Part shown: positions 1-64,000 of the stretch, in pieces
Position numbering within the stretch: the first letter of the stretch is position 1
Layout: the number at the start of each line of letters is the position of its first letter
Origin: Sphingomonas sanguinis
GTDB lineage: Bacteria > Pseudomonadota > Alphaproteobacteria > Sphingomonadales > Sphingomonadaceae
Assembly: GCF_019297835.1 (NCBI RefSeq)
Contig: NZ_CP079203.1
Span: 1,151,001-1,215,000, forward strand
DNA: 64,000 bases
Direction: 5' to 3'
Notes under the pieces: model-generated
Databases searched by the model: none
What the model saw: only the letters and a program-made list of their open reading frames with translations
What the model was told of the DNA's origin: nothing
Made by a program: the position numbers and the translations under genes

Positions 1-108
1 ATCGAGTTGCCGGTCGATCAGGGCGAGTGCCTGATGCTCGACGGCATGGGCGTTCTTCAGCCCGGCGATAAAGACCGCCGCGACGACGTCATTGGGTAGG
101 GATGCCAT
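1..108 (-). CDS. DUF892 (YciE/YciF-type) ferritin-like protein, N-terminal part
   Basis: Only the first 36 codons lie in the window; the gene runs off the left edge. The start is an ATG at 108 on the minus strand and the protein opens MASLPNDVVAAVF. The segment LKNAHAVEHQALALIDRQL resembles the first helix of DUF892 ferritin-like stress proteins, whose members carry an N-A-H-A-x-E di-iron helix. This family is usually cytoplasmic and linked to general stress in alphaproteobacteria. The gene lies 26 bp downstream of a stress-type SDR on the same strand, so co-transcription is likely. Family assignment rests on a short piece. Confidence 0.6.
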   Translation of the reverse strand, partial: MASLPNDVVAAVFIAGLKNAHAVEHQALALIDRQLD

Positions 109-134
109 GGATCATCGCTCCTTTGGGTTGAGGA

Positions 135-992
135 TCAGAGGAAGGGGGTGCCGCCAGTGACGGGGATGGTCGCACCGCTGATGTAGCTGGCCTCGCCGCT
201 CGCCAGCAGGACGTAAGGCGGCGCGAGTTCGGCGGGCTGCGCGGCACGGCCCATCGGCGTCTGCTCGCCGAAGCTCTTCACCGCCTCGGGCGGCATGGTC
301 GACGGGATCAGCGGGGTCCAGACCGGCCCCGGCGCGACCGCGTTGACGCGGATGTTCCGCTCGGCGAGCATCTGCGCGAGGCCCGCGGTGAAATTGTGGA
401 TCGCGCCCTTCGTCGTCGCATAGGCGAGCAGTTGCTGGTTGGGCTTGTCGGCGTTGATCGAGGTCGTGTTGATGATCGACGCCCCCTCACCCATGTGTGG
501 CAGCGCGGCCTTCACCAGATAGAACATCGCGTGGATGTTGGTGGCGAAGGTGACTTCCCATTCCTCGTCACTGATGTCCTCGACCGCCTGGAAGCTCGCC
601 TGATGCGCGGCGTTGTTGACGAGGATATCGACCCGGCCGAAGGTCTGGACGGCGCGCTCGACGATGGTGCGGCAATGCGCGGAATCGCTGACATCGCCGG
701 GGATCAGCAGTGCCTTGCGACCGGCCTGCTCGACCAGCCGCTGGGTTTCGGCGGCGTCTTCGTCCTCGGACAGATAGGAGATCACCACGTCCGCACCTTC
801 GCGGGCAAAGGCGATGGCGACGGCGCGGCCGATACCGCTGTCGGCGCCGGTGATGATCGCTTTCTTGTCGGTCAGCTTGCCATGGCCGACATAGCTATGT
901 TCGCCATGATCGGGACGCGGGTCCATCGCCTCGGTCTGGCCGGGCATGTCCTGCTGCTGTTCGGGCTGGGGTGGGGTAGGGCGTTCGTTCAT
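135..992 (-). CDS. SDR family oxidoreductase (general-stress type)
   Basis: A 285-residue short-chain dehydrogenase. A 40-residue Pro/Gln/Asp-rich leader precedes the Rossmann fold; this leader is typical of the YdaD/YhdF-like 'general stress protein 39' branch. The cofactor motif TGADSGIG is at residues 48-55, NNAA at 126-129, and the catalytic set is S178, Y191, K195 (YATTK). It is cytosolic and probably NADP-dependent; the substrate is unknown. It sits directly upstream of the DUF892 gene, a common stress pairing. A possible extracytoplasmic-sigma-type promoter lies 24 bp upstream. Confidence 0.9.
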   Translation of the reverse strand: MNERPTPPQPEQQQDMPGQTEAMDPRPDHGEHSYVGHGKLTDKKAIITGADSGIGRAVAIAFAREGADVVISYLSEDEDAAETQRLVEQAGRKALLIPGDVSDSAHCRTIVERAVQTFGRVDILVNNAAHQASFQAVEDISDEEWEVTFATNIHAMFYLVKAALPHMGEGASIINTTSINADKPNQQLLAYATTKGAIHNFTAGLAQMLAERNIRVNAVAPGPVWTPLIPSTMPPEAVKSFGEQTPMGRAAQPAELAPPYVLLASGEASYISGATIPVTGGTPFL

Positions 993-1014
993 TGACCGTC
1001 TCTCCTCGCCCGGT

Positions 1015-1041
1015 CCAATGGGCGGCAGAGAGAGGCGTTCC
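1015..1041 (-). promoter_or_regulatory. Possible EcfG-type general-stress promoter
   Basis: On the minus strand GGAAC (1041-1037) is followed after 16-17 bases by CATTG near 1020-1016. The EcfG general-stress sigma factor of alphaproteobacteria recognises roughly GGAAC-N16/17-CGTT. The -35 is exact and the -10 has one mismatch. The start codon of the stress-type SDR follows 24 bp later, which fits. Single occurrence, no measured start site. Confidence 0.35.
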
Positions 1042-1067
1042 GGAAAAAATCCTGATCTTAAAACGTA

Positions 1068-1889
1068 TTAAGCTGTATTTTCAAGTTCCCCGCCCCCGTC
1101 GCGCAAAGGCTTCGCTCCGTCCGATGCAGCCGCCAGATGGGTCAGGATCACTCGCTCCAGCGCATCCATCGCATCGGCATAGCTGTGCGAGTCCGTCGCC
1201 AGCGTCTCGATCGCGAAACCGCACCCGCGCGCTGCGGCGCGAAAGGCGACGCCGGTCGCGTCCCCCTGCGCCACGATGATCGCGGCATCCTCGGCCCAGC
1301 CATGGATGGCGCGGATCAGCGGCGCGGCGGTTTCGTCCAGCGGCGAAGGAGGCGCGGCGATCTTGGTCAATCCCTGGCGCAGCTTGCCCAGATCGACCGC
1401 GCCGCGCGCCAGCCGCAGCCACTCGGCCGGATTGACCAGCTTGCGGGCATAATGGCGCCGGATCGCGGCGGCGGGGGGCAAAGCGTCGGGTTCGTCCGAC
1501 AGCCATGGGTTGGACAGCAGCACCCTGGCGAACCCGGCCTCCGCGCCGAACATCGCCAGCGCGGCGGCGGCGTCGCAATTGCCGAAGCCGATGACGCGGG
1601 TCAGGTTCGCCGCCTCGGCAAAGGCATCGATCGCGGCGGCGATGTCGGGGCCGCTCGACGCCCAACCGCCATTGACGCCTTCGCTGTCGCCGACCCCGCG
1701 CCGGTCGAAGCGGAACACCGGAAAGCCGTGGGCAGCGATCCGCGCCGCCAGCATCGCCTGTCCCCGATGCGCGCCCATGCGCGGCTCGTTACCGCCGGAG
1801 ACGATCATCAGGCCGGTGTCGCGGTCTGCCTCGTCCAGCGTGCCGACCAGCGTCGCACCCTCGCAGGGGAAGGAGATCAGCCTTCGCAT
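1068..1889 (-). CDS. Exosortase-A-system-associated hydrolase 1
   Basis: An alpha/beta hydrolase of about 273 residues starting at ATG 1889 (a GTG at 1901 is possible). The opening RRLISFPCEGATLVGTL, then IVSGGNEPRMGAHRGQ and FRFDRRGVGDSEG, match the 'hydrolase 1, exosortase A system-associated' family. The expected GxSxG nucleophile elbow reads GFGNCDAA, so a Cys-like elbow may replace Ser. It overlaps the end of the hydrolase-2 gene, so the two are translationally coupled. In other genomes this family sits inside exopolysaccharide/exosortase (PEP-CTERM) loci; its reaction is unknown. Confidence 0.8.
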   Translation of the reverse strand: MRRLISFPCEGATLVGTLDEADRDTGLMIVSGGNEPRMGAHRGQAMLAARIAAHGFPVFRFDRRGVGDSEGVNGGWASSGPDIAAAIDAFAEAANLTRVIGFGNCDAAAALAMFGAEAGFARVLLSNPWLSDEPDALPPAAAIRRHYARKLVNPAEWLRLARGAVDLGKLRQGLTKIAAPPSPLDETAAPLIRAIHGWAEDAAIIVAQGDATGVAFRAAARGCGFAIETLATDSHSYADAMDALERVILTHLAAASDGAKPLRDGGGELENTA

Positions 1890-2572
1890 GATGCGATCCA
1901 CTGCGCAATATCCTCGGCCAGCAGCGCGGCGAGTTCGGGGTCTTCCTGCGGCTCGGCGCGGCGCCAGGGCGGCACGGCGTCGATCAGGCGGTCGGCGGGC
2001 GCGCGGTCATGGCCCAGCCGCACAACGCGGCGCGGCACACCCGGCTGATCGAACGGTTCCGCCCCCGCCAGACTGGCAAGGAAATGCGGTGAGACCCGGT
2101 TGCCCGCGACCCGCACGGGCGACTCCGCGCCGAACACGCCATGCTCGTCGCCCCGCAGCCCCGCCGCCGCGCGCACCCGGATCACGTCGCGCAGCACCGC
2201 TTCGCCCGTCATCGGCGTCAGGTGCCAGCGTCCGGCCAGCAGCGCGAACCCGTCGACCAGCGCGCCGCCCCGGATCGACACGGCGTAACAGCGTCGGTCG
2301 CCCAGCGCCTCGGCCGCCGCCTGATGCGCATCGCGCCATTGCAGGAGGTTGGCCTTTTCAGTGTCGATCAGGCTCTCGCCCGTACCCGGCCAGTCGGGCA
2401 GTGCGCCACCGATGCCGTGATCGGCCAGCCGCCGCAGCATCGCCACCGCCACGCTGCGCATCCGGTTCGCTTCCTCCCAAAAGGGCAGCGTGACCAGCAC
2501 GACCGGCCCCTGCGCGGGGCCGAAGCGCACCATCGCTTCGCGCCCGCCGGGCCAGTCATAATAGTCGATCAA
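1877..2572 (-). CDS. Exosortase-A-system-associated hydrolase 2
   Basis: A 231-residue alpha/beta-hydrolase-like protein. VLVTLPFWEEANRMRS corresponds to the HPFxEExNxxR block of the 'hydrolase 2, exosortase A system-associated' family; PDWPGTGES and the TPMTGEAVLRDVIR block also fit. As in that family, the nucleophile elbow is degenerate (AVSIRGGAL). The start is a TTG overlapping the TGA of the upstream acyl carrier protein, so translation looks coupled. The partner acyl-CoA ligase and the exosortase usually seen nearby are absent from this window. Confidence 0.75.
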   Translation of the reverse strand: MIDYYDWPGGREAMVRFGPAQGPVVLVTLPFWEEANRMRSVAVAMLRRLADHGIGGALPDWPGTGESLIDTEKANLLQWRDAHQAAAEALGDRRCYAVSIRGGALVDGFALLAGRWHLTPMTGEAVLRDVIRVRAAAGLRGDEHGVFGAESPVRVAGNRVSPHFLASLAGAEPFDQPGVPRRVVRLGHDRAPADRLIDAVPPWRRAEPQEDPELAALLAEDIAQWIASCEG

Positions 2573-2841
2573 GCGTGCGCCTTGGCGTTCGCGAAGGCGA
2601 CCAACTGGCCGAAGGTCTCCAGCATCTCGCCATCGACCTCGTCATCCTCGATCAGGATGCCCAGACGGTCCTCCAGCTCGGTCAGCACGCCCGCCACCGC
2701 CATCGAGTCCAGTTCGGGCAACGCCCCGAACAAGGGTGTGTCCGCGTCGAAGCCCGCCACGCGCTCGGCCGACAGGCCCAGCACATCGGCCAGCACGCCG
2801 CGCACCGCCGCTTCCACTTGCCCGTTTGCCTGGAGTTCCAA
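2569..2841 (-). CDS. Acyl carrier protein (exosortase-associated type)
   Basis: A 90-residue acidic carrier protein. The phosphopantetheine site is LDSMAV with S46 as the attachment residue, followed by the helix LTELEDRLGILIEDDEV. It is first in a three-gene operon with the two hydrolases, with a 4-base overlap to the next gene. In exosortase-A loci such a carrier acts with an acyl-CoA ligase, but no ligase is visible here. The start is uncertain: TTG at 2841 after an ACAGGG, or GTG at 2817. Confidence 0.8.
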   Translation of the reverse strand: MELQANGQVEAAVRGVLADVLGLSAERVAGFDADTPLFGALPELDSMAVAGVLTELEDRLGILIEDDEVDGEMLETFGQLVAFANAKAHA

Positions 2842-2961
2842 ACCCTGTCGCCCTGTTATCTGTCATGATGTCGTTGGTCTTGTCGGCGACAGCGTTAGTG
2901 CGGCGGCGGGCGTTGGGCAACGGGTGTTGGGTTTCGACGCCCGGTCGGCCTCGGTGTCGCG

Positions 2962-3339
2962 TCAGGCCCCGACCGGCACCGTCTTGCCCGTGCTCCGGTC
3001 CAGCGCCCGTGCGGTCAGCAGATCGAGCGTGGTGGCAAGCGCCACGAAGCCGATCGCGCCCCAGACCGCCCGCTCGCGCGGCGACCGACGCGCCGATACC
3101 GCCAGCGTCCCCAGGTCGAGCAGATCACCCACCACCCGGTTCCACACCCGCGCCGAATGCGCCGGTGCCTGGACCAGCCCGACCCCGGCGACGACTTCGC
3201 GGACGCCATAGGCCTTGACGGTCCCCGCCCCGCCCGGCACCGAAAGACGCTCGGCGATACGGCGGGACGCCAACAGCTCGGCGGCTCCCAGGGCAAGCGA
3301 AAACAGGCCGAGGCCCAGGCTGACGGATTTGGCGTTCAT
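2962..3339 (-). CDS. Small membrane protein of the cyclase/dehydrase-linked type
   Basis: A 125-residue protein with hydrophobic stretches at about 7-24, 44-58 and 98-112. The pattern 'LFSLALGAAELLASRRIAER', 'AYGVREVVAGVG' and 'VWNRVVGDLLDLG' resembles the N-terminal membrane module that is often fused or adjacent to SRPBCC (cyclase/dehydrase) domains in sphingomonads. No SRPBCC domain follows here. Function unknown. It lies 120 bp upstream of the ACP operon on the same strand, with no clear coupling. Confidence 0.7.
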   Translation of the reverse strand: MNAKSVSLGLGLFSLALGAAELLASRRIAERLSVPGGAGTVKAYGVREVVAGVGLVQAPAHSARVWNRVVGDLLDLGTLAVSARRSPRERAVWGAIGFVALATTLDLLTARALDRSTGKTVPVGA

Positions 3340-3500
3340 GATGCTTCCTCGATCGCTGTCATGGATGGCAGGGCAACGTGAGGGCGCCGATGGCGGTCCA
3401 TAATTTCATATAGATCAGACAGTTCACCAATATGCCGGGATGGCTTCGCTCCTAAAATCCGCCACTTGCCTCCCCCTCCCCACTCGGCCAGTCTGGCGCG

Positions 3501-4763
3501 ATGATCCTGCCGCTTCTGCTCGCCGCCGCCGCGACGCCCGCCGCCGCTCCCTCCCCTGCCCGGCTGAAGGCCGATGTCGAGGCTCTGGTCGGCTTCGGCA
3601 CGCGCCATACCGCCTCCACCACCACTGATCCCAAGCGCGGCATCGGCGCGGCGCGCGACTGGGCCGCCAGGCAGTTCGAGACGATCGGGCAAGGCTGTAA
3701 CGGCTGCATCACCGTCGAGCGGATCAACCGTCGCTTCACCGGCCCGCGCGCGCCGAACGGTGTGATGGTCGAGGACGTGCTGGGCATCCAGCGCGGGCGC
3801 GATCCCAGCCGTGTGGTCATCGTCGGCGCGCATATCGACAGCCGCGTGACCGATGTGATGGACGCCACCTCGGACGCGCCAGGCGCCAATGACGATGCCT
3901 CGGGCGTGGCGCTGGTGCTGGAGGCCGCACGCCATCTCTCGAAGCAGCAGTTCGACGCCACCATCGTCTATGCCGTCTTCTCGGGCGAGGAGCAGGGCTT
4001 GTGGGGCGCCACCCTGCTCGCCGATACCGCGAAGGCGCGCAACTGGCGCGTCTCGGCGATGCTGAACAACGATATCGTCGGCAACACCGTCGGCCAGGGC
4101 GGCGTGCGCGAGGCTCGCTGGGTGCGCGTCTTCTCCGAGGGCATCCGCGCCTCCGAAGACCAGCCCCAGCAGATGCAGCGGCGCGGCAATGGCGGCGAGG
4201 ATGACGGGCCCAGCCGCGCACTGGCCAAGGCGATCGACGGCGTCGCCGACAGGCTCGGCGGGCTGGACGTGTTCCTCGACCGGCGGCCCGACCGCTTCGG
4301 GCGCGGCGGCGACCATGAGCCCTTCCTCAAGCTCGGCTATCCCGCCGTCCGCTTCTCGGTCGCCAATGAGGATTGGGACGCGCAGCACCAGGATCTGCGT
4401 AGGCAAGGCAATGTCGCCTTCGGTGACACGATCGACAAGATGGACTTCTCCTATCTGGCGAAGGTGACGGCGATCAACATCGCTACGCTTGCCCGCCTTG
4501 CCGCCGCCCCGGCCGCGCCCGACAAGGTGACAATCAGCGGCGCATTGTCGCGCGATACCCAGGTCGAATGGGCAGCGGTGCCGGGCGCGGTCCGCTACCG
4601 CGTCCACTGGCGGCGCAACGACGTGGCCGGATGGACCGACGCGCGCGACGTGACCGAGACGAAGACGGTGCTGACCCAGGTGCCGGTCGACGACCATTTC
4701 GTCGGCGTCTCCGCGATCGCTGCGGACGGCGCGGAGAGCCTCGTCACCTTTGGCGGGCGCTGA
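3501..4763 (+). CDS. M28 family zinc metallopeptidase, secreted
   Basis: A 420-residue exported peptidase with a short signal peptide (MILPLLLAAAATPAAA). The co-catalytic zinc ligands of M28 are visible: H111 (GAHIDS), D131 (GANDDASG), catalytic E163 and ligand E164 (SGEEQG), D191 (NNDIVG) and H272 (GGDHEP). Residues from about 340 to the end form a fibronectin-III-like module (VEWAAVPGAVRYRVHW). It is probably a periplasmic or outer-membrane aminopeptidase or carboxypeptidase; specificity cannot be read. It stands alone and is followed by a long repeat. Confidence 0.9.
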   Translation: MILPLLLAAAATPAAAPSPARLKADVEALVGFGTRHTASTTTDPKRGIGAARDWAARQFETIGQGCNGCITVERINRRFTGPRAPNGVMVEDVLGIQRGRDPSRVVIVGAHIDSRVTDVMDATSDAPGANDDASGVALVLEAARHLSKQQFDATIVYAVFSGEEQGLWGATLLADTAKARNWRVSAMLNNDIVGNTVGQGGVREARWVRVFSEGIRASEDQPQQMQRRGNGGEDDGPSRALAKAIDGVADRLGGLDVFLDRRPDRFGRGGDHEPFLKLGYPAVRFSVANEDWDAQHQDLRRQGNVAFGDTIDKMDFSYLAKVTAINIATLARLAAAPAAPDKVTISGALSRDTQVEWAAVPGAVRYRVHWRRNDVAGWTDARDVTETKTVLTQVPVDDHFVGVSAIAADGAESLVTFGGR

Positions 4764-4800
4764 CCTAGGCCGGATCGACATTCATAATGGCCCTTTCTTC

Positions 4801-4996
4801 CCTCTCCCCTGGACAGGGGAGAGGGTTAGCGGAGCTTGCCAGCCTGCTGGCTAGCGCAGCTTGGGTGAGGGGTTGAGCGAGCCTCCGGCTCGCGCTCGCT
4901 TTGCGAGCAATCACCCCTCACCCAGCTCCAACTAAGTCTTTGCGATGCAAAGACCAAGTCTACGCAACCCTCTCCCCTCTATGAGGGGCGAGGGAA
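4801..4996. repeat. ~197-bp intergenic palindromic repeat, copy 1
   Basis: A composite element with outer arms CCCTCTCCCC...AGGGGAGAGGG and CCCTCTCCCC...GGGGCGAGGG, inner arms GGGTGAGGGGTTGAGCGAGC and its partner CACCCCTCACCCAGCTC, and two small hairpins. A second copy in the same orientation is at 6800-6996. Together with the terminator below it fills the 373-bp gap after the M28 gene; I see no gene in it. Confidence 0.85.
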
Positions 4997-5049
4997 GGAT
5001 AGGTGTGGCTGAATGTCGATCGCCCCTAGGATCGATTGCGAAGTGAAAA

Positions 5050-5084
5050 GGATGCCGCCCCGCGGGAGAGTCGGAGCGGCATCC
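5050..5084 (-). terminator. Rho-independent terminator of the RcnB-like gene
   Basis: GGATGCCGC at 5050-5058 pairs with GCGGCATCC at 5076-5084. On the minus strand the hairpin is followed by TTTTC. It lies 53 bp past the stop of the gene ending at 5137. Confidence 0.7.
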
Positions 5085-5136
5085 CGTTTTCCAGCCCGGC
5101 GTCTCTCGGGCTGAAATCCCCCCCTGGGGGAAGGCG

Positions 5137-6099
5137 TCAGCGACGAACCAGCTTGCCGCGAACCCGTGCGCGGCTTGGGCCGGAGCGCACCATTTCGGTC
5201 GTGGTGGTGGTCGTCGTGGAAATGACAGGGGCACCCTGTACCACAACGGTGGTCACGCGGGGAGCCGGATAATAATATCCATCGGCATAATAGCCTGCCT
5301 GCGGCGAGTCCATCGTCCCCACCGTCGTCGTCGTGGTGACGGTCGTGCCGTCACGCGTCACCACGCGCCGTCCCATGGCGGGCGGCGGCGGGGGCGGCGC
5401 ATCGCTTCGATAGCTGTAATCGTCATAGCCCGGCTCCATGCGCCGTCCGCGATCCTCCGCCCGGTCGATGGCATAGCCCGCCGCCGCGCCGACGCCCGCG
5501 CCGATCAACGTACCGCCCAGCCGGTTGCCGCGCCCGCCGACCAGATTGCCCGCCACGCCGCCTGCGACCGCACCGATCGCCGCGCCGCCCAACCCGTCAT
5601 CGCGACGGGGCGGCGGGGGCGCATAGGGCGCGCCCGTATAGTCGGGCGTGCCGTCCCAGTTCACGCCGTACACGCTGTCATATACCGATCCGCGATCGTC
5701 GATCAGCACCGCATCGTCATAATAGCGCGACCAGTGATAGCCGACCGGCGGCTGCGGCAGGGTGTAGACCGCCCAGTCGTCCACGCCGAAGCGGCGGTCG
5801 GTCCAATAGGACGGCACCGTCATGCCGCGCATCGGACGGCGATAGGCGCGCCAGCCCCCCGGCGCGTTCGCTCCGCCCCACCAGCGCCCGCCGACCCGGC
5901 TGCCCCAGCGGTTCGCGCGCGCGGGCGGCACACCGACCGAGGTCGTGCGGACGACCACCGGATCCTGCGCCCGCATCGGCGCGGGCGACGGCTCGGGCTG
6001 GAAATCGGGGCGAGGATAGCTGGCCCCGGCCTGCGCCATGGCGGGCGTGGCGGCGACCAGGCCAAGGGTCAGGACGATCAGATGCGGCGCGCTGCGCAT
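5137..6099 (-). CDS. RcnB-family envelope protein with glycine-zipper segment
   Basis: About 320 residues from ATG 6099, which gives a clean signal peptide ending ATPAMA-QA; an in-frame start at 6138 only adds a non-signal leader. The middle part, RGMTVPSYW...DDWAVYTLPQPPVGYHWSRY...DDAVLID, matches the RcnB family of periplasmic proteins first linked to Ni/Co homeostasis. It is followed by a glycine zipper (GLGGAAIGAVAGGVAGNLVGG and a second GxxxG run) that can insert in a membrane. The C-terminus has a Thr/Val-rich low-complexity part. The metal link is inferred from the family only. Confidence 0.75.
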   Translation of the reverse strand: MRSAPHLIVLTLGLVAATPAMAQAGASYPRPDFQPEPSPAPMRAQDPVVVRTTSVGVPPARANRWGSRVGGRWWGGANAPGGWRAYRRPMRGMTVPSYWTDRRFGVDDWAVYTLPQPPVGYHWSRYYDDAVLIDDRGSVYDSVYGVNWDGTPDYTGAPYAPPPPRRDDGLGGAAIGAVAGGVAGNLVGGRGNRLGGTLIGAGVGAAAGYAIDRAEDRGRRMEPGYDDYSYRSDAPPPPPPAMGRRVVTRDGTTVTTTTTVGTMDSPQAGYYADGYYYPAPRVTTVVVQGAPVISTTTTTTTEMVRSGPSRARVRGKLVRR

Positions 6100-6214
6100 G
6101 GCGGACAAATTCCCCTGTTCAATGACGACGCCCCCCACAACGCCGCAGCCGAAACAAGGTTTGATACCAGTGCCCTGCCCGTATCGATAGCAGCGCCGCC
6201 CGTCCCGAAACGGG

Positions 6215-6709
6215 TCAGCCCGCCATGGCGGCGAGACGCGGCGCGAGCAGCGTCATCAGCGCCTCGCAGCCCGCCTGATCCTCTTCGTCGAACCGGCCCG
6301 GCTCGGGGCTGTCCAGGTCGAGCACGCCGATCACCGTGCCGTCGAGCAGGACCGGCACGACCAGTTCGGACCGGCTGGCGGCATCACAGGCGATATGGCC
6401 GGGGAAAGCATGGACATCGGCCACACGCTGCGTCCGCGCCTCGGCGACGGCGGTACCGCACACGCCCTTGCCGACCGGGATGCGGATGCACGCCGCCTTG
6501 CCCTGGAACGGCCCGAGCACCAGCTCGCCACCGACCATACGGTAGAACCCGGCCCAGTTGAGATCGGGCAGATATTGCCAGATGAGCGAAGCGGCATTGG
6601 CCATGTTGGCGACCGCATCCCCCTCCCCCGCGGTGAGCGCGTCGAGCGCGGCGTGGAGATCGCGGTAAAGCTCCGCCTTCGATCCGGCGGCGATATCGAA
6701 CTGGTACAT
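6215..6709 (-). CDS. msrC: GAF-domain free methionine-(R)-sulfoxide reductase
   Basis: About 164 residues from ATG 6709 (MYQFD). It is a single GAF domain of the fRMsr/YebR type: LNWAGFYR, LGPFQGKAACIRIPVGKGVCG and VADVHAFPGHIACDAASRSELVVPV carry the three conserved cysteines used for catalysis and disulfide relay. Known members reduce free Met-R-sulfoxide in the cytosol with thioredoxin. A longer in-frame start at 6745 is less likely. It ends 115 bp upstream of the RcnB-like gene on the same strand. Confidence 0.88.
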   Translation of the reverse strand: MYQFDIAAGSKAELYRDLHAALDALTAGEGDAVANMANAASLIWQYLPDLNWAGFYRMVGGELVLGPFQGKAACIRIPVGKGVCGTAVAEARTQRVADVHAFPGHIACDAASRSELVVPVLLDGTVIGVLDLDSPEPGRFDEEDQAGCEALMTLLAPRLAAMAG

Positions 6710-6799
6710 GGTGCCGGATGTAGGACGATGTGCGCCCTGCGTCATCCCCGGGCGATTGGTTTTGTTAGCGGTTTCCCGAGCCTATCGACACTCTTTTGC

Positions 6800-6996
6800 T
6801 CTCCCTTGCACAGGGGAGAGGGTTAGCGGAGCTTGCCAGTCTTGCTGGCTAGCGCAGCTTGGGTGAGGGGTTGAGCGAGCCTTTGGCTCGCGCTCGCTAC
6901 CGCGAGCATTCACCCCTCACCCAGCTCCGACTAGGCCTTTGCTTCTGCAAAGACCAAGTCTGCGCAACCCTCTCCCCTCAAAGAGGGGCGAGGGAA
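6800..6996. repeat. ~197-bp intergenic palindromic repeat, copy 2
   Basis: Same structure, length and orientation as the copy at 4801-4996, with scattered substitutions concentrated in the hairpin loops. It fills the 312-bp gap between msrC and mqo. The two copies bracket the RcnB-like and msrC genes. Confidence 0.85.
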
Positions 6997-7021
6997 AAAC
7001 GTGGCGCTATGGCTCGACCGA

Positions 7022-8746
7022 TCAGAGCGCCAGATCGGGATGGCGGTTCGGGCTGACCCGTGTCGCTTCGGGGCGCGGCGCTTCCGTGGTCGAAGGTGCG
7101 CTGACCGGCGGCGGGGCGAACGCGAGTTGCAGCGTCTCGGCGGTCGCGGCCCATTCGTGCGCCAGCAGATCGCGATCCTCGTTCAGTGCAGTGCCATAGC
7201 TGGGCACGATTTCGCGGATCTTGGCCTGCCAGGCCGGGGTCGCGAGGCGATCGGGGAACACCTTCTTGATCAGGTTGAGCATGATCGACGGCGCGGTCGA
7301 GGCGCCCGGCGACGCGCCCAGCAGCGCCGCGATCGAGCCGTCCTTCGACGCGACGATCTCGGTGCCCAGCTTCAGAACGCCGCCCTTCTTGGGATCGCGC
7401 TTGATGATCTGGACCCGCTGTCCCGCCTGCCACAGGCGCCAGTCGCCGTCCTTGGCGTTCGGGAAATATTCCCGCAGCGCGTTCATCCGATCTTCCTGGC
7501 TCATCATCAGCTGACCCGCCAGATATTCGACCAGCGAGAATTCGTCCCAGCCGACCGCCAGCATCGGGCGGAAATTGTCGAGTGTCACCGACTTGGGCAG
7601 GTCGAAATAGGACCCTTCCTTCAGGAACTTGGTCGAGAAGGTGGCAAAGGGGCCGAACAACAGCACCTGCTTGCCGTTCAGATAGCGGGTGTCGAGATGC
7701 GGCACCGACATGGGCGGCGAGCCGGTCGAGGCCTTGCCATAGACCTTGGCCATGTGGCGCTTGGCGATGGCGGGATTCTCGGTGACAAGGAACGAGCCGC
7801 CGACCGGGAAACCGGCATAGTCGTCGCCCTCCGGAATGCCCGACTTCTGCAGGATCGGCAGCGCGCCGCCGCCCGCACCCGCAAATACGAAGCGGGCGGT
7901 GATGATCCGCTTCTCGTCGGTCTTGCGATCGCGCGCGGTCACGCGCCACGTACCATCGGCGTTGCGCTCCAGCGAGCGAACCTCATGGCCGGTGGTCAGC
8001 GTCACGCCCGGCTGCCCCTGAAGCGCACGGATATATTGACGCGTCACCTCGCCCCATTCGCAATCGGTGCCCAGCACCGATCGGGTCGCGGCGATCTTCT
8101 GGCCCGCCTTGCGCCCCTCGATCATCAGCGGCACCCACTGGGCGATCTGGCGCGGATCGGTGGTGAATTCCATGCCCGAGAAGAGCGGGCTGGCAAGCAG
8201 CGCGGCATGACGCTTCTGGAGGAAGGCGACATTCTCGTCGCCCCAGACCAGGTTCATGTGCGGGGTCGAGTTGATGAAGCTGCGCGGGTTCTTCAGGACG
8301 CCGGTACGCAGCTGGTGGCTGAGGAACTGGCGCGTGACCTGGAACTGCTCGTTGATCTCGATCGCCTTTTTGATCTCGACCTTGCCGTCTGCCTCGTTGA
8401 CCGGCGTATAGTTCAGCTCGCACAGCGCCGAGTGGCCGGTGCCCGCGTTGTTCCAGCCGTTGGAGCTTTCCTCCGCCACCTTGTCCAGCCGCTCGACCAG
8501 CTCGATCGTCCAGCTTGGCTCCAGTTCGCGCAGGAGCACGCCCAGCGTCGCGCTCATGATGCCGCCGCCGATCAGCAGGACGTCGACCTTATGCTCCGAA
8601 CCCGCCGCTTCTGCCGCGAAGGGCGCGACCGCCGCCGTGCTCGCGGCCAGCGCGGAGCCCATCATCGCGCGCCGGGAAATCCCGCCCTGCGCGGCTGCTT
8701 CGGAAGCGCGCGCCCGGCTACGCTGGTTTCGATCGTCACTGTGCAT
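7022..8746 (-). CDS. mqo: Malate:quinone oxidoreductase with Tat-like leader
   Basis: FAD-dependent malate:quinone oxidoreductase, which oxidises malate to oxaloacetate and passes electrons to quinone. From ATG 8746 it has 574 residues; an open frame continues upstream to 9037 but has no credible start. FAD motif [13 protein letters not shown] is near residues 57-70; [22 protein letters not shown] and [20 protein letters not shown] are family signatures. Unusually, residues 23-48 read as a twin-arginine leader ([13 protein letters not shown], then APFAAEA). Most Mqo proteins are peripheral on the cytoplasmic face and about 500 residues long. Confidence 0.9.
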
Positions 8747-9158
8747 GTTCGACGCCTTCTCGATAGGGGTCATCCGCGCTGTCGGCGATCCATGGTCGCG
8801 ACGAACGGCATGGCCACGATGTCCAAATCGGGCGTCACCCTTCCGCAGCGGCGATCGCGCAGGCAGAAAAGCGGCCGCAACCGGCCTTCCGATCCTCACC
8901 CAAACATTCATTCTGGTTACCTGTTCTCCGCATAGCCGAGTCTTATCGCCTGTCCATCTTGGCCGGATACGCCGTTCGGCCGCTTTGTCAGGGCAATCGT
9001 CAGGACCAGCATCCGCCCTACGATACCCTTTTATCAATAATGCGTCTCAATATATATCACGAAATTAGGTTTGTGCCGATTCCCGCTCACCTCTTTCCCG
9101 GATTGTCCATGAAGCCGCCCAAAAAGCCATAAGTGCCCCGCTTGCACCGCCACTCGTC
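8747..9158. other. Intergenic region between mqo and dgoK
   Basis: Divergent promoter region of about 450 bp. The part near 9030-9065 is locally AT-rich (ATCAATAATGC, AATATATATCACG) and is the best candidate for promoters. I see no coding frame with family features and no large hairpin. Confidence 0.5.
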
Positions 9159-9169
9159 TTGTCCTACAA
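9159..9169. promoter_or_regulatory. Candidate GntR/FadR-type operator before dgoK
   Basis: TTGT-CCT-ACAA is a perfect 4+4 inverted repeat 30 bp upstream of the dgoK start, followed at once by a second half site (TTGTCC at 9171). FadR-subfamily GntR regulators of sugar-acid genes, such as DgoR, use TTGTnnnACAA-like operators. No regulator gene is seen in the window. Confidence 0.35.
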
Positions 9170-9199
9170 ATTGTCCGAGAAAAAAGTTCAGGAGGGGGC

Positions 9200-10099
9200 G
9201 TGCCCGCTTTGCCAACAGACGTGACGCCCGCCTATATCGCGATCGATTGGGGGACGACCAACCGGCGCTGCTACGCTATAGCCGCTGACGGTACCATGCT
9301 GGACACGGTGCGCGACGATCGCGGCGTCCTGGCGGTGAAAGCGGAGGACTATCCTTCCGACATCGCGGCGATCCGGGCGCGCTTCGGCGACTTGCCGGTG
9401 ATCGCGGCCGGCATGGTCGGCTCGACGCGCGGCTGGCGTGAGGCGGCCTATGTCCCTGCCCCCGCCGATCTGACCAGCCTGGCGCAGGCCGCGACACGGA
9501 TCGACGACCTGGACGTGACCATCGTCCCCGGCGTCTCGCTGCTGACCGATACGCGCGCCGATGTGATGCGCGGCGAAGAGGTTCAGGTGCTGGGCGCGGT
9601 CGCGGCGGGCCTCGCCCCTGCCGATGCGCTGTTCGCGCAGCCCGGCACCCATAACAAATGGGTGCATGTCGCAGGGAGCCGGATCACCGACTTCGCCACG
9701 ACCATGACCGGCGAGCTGTTCGCGCTGGTCAAGGGGCATGGCATCCTCGCGGGGATGCTCGACGGCCCCGTAGCGGACGGCCCGGCCTTTCGTGACGGCT
9801 TGGCTCGGGGGAGCGGCGCGTGCGACCTGACGGCGGCGCTGTTCGGGGTGCGCGCCTCGGTGCTGCTGGGCCGAATAGCTGCGGAGGACGCGGCAGCCTA
9901 TGCCAGCGGCCTGCTGATCGGCAGCGATGTCGGCGCGGTACCGGACATGGAGGGCCAAACCGTCCATCTCTTGTCCAGCGGGTTGCTCGCCGACCTCTAC
10001 ACCATCGGGATTGAGGCGCGCGGCGGCACCGTCGTCGCGCTCGACAGCCATGCCGGTTTCCTTGCCGGACTTCACGCCATTCGGGAGCATTTGTCATGA
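9200..10099 (+). CDS. dgoK: 2-dehydro-3-deoxygalactonokinase
   Basis: A 299-residue kinase starting at GTG 9200 with a strong AGGAGGGGG site. IAIDWGTTNRRCYAI near residue 13 is the ASKHA phosphate loop, and PGTHNKWVHV and GELFALVKGHGIL are DgoK signatures. It phosphorylates 2-keto-3-deoxygalactonate in the DeLey-Doudoroff galactose pathway. It overlaps dgoA by 4 bases (ATGA), so the two are co-translated. The galactonate dehydratase is not in the window. Confidence 0.93.
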   Translation: MPALPTDVTPAYIAIDWGTTNRRCYAIAADGTMLDTVRDDRGVLAVKAEDYPSDIAAIRARFGDLPVIAAGMVGSTRGWREAAYVPAPADLTSLAQAATRIDDLDVTIVPGVSLLTDTRADVMRGEEVQVLGAVAAGLAPADALFAQPGTHNKWVHVAGSRITDFATTMTGELFALVKGHGILAGMLDGPVADGPAFRDGLARGSGACDLTAALFGVRASVLLGRIAAEDAAAYASGLLIGSDVGAVPDMEGQTVHLLSSGLLADLYTIGIEARGGTVVALDSHAGFLAGLHAIREHLS

Positions 10100-10725
10100 C
10101 CGACCCCGCCCAGAGTTTCGCCAAGGCGTTCGCAGCCTGCCCGCTGGTCGCCATCTTGCGCGGCCTAACGCCCGCAGAGGCGATCCCCGTCGCCGACGCG
10201 CTGGTCGAGGCAGGCTTCACCCTGATCGAGGTGCCGCTCAACTCGCCCGATCCCTATGACAGCATCGCGGCGATCGCGGCGCATGTCGGCGACAAGGCGA
10301 TCGTCGGTGCGGGCACCGTGCTGACCACCGAACAGGTCGACCGGGTCAAGGCGGCGGGCGGCACGCTGATCGTCTCACCCAACACCGATGTCGAGGTCAT
10401 CGCGCACAGCGTCGCGCAAGGGCTGATCTCGCTGCCCGGCTATTTCACCCCGTCCGAGGCCTTTGCTGCCCTCAAAGCCGGTGCCCACGGCCTGAAGCTG
10501 TTCCCGGCCGAAGGCGCCTCGCCCACCTTCCTCAAGGCACAGCGCGCCGTCCTGCCGCGCGATGTCGCGGTGCTGGCGGTGGGCGGCATCACCCCCGACA
10601 ACATGGCCGAATGGCGCGCCCATGGCGCAGACGGATTCGGCCTGGGCTCCAACCTCTATCGCGCGGGCAAGCCGGCGGCGGATGTCGCCGTGTCGGCGCG
10701 CGCTTATGTCGAAAAGGCACGCTGA
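10096..10725 (+). CDS. dgoA: 2-dehydro-3-deoxy-6-phosphogalactonate aldolase
   Basis: A 209-residue class I KDPG/KDPGal aldolase. VAILRGLTPAEAIPVADALVEAG, the catalytic Glu in LIEVPLNSPDP, and the Schiff-base Lys in GLKLFPAE are visible. It cleaves KDPGal to pyruvate and glyceraldehyde 3-phosphate. Assignment to KDPGal rather than KDPG rests on 'EVPLNSP' and on coupling to dgoK. Middle gene of a three-gene operon. Confidence 0.93.
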   Translation: MTDPAQSFAKAFAACPLVAILRGLTPAEAIPVADALVEAGFTLIEVPLNSPDPYDSIAAIAAHVGDKAIVGAGTVLTTEQVDRVKAAGGTLIVSPNTDVEVIAHSVAQGLISLPGYFTPSEAFAALKAGAHGLKLFPAEGASPTFLKAQRAVLPRDVAVLAVGGITPDNMAEWRAHGADGFGLGSNLYRAGKPAADVAVSARAYVEKAR

Positions 10726-10730
10726 TACCG

Positions 10731-11672
10731 ATGACCGACACGATCCGTCTCGCCCTGGTCGGCATGGGCAAGATCGCCCATGACCAGCATGTCCCCGCCA
10801 TCGCAGGCAACCCGGCCTTCGAACTGGTCGCGACCGTCAGCCGCTCGCCCAACGGGGTCGAGGGCGTGCCGCACTTTCACGACATCGACGAACTCGCACA
10901 CAGCGACGTGAAGGTCGATGCGGTGGCGCTGTGCACCCCGCCCCAGGTCCGCCACGCTATCGCCGCCGCCGCGCTGGAGAACAACTGGCACGTCTTCCTG
11001 GAAAAGCCGCCGGGTGCGACGCTCGCCGAAGTGGCGGTGCTGGAGGAACTGGCGGCCAAGGCCAACGTCACCCTGTTCGCGAGCTGGCACTCGCGTTACG
11101 CGCTGGGCGTCGAGCCTGCGCGCGAATGGCTGTCGAGCCGCAAGGTGACGTCCGCCGCGATCACCTGGCGCGAGGATGTGCGCCAATGGCATCCGGGCCA
11201 GGCCTGGATCTGGGAAGCGGGCGGCTTCGGCGTGTTCGATCCCGGCATCAATGCGCTGTCGATCGCGACGCACATCATGCCGCAGCCCTTCTTCATCGAG
11301 CGCGCGACGCTGGACTTCCCCGCCAATCGCGACGCGCCGATCGCCGCCGATGTCGCCTTCCGCACCACGGACGGCACGCCCGTCACGCTCGACCTCGACT
11401 GGCGTCAGGAAGGCCATCAGAGCTGGGACATCGTGGTCGAGACGACCGACGGCACGCTGAAGCTGGCCGAGGGCGGCGCGGTGCTGACCCTGTCCGACGG
11501 CTCGACCCCGCATCAGGAAGAAGGGCTGCACGGCGAATATCCGGGACTGTACGCGCGCTTCGCCGAACTGGTGCACGGTGGTCGGTCCGATGTGGACATC
11601 GCACCGCTGCGCCACGTCGCCGATGCCTTCATGCGCGGCAAGCGGCGTGAGGTCGAAGACTTCGTGGAGTGA
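10731..11672 (+). CDS. Gfo/Idh/MocA oxidoreductase, probable D-galactose 1-dehydrogenase
   Basis: A 313-residue NAD(P)-dependent oxidoreductase from ATG 10731, 5 bp after dgoA. The nucleotide site is ALVGMGKIAHDQHVPAI near residues 7-22; FLEKPPGATLAE is the family EKP motif. The close fit to galactose dehydrogenases (WREDVRQWHPGQAWIWEAGG, DPGINALSI) and the operon with dgoK/dgoA point to oxidation of galactose to galactonolactone, the first step of the pathway. L-arabinose dehydrogenase activity is also possible. The gene ends just before a palindromic repeat. Confidence 0.85.
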   Translation: MTDTIRLALVGMGKIAHDQHVPAIAGNPAFELVATVSRSPNGVEGVPHFHDIDELAHSDVKVDAVALCTPPQVRHAIAAAALENNWHVFLEKPPGATLAEVAVLEELAAKANVTLFASWHSRYALGVEPAREWLSSRKVTSAAITWREDVRQWHPGQAWIWEAGGFGVFDPGINALSIATHIMPQPFFIERATLDFPANRDAPIAADVAFRTTDGTPVTLDLDWRQEGHQSWDIVVETTDGTLKLAEGGAVLTLSDGSTPHQEEGLHGEYPGLYARFAELVHGGRSDVDIAPLRHVADAFMRGKRREVEDFVE

Positions 11673-11693
11673 CCCGGGTTTAGGTCTGTCCCT

Positions 11694-11775
11694 TGCACTT
11701 CGACTTCGCTCAGTGCGAACGGCGGTGGTGGATTGATCCCAACCTCCGTTCAGCCTGAGCGAAGTCGAAGGCCAC
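11694..11775. repeat. GCTTCGACTTCGCTCAG-type inverted repeat, copy 1
   Basis: Arms ACTTCGACTTCGCTCAGTGC and CAGCCTGAGCGAAGTCGAAG face each other across about 40 bp. Further copies are at 21949-22035 and 52293-52392. It lies between two convergent genes. Confidence 0.85.
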
Positions 11776-11795
11776 GTGAACGCTTTGCAAAAAAT

Positions 11796-11829
11796 AAGGC
11801 CGGTTGTCCGCATGGACGACCGGCCTTTT
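11796..11829. terminator. Bidirectional Rho-independent terminator
   Basis: AAGGCCGGTTGTCC pairs with GGACGACCGGCCTT around a short loop, with TTTT on the plus side and a run of A (T on the minus strand) before it. It serves both the galactose operon and the convergent TonB receptor. Confidence 0.85.
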
Positions 11830-11875
11830 CAGTTCAGGGTTGGCGAGGTGCCGAAACACCTCGCCGGGGGGAAGG

Positions 11876-14800
11876 TCAGAAAGTGATCGTCGTCCCGATC
11901 GCGAGCTGGCGACCCAGCGCGTCGTAACGCTGCGGCGCGGTGTTGCTGCGCGACAGGGCGACCTGGTACGAGTTCGGGATGATCGGCGGCGTCTTGTCGA
12001 ACAGGTTGTTCGCGATGATCCGGAAAGCGAACTTGCGCGCGATGTTCCAGGTCAGCGCCAAGTCGAAGAAGCTCTGCGGCGCGATGCGGGCGAACGTGTT
12101 CTGGAACCGCTCCGGCGTGCCGCCGATGTCCGCATTGCCCGAATTGTTCGCGGTGGTCAGCGAGCCGGTATAGCGCCAGTTGAACGAGGCATTGAACGTC
12201 CGGTCCGGCGTCGTCCAGGTCGTGCGCAGCGTGTGCGCCCATTTCGGAACCAGCTGCCCGCACGAGATGCCGTTCGAGAAGTAACCGGCACAGTTATACT
12301 GGCTGCGCAGCGGCGAGTCCTGACCACCGGCCAGCGTCGACAGCGAGCCGTTGAAGCCCCAGTCCAGGCGGCCCGCGCCGTTCAGGTCCAGCGAATACTG
12401 GCCCTGGAAGTCCCAGCCGTTGGCGAGCGTGCGGTAATAGTTGGTCGTACCCTGCCGCACGAAACCGGTCGAGGGATTGCCCGCCGGTGCATTGCCGATC
12501 GAACCCGTCACCGGATCGCGGACGATGCCGTTGCAGAAGAACGGATCGCCGTTCGACGCCAGACAGCCCTGCAGATAATAATCCGCGCCGTTATAGCCCA
12601 GCGAGTTGACGATCCGCACCTGATAGCGGTCGACCGAGAAGACCAGGCCCGGAATGAAGCTGGGCTTCACGACGAGGCCATAGGTCAGGGTATAGGCGGT
12701 TTCGGGATCGGCGGTGAAGCCACCCGAACGCGTCGTGCACCCTTCCGTCGGGCAGAGCAGCGAGGCGCTGCCATAGAGGTTATCGGCCAGCCCGGTCTTG
12801 CTGCACAGCTCGCGCGAGGCGAGCGGCGTAGTCGTCACGGTGCCATCGGGCAGCGTGCGCGATACGGGCGCGCAGAAGTCGGTCAACGTGCCGTTGCGGC
12901 CAAAATTGACCTGGGTCGCCTGGCGGATCTCGATCACCGTCGGCGCGCGCTGCGCCTTGTTGTACGAGGCGCGGAAGGTGATGTCGGCGACCGGCGCGTA
13001 CAGACCCTCGATCTTCCAGGTCGAGAAGCTCTTGGGGTTGGAGCTGTACTTCGACACGCGGAAGCCGCCATTGGTCTGCAACAGATGGGCGAACGGCTTG
13101 TTCTGGATCAACGGTGCCTGAAGCTCGATATTCGACTCCCAGACGTCCTGGCTTAGCCGGGCGTCCTGATCGCCGAACTGGTCGACAAAGCCCGCATCAG
13201 CGGTCGAGATCAGCCGGTCCTTGCGATATTCGGTGCCCAGCGACACGGCCAGGCCATCCTCGGCCCAGGGGCTCTTGATGCCATAGGTGGTCAGGTCGCC
13301 GTTCACGACCGCGATCGCGTCGAACAGCTGGGTGATCGTCCGCCGCTGGCCGGTCGCGCCGCTGGAGAACAGATAGTTGGTCAGCGCATTGCTGCCCGAC
13401 CCCGCCCGGAACGCGTCGAAGGGGACGCAGGACGGATCGGTGCCGTTGACCACCGAGCGACAGGTCGGGGTGCCATTGACGTTGACGACGTCGAGCGCCC
13501 GGTTGACCCGGTCGTTTTGCGACGTCGGGCCGAGATACCAGTCCTGCTGGTTGCGGGCATAGACGCCGCCCACATCATAGGACCAGGCCTCGCCGATCTT
13601 GCCCCGGACGCCGCCGGTCGCACGGAAGCCCATATTGACGAAGCGGTCCGCCTGGGCGGGCTGTCCGTCGAAGCGATAGCGCACGTCCAGCGGCACATAG
13701 CCGGTGGTGCCGGTGCAGCCCAGCGCACCCGCCTGTCCTGCCGACAGGAAGGGGTTGTCGCAATTCACCTGATAGGGCGTGGTGCCCGCCACGGTGTAGG
13801 AATAGACCCGGCGCGGCGTCGGGTTCTCGGAGGTGTCGCGGAACCAGATGCCGTCGCCGTAGATCTCCACCTCGGGCGCGATCTTCAGGTTGACGAAGCC
13901 GCCCGCCGTGTAGCGCTCATTGGCGCGCTGGAAGGACACGTCGTCATAGGGGTTGGCGGCATTGCCCGCCCCCGGGCCCCAGGGCACGAAGCTGCGCGTG
14001 CCATCGGGATTGTTCACATATTGCGCGTTGGCGTTCGGCCCCGAGGTGGGCGAGACGAAGCCGCTGCGCGAATAGGTGGACAGCGGCGAGCAGGACAGCG
14101 CAGAGTCCTTGGTCAGCTGCGCGACCGGGCAGGCGGCATAGGAGCGCGCGCCGTTCTGGACCAGGTCGGCCTGGCGATAGTTGAAGAAGCCCGACACGTT
14201 CAGCCGGTCGTCGAGCAGCTTCTTGCCCGCCGTCACCGTGATGTCGGAACGCCCGCCGTCATTGGTCAGCCCGCGCGGGCTGCCGAACCCGGCCGCGCTG
14301 GCGATCGGGGTGACGATGTTGCTGGTGTTGTTGTGGTTGTAGAAATTGTAATTGCCGTCGAGGCGAAGCCCCTCGAAATCCTTGCGCAGGACGAAGTTGA
14401 CCACGCCCGAGATCGCGTCCGAACCATAGACCGACGAGGCGCCGCCCGACAGGACGTCGACACGCTCGAGCAGGCTGGCCGGGATGATGCCGGTGTCCTG
14501 GCCGTTCTGGGTGCCCAGACGCTTGCCGTCGACCAGCACCAGCGTCCGCTCGAAGCCCAGGCTGCGCAGCTTGATCCGCTGGCGACCGTCCGAGTCCGCA
14601 TAGTTGGACTGCGCGTCGGGGGCGACCTGCGGCAGGCGGTTCAGCACTTCCTCGACGTTCAGCGGCGCCTGCGCCTGAATGTCCTGGCGCGTGACCGAGG
14701 TGATCGGCGCGGCGGAGGCGAGATTGGGGCGGACGATGCGCGTGCCGGTGACGATGACCTCGCCCCCGCTCGACGCCTGCGGCGTGCCGCTGATCGCGGC

Positions 14801-14968
14801 GGAGCGGGTCTGTGCGGCGTCCGCGCTGATCGACGCATCGTTGTTATCGTTCTGGGTGGTGCCGTCCTGCGCGGCGGTCGATCCGACCTGCTGCGCGGCG
14901 GCGGGTGCGACGAGCATCAGGGAGGCGGCGGAAAGCGCCAACCACGATGCGGACTGCTGGATTTTCAT
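11876..14968 (-). CDS. TonB-dependent receptor, 1030 residues
   Basis: A large outer-membrane receptor. Signal peptide at 1-26 (ending APAAAQQ); plug domain at about 70-190 with EVIVTGTRI as TonB box, SAAPITSVTRQDIQ and LERVDVLSGGASSVYGSDAISGVVN. The rest is a 22-stranded barrel ending in aromatic-final TTITF. Four extracellular-loop segments hold Cys pairs (CPVAQLTKDSALSC, CDNPFLSAGQAGALGC, CPTEGC, CNGI), as is common in the large oligosaccharide/peptide-type receptors of sphingomonads. Substrate unknown; it converges on the galactose operon, which is only weak evidence of a sugar link. Confidence 0.92.
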   Translation of the reverse strand: MKIQQSASWLALSAASLMLVAPAAAQQVGSTAAQDGTTQNDNNDASISADAAQTRSAAISGTPQASSGGEVIVTGTRIVRPNLASAAPITSVTRQDIQAQAPLNVEEVLNRLPQVAPDAQSNYADSDGRQRIKLRSLGFERTLVLVDGKRLGTQNGQDTGIIPASLLERVDVLSGGASSVYGSDAISGVVNFVLRKDFEGLRLDGNYNFYNHNNTSNIVTPIASAAGFGSPRGLTNDGGRSDITVTAGKKLLDDRLNVSGFFNYRQADLVQNGARSYAACPVAQLTKDSALSCSPLSTYSRSGFVSPTSGPNANAQYVNNPDGTRSFVPWGPGAGNAANPYDDVSFQRANERYTAGGFVNLKIAPEVEIYGDGIWFRDTSENPTPRRVYSYTVAGTTPYQVNCDNPFLSAGQAGALGCTGTTGYVPLDVRYRFDGQPAQADRFVNMGFRATGGVRGKIGEAWSYDVGGVYARNQQDWYLGPTSQNDRVNRALDVVNVNGTPTCRSVVNGTDPSCVPFDAFRAGSGSNALTNYLFSSGATGQRRTITQLFDAIAVVNGDLTTYGIKSPWAEDGLAVSLGTEYRKDRLISTADAGFVDQFGDQDARLSQDVWESNIELQAPLIQNKPFAHLLQTNGGFRVSKYSSNPKSFSTWKIEGLYAPVADITFRASYNKAQRAPTVIEIRQATQVNFGRNGTLTDFCAPVSRTLPDGTVTTTPLASRELCSKTGLADNLYGSASLLCPTEGCTTRSGGFTADPETAYTLTYGLVVKPSFIPGLVFSVDRYQVRIVNSLGYNGADYYLQGCLASNGDPFFCNGIVRDPVTGSIGNAPAGNPSTGFVRQGTTNYYRTLANGWDFQGQYSLDLNGAGRLDWGFNGSLSTLAGGQDSPLRSQYNCAGYFSNGISCGQLVPKWAHTLRTTWTTPDRTFNASFNWRYTGSLTTANNSGNADIGGTPERFQNTFARIAPQSFFDLALTWNIARKFAFRIIANNLFDKTPPIIPNSYQVALSRSNTAPQRYDALGRQLAIGTTITF

Positions 14969-15321
14969 GAGGTCTCCCCTTCATCCCGGCCGATGGGACG
15001 CCGGGTAGAGGAAAAGGACAATGTTTTTGCCGCTTAGGGTCAATACCTAATGAATACCTATGCATCACCCATCGCTACATTCGAGCGCAGGTGTCACCCG
15101 AAAGACACAAATTAAAACGATTTCAATGCCTTGGGTTAATCCGCAGAAATGTTTCGACACAGTTTCGGGACACGTTTGCTGGGCCGAACCAGCGCTCTCT
15201 CCCATTGATTCGATTAAGTGGTTCCATATCGGTTGCCCCACCCCTTGCGGCTTTCGCTTTCCCCCCGCAGTATCCGCCCCGAGAACGGGGTCCAGACGGC
15301 CCGTCGGGGATGGAGCATATC
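14969..15321. promoter_or_regulatory. Promoter region between TonB receptor and asparaginase
   Basis: A 353-bp divergent gap. At 15042-15060 the octamer AATACCTA occurs twice with an 11-bp period, about 75-90 bp upstream of the receptor start, so both copies face the same side of the helix; this looks like an operator or activator site. The rest is AT-richer than the genes, with no gene or riboswitch that I can recognise. Confidence 0.4.
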
Positions 15322-16377
15322 ATGCAGGACGAACGGCGCGCTTTTCTGGGCGGCATCGCCTCGTTGGCTGGAATTGGGGCCGGGATCGGGGCGGGCCTCG
15401 CCGCGCCAGTACGCGCGCTGGCCAAGACGGCGGCAACGACAGGCACCGGGTCCAATGCCGTCATTGTGTCGACCTGGGACTTCGGTGCCCCCGCCAATGA
15501 CGCCGCCTTTGCCAAGGGCCGCAGCGGCGGATCGCTGATCGATATGGTCGAGACAGGGGTTATGGTGCCCGAGGCCGACCCGAACAATCATTCGGTCGGT
15601 TATGGCGGCTATCCCGATCGCGACGGGCATGTCACGCTGGACGCGGTCATCATGGACGATGCAGGCGGCGTCGGCGCGGTCGCCGCGCTGGAGGATACGG
15701 TTCACGCCATCTCGGTCGCGCGCGCGGTGATGGAGCATACCCCCCACACCTTCCTGGTCGGCGAAGGCGCGACGCGCTTCGCCCGCGACCGGGGCTTTCC
15801 GCGCGTCAACCTGCTGACCCCGGAAGCGGAAAAGGCGTGGCGCGACTGGCTGAAGACGCAGAACTACAAGCCCGTCGCCAATAGCGAGACCGGCACATAC
15901 GGCGCGGGGCGGCCCGGCACGCCGGGCGGTGCGCTGGACCATGACACGATCGGGATGCTCGCGCGCGATGCCAGCGGGCGGATGGCGGGCGCCTGCACCA
16001 CGTCCGGAATGGCATTCAAGATGCGCGGGCGCGTCGGGGACTCGCCGCAGGTCGGCTCGGGCCTCTATGTCGAGCGCGGCGTGGGCGGTGCGACCTCCAC
16101 GGGGCTTGGCGAAGAAGTGACCCGCACCGTCGGCACCGCGCGCGTCGTCGCCTCGATGCGCCACGGCATGAGCCCACAGGCGGCGTGTGAGGAAGCCGCC
16201 AGGCATATCGCCTCGCTACGCGGCGATGCGATCAAGGGCGTGCAGGTCGGCTTCCTGGCGATGGATACGCGCGGACGGATCGGGGCGTTCTGCCTGTTAC
16301 CCGGCTTTACCTATGCGGTGACGGATGCGGCCGGAAAGACGCGGGTGGAAAAGGCCCCGTCGCTGTTCAAGGCGTAA
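15322..16377 (+). CDS. Glycosylasparaginase-type N4-(GlcNAc)-L-asparaginase
   Basis: An Ntn-hydrolase of 351 residues from ATG 15322 (GGAG six bases upstream). The N-terminus has a twin-arginine leader (DERRAFLGG followed by an Ala/Gly-rich stretch), so it is probably exported. Autoprocessing occurs before Thr in GALDHDTIGM, giving T209 as N-terminal nucleophile; TTSGMAFKMRGRVGDSPQVGSGLY holds the substrate residues. Known members cleave GlcNAc-Asn or beta-aspartyl links. It stands alone, divergent from the TonB receptor. Confidence 0.9.
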   Translation: MQDERRAFLGGIASLAGIGAGIGAGLAAPVRALAKTAATTGTGSNAVIVSTWDFGAPANDAAFAKGRSGGSLIDMVETGVMVPEADPNNHSVGYGGYPDRDGHVTLDAVIMDDAGGVGAVAALEDTVHAISVARAVMEHTPHTFLVGEGATRFARDRGFPRVNLLTPEAEKAWRDWLKTQNYKPVANSETGTYGAGRPGTPGGALDHDTIGMLARDASGRMAGACTTSGMAFKMRGRVGDSPQVGSGLYVERGVGGATSTGLGEEVTRTVGTARVVASMRHGMSPQAACEEAARHIASLRGDAIKGVQVGFLAMDTRGRIGAFCLLPGFTYAVTDAAGKTRVEKAPSLFKA

Positions 16378-16382
16378 ACGAT

Positions 16383-16570
16383 CTTCCCCGGCACGGGGAG
16401 GTGGCAGCGCAGAGCGCTGACGGAGGGGGGCTTCCGCAAGGGATGGTCTTTGCCGCACGCCCCCTCCACCACCGCTCCGCGGTGTAGGGACGATATTGTG
16501 CCCCCGGCACAATCTTGCCTTGCCGGGGGCAAGGCAAAGTCCCCACACCCCCTCCCCGTGCCGGGGAGGA
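16383..16570. repeat. Palindromic intergenic element at the convergent gene ends
   Basis: Outer arms CCCCGGCACGGGGAGG and CCTCCCCGTGCCGGGG bracket further inverted pairs (GGAGGGGG / CCCCCTCC, TTGCCTTGCCGG / CCGGGGGCAAGGC). It fills the space between the asparaginase and mprF stops and probably ends both transcripts. Confidence 0.75.
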
Positions 16571-19165
16571 TCAGTTGGCCTCACCCCCATCCGCAATCAG
16601 TGCGTTCAGATCGCGCAGCGCCTTGACCAGCCCCAGCCCGCGCGGCCCCGCGATATAGCGCGGTGCCCATTCCGGCTGGAACTTCTCCTTATACGCCCGC
16701 AGGCCCCGGAAGCCGTAGAAACGCTCGCCGTGCCGGAAGACCAGAGCCGCGATCTTCGCCCAGGTCGGCCCCAGCCGCCGTCCGTCCACACCCGATAGCG
16801 GGGCCAGCCCCAGCGCGAAGCGGCCATAGCCTTGCCGCTGCCCCCACAGCATCAGCTCGACGAACAGATAGTCCATCACCCCGCCGGGCGCGTCCTCGAC
16901 ATGGCGCATCAGGTCGACCGACAGCTCGCGCCGATCCCCGGACTTCCAGATATTGGCAAAGGCGACGATCCGCCCCTCGACCCGCACCACCGCACAATCG
17001 GTCAGCGCCAGATAGGCCGGATCGAACCGCCCCAGGCTGAACCCCTTTTCGCCATGCCCCTTTTCCAGCAGCCAGTCGTCGGACACGGTCTTCAGTTCGG
17101 AAAGGATCGCCGGCACGTCGGCGGCAGGCAGGATCGCAAAGCTGGCGTTCTCGCGCGTGCGGAACCTGTTGAGCGTCTGGCGAAGACCACGCATCCGCCC
17201 GCCCTCCAGCGCAAAACTGCTGAGATCGATCAGCGCCTCTTCGCCATATTTGATGATCTGCAACCCCATCTCGATCGCGATTTCGAGGCCGTCGGGGGTG
17301 ATCTGATAGAGGAGCAGCCTGCCTTGCGCCGCGTCCGCCATCGTCCGCAGCTGCCACAACAGATCGGCCCAGGCGGCACGCGGGCCGACGGGATCGCCCA
17401 TCGCGATCCAGCTGGTGCCGCGCACCTGATACATCACAAAGGCGTCGCCCTCGGGCGAGAACAGGAAGCGCTTGTCGCCCAGCAGCGCCAGCGCGGCGTC
17501 GGTCCGCTCGGCCTGTTCGACGATGCCGAGCACCTGCTCCATCGCCGGATGGTCCGCTTCCCCCGGCGGCGCGGCCAGGAACAGCCGCCACAGCCCCGCC
17601 CCCGCCAGCATCACCGCCACGCCCAGCCCCGCACGCAGGAAACGCGACGCGTCGTCCGACAGCGCGAACCGCCACCACAGCGCTTCCTGATAATCGACAT
17701 GCTTATAGGCGAAAAAGCCGATCCACCCGGTTCCGACGATAACCACCGCGACACTGAGCAGCCAGGCGGGCGACAGGGGGCGTGCGACGAGCGAGGTGCG
17801 CCGGTAAAAGGCCTTACGGCTCATCTGGAGGAGCAGCGCGATGCTCAGGCAGACCGCCGCTTCCTCATAATCGATACCCTTGGCCAGCGAGAAGACCGCA
17901 CCCGCGACCAGCAGCGCGCGCGCCGCCAGGCTAGCCCCGTCGAGCCGCCGGTAGAGCCCCGGCGCCAGCAGCAACAGGCCGGTGCCGACCAGGCTGGCGG
18001 CGAAGTGCGATGCCTCGATAAAAGGCAGCGGCACGATATGGACTAGCTGGTGCACGCGCTGCGGAATGGCGGGCAGCGACCCGGATAGCAGCAGGATCGC
18101 CCCGCCGCCGAAACAGGCCGCGCTCAGCACGGTCGGCGCGATGCCCAGCAGCACCCGGCGCAGGTCTCGCAACGCCCGGATCGGTCGCCGCCGCACCTCG
18201 TCCCAGGCGAGCAGCGCGATACCCAGCGCCAGCGGGGCGAGGTAGTAAAGTACGCGATAGGCGATCAGCGCGGCAAACAGCGCGGTCCGGTCGACCGGTA
18301 CCGTCGCCAGCACCACCGCCTCGAACACGCCGATGCCGCCCGGCACATGGCTGACCAGCGCGACGATGATCGCCAGAGCATAAGCGAGCAGGAAGGCGGG
18401 CAGCAGGTCGATCGACGCACCCGGCAGCAGGACGAACAGCGCCGAACTGGCACAGGCGAGGTCCAGCGAGGCGATCCCGATCTGCGCCACGGCTTGCGCA
18501 GGCGTAGGCAGCGGCACGCTCCAGGCGCGCCAGCCGATCCGCTGTCCGGGCCGCAGAGCGCAGAGCAGGATCAGCCCCAGCGCCCCCGCCACCACCGCAC
18601 CGCCCAGCCAGCGGATGATGCCTTGGCCCAATACGAAATGCTCGACGGTGATCGGCCCCTCATGGAACAACAGCCCCAAGCCGGTGACGGTGAAAACCCC
18701 GAACCAGAAGGTCGCGCTGGCGATGGCGATGACCCGCGCGATGTCCGGCCCATCCAGCCCGGCGGCGGCATAGACGCGGTAGCGCGCCGATCCCCCGGTC
18801 AGCAGCCCCAGCCCCAGATTGTGGCTGAGCGTATAGCTGGTGAAGGACGCCAACGCCGCCGTCCGCCAGCGCAAAGGCCGCCCGATGACTCGCAGCGCGA
18901 TCACGTCGTAGAAGGTCAGCGCGATATAGCTGGCGACGGTGAAGCCGATCGACACCATGATCTGGCGTGGGTCGATCGCATAGAAAGCGGCGCGGACGTC
19001 GCTCAGGCGAACCGTCCGGGTCAGGTGATGCAACGCCGACAGGCCCAGCGCGACGAGCAGCAGGACCGCCCCTGCCGCCAGATAACCGCGCCGTGCCTTG
19101 GCATAAGCAAGGGCCCGGTCGACCATCGACGCCAGCTTGGAATGCGTCGTCACCGGGCCGCCCAT
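16571..19165 (-). CDS. mprF: Bifunctional lysyl-phosphatidylglycerol synthase/flippase
   Basis: An 864-residue MprF/LpiA protein. The N-terminal two thirds hold about a dozen membrane helices of the flippase (for example YLAAGAVLLLVALGLSALHHL; SYTLSHNLGLGLLTGGSARYRVY). The C-terminal DUF2156 synthase spans about 540-860 (SWIAMGDPVGP, FFVY-like EEALIDLSSF, MDYLFVELMLWGQRQGYGRFALGLAPLSG, AYKEKFQPEWAPRY). It moves lysine from Lys-tRNA to PG at the inner membrane, lowering surface charge and raising resistance to cationic peptides and acid. It is divergent from the PDZ/RR/HK operon, with two ATGAC-N6-GTCAT boxes between. Confidence 0.93.
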   Translation of the reverse strand: MGGPVTTHSKLASMVDRALAYAKARRGYLAAGAVLLLVALGLSALHHLTRTVRLSDVRAAFYAIDPRQIMVSIGFTVASYIALTFYDVIALRVIGRPLRWRTAALASFTSYTLSHNLGLGLLTGGSARYRVYAAAGLDGPDIARVIAIASATFWFGVFTVTGLGLLFHEGPITVEHFVLGQGIIRWLGGAVVAGALGLILLCALRPGQRIGWRAWSVPLPTPAQAVAQIGIASLDLACASSALFVLLPGASIDLLPAFLLAYALAIIVALVSHVPGGIGVFEAVVLATVPVDRTALFAALIAYRVLYYLAPLALGIALLAWDEVRRRPIRALRDLRRVLLGIAPTVLSAACFGGGAILLLSGSLPAIPQRVHQLVHIVPLPFIEASHFAASLVGTGLLLLAPGLYRRLDGASLAARALLVAGAVFSLAKGIDYEEAAVCLSIALLLQMSRKAFYRRTSLVARPLSPAWLLSVAVVIVGTGWIGFFAYKHVDYQEALWWRFALSDDASRFLRAGLGVAVMLAGAGLWRLFLAAPPGEADHPAMEQVLGIVEQAERTDAALALLGDKRFLFSPEGDAFVMYQVRGTSWIAMGDPVGPRAAWADLLWQLRTMADAAQGRLLLYQITPDGLEIAIEMGLQIIKYGEEALIDLSSFALEGGRMRGLRQTLNRFRTRENASFAILPAADVPAILSELKTVSDDWLLEKGHGEKGFSLGRFDPAYLALTDCAVVRVEGRIVAFANIWKSGDRRELSVDLMRHVEDAPGGVMDYLFVELMLWGQRQGYGRFALGLAPLSGVDGRRLGPTWAKIAALVFRHGERFYGFRGLRAYKEKFQPEWAPRYIAGPRGLGLVKALRDLNALIADGGEAN

Positions 19166-19298
19166 CTCGCGATCGTCATGATCCGACCGCCTGTCATATC
19201 CGCCCCACTCGCGTCCATCTCACTTGCTTTTCGGCCCCCAGATACCCCGGCCGGACAGCGGCATAGAAGCGTTGCCGCCCCCGCCGCCTTACGGGGCC

Positions 19299-19314
19299 AT
19301 GACAAGTTCGTCAT
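19299..19314. promoter_or_regulatory. ATGAC-N6-GTCAT palindrome, box A
   Basis: ATGAC-AAGTTC-GTCAT, centred 34 bp from box B. It lies 134 bp upstream of mprF and 163 bp upstream of the PDZ gene. The form equals the E. coli CusR box (ATGACAAnnTTGTCAT). Confidence 0.6.
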
Positions 19315-19332
19315 CCACTCATCCCGCTCTTC

Positions 19333-19348
19333 ATGACAGAAGCGTCAT
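19333..19348. promoter_or_regulatory. ATGAC-N6-GTCAT palindrome, box B
   Basis: ATGAC-AGAAGC-GTCAT, in the 311-bp divergent region of mprF and the PDZ/RR/HK operon. The 34-bp spacing to box A is about three helical turns. Confidence 0.6.
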
Positions 19349-19476
19349 GCTTCGCCCACTCTCCCCTCAGATCATGTGGGGTAGGACGGTGGCGTGAAAG
19401 GATCGCTGCTCCCCGCTGCATGTGGCAAGATGGCCGTCGCCGTGCCGGGACGGCGCGTGCGCGATCGGGGGCCGCG

Positions 19477-19905
19477 ATGAAGAGCTTGCGGATCGTCGGC
19501 TGGAGCGCCGGAATGGCGGCGCTGATCGGCGGAGCGGCCTTTGCGCTGCTGGTCGGGCATATGCCGCTTCATGCCGGACCACACCGTCCCTCGACGCTGT
19601 ACGGCGCGACCTTCGCCCCGGTGGCGGAGGGACGCCCGGGCCTGGTCGTCACCAGCCTGCGCAGCGATGTCGACGACGATGCCGCCGCGTTGGTCAAGCC
19701 GCCGCTGCATGTCGGCGACATGGTCCTGTCGGTCGATGGCCGCCCGGCAACCTCCTTCGCGATGCTGCGCGACGAAGCCACGCTGTCCAGCGACACGCCT
19801 TTGCGCCTTCAGGTCGCGCGCGACCATGGCCTCCTCACGATCACGCTGCTAAGGAGCGGCTCGGGAGGACAGCGTGGCCAACAGGATTTTGCTGATCGAA
19901 GATGA
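19477..19905 (+). CDS. Membrane-anchored PDZ-like protein upstream of a two-component pair
   Basis: A 142-residue protein with an N-terminal membrane segment (IVGWSAGMAALIGGAAFALLVG) and a PDZ-like periplasmic part: PGLVVTSLRSDVDDDAAALVKPPLHVGDMVLSVDGRP has the carboxylate-loop-to-strand order of a PDZ fold. No protease domain. Its end overlaps the start of the response regulator by 32 bases, so it belongs to the same operon. It may sense or modulate the kinase from the periplasm; that is inference. Confidence 0.75.
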   Translation: MKSLRIVGWSAGMAALIGGAAFALLVGHMPLHAGPHRPSTLYGATFAPVAEGRPGLVVTSLRSDVDDDAAALVKPPLHVGDMVLSVDGRPATSFAMLRDEATLSSDTPLRLQVARDHGLLTITLLRSGSGGQRGQQDFADRR

Positions 19906-20563
19906 CCGCTCGACGGCGGATTACATCGCCAACGGCTTGCGGGAAGAGGGTTTTCTGATCGACCATGCGGCCAATGGCCGCGACGGCCTTTTCCACGCCA
20001 CCGACGGCACTTACGACTGCATCATTCTCGACCGGATGCTGCCCGGCATGGACGGCATGTCGGTGCTGGCCGCGATCCGTGCGGCGGGGATCGAATCGCC
20101 GGTCCTGATCCTGTCGGCCCTGTCCTCGCCCGAGGACCGGGTGGCGGGCCTGACGTCGGGCTCGGACGATTACCTGACCAAGCCCTTCGTCTTCGCCGAA
20201 CTGCTCGCACGCGTCCGCCTGCTGATCCGGCGCGGCGGGACCACCGGCAATGCACCCCAGACCAAGCTGGTGTGCGACGATCTGGAGATGGACCTGCTCG
20301 CCCATCGCGTCCGTCGCGCGGGCAAGCCGATCGACCTGCAACCGCGCGAATACCGGCTGCTCGAATATCTACTCCAGCATGTCGACCAGGTCGTGACCCG
20401 CACCATGTTGCTGGAGGGGGTGTGGGATTTCCATTTCGACCCCAACACCAATGTCACCGACGTGCATATCAGCCGGTTGCGCAAAAAGATCGACGAGGGC
20501 TTTGCCCGTCCACTGCTCCATACGGTGCGCGGTTCGGGCTATAAGCTGGGGGTCGAGAAATAG
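19874..20563 (+). CDS. OmpR/PhoB-family response regulator (CusR/CzcR-like)
   Basis: A 229-residue regulator starting at GTG 19874 after GGGAGGAC. Receiver domain 1-120: acidic pair ED/D10-11, phospho-acceptor D53 (IILDRMLPGMDG), K103 (YLTKPF). Winged helix at about 130-226 (LQPREYRLLEYLLQHVDQVVTRTMLLEGVWDFHF; VTDVHISRLRKKID). The layout is close to heavy-metal regulators such as CusR and CzcR. It is coupled to the kinase that follows. I infer that it binds the ATGAC-N6-GTCAT boxes, including those before its own operon. Confidence 0.92.
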   Translation: MANRILLIEDDRSTADYIANGLREEGFLIDHAANGRDGLFHATDGTYDCIILDRMLPGMDGMSVLAAIRAAGIESPVLILSALSSPEDRVAGLTSGSDDYLTKPFVFAELLARVRLLIRRGGTTGNAPQTKLVCDDLEMDLLAHRVRRAGKPIDLQPREYRLLEYLLQHVDQVVTRTMLLEGVWDFHFDPNTNVTDVHISRLRKKIDEGFARPLLHTVRGSGYKLGVEK

Positions 20564-21915
20564 CACCGGCGGTCCTCCGCTCGACCACGCTGCGGTTCGC
20601 GCTGCTGGTCTTCGCGCTGCAACTGATCGGCGCAGGGGCGATGGTGGTCATGGTTCGCCACCTGACCCGCAGCGAGATCACGGCGCAGGCCGAGGATGCC
20701 GCCAGCGACCTGCGCGACGAGCTGTCGGGCATGTGGCTGTCGGGCGGGCAAAAGGCCGTGCGTGCGGCGGTCGACCGGCGGCTGACCACCGACCGGCTGC
20801 CCTTGTCGGTCATCCTGCTGACCGATGCGCAGGGGCGCTTCGTGGCGGGCAATATCGCCGAATGGCCGCCCAACGTTCCTGCGCCGGGCGCCGCGACGAT
20901 CGAGATTTTCCGCATCGGCCATTCGCTGCCCGAAAGGATGCGGGTGATGGCGACCCGCCTGCCCGATGGCTCGCGGATGCTGGCGGGCCATGTCGTCGAG
21001 AGCGAGTTGCGCGTCGCGCTGGCCATGGAAGAGGCGATGGCGGTCGGCATGGCGGCGGCGATCGTGCTGGCCGCGCTCGCCGCCTGGATCGCCGCGCGGA
21101 TGATCGAGCGACGGCTGGAGGATACGGTCGCCACCGCCCATGCGGTCGCCGCAGGGGACTTGTCGCGCCGTGTCGCACCCAATGGCGGTGACGATGCCTT
21201 CGACGCGCTGGCGCAGGCGGTCAATGCGATGCTCGACCGGATCGCCCTGCTGATGACCGAGCTGAAGGTCGCGACCGACGGGCTGGCGCATGATCTGCGT
21301 TCGCCGCTGACCCGACTGCGTTCGACGCTGGACCGCGCGCTGGCGGAAAGCCGGGACGAGAATGCGCGCGTGGCGGTCGGCCGGGCGCTGGAAGAAGGCG
21401 ACCGTCTGCTCGCCATGCTCGACACCGCGCTCCGGATCAGCCGGGCCGAGGCGGGGCTGGGCCGCGACGCCTTTGTCGATGCCGATCTGGGCGCGATGAT
21501 CCGCGACGTGGCCGACATGTTCGAGCCGCTGGCCGAGGATCGCGGCATGACCATCCGCGCCGAGGGGCCGGAGACTTTGGTAGCACGGGTCCACCGCGAA
21601 TTGCTGGGTCAGGCGATCGCCAATCTGATCGACAATGCGCTGAAATATGGCGCGGGCGGAGTCGTCGTCCGGGTGGAGCCGGGGCCGGTGCTGATCGTCG
21701 CCGATGACGGGCCGGGCATCCCGGAAGAGCGCCGAGACGAGGCGCTGAAGCGGTTCGGGAGACTGGACGCCGCGCGGACGGAGAGCGGTGCGGGCCTGGG
21801 CCTGTCGCTCGCCAGCGCGGTGGCGCATCTGCATGGCGGCACCGTAGCGCTGGAGGATAATGCGCCGGGGTTGCGGGTACGCTTGACGCTCGCCCCCGAC
21901 GTACGTTCCGCCTGA
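20560..21915 (+). CDS. Sensor histidine kinase, partner of the OmpR-type regulator
   Basis: Membrane kinase with TM1 (LRFALLVFALQLIGAGAM), a periplasmic part of about 110 residues, TM2 (MAAAIVLAALAAWIAA), HAMP, H-box GLAHDLRSPLTRLRS, N-box NLIDNALKYG, and G-boxes DDGPGIPE and GAGLGLSLA. The first ATG (20641) would cut TM1 in half. The frame is open from 20545, and the only well-placed start is AUA at 20560, overlapping the regulator's TAG as AUAG with GGGGG upstream. I give that start; it is non-canonical and uncertain. Confidence 0.85.
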   Translation: MAPAVLRSTTLRFALLVFALQLIGAGAMVVMVRHLTRSEITAQAEDAASDLRDELSGMWLSGGQKAVRAAVDRRLTTDRLPLSVILLTDAQGRFVAGNIAEWPPNVPAPGAATIEIFRIGHSLPERMRVMATRLPDGSRMLAGHVVESELRVALAMEEAMAVGMAAAIVLAALAAWIAARMIERRLEDTVATAHAVAAGDLSRRVAPNGGDDAFDALAQAVNAMLDRIALLMTELKVATDGLAHDLRSPLTRLRSTLDRALAESRDENARVAVGRALEEGDRLLAMLDTALRISRAEAGLGRDAFVDADLGAMIRDVADMFEPLAEDRGMTIRAEGPETLVARVHRELLGQAIANLIDNALKYGAGGVVVRVEPGPVLIVADDGPGIPEERRDEALKRFGRLDAARTESGAGLGLSLASAVAHLHGGTVALEDNAPGLRVRLTLAPDVRSA

Positions 21916-21948
21916 ACTTCCCCGCCCTCCGCCTAACCTACCCCCCAA

Positions 21949-22035
21949 CCTCCGTTCAGCCTGAGCGAAGTCGAAGGCCACGCCAGATCATAGCGGCGGG
22001 ACGTGTGCTTCGACTTCGCTCAGCACGAACGGAGG
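21949..22035. repeat. GCTTCGACTTCGCTCAG-type inverted repeat, copy 2
   Basis: CCTCCGTTCAGCCTGAGCGA and the facing arm TGCTTCGACTTCGCTCAGCA, with CGAACGGAGG closing the stem. It sits between the convergent kinase and GH18/NodB/GT2 genes. Confidence 0.85.
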
Positions 22036-22042
22036 TAGGATA

Positions 22043-22105
22043 CCATTCCTCCCCAAGCTCTATTTGGGGAGGGGGCCCGCCCGACGGAGCCGGGTGGTGG
22101 AGGAG
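22043..22105. repeat. Second palindromic element after the kinase gene
   Basis: CCTCCCCAAGCTC...TTTGGGGAGG forms a hairpin, followed by GCCCGACGGAGCCGGG. Likely stops transcription of the gene ending at 22114. Confidence 0.6.
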
Positions 22106-22113
22106 CAATGCCC

Positions 22114-25100
22114 CTACGCCCCCACATTCCCCGTCCGCTCCAGCTTGCCCCAGCCAACGATCCATCCGCCGATCGCCGAGCTGATCGCGCGCAGCACGAC
22201 CCAGTACATGATCTGGCGATAGACCAGCCGCTGCGCGACCAGCAGATGAGCCGGATAGCGGACCCGGTTGCCGTCCAGGCGATAGGCGAGCCAGCCGCAC
22301 AGCACATCGACCGAGGTAAAGACGGTCCAATAGGCCGCCATCTGGAACACGTCGGTCTGCGTCTGCGCCCAGCCATGCTGGCCGACGCGCACCGCCGTCC
22401 CGATGACGGACAGGACCAGCGCCAGGTCGATCAGCGGCGAGATGGCGGCAAACAGGATCTGGAACAGCCAGGCCTGCGGCAGGCCGATCCGTGCCTGCCC
22501 GGCGGGCTTGCCGGTGCGCAACACGCTGCGGTGCTTCCACAGGCATTGCAGCGTGCCGAACGCCCAGCGATAGCGCTGCTTGGCGAGCGCGCGGAAGCTT
22601 TCGGGCGCTTCGGTCCACGCGACGGCGCGCGGGTCATAGGTCACGCGCCAGCCCGCCCGCTGGATCGCGATGGTCAGGTCCTGATCCTCGGCCAGCGTAT
22701 CCTCCGGATAGCCGCCCACCGCATCAAGTGCGGCGCGACGCCACGCCCCGACCGCGCCCGGCACCACCGTCATCGCGTCGAACCCGGCAAGCGCGCGGCG
22801 TTCCAGATTCTGCGCGGTGATATATTCGACCGCCTGCCAGCGGGTGACGAGGTTGACCCGGTTGCCCACCCGCGCATCGCCCGCCACCGCGCCCAGCTTG
22901 GGATCGGCGAACCAGCGCGCGAGCTTGGCGATCGTCTGCGGCTCGAACTGGGTATCGGCATCGAGCGCGATCAGCACCTCGCCGGTCGCATCCTGAAGCG
23001 CGCGGTTCAGCGCCGCCGCCTTGCCGCCGTTAACGAGCGTCAGCAGGCGGACGCGTGGTTCGTCGGCGAATGCCTGGCGCACCACTGCGCTCGTCCCGTC
23101 CTTCGACCCGTCATCGGCGACGATCACCTGCAGACCCGGATAGTCGCTGGCCAGCACCCGCTCGACCGACCGGACGATCACCCGCTCCTCGTTATAGGCG
23201 GGGATGATGACCGAGACGCTGGGGGTGAAGGCGGGCGGGACCGGCTTGGATTTGCGCCCCTGGAACCAGGCGAGCCCCGCCATAACTACCGCGCGCGCGA
23301 TGCCGAGCGCGATGGCGAGATAGAAGAGCCAGGCGAGCGAGGCCGACAGGAAGGCCAGCACGACGAAGATCGCGACGTCGGTGCGCACCGCCAGCAGGTC
23401 ATGCCCCTCGACCAGCGGCATCGCCTGATCGCGGCTGACGCCGACCAGTTGCGAGGCGGGGACGAACTTGTAGCCCTCGGCGCGCAGCGTATCGATGATG
23501 CGGGGCAGCGCCTCGACCGTCTGCTCGCGGTCGCCGCCGCCATCGTGCAGCAGGACGACATTGGCCGAATTGTCGGGCGTCGCGCCGTGCACCTGATCGA
23601 TCGTCTGCTGGACGATCGCGTCGGTGCCGGGCCGCTGCCAGTCGTTCGGATCGACGTGAAGGCCGACGACCGTATAGCCCAGATTCTGCGCGATCAGGGC
23701 GGGATCAATCTCGTCCGCCGTGGTCGGCTCGGCGTCGCCGAAATAGGGCGCACGGAACAATGTGGTCGAACGGCCGGTATAGGCCTGGATCAGCCGCTTG
23801 GTCGCGTTCAACTCCAGCTTGATCGTCCGCTCGCCGGTCGTCGCCATGTTGGGATGGGTGTAGCTGTGATTGCCCAGCTCGCTGCCGTCCGCAACGATCC
23901 GGCGGAGCAGCTGCGGGTGTTGCAGGGCATTCTCGCCGATCACGAAGAATGTGGCGGGCACATGCTCGCGCTCCAGCACGTCCAGTATCTTGGGCGTCCA
24001 TTCCGGATCGGGCCCGTCATCGAAGGTCAACGCGATCGTCTTCGGGACCGCACCCGCCCGCTGCACGACATAGGGCGTGGGATAGGTGCGATAGACCTCG
24101 TTCCGGATGACACCGTCCTTGTCGTATTTCAGCCCGCGCTCGCCCTGGGTCGGCTGGGCGGTGATGCGCAGGATCTCCCCCGTCCCCTCGACGTCGACGT
24201 TCAGCGGCGAGGCGATGGCGCCCAGCCGGGGGATGACGCCGCGCGCGGTGCTACGAAAAGCGGCGAAGTCGGCCCAGAGACCGGGGTCTTCCGATCCCAG
24301 CTGCCAGAAGGCGACGTCATCGATACCCAGCCGCTTCAGCGCCTGAAGCTGGTTCCAGCTGGTCGCGGCGTCGAGCATCCAGACGGTGTGGTGCTCGCCA
24401 TTCTCGTCATAGGCGAAACCGGCATTGCCGCTGGCCTGGTCGAACGTCACCTTCGCCTGGCTGTCATGCGCGATCAGCCAAGCCTCTTCGATCGAGCGGG
24501 CTTCGGCCGGCCCCTTGGCGGGCCAGTCATAGCCATAGCTGCCCAACGCCACGATCAGCTTGTCGCGACCGACCTCGCGCAGCGCCTTTTCCGAGGATTG
24601 CAGGAACCAGGGCTGCGCCGCGATCGGGCCGGGCGTGCCCGTCTGCCAATGCTGGTCGTAAGCCATCAGGATGATGCGATCGACGACCTTGGCCAGCCGC
24701 TGCAACTGCCACGCCTCGTCCTCGGCGGGGACGGTGACGGCCAGGACGGTGCCCTTGGGCAGATGCGCCTTGATCCGCTGGAGCAGCCGTGGATAGCCCG
24801 CCATCGCGCTGGCGGGCAGATTCTCGAAGTCGATGACCAGGCCCGACTGGCGGTTGACCGTCACCGACTGGCCGAGCTGGGTCGCCAGCTTCTCGGAGGC
24901 CGCCGGGCTGGCGATCATCCGCGCGATGGTCTGGCCGTCCCATTCGTCGTCGGACAGGTTCTGCACCATCGGCAACAGGCGCGGCGGCTTGGCGGCACGC
25001 GACAACAGCGTGGCGAGCTTGGGATCGTTGTTGATCGCCAGCTGTCCCTTCGGACCCGACACGTTCATCAACGACGGCACCAGCCAGTCGATCTGGCCCA

Positions 25101-25416
25101 TATGCGCATGGAGCGAGGCCAGCGCGGAGTCGTTGCCCGGCGTGTAGAAGGCAATGGTCAGCGGCGTATGCCCCTGCGCCACCGACTTGCGCGGCAGCCA
25201 CTCGCCGCGCCGCCCCTTCAGCTGCGCGGTCGGCTCCAGCGTCATCGCCTGCCGCCGGGCGAAGGGCAGAGGCAGCACGCCCGAATTGGGCACCGCCACC
25301 AGGGTCGTGGCAAAGGCGATGGCGGCGACCACCACCGCCAGGATCGTCACCGCGACGGCGCGTCGTGCCCAGGTGCCCCGACGGCCCGTCGGGTCAAAGA
25401 AGATCGGGTTGCTCAA
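22114..25416 (-). CDS. GH18-like / NodB deacetylase / GT2 synthase fusion
   Basis: An 1100-residue three-domain membrane enzyme. One anchor (about 20-42) is followed by a GH18-like domain at 80-400, where SGLVIDFENL keeps D196 and E198 of the DxxDxDxE motif but has lost the first two Asp. The NodB deacetylase at 455-660 is complete (TFDDGP 464-469, HSYTHP 517-522, RAPYFGD, LLHDGG). After helices at 680-718 comes the GT2 domain at 730-960 (DDG 768, DAD 819, EDQD, QRYRW 947-951) and C-terminal helices. This resembles PgaB plus PgaC in one chain; I infer synthesis and deacetylation of a beta-linked GlcNAc-like polymer. Confidence 0.9.
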   Translation of the reverse strand: MSNPIFFDPTGRRGTWARRAVAVTILAVVVAAIAFATTLVAVPNSGVLPLPFARRQAMTLEPTAQLKGRRGEWLPRKSVAQGHTPLTIAFYTPGNDSALASLHAHMGQIDWLVPSLMNVSGPKGQLAINNDPKLATLLSRAAKPPRLLPMVQNLSDDEWDGQTIARMIASPAASEKLATQLGQSVTVNRQSGLVIDFENLPASAMAGYPRLLQRIKAHLPKGTVLAVTVPAEDEAWQLQRLAKVVDRIILMAYDQHWQTGTPGPIAAQPWFLQSSEKALREVGRDKLIVALGSYGYDWPAKGPAEARSIEEAWLIAHDSQAKVTFDQASGNAGFAYDENGEHHTVWMLDAATSWNQLQALKRLGIDDVAFWQLGSEDPGLWADFAAFRSTARGVIPRLGAIASPLNVDVEGTGEILRITAQPTQGERGLKYDKDGVIRNEVYRTYPTPYVVQRAGAVPKTIALTFDDGPDPEWTPKILDVLEREHVPATFFVIGENALQHPQLLRRIVADGSELGNHSYTHPNMATTGERTIKLELNATKRLIQAYTGRSTTLFRAPYFGDAEPTTADEIDPALIAQNLGYTVVGLHVDPNDWQRPGTDAIVQQTIDQVHGATPDNSANVVLLHDGGGDREQTVEALPRIIDTLRAEGYKFVPASQLVGVSRDQAMPLVEGHDLLAVRTDVAIFVVLAFLSASLAWLFYLAIALGIARAVVMAGLAWFQGRKSKPVPPAFTPSVSVIIPAYNEERVIVRSVERVLASDYPGLQVIVADDGSKDGTSAVVRQAFADEPRVRLLTLVNGGKAAALNRALQDATGEVLIALDADTQFEPQTIAKLARWFADPKLGAVAGDARVGNRVNLVTRWQAVEYITAQNLERRALAGFDAMTVVPGAVGAWRRAALDAVGGYPEDTLAEDQDLTIAIQRAGWRVTYDPRAVAWTEAPESFRALAKQRYRWAFGTLQCLWKHRSVLRTGKPAGQARIGLPQAWLFQILFAAISPLIDLALVLSVIGTAVRVGQHGWAQTQTDVFQMAAYWTVFTSVDVLCGWLAYRLDGNRVRYPAHLLVAQRLVYRQIMYWVVLRAISSAIGGWIVGWGKLERTGNVGA

Positions 25417-25620
25417 CGGTGTCGATCCTTGGTCAAATACGCAAACGGCGTGGCGGTCCCACTTACCCCCGACCGCTTAAGCCCGCGTTTCCATCGGACA
25501 GCCGATGGCAGATCACGGACATAGAGCGGGTGATCGCAACATTACAGATTTTTCATGACACCCCCGCTTCTCCTTCATCCAATCCGTGACAAGGATTGCC
25601 GACGGATATTAGGACACGTC

Positions 25621-26364
25621 ATGGTCGAACTTCTCGCCCGCCTGCGCTCCAGATGGCGCCTTATGCTTGGCGGTGCGCTGGTGCTGCTTGCTGCAATTGC
25701 CGCTATCGTTCTCTATTCGGGCAGTTATTTCGACAAGGATCCGTTCACCCGCTTTTCGGCGCAGGGCAGGGTCCAGCCGATCCTCGTGCTGTCGCTGTCG
25801 GGCGACATGGGCCTGCGCTACGGTATGGGCGGGGTGATCGCGCGCGCGCTGAGCGCCGACGGGATCGAGGTGATGGGCGTCAACTCGCCGGTGCTGTTCC
25901 GCAAGCGCCGCACCGCCGCGCAGGTGAATGCGGTGATCGCCGACCTGATCCGCCGCGCCGAGGCGGAACGCGGCGACCGCAAGCTCGTGCTGCTCGGCCA
26001 GTCCTATGGCTCGGACATGCTTCAGACGGGGCTGGCGCACCTGCCCGCCGATCTACGCGCGGCCATTTCGGCGGTCGTGCTGGTGGTTCCGGGCGAGACG
26101 GCCTTTTTCCGCTCCGATCCCTCGGGGCTGGCTTATATGGGCAAGCCCGACAGCGTCGCGATCACGACCGCGCGGCAGATCGACTGGGTGCCGATAACCT
26201 GCATCTACGGCGTGCGCGAACCGGACAGCCTGTGTCCGCTGTTGAAGCAGCCCAATGTCCGCGTCGTCGCCCTGCCCGGCGGCCATTATCTGGACCATGA
26301 CGACGCCGCGCTGGTCGCGCATGTTGAGGCCGCGGTGCGCCGCGCCCCCTCCCCCGCCACATGA
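25621..26364 (+). CDS. VirJ/AcvB-type serine hydrolase, putative lysyl-PG hydrolase
   Basis: A 247-residue protein with an N-terminal anchor (RLMLGGALVLLAAIAAIVLY) and a periplasmic alpha/beta-hydrolase domain of the VirJ family. LLGQSYGSDML places the nucleophile at S128 and LPGGHYLDHD the His at 222. Agrobacterium AcvB, of the same family, hydrolyses lysyl-PG made by LpiA, and lpiA-acvB are neighbours there. Here mprF is 6.5 kb away on the other strand. Only the VirJ-like part is present, not the extra N-terminal domain of AcvB. Start chosen at ATG 25621 after AGGA. Confidence 0.82.
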   Translation: MVELLARLRSRWRLMLGGALVLLAAIAAIVLYSGSYFDKDPFTRFSAQGRVQPILVLSLSGDMGLRYGMGGVIARALSADGIEVMGVNSPVLFRKRRTAAQVNAVIADLIRRAEAERGDRKLVLLGQSYGSDMLQTGLAHLPADLRAAISAVVLVVPGETAFFRSDPSGLAYMGKPDSVAITTARQIDWVPITCIYGVREPDSLCPLLKQPNVRVVALPGGHYLDHDDAALVAHVEAAVRRAPSPAT

Positions 26365-26385
26365 CGGCGGAGGGGTTCGTGGCGA

Positions 26386-28056
26386 TCAGGCGGTGATCGC
26401 CTCGATCGGCGTATCGCTGCCCTTGCGCGTCCGCCACACGGCGGCACAGTCCACCGCATAGGGTTTGGCCAGCACCGTCGACACCGTCATGTAGCGCGCG
26501 GTGGCGGTATCGCGGGTCAGCGTCAGGTACAGATAGCCCTTGTCGTCCTGATCGCAGAAACGGACGACCTTCGGATTGGCCGCCGCGATCTCGCGTCCGA
26601 TGCCGGGCATCAGGTCGCCCCAGGACGGGCTGGTGACGGACGTGCCCGCGAACTCCGCCGCGACCAGCTTGCCGTTGGCGTCATACAGGTCGTTGGCCCA
26701 GGCGGCATGGCTGTCGCCCGAGACGACGACCGGCCGCGATCCTGCGCGCTGGAACGCGGCATAGAGCCGTTCGCGCGCCGCCGGATACCCGTCCCAGCTG
26801 TCGAAATTCAGCGGCAGGCCCGCGCGATACGAAGCCTGCGCCTCGCCCAGTTGCAGTCGCTCGCCTTCGGAAAGGCGGGCGGTCAGCTTCGCATAGCCCT
26901 CTGGCCCCATCTGCTTTTCTAGGTCGGGGCCGTCGATCCGCGCCATCACCACCTGATTGCCGATGACCTGCCACGGCGTCCCCGCCTTGACCGAGGCGCT
27001 TAGCGTCCGCTCGATCCAGCCGAGCTGCCCCGCCCCCAGCAATTCGCGGTCAGGCCGCGCCCGCTCGGCCATCATCGCGGCATATTCACCGGGTTCGGGC
27101 GCCTCACCCCTGGCGCGCACCTGCTTCGAACGGGCGAGCAGCCGCGTTTCCAGCATCACCAGCGTCGCGAGATCGCCGAAATCGAAGCTGCGGTTGATCG
27201 CCTCCCATGGCTGGCCGGGCCGGGGATCGCGAATCGGCATCCATTCGAAATAGGCCTGCATCGCCGCCGCCTTGCGCTTGCCCCAGTCGCCCTCGGTCGC
27301 GGGCTGGTGATTCTCCGCGCCGCCGATCCAGTCGTCATTGGCGACCTCATGATCGTCCCACACGCAGATGAAGGCGGCGCGGGCATGGGCGGCCTGCATG
27401 TCGGGATCGCGCTTCACCTGGGCATGGCGCTGGCGATAATCGGCGAGCGTCACGATTTCGTGCGCAGGCTCGGGCAGGCGGTTCAGCTGATGGCCGGTCT
27501 TCGTACCATAACCGTCCGCGCCATATTCATAGATATAGTCGCCCAGATGGACCACCGCGTCGAGCCGCTCGGTCTTCGCAATCGCGTCATAGGCGTTGAA
27601 CAGGCCGCCCGGATAAAGCTGGCACGACACCACCGCCAGCGCCAGTTCCTCGAGCCGCCCGCGCGGCAGGGTGCGGAAGCGGCCCTCGGGCGAGCGCTGG
27701 CCGCCCGCCGTCTCGAACCAGTAGCGATAGTCGCGGCCCGGTTGCAGGCCCGCCACCTCGACCTTGGCGGTAAAGTCGCGGGCGCCGCGCGCCGTGACCC
27801 GGCCGGTGTGCAGCCCGACCGCATCGCCGCCGCCGATCGGCGCGACATGCCAGGTCAGGGCGATATCGCCGCCCTGCCCCTCGGGCGGTGTCGCGCGGGT
27901 CCACAGGATCGCGCCGACCGGCGACGGATCGCCACTGGCGACCCCATGGTCGAAGCGAACCGCCGGAGCCGCCGCCTGCGCCAGCGTCGTCGGCAGGGCC
28001 AGGCTCGCCCCGCTCCCCATCAGCGCGATCGCGCGGCGTCGGTTCATCATCGTCAT
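26386..28056 (-). CDS. phoD: PhoD-family alkaline phosphatase
   Basis: A 556-residue Tat-exported phosphodiesterase/phosphatase starting at ATG 28056 (AAAGGA upstream); the open frame continues upstream without a credible start. Leader RRRAIALMGSGASLALP. Metal-site motifs: VSCQLYPGGLFNAY, HLGDYIYEYGADG, WDDHEVANDDW and SGDSHAAW. Known members use Ca/Fe and release phosphate from phosphoesters in the periplasm. It is divergent from a TonB receptor; a possible Pho box lies 61 bp upstream. Confidence 0.92.
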   Translation of the reverse strand: MTMMNRRRAIALMGSGASLALPTTLAQAAAPAVRFDHGVASGDPSPVGAILWTRATPPEGQGGDIALTWHVAPIGGGDAVGLHTGRVTARGARDFTAKVEVAGLQPGRDYRYWFETAGGQRSPEGRFRTLPRGRLEELALAVVSCQLYPGGLFNAYDAIAKTERLDAVVHLGDYIYEYGADGYGTKTGHQLNRLPEPAHEIVTLADYRQRHAQVKRDPDMQAAHARAAFICVWDDHEVANDDWIGGAENHQPATEGDWGKRKAAAMQAYFEWMPIRDPRPGQPWEAINRSFDFGDLATLVMLETRLLARSKQVRARGEAPEPGEYAAMMAERARPDRELLGAGQLGWIERTLSASVKAGTPWQVIGNQVVMARIDGPDLEKQMGPEGYAKLTARLSEGERLQLGEAQASYRAGLPLNFDSWDGYPAARERLYAAFQRAGSRPVVVSGDSHAAWANDLYDANGKLVAAEFAGTSVTSPSWGDLMPGIGREIAAANPKVVRFCDQDDKGYLYLTLTRDTATARYMTVSTVLAKPYAVDCAAVWRTRKGSDTPIEAITA

Positions 28057-28117
28057 CGTGTCGGTCCTTTCGGCCCGGACGGCTAGGCCCGCCACGCGAC
28101 AGCGCGATGGCGGAGCC

Positions 28118-28135
28118 GTGACGGTTTGGCGACAG
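28118..28135 (-). promoter_or_regulatory. Possible Pho box upstream of phoD
   Basis: On the minus strand CTGTCGC-CAAA-CCGTCAC has the 7-4-7 layout of the PhoB site (CTGTCAT repeated), with three mismatches in fourteen. It is oriented toward phoD and also lies in the receptor's upstream region. Confidence 0.4.
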
Positions 28136-28228
28136 CCCCCATTGTCATCGAAATGCAACATGGTGGACACCGACTGGTAATCCCCTATCCGTAAGGGACG
28201 CCGCAAACGGGGTAATATCGGGGGCATC

Positions 28229-30652
28229 ATGAATTCGACGATCGGCCGCGCCACCATGGCCGTGCTGCTGGCTGGCCTGTCGCAGGCCGCGTTCATCCAG
28301 TCGGCGGCGGCGCAGGCGATGATCCAGCCGCAGGACGATGCGGCGGAAAATGCCGATGTCATCGTGACCGCCCAGAAGCGCGAGCAGAGGATCACCGACG
28401 TACCCGTCACCGTCACCGCCGTTACCGGCGCGCGCATGGCCGATCTGGGCGTCAACTCGCTGTCCGAGGTCGCGCAATATATCCCCGGCCTTCAGATCCA
28501 GGAGCAGAGCCCGAACAGCCCCGGCTTCGTGATCCGAGGCATCACGTCGGACTCCGGCTCGGCCCAGCAGGGCGCGCGCGTCACTGTTTATTACAATGGC
28601 GTCGACATCAGCCGGAAGCAGGGCGCTTATCAGGACCTGTACGATATCGAGCGGATCGAGGTGGTGAAGGGGCCGCAGGCGACGCTGTTCGGCACCGCCG
28701 CCGCGGTCGGCGCGATCAACATCGTCTCCGCCAAGCCCCGCGCCGGGACCGAGGGCGGCATCCTGGCCTCCTACGGCAATTTCGACCGGACGCAGGTGTC
28801 GGGTTATCTGAACGCGGGCAACGACACGCTCGCCGGGCGGATCGCCTTCGCGTATAAATATCGCGACGGCTATGTCCGCAACATCGCGGGCGATCCGAAC
28901 GTCCCCAATCAGAATCAAGGCCGCGTCGATCAGGACGATCTGAACGGTCAGGACCAGCGCGGGGTTCGCGGGTCGCTGCGCTGGACGCCCAATTCGTCCC
29001 TCACCGCCGATCTGGTCCTCACCTATGACGGACAGCGCAATCCGGGCACCGCATTCAAGAGCCGCGTCTTCGCCCCCACCGGCGGCCAGACCGGCGACTA
29101 TGGCTATGCCGAGCTGTCCGGCTCGCCCTTCTCGGCCGAGGTGCTGGGCAAGCGCAAGCTGGGGCTGACCCGCAACGTCTATGACGCGAACCTGACGGTC
29201 GCGGTCGATGTCGCGCCGGGCATCACCTTCACCACGGTCAATGGCTATCGCCGGTTCGACGCGCTGGAAATCTTCGACGCGGATGGCGGCCCCGCCTGGT
29301 ATCTGGAGTTCGCCGAGGATGCCAAGGGCGAGCAGTGGAGCCATGAAGGCCGCTTCTCCTTCGACGGCGCGCATTATCGCGCGTCCTTCGGCTGGAACGC
29401 CTTCTTCGAGAACGGGCAGCAGCGTGTGCCCTTCTCGACCGAGGAAGGGACCTATCTGGCCTGCTCGGTGGCCCGCGACTTCGCGCCGATCCGCCAGCTG
29501 CTGAATTCGGCGGGCGTGCCGACCGGCACGGCCTGCGTCGCGCCCAACGGCACCATACCGGGCGCGAGGGCCACCGCCATCCTGTCGCGCGGTACGGCGA
29601 CCGTCGTCCCCTACAGCGCCAGTTTCGCCAATTACGGCAATACCGACACCTATTCGGTCTTTGCCGACGCCACCTGGATCCCGGTAACCGCGCTGGAGCT
29701 GACGGCGGGCGCCCGCATCCTGATCGAGGATCGCCAGTCGGGCTATAGCTCTGTCATGCCCGACAGCCGGTTACTGGCGGGTGCGGGTATCTTCACCAGC
29801 CTGCTCGCCGCCGCCAATACCAAGGGGCAGGAATTCACCGCAGAGCGCAGCTATGCCGCGATCCTGCCGCGCTTCAATGCGCTCTATCGGCTGAGCGACG
29901 ACGTGAACGTCTATGCGACGATCAGCAAGGGCCGCCGCTCGCCGGTGGTGCAGCTCGACGCGCAGCGCATCGTCCCGCTGAGCGTCGCCAATTCGGGCGC
30001 GATCCCGCGGCTTCAGATCATTCCGGCCGAAAATGTCTGGAATTACGAGGGCGGTATCAAGGGGCGGGTCGGTCCCTTTTCGGGTGCGGCTTCCGTCTTC
30101 TATCAGCGTTACAAGGGCTTTCAGGTCACGGTGTTCGAGAACGGCCTGACCGTGACGCGCAGTGCCGGGTCGGCCAACAATCTGGGCGTCGAGCTGGAGG
30201 GTAATGTCGCGCTCCATCGCTGGCTCAGCCTGTTCGGCACCTTCGCCTATATCGATGGCGGGATCGGCAATGCCCCTTCGAACGGCGTGTTCGCGGGCAA
30301 CCGCTTCCGCCTGCAACCCGACACCTCGGCATCCGGCGGCGCCAATGTCCGTATTCCGATCGGTTCGTCGGCGACCTTCTATGCGACCCCGAGTGCCACC
30401 TATCGCTCGAAAGTGTATTTCGAGCTGCCCAATAGCGAAGCCATCTCGCAAGGCGGTTATACGCTGGTCAATCTGCGCGCGGGCGTCGAGTTCGGCGATC
30501 ACGGCCGTTTCCATGTCGGTGCCTTCGCGCGCAACCTGACCAACAAGCGCTATCTGATCGACGCGGGCAATACCGGCGGCACGTTCGACGCCCCGACCTA
30601 TATAGCGGGCGAGCCGCGCTTCTACGGCGTGGAGCTGGGCGCGCGTTTCTGA
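28229..30652 (+). CDS. TonB-dependent receptor, 807 residues
   Basis: Outer-membrane receptor with signal peptide at 1-29 (FIQSAAAQA), TonB box DVIVTAQKREQ and a plug domain to about 160 (DVPVTVTAVTGARM, VYYNGVDISRKQGAYQDLYD, IERIEVVKGPQATLFGTAAAVGAIN), then a barrel ending ELGARF. It belongs to the large sphingomonad receptor group with the IEVVKGPQ motif. Divergent pairing with phoD suggests a role under phosphate limitation, perhaps uptake of a phosphorylated compound; this is inference. Confidence 0.9.
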   Translation: MNSTIGRATMAVLLAGLSQAAFIQSAAAQAMIQPQDDAAENADVIVTAQKREQRITDVPVTVTAVTGARMADLGVNSLSEVAQYIPGLQIQEQSPNSPGFVIRGITSDSGSAQQGARVTVYYNGVDISRKQGAYQDLYDIERIEVVKGPQATLFGTAAAVGAINIVSAKPRAGTEGGILASYGNFDRTQVSGYLNAGNDTLAGRIAFAYKYRDGYVRNIAGDPNVPNQNQGRVDQDDLNGQDQRGVRGSLRWTPNSSLTADLVLTYDGQRNPGTAFKSRVFAPTGGQTGDYGYAELSGSPFSAEVLGKRKLGLTRNVYDANLTVAVDVAPGITFTTVNGYRRFDALEIFDADGGPAWYLEFAEDAKGEQWSHEGRFSFDGAHYRASFGWNAFFENGQQRVPFSTEEGTYLACSVARDFAPIRQLLNSAGVPTGTACVAPNGTIPGARATAILSRGTATVVPYSASFANYGNTDTYSVFADATWIPVTALELTAGARILIEDRQSGYSSVMPDSRLLAGAGIFTSLLAAANTKGQEFTAERSYAAILPRFNALYRLSDDVNVYATISKGRRSPVVQLDAQRIVPLSVANSGAIPRLQIIPAENVWNYEGGIKGRVGPFSGAASVFYQRYKGFQVTVFENGLTVTRSAGSANNLGVELEGNVALHRWLSLFGTFAYIDGGIGNAPSNGVFAGNRFRLQPDTSASGGANVRIPIGSSATFYATPSATYRSKVYFELPNSEAISQGGYTLVNLRAGVEFGDHGRFHVGAFARNLTNKRYLIDAGNTGGTFDAPTYIAGEPRFYGVELGARF

Positions 30653-30723
30653 TCCCGAACGCCTTGGTTATCGGCACTTAACCGCTTCCTAACCCCGGCC
30701 CGCTACAGGCGGTGCATGGGGCC

Positions 30724-31662
30724 ATGGGTTGGGAAGCGGATGTCGTGCTGCGCTGGTTGATGTTGATGGCGAGCCTGGCGATCGCCACCTCCTGCACCCC
30801 CGCCCTTCACGCACCGGCACATCTGACGCTGGATGTGCCGCCGCCAACCGCGCGGACGCTGCTGCGCCAGCTCGCGCTGGACGTGCCCGACACCGACCTG
30901 CCCGAGGCGATCAGCGGCAATACCCCCATCGAAATGGCCGCCGCCCCCGCCTTCAGCGGCATTGCCCGCACCGCGACCGACGCCGCACGCGCCGCCGAGT
31001 GCCTGACCGCCGCCATCTATTACGAGGCCCGCTCCGAGCCGGTCGAGGGCCAGCGTGCCGTCGCCCAGGTGGTGCTCAACCGCGTCCGCGACCGCGCTTT
31101 CCCCAAGAGCATCTGCGGCGTCGTTTATCAGGGATCGGGACGCTCGACCGGCTGCCAGTTCAGCTTCACCTGCGACGGATCGATGCTGCAACCCCGCGAC
31201 CCCACCGCCTGGAACCGCGCCGCCGCCGTCGCGCAAGCCGCGCTGGCCGGGTTTGTCTATGCACCGGTCGGGGCGGCGACCTTCTACCATGCCAATTACG
31301 TGCTGCCCTGGTGGGCTTCCAGCCTCAGCCGGATCGGCTCGGTGGGCACGCATATCTTCTATCGCTGGCGCGGGGCGCTGGAGCGCGACCTGTCTTTCCG
31401 CCAGGATTATGCGGGGGTGGAGCCGAACATTCCCGTCCCCGCCCCCGTCCTGACTCCCCCCGCCGCGCCGATGGCCGAGGCGATGCACGGCGTCATCATA
31501 CATCGCGGCGAGCAGCGGGCGGACGCGACGGGGGTGGGGCCCGATGCGAAGCCGACACCCGTGTCGACGGCGGGTGTGCGTATCCACCGCAACGGCTTTG
31601 CCCATGGCGGCGGAGATGCCCCCTCGGGCGTGATCGTCGGTGAGGAAAGCGATCCGGGCTGA
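30724..31662 (+). CDS. SleB-family cell-wall hydrolase
   Basis: About 312 residues from ATG 30724 (GTG at 30712 also possible). A hydrophobic leader (WLMLMASLAIATSCTPA) could be a signal or a weak lipobox. The SleB/hydrolase_2 domain at about 100-215 carries AAIYYEARSEPVEGQRAVAQVVLNRV, with the catalytic Glu in YEAR, then FPKSICGVVYQG and CQFSFTCDG. Members are lytic transglycosylase-like peptidoglycan hydrolases. The C-terminal 100 residues are Pro/Ala/Gly-rich and probably disordered. Confidence 0.88.
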   Translation: MGWEADVVLRWLMLMASLAIATSCTPALHAPAHLTLDVPPPTARTLLRQLALDVPDTDLPEAISGNTPIEMAAAPAFSGIARTATDAARAAECLTAAIYYEARSEPVEGQRAVAQVVLNRVRDRAFPKSICGVVYQGSGRSTGCQFSFTCDGSMLQPRDPTAWNRAAAVAQAALAGFVYAPVGAATFYHANYVLPWWASSLSRIGSVGTHIFYRWRGALERDLSFRQDYAGVEPNIPVPAPVLTPPAAPMAEAMHGVIIHRGEQRADATGVGPDAKPTPVSTAGVRIHRNGFAHGGGDAPSGVIVGEESDPG

Positions 31663-31688
31663 TCGGGTCCGTTAGAACCTCACACACC

Positions 31689-31785
31689 ATCCCGGCGAAA
31701 GCCGGGATCCAGTTGGGTCAACGGCAGTAAGTCTTGCTGGACCAGCTCGTAACTGGACCCCGGCCTTTGCCGAGGTGGCGGGGGA
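31689..31785. repeat. ATCCCGGC..GCCGGGAT palindromic element
   Basis: ATCCCGGCGAAAGCCGGGAT hairpin followed by CCAG...CTGG and CCCCGGCCTTTGCCGAGG. It lies between the convergent SleB and HAD genes and probably acts as their terminator. Confidence 0.7.
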
Positions 31786-31820
31786 AGGAAGAAGAGGCCA
31801 CCCTTCCCGCTCGAAAGCGA

Positions 31821-32516
31821 TCACCCGATCGCGTCGATCCATTCGGGCAAGTCGCCCAGCCGCTCCAGCTGGCGGAAGCGCGGGTGATCGACCGGCGTTT
31901 CGCCCGCCTCATGGCTCCACGCCAGCGGCTGCGGGATATAGGCGGCCCAAGCCCCTGCCTTCAGCGCGGGCAGTATGTCCGAGCGCATCGAATCCCCCGC
32001 CATCACCGCCGCCTCGGGGGCGACGCCGTGGCGCTCGAAGATGCGGGCGAAGGTATCGGGCGTCTTGTCGCTGACGATCGCCACGTCATCGAAATGCGAC
32101 CCCAGCCCCGACGCGGCCAGCTTCGCCTCCTGGTGCAGCAGGTCGCCCTTCGTCACGAGCACCAGCCTGCCCCGCTCGCGCAAAGCCTCGATCGTGTCGG
32201 CGATGCCGTCGAGCAGCTCGACCGGATGCGCCAGCAGCTGCCGCCCCGCCTCCAGCACCCGCGCGATCAGGTCGGTGGGCAGGGTCGGCCCCGCCAATTC
32301 CACCGCCGTCTCGATCATCGACAGGGTGAAGCCCTTGGCGCCGTAGCCGTATAGCCGCAGGTTGCGCGCCTCGCACGCCTCCAAAGTGGCCCGCGCCACC
32401 CGCGCCTCGGCAAAGGGGGCGAGCAAGCCGACCAGGGCTTCCTCGGTCGCCGCGAAATGGCGCATATTGTGCCAGAGCGTGTCATCCGCATCGAGGCAGA
32501 TCAGCGCGATGGTCAT
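31821..32516 (-). CDS. HAD-family hydrolase
   Basis: About 231 residues from ATG 32516 (GGGAGA upstream). Motif I LDADDTLWHN holds both catalytic Asp, motif II is LVTKGD, and motif IV is VMAGDSMRSD. The cap is of the helical C1 type, like YjjG-type nucleotidases and phosphoglycolate phosphatases. A cytosolic small-molecule phosphatase; substrate unknown. It follows the exported-protein gene by 32 bp on the same strand. Confidence 0.88.
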   Translation of the reverse strand: MTIALICLDADDTLWHNMRHFAATEEALVGLLAPFAEARVARATLEACEARNLRLYGYGAKGFTLSMIETAVELAGPTLPTDLIARVLEAGRQLLAHPVELLDGIADTIEALRERGRLVLVTKGDLLHQEAKLAASGLGSHFDDVAIVSDKTPDTFARIFERHGVAPEAAVMAGDSMRSDILPALKAGAWAAYIPQPLAWSHEAGETPVDHPRFRQLERLGDLPEWIDAIG

Positions 32517-32548
32517 GCAGTGTCTCCCATTTGGCGGCGGCGTTTCCA

Positions 32549-33259
32549 TCACAGCTCGCGGATGAGGCGCAAGCCCAAACGTGGCCGAAACCGCTCCGCT
32601 CGCGCCTTTTCGGCGCCGACACCGCCCTGCACTCCCAGCTTGCCGAAGCTACGGTGGACCTGGGGCATCAGTAGCCAATAGGCGCCCTGCCCATTCTGCC
32701 GGTTCAGCTCCAGGCCCAGCACCGTGTCGGGGTTCACGTCGTAAAAGGTCGAATGGTTGATGATCGTCCCCGTCTCGTTGCCCTCGCGCAAGGTAACGTC
32801 GCCGACGCCGAGCATCGTCATCGTGCTCCACCGCTCGCCGAAACGGTTGCCGAGCAGCCATAACAGGGTGGAGGTCCAGCCGCCCTCCTCCCGGTCGTGC
32901 AGGCCCAGATACTGGACGCCGTGCACGCTGCGCCCGCCCCGGAAGGTGCCCAGCCGCTTCTGAAGGCCCATCTTGTACTGGACGACGCGGGCATTGATGA
33001 GCGGCAGTTCCAGCTCGACGGCAAAACCGCCCGCCACCGCGATCTCGACCTCGGGTGCCCATTCCAGCTCACCGCGCGGGCCGGTCAGGTCGCGCTGCGC
33101 CAGTGTGTTGACCTCGATCTCCCCCGCCTTGGCGGTCAGCGGCCGGATCATGTCGAAGACCATCGGCTCCGGGATGTCGGGGCCGGACTGGGCGGCGGCC
33201 GGAGCACCGAAGAGCAGAAGCCCCAAGGTGGAAAAGGCCAGTCGGCTGGTCATGAACAT
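32549..33259 (-). CDS. Exported beta-rich protein of unknown function
   Basis: A 236-residue protein from ATG 33259 (GGGAG seven bases upstream). Signal peptide to AAAQ near residue 24. The rest has alternating strands such as VEIAVAGGFAVELELPLI, TLLWLLGNRFGE and TVLGLELNRQNG, ending LGLRLIREL, which looks like a small outer-membrane barrel. No family recognised with confidence. First gene of a likely two-gene unit with the HAD hydrolase. Confidence 0.65.
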   Translation of the reverse strand: MFMTSRLAFSTLGLLLFGAPAAAQSGPDIPEPMVFDMIRPLTAKAGEIEVNTLAQRDLTGPRGELEWAPEVEIAVAGGFAVELELPLINARVVQYKMGLQKRLGTFRGGRSVHGVQYLGLHDREEGGWTSTLLWLLGNRFGERWSTMTMLGVGDVTLREGNETGTIINHSTFYDVNPDTVLGLELNRQNGQGAYWLLMPQVHRSFGKLGVQGGVGAEKARAERFRPRLGLRLIREL

Positions 33260-33320
33260 CGTGAAACTCCCAGGCATTGCGCAGTACCGCGGTGCCGGAG
33301 AGCCATCGCCGCCGGGCGTG

Positions 33321-35921
33321 TCAGGGCGCGTGGGGTTCGTACCGCCGCGCACCCGCGCCCATCGCCGCCTGAATCCCCATGACCAGCGCATCCACCGTGA
33401 AGGGCTTGGTCAGCAATTGCATACCCGGCGACAGATGCCCGCTGTTCAGCACCGCATTCTCCGCATAGCCCGTGACGAACATGACATTCAATTCATGTCG
33501 TAATTCGCGTGCCGCCTCGGCCAGCTGCCGCCCGTTCATGCCACCGGGCAAGCCGACATCGGTGACGAGCAGATCGATGCGCTCGTCCGATCGCAGCACG
33601 GCCAGCCCCTCGACGCTGTCGACCGCCTCGATCACCCGATACCCCATGTCGCGAAGGACATCGGCGATCATCATCCGCACCGTCGCCTCGTCATCGACGA
33701 CCAGCACCGTCTCGCCCGCCCCCGACGCACTGGTCGGGACGCCCGTGGCATTCTCGCCGTCCTGCTCGGCCGGGCCGTGATGACGCGGCAGATAGAGGAA
33801 CACCGTCGTCCCCTCGCCCGGTGCGGAGCGGATGCGCACCTGCCCGCCCGATTGCTGGGCAAAGCCATAGATCATGCTCAGCCCCAGCCCGGTCCCCTGG
33901 CCCAGTGGCTTGGTGGTGAAGAAGGGGTCGAACGCCTTTTCCATCACGTCCGGGGTCATGCCGGTGCCGGTATCGGTGACGCACAGCGCCAAATACTCGC
34001 CGTCCGGTATGTCGGCGAAGCGGGCATTGTCCTCGTTCAGACGGCGATTGACCATCTCGATCGTGATCCGCCCGCCGCCCGGCATCGCGTCGCGCGCGTT
34101 GATGCACAGGTTCAGCAGCGCATTCTCCAGCTGCGGCGCGTCGACCAGCACGGTCCACAGATCGGCCGCGCCATGCGTCTCCAGCGCGATGCCCGGCCCG
34201 ACGGTACGGCGGATGAGATCGGCCATCCCCGCGACCAGCGCGGCGATATCGGTCGGCTTGGGCGCCAGCGTCTGCCGCCGCGAAAAGGCGAGCAGCCGGT
34301 GGGTCAGCGCCGCCGCGCGCCGCGTCGCCCCCTGCGCCGCGTCCATATAGCGGTCGAGATCGTTCACCCGCCCCTGCGAGAGCCGCAGCGCCATCAGCTC
34401 CAGCGACCCCGAAATCCCGGCGAGCAGATTGTTGAAATCATGTGCCAGCCCGCCGGTCAGCTGACCCACCGCCTCCATCTTCTGGCTCTGGCGCAGGGCC
34501 TCCTCAGCACGCATCAGTTCGGCGGTGCGGTCGGCGACACGCTGCTCCAGCTGGTCGGTCAGCGCACGCAGTTCGGCGATGGCGGTGTCGCGTTCGACCT
34601 CCAGCGCACGACGGGCGCCGACATCGATCAACACGCCGGGAAACTGGCTGGGCGTACCATCGGGGGCATGATCGACCCGGCCAATGGCCTCCAGCCAGTG
34701 GTAATGATCGTCATGGCGTCGAACGCGATATTGGTGGGCATAGGGACCGCCCCGCGCAATGGCCTCCTGCACCGCCTCCGAAAGCCCCGCCCGGTCGTCG
34801 GGATGGACCAGCTCGACCACCTTCTCGACTTCCAATCCCTCATGGCCGAGCGCGGGATCGATTCCGAAATGCCGCGCGAACGGCTCGTCGCAGGTGAAGC
34901 GATTGGACCGCAGATCCCAGAACCAGGTGCCGATGATCGCACCGGCCTCCTGGGCCAGTTGCACCCGTTCGGCGTTCAGCCGTGCCCGCGCCTCGCTTTC
35001 GCGGAGCTGCTGCTCCGTGAAGATCCGATCGGTGATGTCGAAGCTGACGCCGGGAAAGCGCACGCAGCGGCCGCTCTCATCGGCGATACAGCGGCCCCGC
35101 GCCGATACCCAATGGATCGTGCCACCCGGCTGGACCAGCCGATATTCTGAGACGAAGCGCCCCGCCGTCTCGCCACCGCCGCTCTTCGCCTCCAGTCCGG
35201 CCATCGCCTCCATGACCTCGCGCTGGACCCTGTCGCGGTCCTCGGGGTGGATGCCCTTGAAGAACTCCGCGATCGGCAGGCCCGTCTCGGCTGCGGCCGG
35301 ATCAACCCCGTACATCGTCGCGAAACGTGGGTCGGAACGGATCGAATCGTTCACCACGTCCCAGTCCCACATACCCACATGCGCACCCGAACTCAGCGCC
35401 AGCTCCAGCCGCTCGTCCGCCTCGCGCTGGCGCCGCTCGGCCAGGACGCGCGCCGTCGTCTCACCGGTGACGCAGACCATGCCTGCGATCGTGCCGCGGT
35501 CGTCGAAGACCGGCGAGTAGGAAAAGGTCCAGAAGCTCTCCTCCGGTCGCCCCTCGCGCGCCAGATCGAGCCGCATGTCGGTCATCTGCGCGACCTGTCC
35601 TGACAATGCCTTGTCGACCAGCGGCGCGATGTCGTCCCAGATGCTGCCCCACAGCACGCGGAAGGGCGTGCCCATGGCAGTGTCGGCGCGATAGCCCAGG
35701 ATCGGGCGATAGGCGTCATTGTAGAAGGAGATGAGATCCGGCCCCCAGACCAGATACATCGGCACCGGACAGGCCAGCATCGTCGCGATCTGCGCCTTGA
35801 GCGCCGCGGGCCATGCTTCTGGGCGGCCCAGGCTGGTCGCCGCCCAATCGAACGCGATCATCTCGTCCACGACCCGACCCGATACACCGTCGAGAAAAGC
35901 AAAGGCGGGAGAATGCACCAT
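33321..35921 (-). CDS. Hybrid PAS-sensor histidine kinase with receiver domain
   Basis: About 866 residues from ATG 35921 (AGGG upstream); starts further upstream are less convincing. No membrane segment. It has three PAS/PAC modules at about 15-150, 165-290 and 300-425, a linker coiled coil (TAIAELRALTDQLEQRVADR), HisKA with QLTGGLAHDFNNLLAGI, HATPase (NALLNLCINARDAMPGGG; GTGLGLSMIYGF) and a C-terminal receiver (VLVVDDEATVR; phospho-Asp in LLVTDVGLPGG; Lys in LLTKPF). A cytosolic sensor, perhaps light or redox, but no conserved NCRFL cysteine motif is present. No partner regulator nearby. Confidence 0.9.
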   Translation of the reverse strand: MVHSPAFAFLDGVSGRVVDEMIAFDWAATSLGRPEAWPAALKAQIATMLACPVPMYLVWGPDLISFYNDAYRPILGYRADTAMGTPFRVLWGSIWDDIAPLVDKALSGQVAQMTDMRLDLAREGRPEESFWTFSYSPVFDDRGTIAGMVCVTGETTARVLAERRQREADERLELALSSGAHVGMWDWDVVNDSIRSDPRFATMYGVDPAAAETGLPIAEFFKGIHPEDRDRVQREVMEAMAGLEAKSGGGETAGRFVSEYRLVQPGGTIHWVSARGRCIADESGRCVRFPGVSFDITDRIFTEQQLRESEARARLNAERVQLAQEAGAIIGTWFWDLRSNRFTCDEPFARHFGIDPALGHEGLEVEKVVELVHPDDRAGLSEAVQEAIARGGPYAHQYRVRRHDDHYHWLEAIGRVDHAPDGTPSQFPGVLIDVGARRALEVERDTAIAELRALTDQLEQRVADRTAELMRAEEALRQSQKMEAVGQLTGGLAHDFNNLLAGISGSLELMALRLSQGRVNDLDRYMDAAQGATRRAAALTHRLLAFSRRQTLAPKPTDIAALVAGMADLIRRTVGPGIALETHGAADLWTVLVDAPQLENALLNLCINARDAMPGGGRITIEMVNRRLNEDNARFADIPDGEYLALCVTDTGTGMTPDVMEKAFDPFFTTKPLGQGTGLGLSMIYGFAQQSGGQVRIRSAPGEGTTVFLYLPRHHGPAEQDGENATGVPTSASGAGETVLVVDDEATVRMMIADVLRDMGYRVIEAVDSVEGLAVLRSDERIDLLVTDVGLPGGMNGRQLAEAARELRHELNVMFVTGYAENAVLNSGHLSPGMQLLTKPFTVDALVMGIQAAMGAGARRYEPHAP

Positions 35922-36091
35922 GATGCGACCCTGCATCAGAGCGCGGCCCGGCGCCAGCGTCGGTTGGCGGTCCCTCTGGCGCCCCTCAATCTGGATCAGG
36001 AAATTGGCTCGGACACGGGATCGGGCCATTTTGTCCATGGGCTGATCTGTCCGAGTGACAGGGCCGATCGGCTCGACTACCGCCTCGCCCC

Positions 36092-36538
36092 GTGACGGCG
36101 ATCCGCAGCCTGTTCGCGCAACGCCATCTGGCCGTGCTCCTCTGCGCGGCGGCGCTGCTGTTGAAGCTGCTGATCCCGGCGGGGTACATGATCGGGCAGG
36201 TCGAGGGGCAGGCGGCGATCATCCTGTGCCCAGGCAGCGCGCCCGTACCGGACACGGCCCCGATGGCACATGGCGGGGCCATGGCGATGGGCCATGCCAC
36301 CATGGCGCACGACCGGGGCGGACATGGCCAAGGCCATTCCGACAAGGATCACGGCCGCGACATGCCCTGCGCCTTTGCCGGGCTGACCGCGCCCGGTCTG
36401 GCGGCGACCGATCCGATCCAGCTCGTCCTGCTCGTCATCTTCGTCATGAGCGTCGGTCGGGCCATGCCGGTCCTGCCCCGACCCGCCGCCGCGCTTTATC
36501 TGCGGCCACCCTTGCGAGGACCGCCCGCGCTTTCCTGA
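36092..36538 (+). CDS. DUF2946-family His/Met-rich membrane protein
   Basis: A 148-residue protein starting at GTG 36092. Hydrophobic helix LAVLLCAAALLLKLLIPAGYM, a periplasmic His/Met-rich stretch (MAHGGAMAMGHATMAHDRGGHGQ), then CAFAGLTAPG and a second helix. This fits DUF2946, a family often found next to copper-linked TonB receptors. The His/Met content suggests metal handling (copper or iron). It heads a likely unit with the receptor and the PepSY protein, all on the plus strand. Confidence 0.7.
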   Translation: MTAIRSLFAQRHLAVLLCAAALLLKLLIPAGYMIGQVEGQAAIILCPGSAPVPDTAPMAHGGAMAMGHATMAHDRGGHGQGHSDKDHGRDMPCAFAGLTAPGLAATDPIQLVLLVIFVMSVGRAMPVLPRPAAALYLRPPLRGPPALS

Positions 36539-36627
36539 CCCGTCTCATCCGGCATCGCTACCCTTGGGCGGCGGTGCCTTCATGATGTTCGCCCCCGTTC
36601 CGGCGGGGGTCGGTCGAAAGCCTGTTC

Positions 36628-38790
36628 ATGCCTTTATTCCTTCCGATGCCGGACAATCTGTCCGCCCAGACGGCGCCACCCGCGTCGCCTACCATCGTCG
36701 TCACCGCCGAACGCTCGCTCGACACGAGTGCCGGGGCGGCCAGCCGCCTGCCCCTGTCGATCCGTGAAACCCCCGCCAGTATCGAAGTCCTGACCCAGGA
36801 CGAACTCCAGAGGCGCGGCGTCCGCACGGCGCGCGAGGCGTTCGACCAGGTGGTCGGTGCGATTTCGGGCAATGTGCCGGGCAATCCGGCGGTCGTCGCG
36901 ATGCGCGGCTTTTCGGGCAACACCGTCTCCATCCTGCAGGACGGGGTGCGGATCGCTGCCTCCACCATCACCCAGCGCGACAGCAATATCTGGCATTACG
37001 ACCGGATCGAGGTGCTGAAAGGCCCCGCCTCCGTCCTCTATGGCGAAGGCGCGCTGGCGGGCGTCATCAACAAGGTCACGCGCAAGCCGGTGCTCGGCGA
37101 GCGCACGCTCGACCTGATGCTCTCGGGCGGCAGTTTCGACACGGTGTTTGCGGGCGGCGGCGTCAACTTGCCCGTGTCGCCCACCATCGCGGTGCGGGCA
37201 GACGCCAGTTACCAGCGATCCGACAGCCTGTACGATGTCGATCATAATGCCAGCGTGTCGACCGGGCTGACCGCCAGCGCGCTCTTTCTTCCGAGCGATC
37301 GCCTGTCGCTGCTGGTCGCGATCGATCATTTCGAGGATCGCTATGACGCGACCTATCAGGGCCTGCCGCTGATCCCCGCCCGCTATGCGCTTGACCCCAG
37401 CGATGCGGTGCGCAGCAGCGCCGGGCTGGTCGCCGACCGCAGCCTGCGGCAGCGCAACTACAACCCGCAGGGCGCATGGTCGGGCGCGAACGAGACGACG
37501 GTTCGCTCAAGGCTCGACTGGACGATCGGCGACGGCTGTACCGCCACGCTGGACCTGACCGGCTATACCGCCGACCGTGCCTTCCTGCTCGCCGATACGC
37601 AGAGCTTCGTCGCACCGAACGCCCGTTTTCCGGGTGGCAGCATCCGGCAAAGCTATCAGGATTTCCGCCACGACCATCATTTCTGGAATGTGCGTGGGGT
37701 CATCGGACGCGACGGACGGATCGCAGGGTTGCGCCACCGTTTCAGCCTGGGTGCCGAGTATAACGCGACGGACTTCACCAGCCTTCGGCAGCAGGCCCCG
37801 CTCGGCATCCTGCCCGATGTCGATCTGAGCAACCCCGCGCTGATCGTCGCGCCGACCTCGCCGAGCGTCTTTACGAGCGGCAATGTGACCTTCCGCTCGC
37901 GGCTGAAACAGGCAGCACTCTTTGCCGAGGATGCGGTCAACCTGACCGCGCGCTGGTTGCTCGTCGGCGGGGTGCGCTGGGACCATATCGCGCTCGACCG
38001 GGCGACGATCCAGAATGTCGGAGGCGCGACCGACCGCCATGCGCCGCGCTTCGATCCGGTGTCGTGGCGCGCGGGCACGACCTGGGACGCGGTGCGGGGT
38101 GTGACGCTCTATGCGCAATACACTACCGCCGTCTCGCCGGTGTCGACCATCCTGCTCGCCTCGATCGCCAATAGCCGCTTTCGACTGACCAAGGGCCATG
38201 CGGTCGAGGCGGGGTTCAAAGCAAGCGGCTGGGGCAACCGCGCGACGCTGACCGGCGCGGTCTATCGCATCGTCCAGTCGGACATCCTGACCCGCGACCC
38301 GACCAACCCGGCGTTGAGCGTTCAGGGCGGGCGGCAATCCTCGCGCGGGATCGAGCTCACCGGCGAGCTTCGCCCCTCGCCCCCGTTGCGGCTGACGGTG
38401 GGCGCATCCTGGACCGATGCGCGCTATGACCAGCTGTCGGAACTGGTCGGCGGCGTGCGGGTCGACCGTAGCGGCAACCGGCCGATCAACGTGCCGGACA
38501 CGACGCTGTTCGCCTCCGCTTTCTATACGCTGCCGCACGACGTCACCTTGGGCGGTATCCTGCGACAGGCGGGCGGCTTCTATACCGACACGGCGAACAG
38601 TATCCATGTCGCGGGTCACACGCTGCTCGATGCCAGCCTGTCGGTGCCGGTCGGTCCGCACACCAGCGTGACGCTGCGCGGACGCAACCTGACCAACCGC
38701 TTCTACGGTGAGTATTCGGGCTACCCAAGCACCAACGTCTATATCGGCGCGCCGCGATCCTTCGACATCGCGCTGACGGCCCGGTTGTGA
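36628..38790 (+). CDS. TonB-dependent siderophore/metal receptor
   Basis: A 720-residue receptor. TonB box IVVTAERS, plug at about 45-160 (SIRETPASIEVLTQDELQRR, AMRGFSGNTVSILQDGVR, YDRIEVLKGPASVLYGEGALAGVIN), barrel ending IALTARL; the siderophore-receptor plug motif is clear. A stop lies in frame about 45 bp upstream, and the N-terminus MPLFLPMPDNLSAQTA has no positive charge and only a short hydrophobic core, so the signal peptide looks poor. The next gene (PepSY) overlaps the stop, as in siderophore-reductase operons. Confidence 0.88.
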   Translation: MPLFLPMPDNLSAQTAPPASPTIVVTAERSLDTSAGAASRLPLSIRETPASIEVLTQDELQRRGVRTAREAFDQVVGAISGNVPGNPAVVAMRGFSGNTVSILQDGVRIAASTITQRDSNIWHYDRIEVLKGPASVLYGEGALAGVINKVTRKPVLGERTLDLMLSGGSFDTVFAGGGVNLPVSPTIAVRADASYQRSDSLYDVDHNASVSTGLTASALFLPSDRLSLLVAIDHFEDRYDATYQGLPLIPARYALDPSDAVRSSAGLVADRSLRQRNYNPQGAWSGANETTVRSRLDWTIGDGCTATLDLTGYTADRAFLLADTQSFVAPNARFPGGSIRQSYQDFRHDHHFWNVRGVIGRDGRIAGLRHRFSLGAEYNATDFTSLRQQAPLGILPDVDLSNPALIVAPTSPSVFTSGNVTFRSRLKQAALFAEDAVNLTARWLLVGGVRWDHIALDRATIQNVGGATDRHAPRFDPVSWRAGTTWDAVRGVTLYAQYTTAVSPVSTILLASIANSRFRLTKGHAVEAGFKASGWGNRATLTGAVYRIVQSDILTRDPTNPALSVQGGRQSSRGIELTGELRPSPPLRLTVGASWTDARYDQLSELVGGVRVDRSGNRPINVPDTTLFASAFYTLPHDVTLGGILRQAGGFYTDTANSIHVAGHTLLDASLSVPVGPHTSVTLRGRNLTNRFYGEYSGYPSTNVYIGAPRSFDIALTARL

Positions 38791-38801
38791 GGAACATGCC
38801 G

Positions 38802-40202
38802 ATGACACCCGCTTCCCGCCACGCCGCCTTTCACCGGACCATCTGGCGCTGGCATTTCTGGGCCGGGCTGCTGATCGCGCCGATCCTGCTGATGCTCAGC
38901 CTGACCGGCGCCATCTATCTGTTTAACGACGAGCTGAACGACGCGATCTATCCAGAGCTGCGTTTCGTCGCTCCGCACCGCACCGATGTGCCGATGTCGC
39001 TTATGATCGAGGCCGCTCTTGCTGCCTATCCGGGCAGTGCGTCGCGCGTCGACATGCCGCAGACCAACGACCGCTCGGCAGTGGTCTTCGTCCAGCCGAA
39101 CGAAGGACCGCCACGCCGCGTCTCGGTCGATCCCGGCACGGGACGGGTGCTGGGCAGCGTGGACTATGACCGCACGCTGGTCGGCTGGGCGGATGCCATG
39201 CACCGTTCCATATTGATGGGGGTGTTCGGCGAGCGGCTGGTCGAGCTGGCCGTCAGCTGGGCGCTGGTCCTGCTCGTCACCGGCGTCATCCTGTGGTGGC
39301 CGCGCGGGCGGTTCACGGCGGCGGGGACGCTCTGGCCGCGATGGCGGGGGCGCGGGCGACGCTTCTGGCGCGATCTGCACGGGCCGGTCGGCGTGTGGAG
39401 CATCGCGCTGATCGGCTTCCTGATCGTCACCGGCCTGCCCTGGGCGGGGGTCAGCGGGCCGCTGATCCACCGGGTCGGGGCGGCGCTGGGCATCGGTTAT
39501 CCACCTTCCTTCCGGCAGTACAACATACCCCATAGCGTGCCGATGAAGACCGCCTTGGGGGATGCGCCCTGGACGCTGGAGGATGCTCCCATGCCCCGTT
39601 CGGCGATGGCCGCCATGGGCGGCGAACATGCCGATCACGGCCCGGAGATGCCCGGCGCCACCCACGACCCCGCCGTCATTGGCGGCACCGACCGGGTGAC
39701 GGCGATCCTGCACGCGCATGGCTGGTCGGGCAGCTACCGCCTGTTCCTGCCCAAGGGCGCGGATGGAGTCTATACCGTCTTCACCTATCCCGACCGGCCG
39801 GTGGGGCAGAAGACGCTCTATATCGACCGCTACAGCTTCAGGCCCATCGGGCCGGAGGTGCGCTATGCCGATTATGGCATCGTCGGCCGCGCGGTGGAAT
39901 CGGGTGTCCAGCTTCACATGGGCAATTATTTCGGCCGCGCGAACCAGTTGCTGATGCTGATCCCCTGCATCGCCATCTGGGTCCTGACGATCAGCGGCGT
40001 GGCGATGTGGTGGAAACGTCGCCCGGCCGGGCGGGTCGGCGCGCCGCCTGCGCTGTCGGGCGCGCGGGTCGGCGGGCTGCTTCTATCGCTGGTGGTGGCG
40101 GGGATCGCCCTGCCGCTGTTCGGCGCGTCGCTGGTCGTCATCGGCCTGCTCGACCGGGCCTTGCTCTGGAGCCGCCGCCGTCTCGCGATTGAACAGGCTT
40201 GA
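38802..40202 (+). CDS. PepSY-TM domain protein (siderophore/iron reductase type)
   Basis: About 466 residues from ATG 38802 (GAGG nine bases upstream; an overlapping GTG at 38787 is possible). Four membrane helices: FWAGLLIAPILLMLSLTGAIYL, VELAVSWALVLLVTGVILWW, VGVWSIALIGFLIVTGLPW and LLMLIPCIAIWVLTISGVAMWW, plus a last helix at the end. Conserved RTIWRWHFWAG and FWRDLHGPVG His residues could bind haem. Two PepSY domains lie in the periplasm; a short MGGEHADHGPEM stretch is His-rich. Such proteins act with TonB receptors to reduce ferric chelates. Confidence 0.85.
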   Translation: MTPASRHAAFHRTIWRWHFWAGLLIAPILLMLSLTGAIYLFNDELNDAIYPELRFVAPHRTDVPMSLMIEAALAAYPGSASRVDMPQTNDRSAVVFVQPNEGPPRRVSVDPGTGRVLGSVDYDRTLVGWADAMHRSILMGVFGERLVELAVSWALVLLVTGVILWWPRGRFTAAGTLWPRWRGRGRRFWRDLHGPVGVWSIALIGFLIVTGLPWAGVSGPLIHRVGAALGIGYPPSFRQYNIPHSVPMKTALGDAPWTLEDAPMPRSAMAAMGGEHADHGPEMPGATHDPAVIGGTDRVTAILHAHGWSGSYRLFLPKGADGVYTVFTYPDRPVGQKTLYIDRYSFRPIGPEVRYADYGIVGRAVESGVQLHMGNYFGRANQLLMLIPCIAIWVLTISGVAMWWKRRPAGRVGAPPALSGARVGGLLLSLVVAGIALPLFGASLVVIGLLDRALLWSRRRLAIEQA

Positions 40203-40246
40203 ACGAAAGCCGTTATCCCACCGACCTTCGCAAAGGGATGACGGCC

Positions 40247-40750
40247 ATGAAGAACAAAGGATTATCGCCATTGGTGGCGGGCGGTATCGCGACGGGTGTG
40301 CTCGGGCTGAGCGCGCTGATCGGGCGGCGTAACGCCCCCGATCCGTCGCACCCGCGCATCCGCCGCTGGTATGCGCGGCTCGACAAGCCGGGCTTCACCC
40401 CGCCCGACACGGTGTTCGGTGCGGTCTGGCCCGTGCTGGAGACCCTGGCGGCGGTCGGCGGCTATCGCCTGCTGCGCGCGGCCCCCTCGCCCGCGCGCAA
40501 TACGTCGGTCGCACTGTGGCTGGGCAACAGCGCGATGATCGGCGGCTGGACCGAGCTGTTTTTCCGCGAACGGCGCACCGGCGCCAGCACCGCCGCCGCC
40601 GGAGCGATGGCGCTTAGTACCACCGCGCTCGCCGCCACCGCCTGGAAAGTCGATAGCCCCGCTTCGGTCAGCGTGATGCCGCTGGCGGCGTGGCTGGGCT
40701 TTGCGACCCTGCTGGCGGGGGAAGTGTGGCGTCGCAACGACAATCGATAG
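40247..40750 (+). CDS. TspO/MBR family protein
   Basis: About 167 residues from ATG 40247 (AAAGGG nine bases upstream; ATG 40238 sits right on that site). Five helices with the TspO signature WYARLDKPGFTPPDTVFGAVWPVLETLAAVGGYRL. The conserved Trp-Tyr-x-x-Leu-x-Lys-P block is intact, but the second conserved block is degenerate (NSAMIGGWTELFF). Family members bind porphyrin or cholesterol-like ligands in the membrane and modulate stress or photosynthesis genes. It is 45 bp after the PepSY gene and may be co-transcribed. Confidence 0.85.
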   Translation: MKNKGLSPLVAGGIATGVLGLSALIGRRNAPDPSHPRIRRWYARLDKPGFTPPDTVFGAVWPVLETLAAVGGYRLLRAAPSPARNTSVALWLGNSAMIGGWTELFFRERRTGASTAAAGAMALSTTALAATAWKVDSPASVSVMPLAAWLGFATLLAGEVWRRNDNR

Positions 40751-40822
40751 CAGAAACGCCCCAAACATGAACTTTAGATGAAGCCGGCATGAACTATTCC
40801 GCCTAGGAAACGTTCGGAGGCG

Positions 40823-41791
40823 ATGCGGGGGAAAAGCAGCGCCATCTCGATTCTGACAGCCGGTTTCCTGGCGGGATGCAACACGCATCAATCCACGCTG
40901 GCGCCGTTCGGGGCGGATGCGGCCGATATTCGGCATCTTTTCATCATCATGCTAGTCGGCGCGGTGCTGATCGCGGGCGGTGTCGCGCTGCTGATGCGCC
41001 ATGCCGTCCGAGCGCCTGAGGGATCGATCGACCATCGCAAGGGGATGCGGATCGTCCTGTGGCTGGGCGGTATCATCCCGACCGTCGTGCTGCTCGGCCT
41101 GCTCGCCTATTCGCTGCCCTATATGCGTCCTCGCCCGGCCTCGCCCGCCGACCTGACCATCGCGGTCGATGGCGAGCAATTCTGGTGGCGCGTCGCCTAT
41201 GCGCCGCCGGGCCGAGCGCCCGTGCTGAGCGCCAATGAAATCCGCATCCCCACCGGCCGCACCGTCGCCTTTCGCCTGAGCGGCGGCGATGTGGTGCACA
41301 GCTTCTGGATACCGGGGCTGGCGGGCAAGATGGACATGATCCCCGGCCGCATCAACAGCCTGGTCGTGCGCGCCGACAAGTCCGGCCGCTATCGCGGGCA
41401 ATGCGCCGAATTTTGCGGGCTGTCCCATGCGCTGATGGCGTTCGACGTCATCGCCATGCCGCCCGCCGCCTTCGACGCGTGGCTGGCCGAGCAGGCCCGT
41501 CCCGCCCGGCCGGGCGACGATGCCGGGGCACGCCTGTTCGCCGCGAACGGATGCGGCGGCTGCCATGGCATTGGGGGTGTCAACGCGCCCAGCCGGATCG
41601 GCCCCGACCTGACCCATTTCGGATCGCGCCGGACGCTGGCGGCGGGCATCCTGCCGATCACGGAGGCGAACGTCGCCGCCTTCATCCGCCACCCCGAAAA
41701 GACCAAGCCCGGCGTCCGAATGCCGTCCTTCCCCCAATTGTCGGATGATGAGGCGATCGCCCTCGCCCGCTATCTTCAGGGCCTGAAATGA
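40823..41791 (+). CDS. Cytochrome c oxidase subunit II fused to cytochrome c (caa3 type)
   Basis: A 322-residue lipoprotein (LAGC19). Two helices at 38-58 and 77-97, then the cupredoxin domain with CuA ligands H159, C194, C198, H202 and M205 and the aromatic electron-entry stretch FWWRVAY. A C-terminal cytochrome c has C244-x-x-C247-H248 and Met in MPSFPQL. It donates electrons from cytochrome c to subunit I. It heads a tightly packed operon: the next gene starts 4 bases before its stop. Confidence 0.93.
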   Translation: MRGKSSAISILTAGFLAGCNTHQSTLAPFGADAADIRHLFIIMLVGAVLIAGGVALLMRHAVRAPEGSIDHRKGMRIVLWLGGIIPTVVLLGLLAYSLPYMRPRPASPADLTIAVDGEQFWWRVAYAPPGRAPVLSANEIRIPTGRTVAFRLSGGDVVHSFWIPGLAGKMDMIPGRINSLVVRADKSGRYRGQCAEFCGLSHALMAFDVIAMPPAAFDAWLAEQARPARPGDDAGARLFAANGCGGCHGIGGVNAPSRIGPDLTHFGSRRTLAAGILPITEANVAAFIRHPEKTKPGVRMPSFPQLSDDEAIALARYLQGLK

Positions 41792-44298
41792 GCCTCCACG
41801 CACAGGACGATCCCCAGCTTCGCGCCGCCCAGGAAGAGCGGCTGCGCGCGGTGTGGAAACCACCCAGCGGCCTGTTCCTGCGTTGGACCGACACCAACAA
41901 TAACCGGGTCGGCGTCTGGTACACGCTGACCGCGTTCGGCTTCATGCTGTTCGCGGGCGTGCTGGCGCTGATCATGCGCACCCAGCTGGCGGTGCCCGAC
42001 AACGATCTCGTCTCGGCGAATACCTTCAACCAGCTGTTCACGCTGCACGGCTCGATGATGATGTTCCTGTTCGCCGTCCCGATGTTCGAGGCGGTGTCGA
42101 TCATCCTCCTGCCCCAGCTGCTCGGCGCGCGCGACCTGCCCTTTCCGCGCCTGTCGGCCTTTGGTTACTGGAGCTTCCTGATCGGCGGCGTGTTCGTCGG
42201 CGGCTCGATCTTCTTCAACGCCGCGCCGGATGGCGGCTGGTTCATGTATCCGCCGCTGACCACCCGAACCGACCTGTCGGGACTGGGCGCGGATATCTGG
42301 ATGCTGGGCCTTTCCTTCATCGAGGTGTCGTCGGTGGCCGCCGCCGTCGAGCTGATCGTCGGCGTGCTGAAATGCCGCCCGCCCGGCATGCGGCTGAACC
42401 TGATGCCGCTCTATGCCTGGTATATCCTGGTCGTGGCGGTGATGATCCTGTTCGCTTTCCCGCCGCTGATCGCGGGCGACCTGTTGTTCGAGATGGAGCG
42501 GCTGCTCAACTGGCCGTTCTTCGACGCGGCGCGGGGCGGCGATCCGCTGCTGTGGCAGCACCTGTTCTGGATCTTCGGCCACCCGGAAGTCTATATCGTC
42601 TTCCTGCCCTCCATCGCGCTGTTCGCGATGATGATCCCGACCTTCGCGCAGCGCCACCTGCTCGGCTATCCGTGGATCGTGCTGGCCGCCGTCGGTACCG
42701 CCTTCCTGTCGTTCGGCCTGTGGGTGCACCACATGTTCGCGACCGGCCTGCCGAAGATCAGCCTGGCCTTTTTCTCCGCCGCCTCCGAAGCCGTCGCCAT
42801 CCCGACCGGCGTTCAGATCTTCGCCTTCATCGCCACGCTCTGGGCGGGCAAGGTGAAGTGGTCGACGCCGCTCCTTTATGCGAGCGGAAGCCTGGCCGTG
42901 TTCGTCATCGGCGGGCTGACCGGGGTGATGGTGGCGGTGGCCCCCTTCGACTGGCAGGCCCACGATACCTATTTCATCGTTGCGCACCTGCACTACGTGC
43001 TGATCGGTGGCACGCTGCTGCCGCTGTTCGGCGGCCTTTATTATTACTGGCCGCTGATCACCGGCAAGAAACTGTCCGACCGGCTGGGGCGCATCGCCTT
43101 CTGGATCATGTTCGTCGGCATCAACCTGACCTTCTTCCCGATGCATCTTTCGGGGCTGGAGGGGATGCCGCGTCGCGTCTTCACCTATCCGGAAGAACTG
43201 GGCATCGGCTGGCTCAACCTCGCCTCGACCGCCGGTTCCTATATGTTCGCGGCCGGGGTCGCAGTGCTGGTCGTCGACCTGATGCTCTCGCCGACGCGGC
43301 CCAAGTCGCCGCGCAATCCGTGGAACGCGGGCACGCTGGAATGGCTGGCGCACCCGGATGACGAGGATTGGGGCATCCGCTCGGTGCCCTTGGTCGAGAG
43401 CCGCTATCCGATCTGGGACCAGAAGAACTTCGTCGCCAAGGTCGATGAAGGCCGCTTCTTCCTGCCCGATGCCGAGGAAGGCCGCCGCGAGACGATCATC
43501 ACCTCGGTCCTCGACGCCAAGCCCGTCTCGGTGATCCGGTTGGGCACGCCCAGCGTCAAGCCGATGCTGACCGCCGTCGCGCTGGGCAGCGTGTTCATCC
43601 TGACCACCTATCACCTCTATCTGGTCGCGGCGCTGGGCGGCGTGGTGACGCTGGGCTGCATCTTGTGGTGGCTGTGGGACACCGCCGAAATTCCGGAAAA
43701 GCCCGAAAAGCCGATTGGCCACGGCATGAAGCTGCCGCTCTATATCTCCGGCCCCGCCGCGCCCGGCTGGTGGGCGATGTTCATTACCATGATGGCCGAC
43801 GCCACCGCCTTTTCGGGGCTGGTCTTCGGCTATTATTTCTATTGGACGATCCATCCCGATTTCGGCGCGGGGTTCGACGGGCCGGGTAGCGGCGGGCCGC
43901 TGATGGCACTGGCCCTGTCGCTGGCGAGTTGGGCTGCAACGCTGAGCGCACGCGAGCTTCATGGCTGGGGTTCGGTGAATGCCGCGCGCGGGATGCTGGT
44001 CGCGGGCGCCGTCACCGCGATCGCGAGCCTGTTTGCGGGCCTGCGCTGCCTGGAAGGTCTGGACCCGGAGGCTAATGTCTATCCGGCCATCGTCTGGGTG
44101 CTGGTCGTCTGGACCGTCGTCCATGCCGCCGTCGCCGCGATCATGCAGCTCTATACGCTGGCGCGCAGCATCGCGAGCAAGATGACGCCGACGCATGACG
44201 CGGACGTCCGCAACATCACCGTCTACATGCATTTCTTCGCGCTGACCGCGATCGTCACCTATCTGACCATCGGCCTGTTTCCGGAGACGGGGTTATGA
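41788..44298 (+). CDS. Cytochrome c oxidase subunit I-III fusion
   Basis: An 836-residue fusion. Subunit I ligands: haem a H87 (TLHGSMM) and H402, CuB H265 (GHPEVY, with cross-linking Y269) and H314/H315 (WVHHMF), haem a3 H400 (AHLHYV). D116 of the D channel (GARDLPFP) and E267 are present, but the Asn pair after it is Ser-Ala, and the K-channel Lys in PTGxKxF is Gln343 (PTGVQIF). Subunit III follows from about 640 (GWWAMFITMMADATAFSGLVFGYYFYW). It is the terminal oxidase core in the inner membrane. Confidence 0.93.
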   Translation: MSLHAQDDPQLRAAQEERLRAVWKPPSGLFLRWTDTNNNRVGVWYTLTAFGFMLFAGVLALIMRTQLAVPDNDLVSANTFNQLFTLHGSMMMFLFAVPMFEAVSIILLPQLLGARDLPFPRLSAFGYWSFLIGGVFVGGSIFFNAAPDGGWFMYPPLTTRTDLSGLGADIWMLGLSFIEVSSVAAAVELIVGVLKCRPPGMRLNLMPLYAWYILVVAVMILFAFPPLIAGDLLFEMERLLNWPFFDAARGGDPLLWQHLFWIFGHPEVYIVFLPSIALFAMMIPTFAQRHLLGYPWIVLAAVGTAFLSFGLWVHHMFATGLPKISLAFFSAASEAVAIPTGVQIFAFIATLWAGKVKWSTPLLYASGSLAVFVIGGLTGVMVAVAPFDWQAHDTYFIVAHLHYVLIGGTLLPLFGGLYYYWPLITGKKLSDRLGRIAFWIMFVGINLTFFPMHLSGLEGMPRRVFTYPEELGIGWLNLASTAGSYMFAAGVAVLVVDLMLSPTRPKSPRNPWNAGTLEWLAHPDDEDWGIRSVPLVESRYPIWDQKNFVAKVDEGRFFLPDAEEGRRETIITSVLDAKPVSVIRLGTPSVKPMLTAVALGSVFILTTYHLYLVAALGGVVTLGCILWWLWDTAEIPEKPEKPIGHGMKLPLYISGPAAPGWWAMFITMMADATAFSGLVFGYYFYWTIHPDFGAGFDGPGSGGPLMALALSLASWAATLSARELHGWGSVNAARGMLVAGAVTAIASLFAGLRCLEGLDPEANVYPAIVWVLVVWTVVHAAVAAIMQLYTLARSIASKMTPTHDADVRNITVYMHFFALTAIVTYLTIGLFPETGL

Positions 44299-44672
44299 AG
44301 CGCTGGCTGAAGCGCGCGCATCGCCTGCGCGTCACCCTCTGGACGCTGATCGTGCCGCCGACGACCTGGGCGGTGCATTTCCTCTTCTCCTATCTCTGGG
44401 TCGCGATCAGTTGCGAGCGGATCGGCGTGTGGGCGCTGTTCCCCACCGCCTTTGCGATCGGGACGGTCGTCGCGCTGATCGTCATCCTCGCCTCGGGGCT
44501 GATCGCGTGGCAGCAGTCGCGCACGCCGGGCGACCCGCCGCCGCATAACGAGGGCACCGACATCGATCGGCTGCGCTTCCTGGCCTATTCGACGATGTTG
44601 CTGGCGGCCTTGAGCTTCGTTGCGGTGATCTTCACCGCGATGCCGGTCCTCATGCTGGGCGATTGCCGGTGA
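44295..44672 (+). CDS. Small membrane protein of the caa3 operon
   Basis: A 125-residue protein with three helices (LIVPPTTWAVHFLFSYLWVAI, AIGTVVALIVILASGLIAW, MLLAALSFVAVIFTAMPVLM). It overlaps the oxidase gene before it (ATGA) and ctaG after it (GTGA). The position is where a subunit IV-like or assembly factor is expected. No family recognised. Confidence 0.75.
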   Translation: MKRWLKRAHRLRVTLWTLIVPPTTWAVHFLFSYLWVAISCERIGVWALFPTAFAIGTVVALIVILASGLIAWQQSRTPGDPPPHNEGTDIDRLRFLAYSTMLLAALSFVAVIFTAMPVLMLGDCR

Positions 44673-45247
44673 AGCGCAGCTGGTTGATGCTGGGGCTGGC
44701 GCTGTTGTCGGTCGGCTGGGCGTTCAGCAGCTGGGGCATGACCGGGCATATGGTCGCGCATATGATTGCGGTCGCGGTCGCCGCACCGCCGATCGCGCTG
44801 GGGCTTCAGGGCGCGCGTTTCGATCCGGCGGTCCGCCTACCCCGGCTCGCCACCCCGCTGACCGCCGCGCTGGTCGAGGCAGTGGTGGTCTGGGGCTGGC
44901 ACGTCCCGGCGCTGCGGCGGCTGGCCGACCATGGGCTACCCTGGCTGATCACCGAGCAGGCGAGTTTCCTGGCGGTCGGCCTGTTGCTCTGGGCCGCCGT
45001 GCTCGCGCCGCGGCACCGGGCCGCCGGCGTTGCCGCTTTGCTCGTGACGTCGATGCACATGACCCTGCTCGGCGCGCTGATCGGCCTCGCCCCGCGCCCG
45101 CTCTACAGCCACCACGATATGGGGGCGCTGGCAGATCAGCAAATGGCGGGAGTCGTCATGCTGCTCGTCGGCGGTATCGCCTATCTGTGCGGCGGGCTGG
45201 CGATGCTGGCGCACCTGCTCCAGGCCAAAGAGGAGGCGCACGCATGA
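44669..45247 (+). CDS. ctaG: Caa3-type oxidase assembly protein CtaG
   Basis: A 192-residue protein of the caa3_CtaG family, starting at GTG 44669 in a GTGA overlap. Helices and conserved histidines: MTGHMVAHMIAVAVAAPPIALGL, VVWGWHVPALRR, TEQASFLAVGLLLW, TSMHMTLLGALIGLAPRPLY and HHDMGALADQQMAGVVM. It probably supplies copper to the CuB centre, as in Bacillus CtaG. This is the non-Cox11 type. Confidence 0.88.
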   Translation: MKRSWLMLGLALLSVGWAFSSWGMTGHMVAHMIAVAVAAPPIALGLQGARFDPAVRLPRLATPLTAALVEAVVVWGWHVPALRRLADHGLPWLITEQASFLAVGLLLWAAVLAPRHRAAGVAALLVTSMHMTLLGALIGLAPRPLYSHHDMGALADQQMAGVVMLLVGGIAYLCGGLAMLAHLLQAKEEAHA

Positions 45248-46281
45248 CGATCCGCATCACCTGGAAGCGGGCTATTGCGGCCCTACTCGGTCTGGCACTG
45301 CTCGGCATGGGCCTCGCCTGGTCGGGCGTCATCAACCTGGCCGCCTCCAGCGGGCATTGGGCGATCACCGACTGGTTCCTCCACTGGGCGATGCGCAATT
45401 CGGTGCGCACCCATGCCGCCTTCACCGCGCCGAAGGACCCCGCCGACGCAAGCGGGCTGGTGAGCGCGGCCGGGCATTTCGCCAATAGCTGTGCGGTCTG
45501 TCACGGAGCACCGGGCCAGAAGCCCGCCCCCGTGATGCAGGCTGCGACCCCGCCCGCGCCCGACCTGTCGGTCAATGCCCGCGAATGGACCGACAAGCAG
45601 CTGTTCTGGATCCTCCAGCACGGCGTCAAATATACCGGCATGCCCGCCTGGGCCGTGCAGGACCGCAAGGACGAGGTGCGCCGCATGGTCGCCTTCGTCC
45701 GCCGCCTGCCCGACATGACGCCCGCCCAATATCGTGCGCTGGTCGCCGAGGCTTCGCCCGCTATCGATCCCGACAAGTGCACCGGATGCCATGGCACCGA
45801 TGGTCGGGGTCGCGGCGCGCCCGACATTCCGGTCCTGGGCGGCCAGCGCCCCGAATATCTGCTCGCCGCACTCAAGGGCTATGCCAATGGCACCCGGTCG
45901 AGCGCGGTGATGCAGCAGGTTGCGATGCGCATGGCGCCCGCCGACATGGAGGCCGCCGCCCGCCGTTTCGCCGCGATGCCGGGGCTGGGTGCGAAGCCTG
46001 CGGGCGATCCGGCAGCGGCGCAGATCGTCGAGCGCGGGTTGCCCGACAAGCAACTTCCCGCCTGTGTCAGCTGCCACACGCCCGGCAAACCCTATCCCGT
46101 GATCGCCGGACAGCGGGCCAGCTATATCGCCGCGCGCCTGCGCCATTGGCAGGGCGACAAGAACATCGTCGACGCGCGCAAGAGCCACGCGACCATGCCC
46201 GTCATCGCGCGGCGTATCCCGAAGGACATGATCGATCCGATCGCGCGTTATCTGGCGGGGGATGGGGCGGGGGGGCGCTAA
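45244..46281 (+). CDS. Tri-haem cytochrome c
   Basis: A 345-residue membrane-anchored protein (helix AIAALLGLALLGMGLAW) from ATG 45244, overlapping ctaG by 4 bases. Three haem motifs: CAVCH 83-87, CTGCH 179-183 and CVSCH 274-278. The second and third domains look like a cytochrome c4-type pair (GQRPEYLLAALKGYANG; AGQRASYIAARLRHWQG). It is the likely electron carrier to the caa3 oxidase, taking electrons from a bc1-type complex outside the window or from dehydrogenases. Confidence 0.92.
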   Translation: MTIRITWKRAIAALLGLALLGMGLAWSGVINLAASSGHWAITDWFLHWAMRNSVRTHAAFTAPKDPADASGLVSAAGHFANSCAVCHGAPGQKPAPVMQAATPPAPDLSVNAREWTDKQLFWILQHGVKYTGMPAWAVQDRKDEVRRMVAFVRRLPDMTPAQYRALVAEASPAIDPDKCTGCHGTDGRGRGAPDIPVLGGQRPEYLLAALKGYANGTRSSAVMQQVAMRMAPADMEAAARRFAAMPGLGAKPAGDPAAAQIVERGLPDKQLPACVSCHTPGKPYPVIAGQRASYIAARLRHWQGDKNIVDARKSHATMPVIARRIPKDMIDPIARYLAGDGAGGR

Positions 46282-46328
46282 CAAAGCCAGGCCACCCCTA
46301 CCCTTCCCACTCGCTAACGCGGGCGGGC

Positions 46329-46386
46329 CCCTTCCCTCTCCCATTGGGAGAGGGGGGAGGCGCGAAAGCGCCGGAAGGGTGAGGGT
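46329..46386. repeat. CCCTTCCCTCTCCC..GGAAGGGTGAGGG element, copy 1
   Basis: Nested arms: CTCTCCC/GGGAGAG, GGCGC/GCGCC, and outer CCCTTCC/GGAAGGG. Copy 2 is at 53677-53736. It lies between the convergent cytochrome and EAL genes. Confidence 0.8.
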
Positions 46387-46419
46387 AGCCCTTATCAGTA
46401 ACAGAAGGTCTTGCGCCCC

Positions 46420-47190
46420 TCAGGCACTCGCCGCCCAGGCCGGTTCCTCCGGCAAATGCCCCGGCGGCAGGCAGCGGAAGCCCGGCCGTGCGATCAGATA
46501 GCCCTGCATGTACCGCACGCCCAGCGCCCGCAGCGCGTCATATTCGCCGATCGTCTCGACCCCTTCGGCGATGATCGCGATGCCCATCTTCTCCGCGATC
46601 CGCATCACGCCCTCAATGATCATGCGGCGGGGCATGGCCTGGTCGATGCCCCGGATCAGCGCCATGTCGAGCTTGATGTAATCCGTCCGGACCTGGCCCA
46701 GCAGCGTCAACCCGGCATGGCCCGCGCCGAAATCGTCGATCGCGGTGCCGAAGCCCATATGGTGATAGGTGTCTAGGATGGTCTTCAAATGTTCGCCGTC
46801 GCCCATATCGGCCTGTTCGGAAAACTCGAAGATCAGCCGCTCATGGGGCACGTTCAGCCGCCTTATGGCGTCCAGCGTCAGCACCAGACAGGCGAGCGGG
46901 GAATAGACGGTGTCGGGCAAGAAATTGATCGACAGCCGCGCACCGCCGTCGAGCAGCCCCGCCGCCACCGCGCCCTCGATCGCGGCGACCCGGCATTGCT
47001 GGTCGAAGTCGTAGCGTTCCTCGGGCCTGATCCGCGTCAGGATATCGCCGGCGCCCTCGCCCTTGCTGCCCCGGACCAGCGCTTCATAGGCGATGGGTCG
47101 TCCCGTCTCGACATCCATGATCGGCTGAAACGCCATCGCGATGGCGAAGGCCGGATGATCGGGACAAAAGCTGCGATACCCAGGCTGCAT
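46420..47190 (-). CDS. EAL-domain c-di-GMP phosphodiesterase
   Basis: A 256-residue stand-alone EAL domain without sensor or GGDEF. Key residues are mostly present: AYEALVRG (EAL), NFLP (metal Asn), FEFSE, AIDDFGAG (DDFG loop), IKLDM (Lys), AEGVE and MQGYLIARP (Gln). Thus it is probably active in breaking c-di-GMP to pGpG in the cytosol. The metal-site Glu block reads FEFSE rather than ELTE, a mild change. No operon partner. Confidence 0.9.
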   Translation of the reverse strand: MQPGYRSFCPDHPAFAIAMAFQPIMDVETGRPIAYEALVRGSKGEGAGDILTRIRPEERYDFDQQCRVAAIEGAVAAGLLDGGARLSINFLPDTVYSPLACLVLTLDAIRRLNVPHERLIFEFSEQADMGDGEHLKTILDTYHHMGFGTAIDDFGAGHAGLTLLGQVRTDYIKLDMALIRGIDQAMPRRMIIEGVMRIAEKMGIAIIAEGVETIGEYDALRALGVRYMQGYLIARPGFRCLPPGHLPEEPAWAASA

Positions 47191-47339
47191 GACAGTCTCC
47201 TTTGCCGATGAGCATAAGGAGAGGCGGCTAAAGGCCCGTTAAATTGTCAGGCATTCGGCAAATAATTGCCGAAAGGAGAAAAGGCATGCCGATCATACAG
47301 TTCACCATTCCTTCCCGACCCCTAGGCCGTTGGAAAGAA

Positions 47340-47414
47340 TGGTGGGCGCGACAGGGATTGAACCTGTGACCCCACCCGTGTGAAGGGTGTGCTCTACCGC
47401 TGAGCTACGCGCCC
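47340..47414 (-). tRNA. tRNA-Val (CAC)
   Basis: On the minus strand the acceptor stem GGGCGCG pairs with CGCGCCC, the D arm is GCTC...GAGC, and the anticodon arm CACCC-TTCACAC-GGGTG gives anticodon CAC. The T arm is CAGGTTCAATCC-type. CCA is encoded (47342-47340). It sits just downstream of hupB, as in many proteobacteria. Confidence 0.95.
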
Positions 47415-47475
47415 GTAACCGGGAGACGGGCCTTTAGGCGGCGACTCGCCGCCTGTCCAGCCCGAAAATTCGGAT

Positions 47476-47748
47476 TTAGTTGACCGAGTCCTTCAGCAGC
47501 TTGCCCGGCTTGAACTTGGGCTGCGACGACGCCTTGATGGTCATCGGCTCGCCGGTGCGCGGGTTACGGCCGGTCGAGGCCTTGCGCTTGGAGACCGAGA
47601 AGGTACCGAAACCGACCAGACGGACTTCATCGCCCTTTTTCAGCGCGGCGGTGATCGACTCGAACACGGCGTCGACCGCCTTGACCGCATCGCCGCGAGC
47701 CAGGCCCGAGGAGTCGGCGACGGTGGCGATCAGCTCCTGCTTGTTCAT
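47476..47748 (-). CDS. hupB: HU-family DNA-binding protein
   Basis: A 90-residue HU protein from ATG 47748 (GGGGG eight bases upstream). MNKQELIATVADSSGL, the signature VRLVGFGTFSVSKRKASTGRNPRTGE with the DNA-intercalating Pro, and KFKPGKLLKDSVN are complete. It is nucleoid-associated, lies downstream of lon on the same strand, and is followed by tRNA-Val, the classical order. Confidence 0.97.
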   Translation of the reverse strand: MNKQELIATVADSSGLARGDAVKAVDAVFESITAALKKGDEVRLVGFGTFSVSKRKASTGRNPRTGEPMTIKASSQPKFKPGKLLKDSVN

Positions 47749-47911
47749 TCCATAACCCCCTATGATCTCGACGAATAACCAGACGGACTCGGTGCCGCCC
47801 AAATATTAAAGGACCGATAATGACGCGGCAGGCGGTGCTGTCAAACCCCGTCATTACCCAAAGCGAACGATGGCGCAAACAGAAGTGCGTGTCATTATCA
47901 CGACAAGGACG

Positions 47912-47943
47912 AAAAAGGCCGCCGATCCCTCGACCGGCGGCCC
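47912..47943 (-). terminator. Terminator of lon
   Basis: On the minus strand GGGCCGCCGGTCG pairs with CGGCGGCC and is followed by TTTTTC, just after the lon stop. Confidence 0.85.
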
Positions 47944-47957
47944 TTCGCTTGCGACGA

Positions 47958-50384
<2,427 letters not shown>

Positions 50385-50519
50385 GCAAACTCCGGTGGCC
50401 CTGATCGGGGCCTCTTCGCATCTATATATGGGGAGGGTTGCCGATCCATCAATTCCCGGTGCGACAAGCCGCGAAAGGATGGCTTGCCAAGCCCGGCGGC
50501 TTACGCAAAAACCTTCGAC

Positions 50520-52274
50520 ATGGATCGTATACGGAATGCCGCTCTAGCGCTGCTCGCCTCCACGTTTCTCTGTGCCGCGCCGTCCGGCGCCCAGACGCCT
50601 AAGGCCTTGCCGGGCAAGGGAGAGCCGCCGCTGACCGCGCAGACCATGATCTCCGGCGGCGTCCGCCCGCCCGAACAGCTCGCCGTCCGCTTCGACCGCG
50701 CCGACCTGTCGTTCGAGGTGCTGCCCGATACCGAAGAGTTGAACGGCATTGCGGTGCTGGACTTTACCGCAAAGTCGCCGCTGGCCCGGCTGGTGGTCGA
50801 TCTGGACAGAAATCTGCCGGTCAAGGCGATCGTGATCGACGGCAAGCCGCTGAAAGCCGGCGCCTGGTCCAACCCGGAGGGTCAGTTGGTCATCACCCTG
50901 CCCCGCCCGCTCAAGGCCGGGCAGAAGGTCAGCGCGAAAATCACCTATGGCGGCACGCCCCATGTCGCGGTGCGAGCGCCCTGGGATACCGGCGTCGTCT
51001 GGGCCAAGACGCCCGACGGGCGGCCATGGTTCGCGACCACCGATCAGGGCTATGGCTGCGACCTGCTCTGGCCGTGCCTCGACTATCCGATGGGCGAGCC
51101 GGGGCTCGTCACGCTCCACATCACGGTGCCCAAGGGGTTGAAGGCCCCATCCAACGGCGTGTTGCTGGGCGTCGATACGCTGCCCGATGGGCGGACCCGG
51201 TGGAACTGGCGGACGAAGCATCCGAACACCTATGCCATCTCGCTGACCGTCGGTCCCTATGAGGTGGTCGAGGGCAAGTATAAGAGCCGCTTCGGCAACA
51301 CGATCCCGATGTTCTACTGGTATCTGCCGGGCGAGAAGGAGAAGGCGGAAGGGCTGTTCGCCGAATTCGCGCCGACGCTGGATTTCTTCGAGTCGACGGT
51401 CGGCCCCTTCCCCTTCGGCGACGAGAAGCTGGGTGTGGTCGAGACCCCGCACAAGGGGATGGAGCACCAGACCATCAACGCGTACGGCAATGAATATGCC
51501 AAGGCGCCCGAGGGCTTTGACTGGCTGTTCCAGCATGAGTTCAGCCATGAGTGGTTCGGCAACCAGCTGACCAATGTCGACTGGGACGATTTCTGGCTGC
51601 ACGAGGGCTATGGCAGCTATATGCAGCCCTCCTATGGCCGCTGGCGCGAGGGCGAGGCGCGCTATGCGGTGATGATGGACGCGCAGCGCGGGCAGATCGC
51701 GAACAAGTCGCCCATCGTCCACGACCGCAGCATGACCGAACAGGATGTCTATGAAGAGGCCAAGGGCGGCCCCGGCCTGGACATCTATATGAAGGGGTCG
51801 TGGATGCTGCACACGCTCCACAACCTGATCGGGGACAAGGCGTTCTGGGACGTGACGCGGCTGGCCGTCTATGGCCGCACCGATCCCAAGCCGGGAAATT
51901 TCACGCCGCGCTATGGCTCGACCAAGGAATATGAAGGCTTCGTCCGGCAGGTGACGGGCAAGGATTATGGCTGGTTCTTCGACGTCTATCTCCGTCAGGC
52001 GGCGCTGCCCGAGATCGTCGAGACGCGCAGTGGGGGCCAGCTGACGCTGACGTGGAAGGTGCCGGGTGGCGGGCCTTTCCCGCTGCCGGTCGAGGTGCAG
52101 GTCGGCGACAAGGTCGAAACGCTGCCGATGACGGACGGCACCGGCACGCTGACAGTGCCTGCGGACGCGCATGTGGTGGTCGATCCCTGGGCGAAGGTGC
52201 TGAAGCGCTCCGTCGCGATCGAGCAGTTCCGGGCGTGGAAGGCGGAACAGGCGGCGAGGAAGAAGGCCAATTAA
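50520..52274 (+). CDS. M1-family metallopeptidase, exported
   Basis: A 584-residue aminopeptidase-like enzyme from ATG 50520 with signal peptide to near 24 (APSGAQT). The beta-sheet N-domain ends near 270; the zinc site is H339-E340-FS-H343 with E362 (HEFSHEWFGN then WLHEGYGSYMQP). The exopeptidase motif reads GMEHQT instead of GAMEN, as in several periplasmic M1 members. It lacks the large C-terminal helical domain of PepN. It probably trims peptides in the periplasm. Followed by a palindromic repeat. Confidence 0.92.
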   Translation: MDRIRNAALALLASTFLCAAPSGAQTPKALPGKGEPPLTAQTMISGGVRPPEQLAVRFDRADLSFEVLPDTEELNGIAVLDFTAKSPLARLVVDLDRNLPVKAIVIDGKPLKAGAWSNPEGQLVITLPRPLKAGQKVSAKITYGGTPHVAVRAPWDTGVVWAKTPDGRPWFATTDQGYGCDLLWPCLDYPMGEPGLVTLHITVPKGLKAPSNGVLLGVDTLPDGRTRWNWRTKHPNTYAISLTVGPYEVVEGKYKSRFGNTIPMFYWYLPGEKEKAEGLFAEFAPTLDFFESTVGPFPFGDEKLGVVETPHKGMEHQTINAYGNEYAKAPEGFDWLFQHEFSHEWFGNQLTNVDWDDFWLHEGYGSYMQPSYGRWREGEARYAVMMDAQRGQIANKSPIVHDRSMTEQDVYEEAKGGPGLDIYMKGSWMLHTLHNLIGDKAFWDVTRLAVYGRTDPKPGNFTPRYGSTKEYEGFVRQVTGKDYGWFFDVYLRQAALPEIVETRSGGQLTLTWKVPGGGPFPLPVEVQVGDKVETLPMTDGTGTLTVPADAHVVVDPWAKVLKRSVAIEQFRAWKAEQAARKKAN

Positions 52275-52292
52275 CGGCCATCCCATTACCCA

Positions 52293-52392
52293 CCTCCGTT
52301 CGCACTGAGCGAAGTCGAAGTGCACGCCCCGAGCCAATGTTCTTGGCGGCGTTCATCCCGCGGCCTTTGACTTCGCTCAGGCTGAACGGAGG
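52293..52392. repeat. GCTTCGACTTCGCTCAG-type inverted repeat, copy 3
   Basis: Arms CCTCCGTTCGCACTGAGCGA and TTGACTTCGCTCAGGCTGAA close to CGGAGG, with a 40-bp centre. It lies between the convergent M1 and antiporter genes. Confidence 0.85.
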
Positions 52393-52433
52393 GTGGGTCC
52401 AGGGAGTTGGCATCTACGGAACGGAGGTCGAGT

Positions 52434-53561
52434 TTACGGCACGACCGTCACGAAGAGATACGCCGCAAAGATCACCAGATGCACCGCGCCGCCCAGCACG
52501 GTCGTCCGCCCATTGCCCAGCGTCAGCGTGATGGTGAACAGCGACAGGACCAGCAGGATCATCTGCTTGGCCCCGATCCCCAGTGCCAGCGGCAGGCCCA
52601 GCATCAGCGACACGATCGCCACCGCCGGAATGGTCAGCCCGATGGTCGCCAGTGCCGAGCCCAGCGCGAGGTTCAGGCTGGTCTGAAGCCGGTTCCGCTT
52701 GGCCGCCCGGTACGCCGCCAGGCTCTCGGGCGCCAGCACCAGCGCCGCGATCACCACGCCGACGATGGCCAGCGGCAGGCCCGCCCCCAAGATCGCCGCC
52801 TCGACGATGCCCGACAGCCCCTTGGCCAGCAGGACCACCCCAACAAGCGCGACCAGCAGCATGCCGAGCGCCGCCCAAGCCGCCGCATTGGTCGGCGGCT
52901 CGGCATGGGCATCGGCGGGCATGTCCTCGTCGGCGGGCAGGAAGTAATCGCGGTGCCGCACCGTCTGCACCATCACGAAGGTGCCATAGAGGATGACGCT
53001 GACGATCGCGACGAAGACCAGTTGCGACGTCGCATAGGTCGGCCCCGGCGCGGACGAAACGTAGTTGGGCAGGACCAGCGACAGCACCACCATCGCCGTC
53101 AGCACGTTGAGCGACGAACTGGCCCCCCGCAGCGAAAAGCGCTGCTCGCCATGTTGGAATCCCCCGGCGAGCAGGCACAGCCCGACGATACCGTTCAGGA
53201 TAATCATGATCGCCGCGAACACCGTGTCGCGCGCCAGGCTGGACGCGTCGCCCGCATCGGACAGCATCAGGCTGACGATCAGCGACACCTCGATCACCGT
53301 CACCGCGACCGCCAGGACCAGCGTTCCGAACGGCTCGCCGACCCGGTGCGCCACGACCTCCGCCTGATGGACCGCCGACAACACGCAGCCGAACAGGATC
53401 ACGGCGGCTACGACCACCCCGACCGTCCCCATTGTGTAGAGCGACACCGCGATAGCGAGCAGGCCCAGGATTGGGAACACCAGGGTCCACCAGGGCATCA
53501 GCAAACGCTGGAGCAGCGCGCGCTTCTGTCCGGCGGTGACGATGGCGTCGGGTTCGCTCAT
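52434..53561 (-). CDS. Calcium/cation:proton antiporter, ChaA-like
   Basis: A 375-residue CaCA-family antiporter with about 11 helices in two halves. The two alpha repeats read GEPFGTLVLAVAVTVIEVSLIVSLML and NLALGSALATIGLTIPAVAIVSLMLG; each holds the acidic/Ser residues of cation transport. It matches ChaA-type Ca2+(Na+,K+)/H+ exchangers. An acidic loop (DEDMPADAHAEPP) sits between the halves. An ATGAC-N6-GTCAT box lies 33 bp before the start codon, suggesting regulation by the two-component pair at 19.9 kb. Confidence 0.85.
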   Translation of the reverse strand: MSEPDAIVTAGQKRALLQRLLMPWWTLVFPILGLLAIAVSLYTMGTVGVVVAAVILFGCVLSAVHQAEVVAHRVGEPFGTLVLAVAVTVIEVSLIVSLMLSDAGDASSLARDTVFAAIMIILNGIVGLCLLAGGFQHGEQRFSLRGASSSLNVLTAMVVLSLVLPNYVSSAPGPTYATSQLVFVAIVSVILYGTFVMVQTVRHRDYFLPADEDMPADAHAEPPTNAAAWAALGMLLVALVGVVLLAKGLSGIVEAAILGAGLPLAIVGVVIAALVLAPESLAAYRAAKRNRLQTSLNLALGSALATIGLTIPAVAIVSLMLGLPLALGIGAKQMILLVLSLFTITLTLGNGRTTVLGGAVHLVIFAAYLFVTVVP

Positions 53562-53594
53562 GGCTGGTTTCTTCTCCTCAACGTGACGGGGATA

Positions 53595-53610
53595 ATGACA
53601 TCCCTGTCAT
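53595..53610. promoter_or_regulatory. ATGAC-N6-GTCAT palindrome before the antiporter
   Basis: ATGAC-ATCCCT-GTCAT, 33 bp upstream of the antiporter start and near its expected promoter. Identical arms and spacing to the boxes at 19299, 19333 and 57394. Confidence 0.6.
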
Positions 53611-53676
53611 GCCAATGCGCCAACCGCCCTGTTGGGTCCCGACGCGAACAGATTCGTTGCGATAGGACAACAACTG

Positions 53677-53736
53677 CCCTCACCCTTCCCTCTCCCGCTG
53701 GGAGAGGGAGGCGCAAAGCGCCGGAAGGGTGAGGGT
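53677..53736. repeat. CCCTTCCCTCTCCC..GGAAGGGTGAGGG element, copy 2
   Basis: CCCTCACCCTTCC and GGAAGGGTGAGGG close an outer stem around the hairpins CTCTCCC-GCT-GGGAGAG and GGCGC-AAA-GCGCC, a three-way form. It sits directly after the stop of the RibD-like gene. Confidence 0.8.
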
Positions 53737-53738
53737 CG

Positions 53739-54440
53739 CTAGGCCAACGCCGCATTCTCCACCCTGTAACGCAGCCAGACCTCACCATCCGGCAGCACCT
53801 CGTGATGGGTCAGCATCAGCCCGGTCAGCGGTGCGGGCGTATCCGCGTCCTGATCCGCCGAATGGAACAGGCTGGGCGCGCCCGCCGCACCGTCGATCGC
53901 GGGGCAGAGCGCCATGCTGATCTCATCGATCAGCCCGGCGCGCAAGAATTCGCCATTCGCCGTACCCCCGCCCTCGACCAGCAGGGTCTTTACACCTAGT
54001 TCCCGGTTCAGAATTTCGGGAACCGCGCGCAGGTCGATCGTCTCCGCGCCCGCAAACATATAGGACACCCCGTCGCCACGCAGCCCGGCCAGATGCGCAT
54101 CCGACACCGCCTCGGTCAGGATGACGACGATCGGATCGCCACCAATATCGCTTCGGCCCCAGACGATCTTGCCCTGTTCGTCCAGCACGACGCCGAACGC
54201 GTCGGCCTCACGGGTCGCGAACCAGTTTTGACGCGGGAAGCTCTCGTCCGTATCAGGATAACGGTCGCCCTTGGCGAATTCCTGCCCCGTTACCCGTCCG
54301 ACGATCCACGCGTCGCCGCCGATCCGGTCGTGCAGGTCCTCGAAGAGTTCACCGGGCTTGTAGCTCTCGGGCCGCCAACGGCTTTGCAGGATGCGCCCGT
54401 CGAGGCTGCAAATCATGTGGCAGATCATATGGGGTTTCAT
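53739..54440 (-). CDS. RibD C-terminal-type reductase
   Basis: A 233-residue member of the RibD_C / DHFR-like reductase family from ATG 54440 (AGGAGA upstream). MICSLDGRIL opens the NADPH fold; WIVGRVTGQEFAK, VKTLLVEGGGTANGEFLRAGLIDEISMALCPAIDG is the classic signature. It lacks the deaminase half of RibD, so it is a stand-alone reductase; the substrate (pterin, flavin intermediate or other) is unknown. Confidence 0.87.
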   Translation of the reverse strand: MKPHMICHMICSLDGRILQSRWRPESYKPGELFEDLHDRIGGDAWIVGRVTGQEFAKGDRYPDTDESFPRQNWFATREADAFGVVLDEQGKIVWGRSDIGGDPIVVILTEAVSDAHLAGLRGDGVSYMFAGAETIDLRAVPEILNRELGVKTLLVEGGGTANGEFLRAGLIDEISMALCPAIDGAAGAPSLFHSADQDADTPAPLTGLMLTHHEVLPDGEVWLRYRVENAALA

Positions 54441-54488
54441 CGCGGCATCTCCTGTTCGGAGCGGCAACGCGTCGACAGAGCCCAATAT

Positions 54489-54507
54489 CCTCCCCTGTAA
54501 GGGGAGG
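54489..54507 (-). terminator. Hairpin after the GNAT gene
   Basis: CCTCCCCT-GTA-AGGGGAGG, just past the stop of the acetyltransferase gene on the minus strand. No strong T run. Confidence 0.45.
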
Positions 54508-54512
54508 AATGT

Positions 54513-55106
54513 TTATAGCCCGCCGACCGGCCGGATCATCGACCAGAAGCGTGGACCGCCCTTGGGCACCGACCATTCCCCGGTCAGTTGGAAGCCCAGC
54601 CGCGCATAAAGCCCGACATTGCTCTCGGTCGCCGTCTCCAGATAGGCGGGCACGCCATCGGCATCGCACCGGGCCAGCCCGGCCCGGATCGATGCACCGC
54701 CCAACCCCCGTCCCTGCCGCGCCGGATCGACGCCCGCGATATGCAGATACCAGAAAGGCCCGCTCGGGAAATGTGCCTCGATCGCATCGCCCAGCCGCAT
54801 CGCGCGGGGCAGTGACGCCCCCAGCGCGTGCAGCACCGGGATCAGCCGCCGGACAAAGGCCATGGTCGGCACATGCGCCTGCCCCGGCGGTCGCCAGAAG
54901 GTCCCGGCATCCGCCGCGTCGCTGACCAACCGCATCCCCACCGCGTCACTGTCGAACAGTAGCGCAAACAGGCGCGGCAAGCGCTTCGCCCGGTCGGCCG
55001 CATCGGGAAAGATATAGGACATGGCTGGATCGTCGGCAAAGGCGCGGCCCAGCATCATCGCCACCGCCGCCCGGTCGCCGGCTCCCGCCTCACGCATCGT
55101 CACCAT
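54513..55106 (-). CDS. GNAT-family N-acetyltransferase
   Basis: A 197-residue acetyltransferase from ATG 55106 (GAGG six bases upstream). Acetyl-CoA site HIAGVDPARQGRGLGGASIRAG with the R-Q-G-R-G-L-G motif A near 130; YLETATESNVGLYARLGF is motif B. The acceptor substrate is unknown. It lies between clpX and the RibD-like gene on the same strand but clpX has its own terminator. Confidence 0.9.
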   Translation of the reverse strand: MVTMREAGAGDRAAVAMMLGRAFADDPAMSYIFPDAADRAKRLPRLFALLFDSDAVGMRLVSDAADAGTFWRPPGQAHVPTMAFVRRLIPVLHALGASLPRAMRLGDAIEAHFPSGPFWYLHIAGVDPARQGRGLGGASIRAGLARCDADGVPAYLETATESNVGLYARLGFQLTGEWSVPKGGPRFWSMIRPVGGL

Positions 55107-55142
55107 CGCATTCCTCATACGAAACGGGCCTCACACGAAAAC

Positions 55143-55167
55143 GGGCGCTTCCCATGGGGAAGCGCCC
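55143..55167 (-). terminator. Terminator of clpX
   Basis: GGGCGCTTCCC pairs with GGGAAGCGCCC; on the minus strand it is followed by GTTTTCG. It lies 30 bp past the clpX stop. Confidence 0.85.
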
Positions 55168-55197
55168 GCCATCAAATTCCAGACGTCACATGCCCGA

Positions 55198-56472
55198 TCA
55201 GGCGGCCGCGTCGTCCTTCTTCTTCGCCTTTTCAGCATAGACGCGGATCGGTTCCTTGCGGCCCTCGACCACGTCCTTGTCGACCATCACCTCGTCGACG
55301 CCGTCCATGCCGGGCAGGTCGAACATGGTATCGAGCAGAATGCCCTCCAGGATCGAGCGAAGCCCGCGTGCGCCGGTCTTGCGCTCGATCGCCTTCTTGG
55401 CGACCGTGGTCAGCGCATCGTCGGTGAAGTCGAGCTCGACGCTCTCCATCTCAAACAGTTTCTGATACTGCTTGACCAGCGCATTCTTCGGCTCGGACAG
55501 GATCTTGACCAAGGCCGCGATGTCAAGGTCCTCGAGCGTCGCGATGACCGGCAGACGGCCGACGAATTCGGGGATCAGGCCGAACTTGAGGAGATCCTCC
55601 GGCTCGGTCTGGCGCAGATATTCGCCCGTCCGCTTTTCCTCAGGCGCCGCGACATAGGCGCCGAAGCCGATCGACTTGCCCTGCAGACGATCACCAATGA
55701 TCTTTTCCAGACCCGCAAACGCACCGCCGCAGATGAACAGGATGTTCGTCGTGTCGACTTGCAGGAATTCCTGCTGCGGATGCTTACGCCCGCCCTGGGG
55801 CGGAACGCTGGCGGTCGTGCCTTCCATCAGCTTGAGCAGCGCCTGCTGAACGCCCTCGCCCGACACGTCGCGGGTGATCGAGGGGTTCTCGGCCTTGCGG
55901 CTGATCTTGTCGATCTCGTCGATATAGACGATGCCGCGCTGCGCCCGCTCGACATTGTAATCCGATGCCTGGAGCAGCTTCAGGATGATGTTCTCGACAT
56001 CCTCGCCGACATAACCGGCCTCGGTCAGCGTCGTCGCGTCCGCCATGGTGAACGGCACGTCGAGGATACGCGCCAGCGTCTGCGCCAGCAACGTCTTGCC
56101 GCAACCGGTCGGGCCGACGAGCAGGATGTTCGACTTGGCGAGTTCGACATCGGCGCCCTTCGCACCGTGGTTCAGGCGCTTATAGTGGTTGTGCACCGCG
56201 ACCGACAGGACACGCTTGGCCTGCTTCTGCCCGATGACATAGTCGTCGAGCACGTTGCAGATTTCCTGCGGCGTCGGCACGCCACCATCCTTCTTGGAGA
56301 CAAGCGCGGACTTGGTCTCCTCACGGATGATGTCGTTGCACAGCTCCACGCACTCGTCGCAAATGAAGACGGTCGGCCCCGCGATCAGCTTGCGTACCTC
56401 GTGCTGCGACTTGCCGCAGAACGAGCAATAGAGGGTGCTTTTCGAGTTGCCACCGCTCACCTTGTCCATCAA
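55198..56472 (-). CDS. clpX: ClpX, ATPase subunit of ClpXP
   Basis: A 424-residue ClpX. Zinc-binding domain with C16, C19, C38 and C41; Walker A GPTGCGKT 120-127; Walker B IVYIDEID; ClpP-docking loop (IGFG) and the pore loop (GYVG) are present. It unfolds substrates such as ssrA-tagged proteins for ClpP. It follows clpP on the same strand with a 109-bp gap that holds a hairpin. Confidence 0.97.
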
Positions 56473-56510
56473 TCACCTCTCGCACCTATGAAGCGGTGCG
56501 CTACCGTTGC

Positions 56511-56536
56511 CGGGGTGCGCATCGTACCGCACCCCG
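56511..56536. other. Inverted repeat between clpP and clpX
   Basis: CGGGGTGCG and CGCACCCCG form a nine-pair stem with a short loop, in the clpP-clpX gap. No T run follows, so it may be a partial terminator or mRNA-processing hairpin. Confidence 0.5.
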
Positions 56537-56581
56537 ATAAAGTCACAATCGAAATAAAACGTTCACGCTGAACGACCCGTC

Positions 56582-57271
56582 TTACGCCGCGGTCGACGCG
56601 TCGTCCGCCGGGGTCGGACGCTTGTCGAACACCTGGTCGATCAGGCCGAATTCCTTGGCCTCCTCGGCGCTCATGAACTTGTCGCGGTCCATCGCACGCT
56701 CGATTTCCTCCAGCGGCTTGCCGGTGTACTTGGCGTACAGCGTGTTCAGGAAGTGCCGCATGCGCAGGATCTCGCGCGCCTGGATCTCGATATCGGCCGC
56801 CATGCCCTGCGCCCCGCCCGAAGGCTGGTGGATCATGATGCGGCTGTTCGTGGTCGCCACGCGCATGCCCGGCTCACCGGCCGACAGCAGGAAGCTGCCC
56901 ATCGAAGCGGCCTGGCCGATGCAGAGCGTGCCGACGCGCGGACGGATATACTGCATCGTGTCATGGATGGCCATGCCCGCCGTGACGACACCGCCCGGCG
57001 AGTTGATGTACATGTAGATATCCTTCTTCGGATTTTCCGACTCAAGGAACAGCAGCTGCGCGCAGATCAGCGAGGCCATGCCGTCCTCGACACCACCGGT
57101 GACGAAGATGATGCGCTCGCGCAGCAGGCGGCTGAAGATATCGAACGACCGTTCGCCGCGGTTCGACTGTTCGATGACGATCGGAACCAGCCCGGCCTGC
57201 GTCTGCTGCAGCCCGACGCCAGCATGGGCCAGCGGGCTCGCGAAATCGCCGGTCTCGAACGGATTGTGCAT
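56582..57271 (-). CDS. clpP: ClpP protease subunit
   Basis: A 229-residue ClpP, a little longer than the usual 200-210 because of an acidic/Ala tail. Catalytic triad: S123 ([14 protein letters not shown]), H148 ([10 protein letters not shown]) and Asp further on ([12 protein letters not shown]). The tetradecameric serine peptidase works with ClpX. In most proteobacteria tig lies just upstream; here two genes intervene. Confidence 0.97.
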
Positions 57272-57393
57272 GGAATTCTCTCTTATGCCCAGAAGAGCCC
57301 CTATGTCGCGTGGTGGCCGCGCATATTCAAGCCCCGTCAGCCGACCCCGCGTGCCGGGACGCGGCGTTTACCCTTTTTTCCCGCGCATCGGTT

Positions 57394-57409
57394 ATGACGG
57401 AACCGTCAT
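57394..57409. promoter_or_regulatory. ATGAC-N6-GTCAT palindrome before the polytopic protein
   Basis: ATGAC-GGAACC-GTCAT, 26 bp upstream of the start at 57436 and 122 bp upstream of the divergent clpP. Same arms and spacing as the other three boxes. Confidence 0.6.
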
Positions 57410-57435
57410 GATTCCGGCGGAAGCGTACAAAACCG

Positions 57436-58854
57436 ATGACTACACTTTCGACATCACCCACGCCGCCTGCCTCGCAGCGCTTCACCCTGGTCCGGTCGGC
57501 ACTGCGGAGCGTATGGCAACCGCGCGCGATCATCGTCGGGATGCTGGTCGGGGTGTTCGTCGCGGCGGTCGTCTTCGCGCTGTTCTGCCTGGCCAACCGT
57601 GCCGCGCTGCACCGCGATCTGCCCGCAGCGCGTGCCCATGTCGCCCAGGCCTTTGTCGAGGGGAATCTTCAGGACCGCGACTATCTGAAGGGCGATACGG
57701 ACCTTGGCTGGCATCAATATAATGATTGCCTGATCCTGCACCTGGCCCTGCAACAGCGCGCCGGGATCGACGCGCTGACGGTCAGCCCGCTGGCCCGCGC
57801 GCCGACCCCGCCCCAAACCCAGTGCGCCATCCTGCACCAGTTGCTAGGAGGCGCGCGGACGCAAAAGGCCGATTTCTACCACCGCTATATCCATGGCCAT
57901 ACGCTGCTCGTGCGGATGCTGCTGCCCAGGCTGTCGGTATTGGCCATCCGTACCCGCTATCACGCGACGCTGACCCTGTTAGTGCTGGCCGGGATCGTGA
58001 CCGGGCTGGTGGCGGTGGTGCGACGGCGACGGCCGGTGCAGGGGCTGTTCTGGCTGGTCGTCTTTCTGACTTTCGCCCGGTGGTTCGGGCTGGAGAGCTT
58101 CGGCCAGTCGCTGAGCCATGGACCAGCGGATATCGTTCTGCTCGCCTATCTCCTGTTCCTAGCGGTTTCTGGGGTGCGCAACGGGATCGGATCGCGCACC
58201 GCGATCCTGTCCGCCGCGCTGTTCGGTGCGATGACCATGACGTTCGAGTTCCTCACCGGCGGCATCCCGCTGGGCCTTGCGGCGGTGATCGGCGGCCTCG
58301 CCTTTGCCTGGGGGCCGCGATGGGACGCGGCGCCTCAGCCCGTTCCGGTCGCCCCGCTCATGGCCTTTTGCACTGCGGTCATCGGTACGGCGGCACTGAA
58401 GATCCTGCTGGTGGCGCAGGTCTTCGGATGGGCGACGATCGGCGAATATTCGGATCAGCTCCAGGTCCGCATGGGTCTGAACATCGCGCATAGCGAGCAG
58501 GCCGATCTGGGCCTGTTCCATATGGCAAAGCAGCTTGCCAAGGGGATCGAGGCGCTGGCGGCGGGGATGCCGCTGATGGCCGCGGGGTTCGTGCTGATCG
58601 CGCTATTCATCGGGCAATGGGGCGCACGGCGCCTGATCGCCACCGGGTCACCGGCGATGCGGGCGCGGACGATCGCGCTCATCCTCTCCAATGCCGCCAT
58701 CGCCGCCATGCTGCTGGGTTTCTGGCAGCATACGCTGGTCCATGCCTGGTTCATGGAGCGCACCCTGGCTTGGACGATCGCCAGCGGCTTTGCGCTCTTC
58801 CTCCTCGCGCTGCGCGACTATCCCACCGAACCCGGCGCGGGCAGCGCCAGATAG
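57436..58854 (+). CDS. Polytopic membrane protein of unknown function
   Basis: A 472-residue protein with about ten helices, starting at ATG 57436 with a weak ribosome site. A first helix (AIIVGMLVGVFVAAVVFALFCL) is followed by a loop of about 120 residues holding HQYNDCLILHLALQQRAG and three Cys, and then regularly spaced helices (LTLLVLAGIVTGLVAVV, WLVVFLTFARWFG, ADIVLLAYLLFLAVSGV and others). The topology is like GT-C glycosyltransferases or O-antigen ligase-like proteins, but I see no diagnostic motif. Its end overlaps a convergent GT2 gene by 37 bp. Confidence 0.75.
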   Translation: MTTLSTSPTPPASQRFTLVRSALRSVWQPRAIIVGMLVGVFVAAVVFALFCLANRAALHRDLPAARAHVAQAFVEGNLQDRDYLKGDTDLGWHQYNDCLILHLALQQRAGIDALTVSPLARAPTPPQTQCAILHQLLGGARTQKADFYHRYIHGHTLLVRMLLPRLSVLAIRTRYHATLTLLVLAGIVTGLVAVVRRRRPVQGLFWLVVFLTFARWFGLESFGQSLSHGPADIVLLAYLLFLAVSGVRNGIGSRTAILSAALFGAMTMTFEFLTGGIPLGLAAVIGGLAFAWGPRWDAAPQPVPVAPLMAFCTAVIGTAALKILLVAQVFGWATIGEYSDQLQVRMGLNIAHSEQADLGLFHMAKQLAKGIEALAAGMPLMAAGFVLIALFIGQWGARRLIATGSPAMRARTIALILSNAAIAAMLLGFWQHTLVHAWFMERTLAWTIASGFALFLLALRDYPTEPGAGSAR

Positions 58855-59750
58855 GCGAGCCGCCGCACTTCCTGTCGCCCCCGGACGACGGTGTCGAGGA
58901 TCAGGCCGGTAAACAGGTTCAGCCCGGCGAGCAGCATCAGGCCGGTCGACAGGATCGCGGTCGGGAAGCGCGGCACCTGATGCGTATCGAGATAGGTCAG
59001 GATGAGCGGTATCGCGAGCAGCACGGCGAGCGCGGCGAACAGCGCGGCGACCGCGCCGAAGAACCACATCGGCCGCTCGATCCGATAGAGCTTGATGATG
59101 GTGCGCAGAATCCGCCAGCCATCCGAATAGGTGCTGAGCTTCGACGCCGACCCCTCGGGCCGGGCATAATAGGGCGTGGCGATCTCGGCGCAGGGCATTT
59201 TCAGCTCCAGCGCATGGACGCTGATCTCGGTCTCGATCTCGAAACCGACCGAGAGCACGGGAAAGCTCTTCACGAACCGGCGCGAAAACACGCGGTAGCC
59301 CGACAGGATGTCGGTGAAGCTGCGCCCGAACAGCTTGGCGAGCATCCCCGTCAACATGGCATTGCCGAAGCGGTGCCCGCGCCGATAGGCCAGTTCGGCC
59401 TCGCTCACCCGCTGGCCGACGACCATGTCGAGCTGTTCCTCGACCATGCGCGCGACGAGATCGGGGGCGGAGGCCGCGTCATAGGTCGCGTCCCCGTCCG
59501 CCATGACATAGATGTCGGCATCGACATCGGCGAACATGCGCCGCACAACCGCGCCCTTGCCCTGAATGCGCTCCGACCGCACGACCGCGCCCGCCGCACG
59601 GGCGACCTCGACCGTGCGATCCCTGCTGTTGTTGTCATAGACATAGATGGTCGCGGACGGGAGCGCCTCGCGAAAGCCCGCAATGGTCTGCGCGATCGCC
59701 GCCTCTTCGTTATAGCAGGGCAGCAAAACCGCGATCCGGGGTTCGTTCAC
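58818..59750 (-). CDS. GT2 glycosyltransferase, polyprenyl-phosphate type
   Basis: A 310-residue enzyme. GT2 fold at 1-225: AVLLPCYNEEAAIAQTI, YVYDNNSRDRT, VMADGDATYD (DxD near 86) and ILSGYRVFSRRFVKSFP. Two C-terminal helices (WFFGAVAALFAALAVLLAIPLIL; AILSTGLMLLAGLNLFTGLIL). This resembles dolichol/undecaprenyl-phosphate sugar transferases such as DPM1 and ArnC/GtrB. It would make a lipid-linked sugar on the cytoplasmic face, for which the convergent polytopic neighbour could be a GT-C acceptor; that is inference. Confidence 0.88.
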   Translation of the reverse strand: MNEPRIAVLLPCYNEEAAIAQTIAGFREALPSATIYVYDNNSRDRTVEVARAAGAVVRSERIQGKGAVVRRMFADVDADIYVMADGDATYDAASAPDLVARMVEEQLDMVVGQRVSEAELAYRRGHRFGNAMLTGMLAKLFGRSFTDILSGYRVFSRRFVKSFPVLSVGFEIETEISVHALELKMPCAEIATPYYARPEGSASKLSTYSDGWRILRTIIKLYRIERPMWFFGAVAALFAALAVLLAIPLILTYLDTHQVPRFPTAILSTGLMLLAGLNLFTGLILDTVVRGRQEVRRLAYLALPAPGSVG

Positions 59751-59870
59751 ACCATATCCTCGTCATAAGGCGGGCGATCCGGCCCCCCGTCACGTCCCAT
59801 GCTTTCTATGCGCGAAGTCAGGCCCACGGGGTAGCCCTATCCTCCCCGGCGAGGGGAGGACCTCAACGCA

Positions 59871-59902
59871 GGAAGGGCGACCGCTTACGCGGCCGCCCTT
59901 CC
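59871..59902 (-). terminator. Hairpin after tig
   Basis: GGAAGGGCGACCGC pairs with GCGGCCGCCCTTCC around TTAC, 34 bp beyond the tig stop. No clear T run on the minus strand. Confidence 0.5.
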
Positions 59903-59935
59903 CTGTTCGTCACGAACCGAAGTCCGAAACCGACC

Positions 59936-61588
59936 TTATTCGGTCGGCGCGGCCTTCTTGGCGCGCGGCTTCTTCGCAGGCGCCTCGGCGGCGTCCGCTT
60001 CGCCTTCCGCCGGAGCGGCGGCCTTCTTGGCGCGCGGCTTCTTGGCGGCGGCTTCCTCGGTCGCTTCCGCCTCGCCCTCGGCCGGAGCGGCCTTCTTGGC
60101 GCGGGTGGCCTTCTTCGGCGCGTCCTCGGCGGTCGCTTCGTCGGAAGCGGCGTCCTCGGTCACGTCGGCCTTCTTGGCCTTCGCCTTCGACTTCTTCGCA
60201 CCATGGTCATGATCGTGGTCGTGATCATGGTTGTGGATGTGCGTGCCGGTCGCGAAACCGTCTTCGCTCTCGATCGCGGCTTCCAGTTCCTCACGGGTGG
60301 TTTCGCGGTCGGTGATCTCGGCCTTGCCGAACAGGAAGTCGACGACCTTGTCCTCATAGAGCGGGGCGCGCAGCTGGGCGGCGGCCATCGGCTCCTGCTG
60401 GACATACTGGATGAAGCGCTGGCGATCTTCCGGGCCGTACTGCTGCGCGGCCTGCGCGATCAGGCGGTTCATCTCCTGCGCGGTCACTTCGACGCCGTTG
60501 GCCTGACCGATCTCCGAGAGGAGCAGGCCCAAACGGACGCGGCGCTCGGCGATCTTCTTATAATCGTCGCGCTCCTTCTCCATCTCGGCCTTGGCGGCCT
60601 CGGGGTCTTCCTCGTGCGTGGCTTCATGCTCGAGCTGCGCCCAGATCTGCGAGAACTCGGCCTCGACCATCGACGGCGGCACTTCGAAGTCGTGGCCATC
60701 GGCCAGCTGGTCGAGCAGCTTGCGCTTCATGTACGTGCGGGTCAGGCCGTTATGCTCCTGCTCGATCTGCCCCTTCAGCAGACCGCGCAGCTGCTCCAGG
60801 CTTTCGAGGCCCAGATTCTTCGCCATCTCGTCGTCGATCTTGGCTTCACCGGCGGTCTTCACCGACTTGATCGTCAGGTCGAAGGTCGCGGGCTGACCGG
60901 CCAGGTCCTTGGCGGGATAGTCCTCGGGGAAGGTGACCGAGATCTGCTTCTCTTCACCGGCCTTCACGCCGACCAGCTGGTCCTCGAAACCGGGGATCAG
61001 GCGACCGCCGCCGATCTCGACGGCCATGTCCTCGCCCGAGCCGCCCTCGAAGGCGACGCCGTCCAGGGTCTTGCCGACGAAGTCGACGGTGACCTGGTCG
61101 CCCTGCTCGGCGGCCTTGTCGCCCGCGTCGTCCCAGCGCTTCTGCTGGTCGGCAAACTTCTGGAGCTGCTCGTCCACCGCCTCGTCGGCGACTGGCACGG
61201 TCAGGCGGTCGAGCTTCAGGGCGTCGATCGCCGGGGTCGGGACCTGCGGCAGGACTTCGAGCGTGACGCTCAGCGTGGCGTCCTGGCCCTGCTCATACTC
61301 ACCGACCAGTTCGACCTGGGGCTGCATCGCGGGACGCAGGTTCTTCTCGGCGATCAGCGACTGCACGCCTTCCTGCAGCGCGGTGTTCAGCGCATCCTGA
61401 AGCAGCGCCGGGCCGTGCATCTTGCGAACCAGGTTCGTCGGCACCTTGCCGGGGCGGAAGCCGGGCATCTTCATCTGCGGAGCGATCCGCTTCAGCTCGG
61501 CATCGACCTTACCCTCGATGTCCTTGGCAGTGATGGTGAGCGTGTAGGCGCGCTTCAGCCCCTCGTTCAGCGTCTCGACAGTCTGCAT
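59936..61588 (-). CDS. tig: Trigger factor with His/Asp and Lys/Ala-rich tail
   Basis: A 550-residue trigger factor; the family norm is 430-450. The ribosome-binding domain has MKMPGFRPGKVPTNLVRK near 38-55, the PPIase domain spans about 150-245 (GDQVTVDFVG), and the C-terminal chaperone arms run to about 445. A 103-residue tail is added: 448-463 is HIHNHDHDHDHDHG-like, then a Lys/Ala/Glu-rich part with AKKPRAKKA repeated. The tail's His run may bind metal. RBS GAAGG. It heads the classical tig-clpP-clpX order, with two genes inserted before clpP. Confidence 0.95.
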   Translation of the reverse strand: MQTVETLNEGLKRAYTLTITAKDIEGKVDAELKRIAPQMKMPGFRPGKVPTNLVRKMHGPALLQDALNTALQEGVQSLIAEKNLRPAMQPQVELVGEYEQGQDATLSVTLEVLPQVPTPAIDALKLDRLTVPVADEAVDEQLQKFADQQKRWDDAGDKAAEQGDQVTVDFVGKTLDGVAFEGGSGEDMAVEIGGGRLIPGFEDQLVGVKAGEEKQISVTFPEDYPAKDLAGQPATFDLTIKSVKTAGEAKIDDEMAKNLGLESLEQLRGLLKGQIEQEHNGLTRTYMKRKLLDQLADGHDFEVPPSMVEAEFSQIWAQLEHEATHEEDPEAAKAEMEKERDDYKKIAERRVRLGLLLSEIGQANGVEVTAQEMNRLIAQAAQQYGPEDRQRFIQYVQQEPMAAAQLRAPLYEDKVVDFLFGKAEITDRETTREELEAAIESEDGFATGTHIHNHDHDHDHDHGAKKSKAKAKKADVTEDAASDEATAEDAPKKATRAKKAAPAEGEAEATEEAAAKKPRAKKAAAPAEGEADAAEAPAKKPRAKKAAPTE

Positions 61589-61647
61589 CTAAAGGCCTTC
61601 AATCTGGAGAAATTCCGTGTGGCTGTCGCCCCGTTGTGACCGGGGAC

Positions 61648-61732
61648 TGGTGCGGGCGAAGGGACTCGAACCCCCACATCTTACGATACTGGAACCTAAA
61701 TCCAGCGCGTCTACCAGTTCCGCCACGCCCGC
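61648..61732 (-). tRNA. tRNA-Leu (UAG)
   Basis: Acceptor GCGGGCG pairs with CGCCCGC; anticodon arm CTGGA-TTTAGGT-TCCAG gives anticodon UAG. The long variable arm (TATCGTAAGATG) is as expected for Leu. CCA is encoded (61650-61648). Confidence 0.95.
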
Positions 61733-61795
61733 ACGAGGACACCGCCGATGGGCGCGCGTCTATATCACCCTGGGCGGCTTCGGCAAGGGACAACA

Positions 61796-61822
61796 GGCAA
61801 CATCGGCGTGTCCGATGCGTTT
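61796..61822 (+). promoter_or_regulatory. Possible EcfG-type promoter before small ORFs
   Basis: GGCAAC, then 16 bases, then CGTTT. One mismatch to GGAAC and a good -10. It precedes the small ORF at 61868 by 46 bp. Confidence 0.3.
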
Positions 61823-61867
61823 ATGCCTTCCCCAGCCGGAAAAACGGCCCATTTACGGAGAGCGAGA

Positions 61868-62026
61868 ATGGCAACCCAGCCCCCGCCCGAAAGCCCGACG
61901 CCGACCCAACCGGCCCAGCCCGATACGCCGCCGCCCGAAATCGTGCCGCCCGGCCCGGACATCGACCAGCCCGCCCCCGGCGTCGGCCCCGGCGATCCCG
62001 GTACCGCCCAGCCGCCCCAGATTTGA
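61868..62026 (+). CDS. Small proline-rich protein
   Basis: A 52-residue frame from ATG 61868 (GAGAG upstream). It is nearly half Pro/Gln/Thr (PPPESPTPTQPAQP, PPGPDIDQPAPGVGPGDPG) and probably disordered. No family recognised. It is 12 bp before the next small ORF, which has a strong AAAGGA site, so the two likely form an operon. Confidence 0.55.
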   Translation: MATQPPPESPTPTQPAQPDTPPPEIVPPGPDIDQPAPGVGPGDPGTAQPPQI

Positions 62027-62038
62027 AAGGAACCGATC

Positions 62039-62281
62039 ATGGCGACCAACCCCGAAAACCATCCCGACAGCCCGCCCAGCGAGGCGCCCGAGAACAACCC
62101 CGACAGCCTGCCGCGCGAGGACCCACGCAGCGACATCGAACAGGCGGTCGAGGCGCGTTCGGATGCGGTCGCGCGTGGCGAAGGCGGTGAAGAGCCGGTG
62201 ACGTTTACCGATACCGGCGAGCATGACGGCGTCGGTGGGACAGGCGGCGTGGTGCGGAACCAGGATCTGGATGCGCAGTAG
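62039..62281 (+). CDS. Small acidic hydrophilic protein
   Basis: An 80-residue frame with AAAGGA upstream. Asp/Glu/Pro-rich, no helix of membrane length; DIEQAVEARSDAVARGEGGE may form one helix. It resembles the small stress-induced proteins common in sphingomonads by composition only. Function unknown. Confidence 0.6.
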   Translation: MATNPENHPDSPPSEAPENNPDSLPREDPRSDIEQAVEARSDAVARGEGGEEPVTFTDTGEHDGVGGTGGVVRNQDLDAQ

Positions 62282-62330
62282 GTCCTGATTTTGGGGATGG
62301 GCTCGGTGAGACACCGTTGCCCTCCCCCAT

Positions 62331-62543
62331 CCCCTCCCGCCTGCGGGAGGGGAGAGGCTTGTGGTTGAGCGGGAAGATTATCGCAGGCCGTCGGATAGGC
62401 ACGCCACTTGCGAGCGCGCGTACCACACGCCCAGAGCACGCCCCTCCCGCAGGCGGGAGGGGATGGGGGAGGGAAAGCCACAGGCGATGGGCTCTGCGAG
62501 GCTCCCTACCCTCCCCCCAACCCCCTCCCGCCTGCGGGAGGGG
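62331..62543. repeat. Three CCCCTCCCGC..GCGGGAGGGG palindromes
   Basis: Three identical-stem elements at 62331-62352, 62441-62462 and 62523-62543; the second has its two-base loop reversed (AG instead of CT). They fill the gap between the small ORFs and gatB. Confidence 0.85.
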
Positions 62544-62561
62544 AAGTTCTTGCGGGAGCCC

Positions 62562-64000
62562 TTACCCCGCCAGCGCCTTCTTCAACAAATCATTCACCAC
62601 CGCCGGGTTGGCCTTGCCGCCCATCGCCTTCATCGTCTGACCGACGAAGAACCCAAACAGCGCTTCCTTACCACCACGGTACTGGCCCAGCTGGTTCGGA
62701 TTCTTCTCCAGAACCTCGGCGATCACCGCCTCGATCGCGCCGGTGTCGCTGGTCTGCTTGAGGCCCCGCTCCTCGACGATCTTGGACGGGCCATCGCCGG
62801 TTTCCAGCATGATCTCGAACACCTGCTTCGACAGGCTGCCCGACAGCGTGCCGTCGGCGACCAGCGCCAGCAATTCCGCCGCCTGCGCAGGCGAAACCGG
62901 GCTCTGGGTGATGTCCTTGCCCAGCCGGTTGAGCGCGCCGAACAGCTCGGCTGCGACCCAGTTGGCCGCCTGCGCGGGCTTGGCGCTCGTGCCTTCCAGC
63001 GCGTCCAGCAACCCGTCGAACCAGCGCGCCGTCTCGACCTCGGCGGTCAGCACGCCCGCGTTATACGCGGTGAGGCCCAGCGCCTCATACCGGCGACGCT
63101 TGGCGTCGGGCAGTTCGGGCAGGCTGGCGCGGCATTCCTCGAGGAACGCGTCGGTCAGTTCCAGCGGCAACAGGTCGGGATCGGGGAAGTAGCGATAATC
63201 ATGCGCATCTTCCTTCGACCGCATCGAGCGGGTGGTGCCGCTCTCGACGTTGAACAGGCGGGTTTCCTGGACGATCTTGCCGCCGTCCTCCAGCACCGCG
63301 ACCTGCCGCTTGGCCTCATATTCGATCGAGGCCATGACGAAGCGAACCGAGTTGACGTTCTTCGTCTCGGTGCGCGTGCCGAACTCGTCGCCCACCTTGC
63401 GCACCGACACGTTCACGTCGGCGCGCATCGAGCCTTCTTCCATATTGCCGTCGCACGACCCGACATAGCGGAGAATGGCGCGCAGCTTACGGAGATAAGC
63501 CCCTGCTTCGGCGGGCGAACGCATATCGGGGCGGCTGACGATTTCCATCAGCGCCACGCCCGAGCGGTTGAGGTCGACATAGGAGCGCGTCGGATGCTGG
63601 TCGTGCATCAGCTTGCCCGCATCCTGCTCGACATGGATACGCTCGACGCCGATCGACTTGGTCGGGCCGTCGGGGTTCTTCTCGTCCAGGCTGATCTCGA
63701 TCGCGCCCTCACCCACCAGCGGGTGGTAGAGCTGGCTGATCTGATAGCCCTGCGGCAGATCGGCGTAGAAGTAGTTCTTCCGGTCGAAGCGCGACCATTT
63801 GTTGATCTGCGCATCGATCGCCATGCCGGTTCGCACCGCCTGGCGGATGCACTCCATGTTGGGCACGGGCAGCATGCCGGGCATCGCGGCGTCGACCAGT
63901 GAGACCTGGGTGTTGGGCTCTGCGCCGAACGCGGTCGCCGCGCCGGAGAACAGCTTGGCGTTGGTCGTGACCTGGGCATGGACTTCCAGGCCGATCACGA
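62562..64000 (-). CDS. gatB: Asp/Glu-tRNA amidotransferase subunit B, partial
   Basis: The C-terminal ~480 residues are present; the first codons are cut by the window edge. [46 protein letters not shown] and [18 protein letters not shown] are GatB signatures. The C-terminal YqeY-like tail ([24 protein letters not shown]) is intact. It activates mischarged Glu/Asp-tRNA for amidation with GatA/GatC. It ends near the palindromic repeats. Confidence 0.97.

Follow-up and report, generated by a model that had tools for sequence, protein, structure and literature searches.

Occurrence of the boxes in the window

The 64,000-nucleotide stretch of the Sphingomonas sanguinis genome analysed here (the window) raises the question of what reads the palindrome ATGAC-N6-GTCAT, which an earlier note had reported four times between genes, two of them beside a two-component system. 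The search recovered exactly four copies, all outside accepted genes (Table 1), against a mean of 0.02 in shuffled sequences, and none of 100 shuffles reached four. Our preferred reading, with a probability of about 0.77, is that the boxes are predicted operators for a CusR-type response regulator, namely RR-A and possibly RR-B, with an envelope-biased regulon.

Table 1. Boxes, regulators and candidate targets (window positions; RR-B on contig C1 of the genome)
Feature	Position	Strand	Description
mprF	16571..19165	-	Lysylphosphatidylglycerol synthase/flippase; NF033480, 932 bits, cut-off 600
Box 1	19299..19314	.	ATGACAAGTTCGTCAT; mprF side of the mprF / PDZ-RR-HK divergent spacer
Box 2	19333..19348	.	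ATGACAGAAGCGTCAT; 34 bp from box 1, closer to the PDZ-RR-HK operon
PDZ-like protein	19477..19884	+	Small product of the operon's first gene, with a hydrophobic leader; PF00595 E 1.4e-4, 22.6 bits, cut-off 23.2
RR-A	19874..20563	+	OmpR/PhoB-type response regulator, CusR-like; PF00072 receiver, PF00486 winged helix
HK-A	20557..21915	+	Sensor histidine kinase; HAMP, HisKA, HATPase_c; TIGR01386 172 bits, cut-off 292.55; open frame as searched, start uncertain, first ATG 20641
ChaA-like antiporter	52434..53561	-	Cation/proton antiporter; PF01699; TIGR00846 247 bits, under cut-off 317
Box 3	53595..53610	.	Upstream of the ChaA-like gene
clpP	56582..57271	-	PF00574; divergent neighbour of box 4
Box 4	57394..57409	.	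Flanked by clpP and the 472-aa protein gene; not conserved
472-aa polytopic protein	57436..58854	+	No Pfam match
RR-B	C1:3479367-3480053		Paralog of RR-A, 58% identical

The 33 bp given earlier between box 3 and the ChaA-like start was reproduced. The 26 bp between box 4 and the polytopic protein holds with the start at 57436, but the later start preferred by the gene caller makes it 131 bp. The frame of the PDZ gene is open from an ATG that forms the first three bases of box 2 (19333); its start was taken at 19477, the onset of the hydrophobic leader. A search of the mprF/PDZ divergent spacer found no sigma-70-like promoter. An RNA or cruciform reading of the boxes was rejected due to their weak hairpin folding (z -0.6 to -1.9).

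Genome-wide count and placement

The 4.37-Mb genome contains 20 exact copies of the box. The arms ATGAC and GTCAT with spacers of 0 to 30 occur 176 times, and the 30 spacings other than 6 average 5.2 copies each, so that the motif is not at chance level (P of at least 20 copies at this expectation, about 6e-7). Among the 100 matches listed out of the 176, spacing 6 accounted for 11 and the next highest spacings for 7. Because the motif was picked from the window, the rest of the genome provides the fairer test, and there 16 copies remain (P about 9e-5). The other arm spacings served as control; the pattern read backwards was dropped, since its words are less frequent and make the comparison too weak. 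The 242 one-mismatch sites of the genome were left out of the argument.

By placement, 15 of the 20 copies lie before genes, four lie within genes, and one (C1:2883900), near the start of a 452-aa open frame, was called ambiguous because this frame has later possible start codons. Two sites that touch the end of an open frame, at a TonB receptor (C1:259526) and at DUF808/LysR (C1:518412), were scored as non-coding by judgement, and likewise in the relatives. Envelope functions predominate among the genes behind the boxes, which comprise TonB receptors, the operon of an RND-type efflux system, mprF, the ChaA-like antiporter, AI-2E transporters, PhoX, a peptidase of family S10 and DUF808. Non-coding copies follow the form ATGAC-R-N4-Y-GTCAT in 13 of 16 cases, a count that includes the ambiguous site as one of the rule-breakers, whereas none of the four copies inside genes does. 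In three relatives, the rule was followed by 36 of 43 non-coding and 3 of 21 coding copies. No fixed -10/-35 position was seen after the boxes in 50 aligned segments, which came from 49 sites chosen for a clear target.

Chance combined with coding bias, ATGAC and GTCAT being common words, or a dispersed repeat might also yield such copies, and the background of about five per spacing and the four copies within genes would suit this. It is nevertheless a very improbable source of the set: the excess lies at spacing 6 and in DNA outside genes, the R..Y rule holds there, the flanks are unrelated from site to site, and the spacers drift from genome to genome. The chance reading is thus refuted for the set as a whole, although box 4 and C1:2883900 may yet be cases of it.

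Candidate regulators

RR-A combines PF00072 and PF00486 with an adjacent kinase gene, as in OmpR/PhoB-type two-component systems. The CusR type assigned to it earlier is supported as a likeness. Its best NCBIfam match was TIGR01387 (cztR/silR/copR), and the same box occurs at E. coli cusR, but the score of 246.9 bits lies under the curated cut-off of 279.2, which none of the 14 TIGR01387 matches in the genome at E 1e-40 exceeded. RR-A and RR-B form sister clades in the tree.

The box at one mismatch or less was found upstream of RR-A at 25 of 42 loci, with control spacings giving 1, 1, 6 and 2. These 42 loci were drawn from 45 (L158, L194 and L199 were left out), and L140, with 179 bases upstream, was scored as a miss among the 17 loci without the box. 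As a result, the autoregulation proposed earlier gains support. For RR-B, the corresponding count was 22 of 26 loci, read out of 50 rows, with control spacings giving 1, 1, 0 and 0. Upstream boxes of this kind accompany both regulators across many Sphingomonas genomes. RR-A as the regulator is backed by its own boxes, but RR-B's claim, through the boxes at its promoter, is equal.

It could even be RR-B that chiefly controls the boxes across the genome, with RR-A acting mainly at its own locus and mprF. The box is commoner at the RR-B loci read than at the RR-A loci, and RR-B occurs without RR-A in 34 of 121 sampled genomes. We consider this division unlikely. Among the same 121 genomes, 19 to 25 exact sites were found in one clade of seven genomes only, the others having at most 13, and in three genomes read from this clade the box of RR-B had drifted (G000 and G222 each with a single mismatch, G307 with two), whereas each of the two boxes of RR-A was within one mismatch in all seven.

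Less likely still is an unrelated regulator that binds the boxes and has both response-regulator genes among its targets. Short palindromes are also used by other factor families. A response-regulator match at E 1e-60 was present in 6 of the 20 box-rich and 6 of the 20 box-poor genomes compared, these 40 having been hand-picked from both ends of the range of the family; hence, some box-rich genomes have no close RR-A relative, as in G087 with 21 boxes. Weighing against the preferred reading itself are the 17 RR-A loci lacking the box, the promoter searches that found nothing, and the number of exact boxes outside the close clade, which did not correlate with RR-A or RR-B presence (p 0.72 and 0.10; medians of 4.5 with RR-A, 6.5 with RR-B only and 5.0 in the rest). 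Against an unrelated regulator, one box form occurs at two sister regulators and at E. coli cusR, whose product is 46% identical to RR-A.

Conservation and candidate targets

For the reading of the boxes as response-regulator operators, conservation was compared in seven close genomes, which are near kin and not independent. Box 1 was exact in five and had one mismatch in two; box 2 was exact in six, with one mismatch in G307. Both were exact in five of the seven, and each was within one mismatch in all seven. The arms of box 3 were exact in all seven, with the spacer altered at 6 of 36 positions. The 23 more distant ChaA loci showed no exact box and one with a single mismatch (control spacings 0, 1, 1 and 0 of 30 loci, the comparison covering 30 loci out of 72 rows), as would fit box gain in one clade. 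Of the 16 non-coding sites of the genome, only nine, nine and seven were exact in three close relatives; accordingly, the target set may be turning over.

From this conservation, mprF is a probable target of the regulator of boxes 1 and 2, and the ChaA-like antiporter is likewise a probable member of the regulon, as the earlier note had suggested for both. Its glycosylation-related target at box 4 lacks support, due to the absence of the box in all five relatives checked (G307, and upstream of clpP in G265, G249, G317 and G262) and the presence of the gene in 2 of the 121 sampled genomes; the 472-aa protein gene is a doubtful target.

Taken together, the 20 sites against about five per other spacing, the promoter bias, the R..Y rule and the conservation support a two-component regulon. 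It is well supported as a genome-wide regulon, maybe common to both regulators, and not as a feature of the window.

Comparison with known systems

The cusR-cusC spacer of E. coli K-12 (ATGACAATTTTGTCAT) has the form ATGAC-N6-GTCAT, as in the Sphingomonas boxes, and the hprR-hiuH spacer has the similar form ATTAC-N6-GTAAT. Like CusR and HprR (44% identical to RR-A), RR-A is of the OmpR type, and its box lies in a divergent spacer next to its own operon, as at cusR. PMC8249747 describes CusR and HprR as paralogs with common targets that recognise the same DNA. Unlike these systems, the Sphingomonas boxes comprise about 15 promoter sites with mostly envelope, TonB, antiporter and lipid targets, and the operon has an extra PDZ gene. 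The neighbours of RR-A are mprF, the PDZ gene, the kinase gene and a GH18/deacetylase/GT2 protein; no copper, silver or zinc efflux genes adjoin it. No copper-efflux cluster was recognised among the box-preceded targets, and the boxed RND-type operon stands elsewhere in the genome.

Caulobacter UzcR/UzcS is described, in PMC8963506 and PMC12864828, as having a site of the partly palindromic form CATTAC-N6-TTAA and a wide regulon that takes in TonB receptors, multidrug efflux and peptidases. UzcR is, like RR-A, an alphaproteobacterial regulator, and its site arm is ATTAC versus ATGAC here. In the Phenylobacterium relative (L065, 55%), no AT[GT]AC-N6-GT[CA]AT at one mismatch or less was found in the 900 bp scanned upstream. 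The titles and abstract openings of the literature searched described no Sphingomonas regulon of this kind, and EsrSR, a name for a sphingomonad envelope system, was not found there.

Proposed mechanism and significance

In the proposed mechanism, an envelope or metal stress would be the signal, HK-A would drive RR-A, with activation upon phosphorylation, and the PDZ protein of the same operon would perhaps modulate HK-A. An RR-A dimer would bind the consensus ATGAC-R-N4-Y-GTCAT. At the two boxes of the mprF/PDZ spacer it would control its own operon and mprF, and at single boxes it could act at up to 14 more places, mostly envelope and transport promoters. RR-B would recognise the same box type and may have targets in common with RR-A, as CusR and HprR do. 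The boxes are thus probably some 15 promoter switches for cell-envelope genes under the control of RR-A, RR-B or both. More tentatively, and with odds somewhat against it, the duplicated sister systems may have kept one 16-bp site while, in one Sphingomonas clade, the copy linked to mprF and the PDZ gene captured a large envelope regulon by repeated box gain, the PDZ protein reporting envelope damage to the kinase.

For Sphingomonas, the analysis offers a concrete candidate regulon of envelope, cation and lipid functions, with sites, targets and two candidate regulators. The similar site form ties the narrow enterobacterial copper regulators to the wide envelope regulons of the UzcR kind in alphaproteobacteria. 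The locus is a tractable case for regulon growth following regulator duplication, and, if the proposed history is true, it would be a rare case in which post-duplication expansion of a regulon is traceable site by site.

Box number in the window and genome

The window contains exactly four exact copies of the palindrome ATGAC-N6-GTCAT (the box) against a shuffle expectation of 0.02, and all four are intergenic, as the earlier note had claimed. Tolerating one mismatch added four further places. Genome-wide, 20 exact copies were found on two contigs (4.37 Mb). Pairs of ATGAC and GTCAT separated by 0 to 30 bases numbered 176, with about 5.2 on average for a single other spacing (P ~6e-7 for 20 copies). 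Among the 100 of these 176 places that were listed, spacing 6 accounted for 11, followed by spacings 4 and 21 with 7 each. When the window, where the motif was chosen, was excluded, 16 copies were left (P ~9e-5).

In the genome-wide intergenic versus coding count proposed earlier, the excess lay outside genes. With a simple codon-usage caller trained on the window genes, 16/20 copies lay outside called genes, 14 clear of any called ORF and two touching an ORF end; one of the 16 was ambiguous on checking, leaving 15 copies before genes. The four in-gene copies, a number that agrees with the expected background, lie in homoserine-kinase-like, MFS transporter, FliL-like and Pcm-like genes, named by reading their translations.

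Box anatomy

In 50 aligned segments of 49 sites from four genomes, selected for clear targets, a purine opened the spacer in 90% and a pyrimidine closed it in 96%, and no other strong position was found beyond the arms. The resulting rule, ATGAC-R-N4-Y-GTCAT, was obeyed by 49/59 non-coding versus 3/25 coding copies when all sites of the four genomes were taken, although the Fisher value of ~1e-9 overstates independence because the copies are related by descent. In this genome alone, the figures were 13/16 versus 0/4 (p 0.007), and all four window copies obeyed. The FliL-like coding copy, which breaks the rule in this genome, is common to it and all three relatives compared below (L284, L301, L317; L015) and is probably held by the protein sequence.

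Genes carrying boxes and their retention

Target identities were assigned mainly by Pfam. The close relatives G307, G249 and G317 together had 64 exact copies, 43 classed non-coding and 21 coding; our 16 non-coding sites were exact in 7, 9 and 9 cases, respectively. The M1 gene is itself boxed in G249, as is an M3-like peptidase (own reading) in G249 and G307.

Features and box targets (C1, contig coordinates of this genome; other positions refer to the window)
Feature	Position	Description	Boxed among own genome and three relatives (exact unless noted)
Boxes 1 and 2	19299, 19333	Probable targets mprF and PDZ-RR-HK operon (divergent)	4/4; G307 copy with one mismatch
PDZ gene frame	19333-19477	Open from ATG at start of box 2	
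RR-A	19874..20563 (+)	CusR-like response regulator; kinase HK-A	
1100-aa protein	22114-25416	Single protein with GH18-like, polysaccharide deacetylase and GT2 domains; adjoins RR-A operon	
Box 3	53595	Probable target ChaA-like antiporter	4/4
Box 4	57394	Doubtful target 472-aa protein	
472-aa gene	57436-58854	Polytopic, no Pfam match; between clpP and GT2 gene	
RR-B	C1:3479367-3480053	RR-A paralog; kinase HK-B	
Third response regulator (L167)	C1:2201860-2202525	87% identical to G249 counterpart	
Ambiguous copy	C1:2883900	194-aa ORF at 327 bp, no Pfam match	
DUF808 protein		Pfam	4/4
Two AI-2E transporters		Pfam	4/4 and 2/4
RND-type adaptor		Pfam; downstream pump and outer-membrane genes by own reading	3/4
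S10 peptidase, adjoining M1 peptidase		Pfam	3/4
Three TonB-dependent receptors		Pfam	3/4 for two
151-aa protein		No Pfam match	3/4
PhoX		Pfam	2/4
DUF4136 protein		Pfam	2/4

When conserved sites of this genome were set against their counterparts in relatives (22 comparisons), 42/132 spacer positions differed; as the arms are fixed there by site-finding, the unbiased case is ChaA, whose loci were fetched by protein. Its arms were exact in 7/7 close genomes despite spacer drift, consistent with the suggested ChaA control; at more distant loci, the box was exact in 0/23 and had a single mismatch in 1/23.

Box 4 is the weakest of the four window boxes. Its proposed regulon membership fits the R..Y rule, but the 472-aa gene was present in only 2/121 sampled Sphingomonas genomes, G307 has the gene with no box in front, and four relatives lacking the gene showed no box at up to two mismatches in the 400 bp before clpP. 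Since it obeys the rule, box 4 may be a recent gain.

Two related regulators

RR-A adjoins boxes 1 and 2; an alternative PDZ start within box 2 is conceivable. Its closest paralog, RR-B, is 58% identical, has its own kinase and lies near a guaA-like gene (own reading). The nearest named relative with the RR-A locus is Sphingomonas parapaucimobilis (regulator 99% identical). In a 91-sequence tree that also contained CusR, HprR and further regulators from this genome, RR-A and RR-B formed sister clades (pair support 0.885), the first with 45 RR-A and one Chakrabartia sequence (0.96) and the second with 26 sequences (1.0).

At no more than one mismatch, the box occurred upstream in 25/42 RR-A loci (within 1.2 kb; four other spacings, at most 6) and in 22/26 RR-B loci (within 0.5 kb; at most 1). 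This recurrence upstream of RR-A argues for the autoregulation suggested earlier. Several unmatched RR-A loci carry two-mismatch variants at a constant place (e.g., L148, L153, L154, L156 and L157 near -990). Linkage of mprF to RR-A was seen in seven close genomes and four more distant loci; flanks are short at the remaining loci, so its absence there says little. In G317 and G249 (L286, L309), an exact box lies about 119 bp before the third response regulator. In this genome the regulator, which may be a regulated target, is preceded only by a two-mismatch variant at a greater distance.

The likeness to the E. coli CusR box was confirmed, as ATGACAATTTTGTCAT lies between cusR and cusC of K-12; the hprR-hiuH spacer holds ATTACAAAATTGTAAT. 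According to PMC8249747, CusR and HprR have targets in common and bind identical DNA, though with differing affinity, and we propose such sharing as a model for RR-A and RR-B. The CusR/HprR site form is wide, since in Limnobacter humi (L091) a 49% relative of RR-A is preceded at 73 bp by ATGACAAATTTGTCAT, and in Allopusillimonas (L100) a 48% relative is preceded at 136 bp by ATTACAATTTTGTAAT.

Proposed mechanism and its range

The sites, their promoter bias, the ChaA arm conservation and the boxes upstream of both regulators are direct observations. On the mechanism built on them, a regulator dimer, phosphorylated by HK-A or HK-B, would occupy the two box arms and activate the targets, given the activator annotation of K-12 CusR and the mainly activating role of UzcR (PMC8963506). 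Repression is possible at ChaA, where the box lies very close to the start codon. The target set resembles that of UzcR as described in PMC8963506 and PMC12864828, which suggests envelope or metal stress as the signal; from gene order, the PDZ protein might, as a guess, be a periplasmic reporter.

Exact sites numbered 19-25 in the seven genomes with an RR-A at least 97% identical, versus at most 13 (median 5) in the other 114 of 121 sampled genomes. Among these 114, box number does not track RR-A or RR-B presence, nor was there an association in 40 genomes chosen at both extremes of the family range, and some many-box genomes have no close RR-A relative. A wide regulon of exact sites is thus a trait of the seven-genome clade. 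Other genomes may have a less strict site or only a small regulon, or their boxes may lie in coding sequence or serve a different factor.
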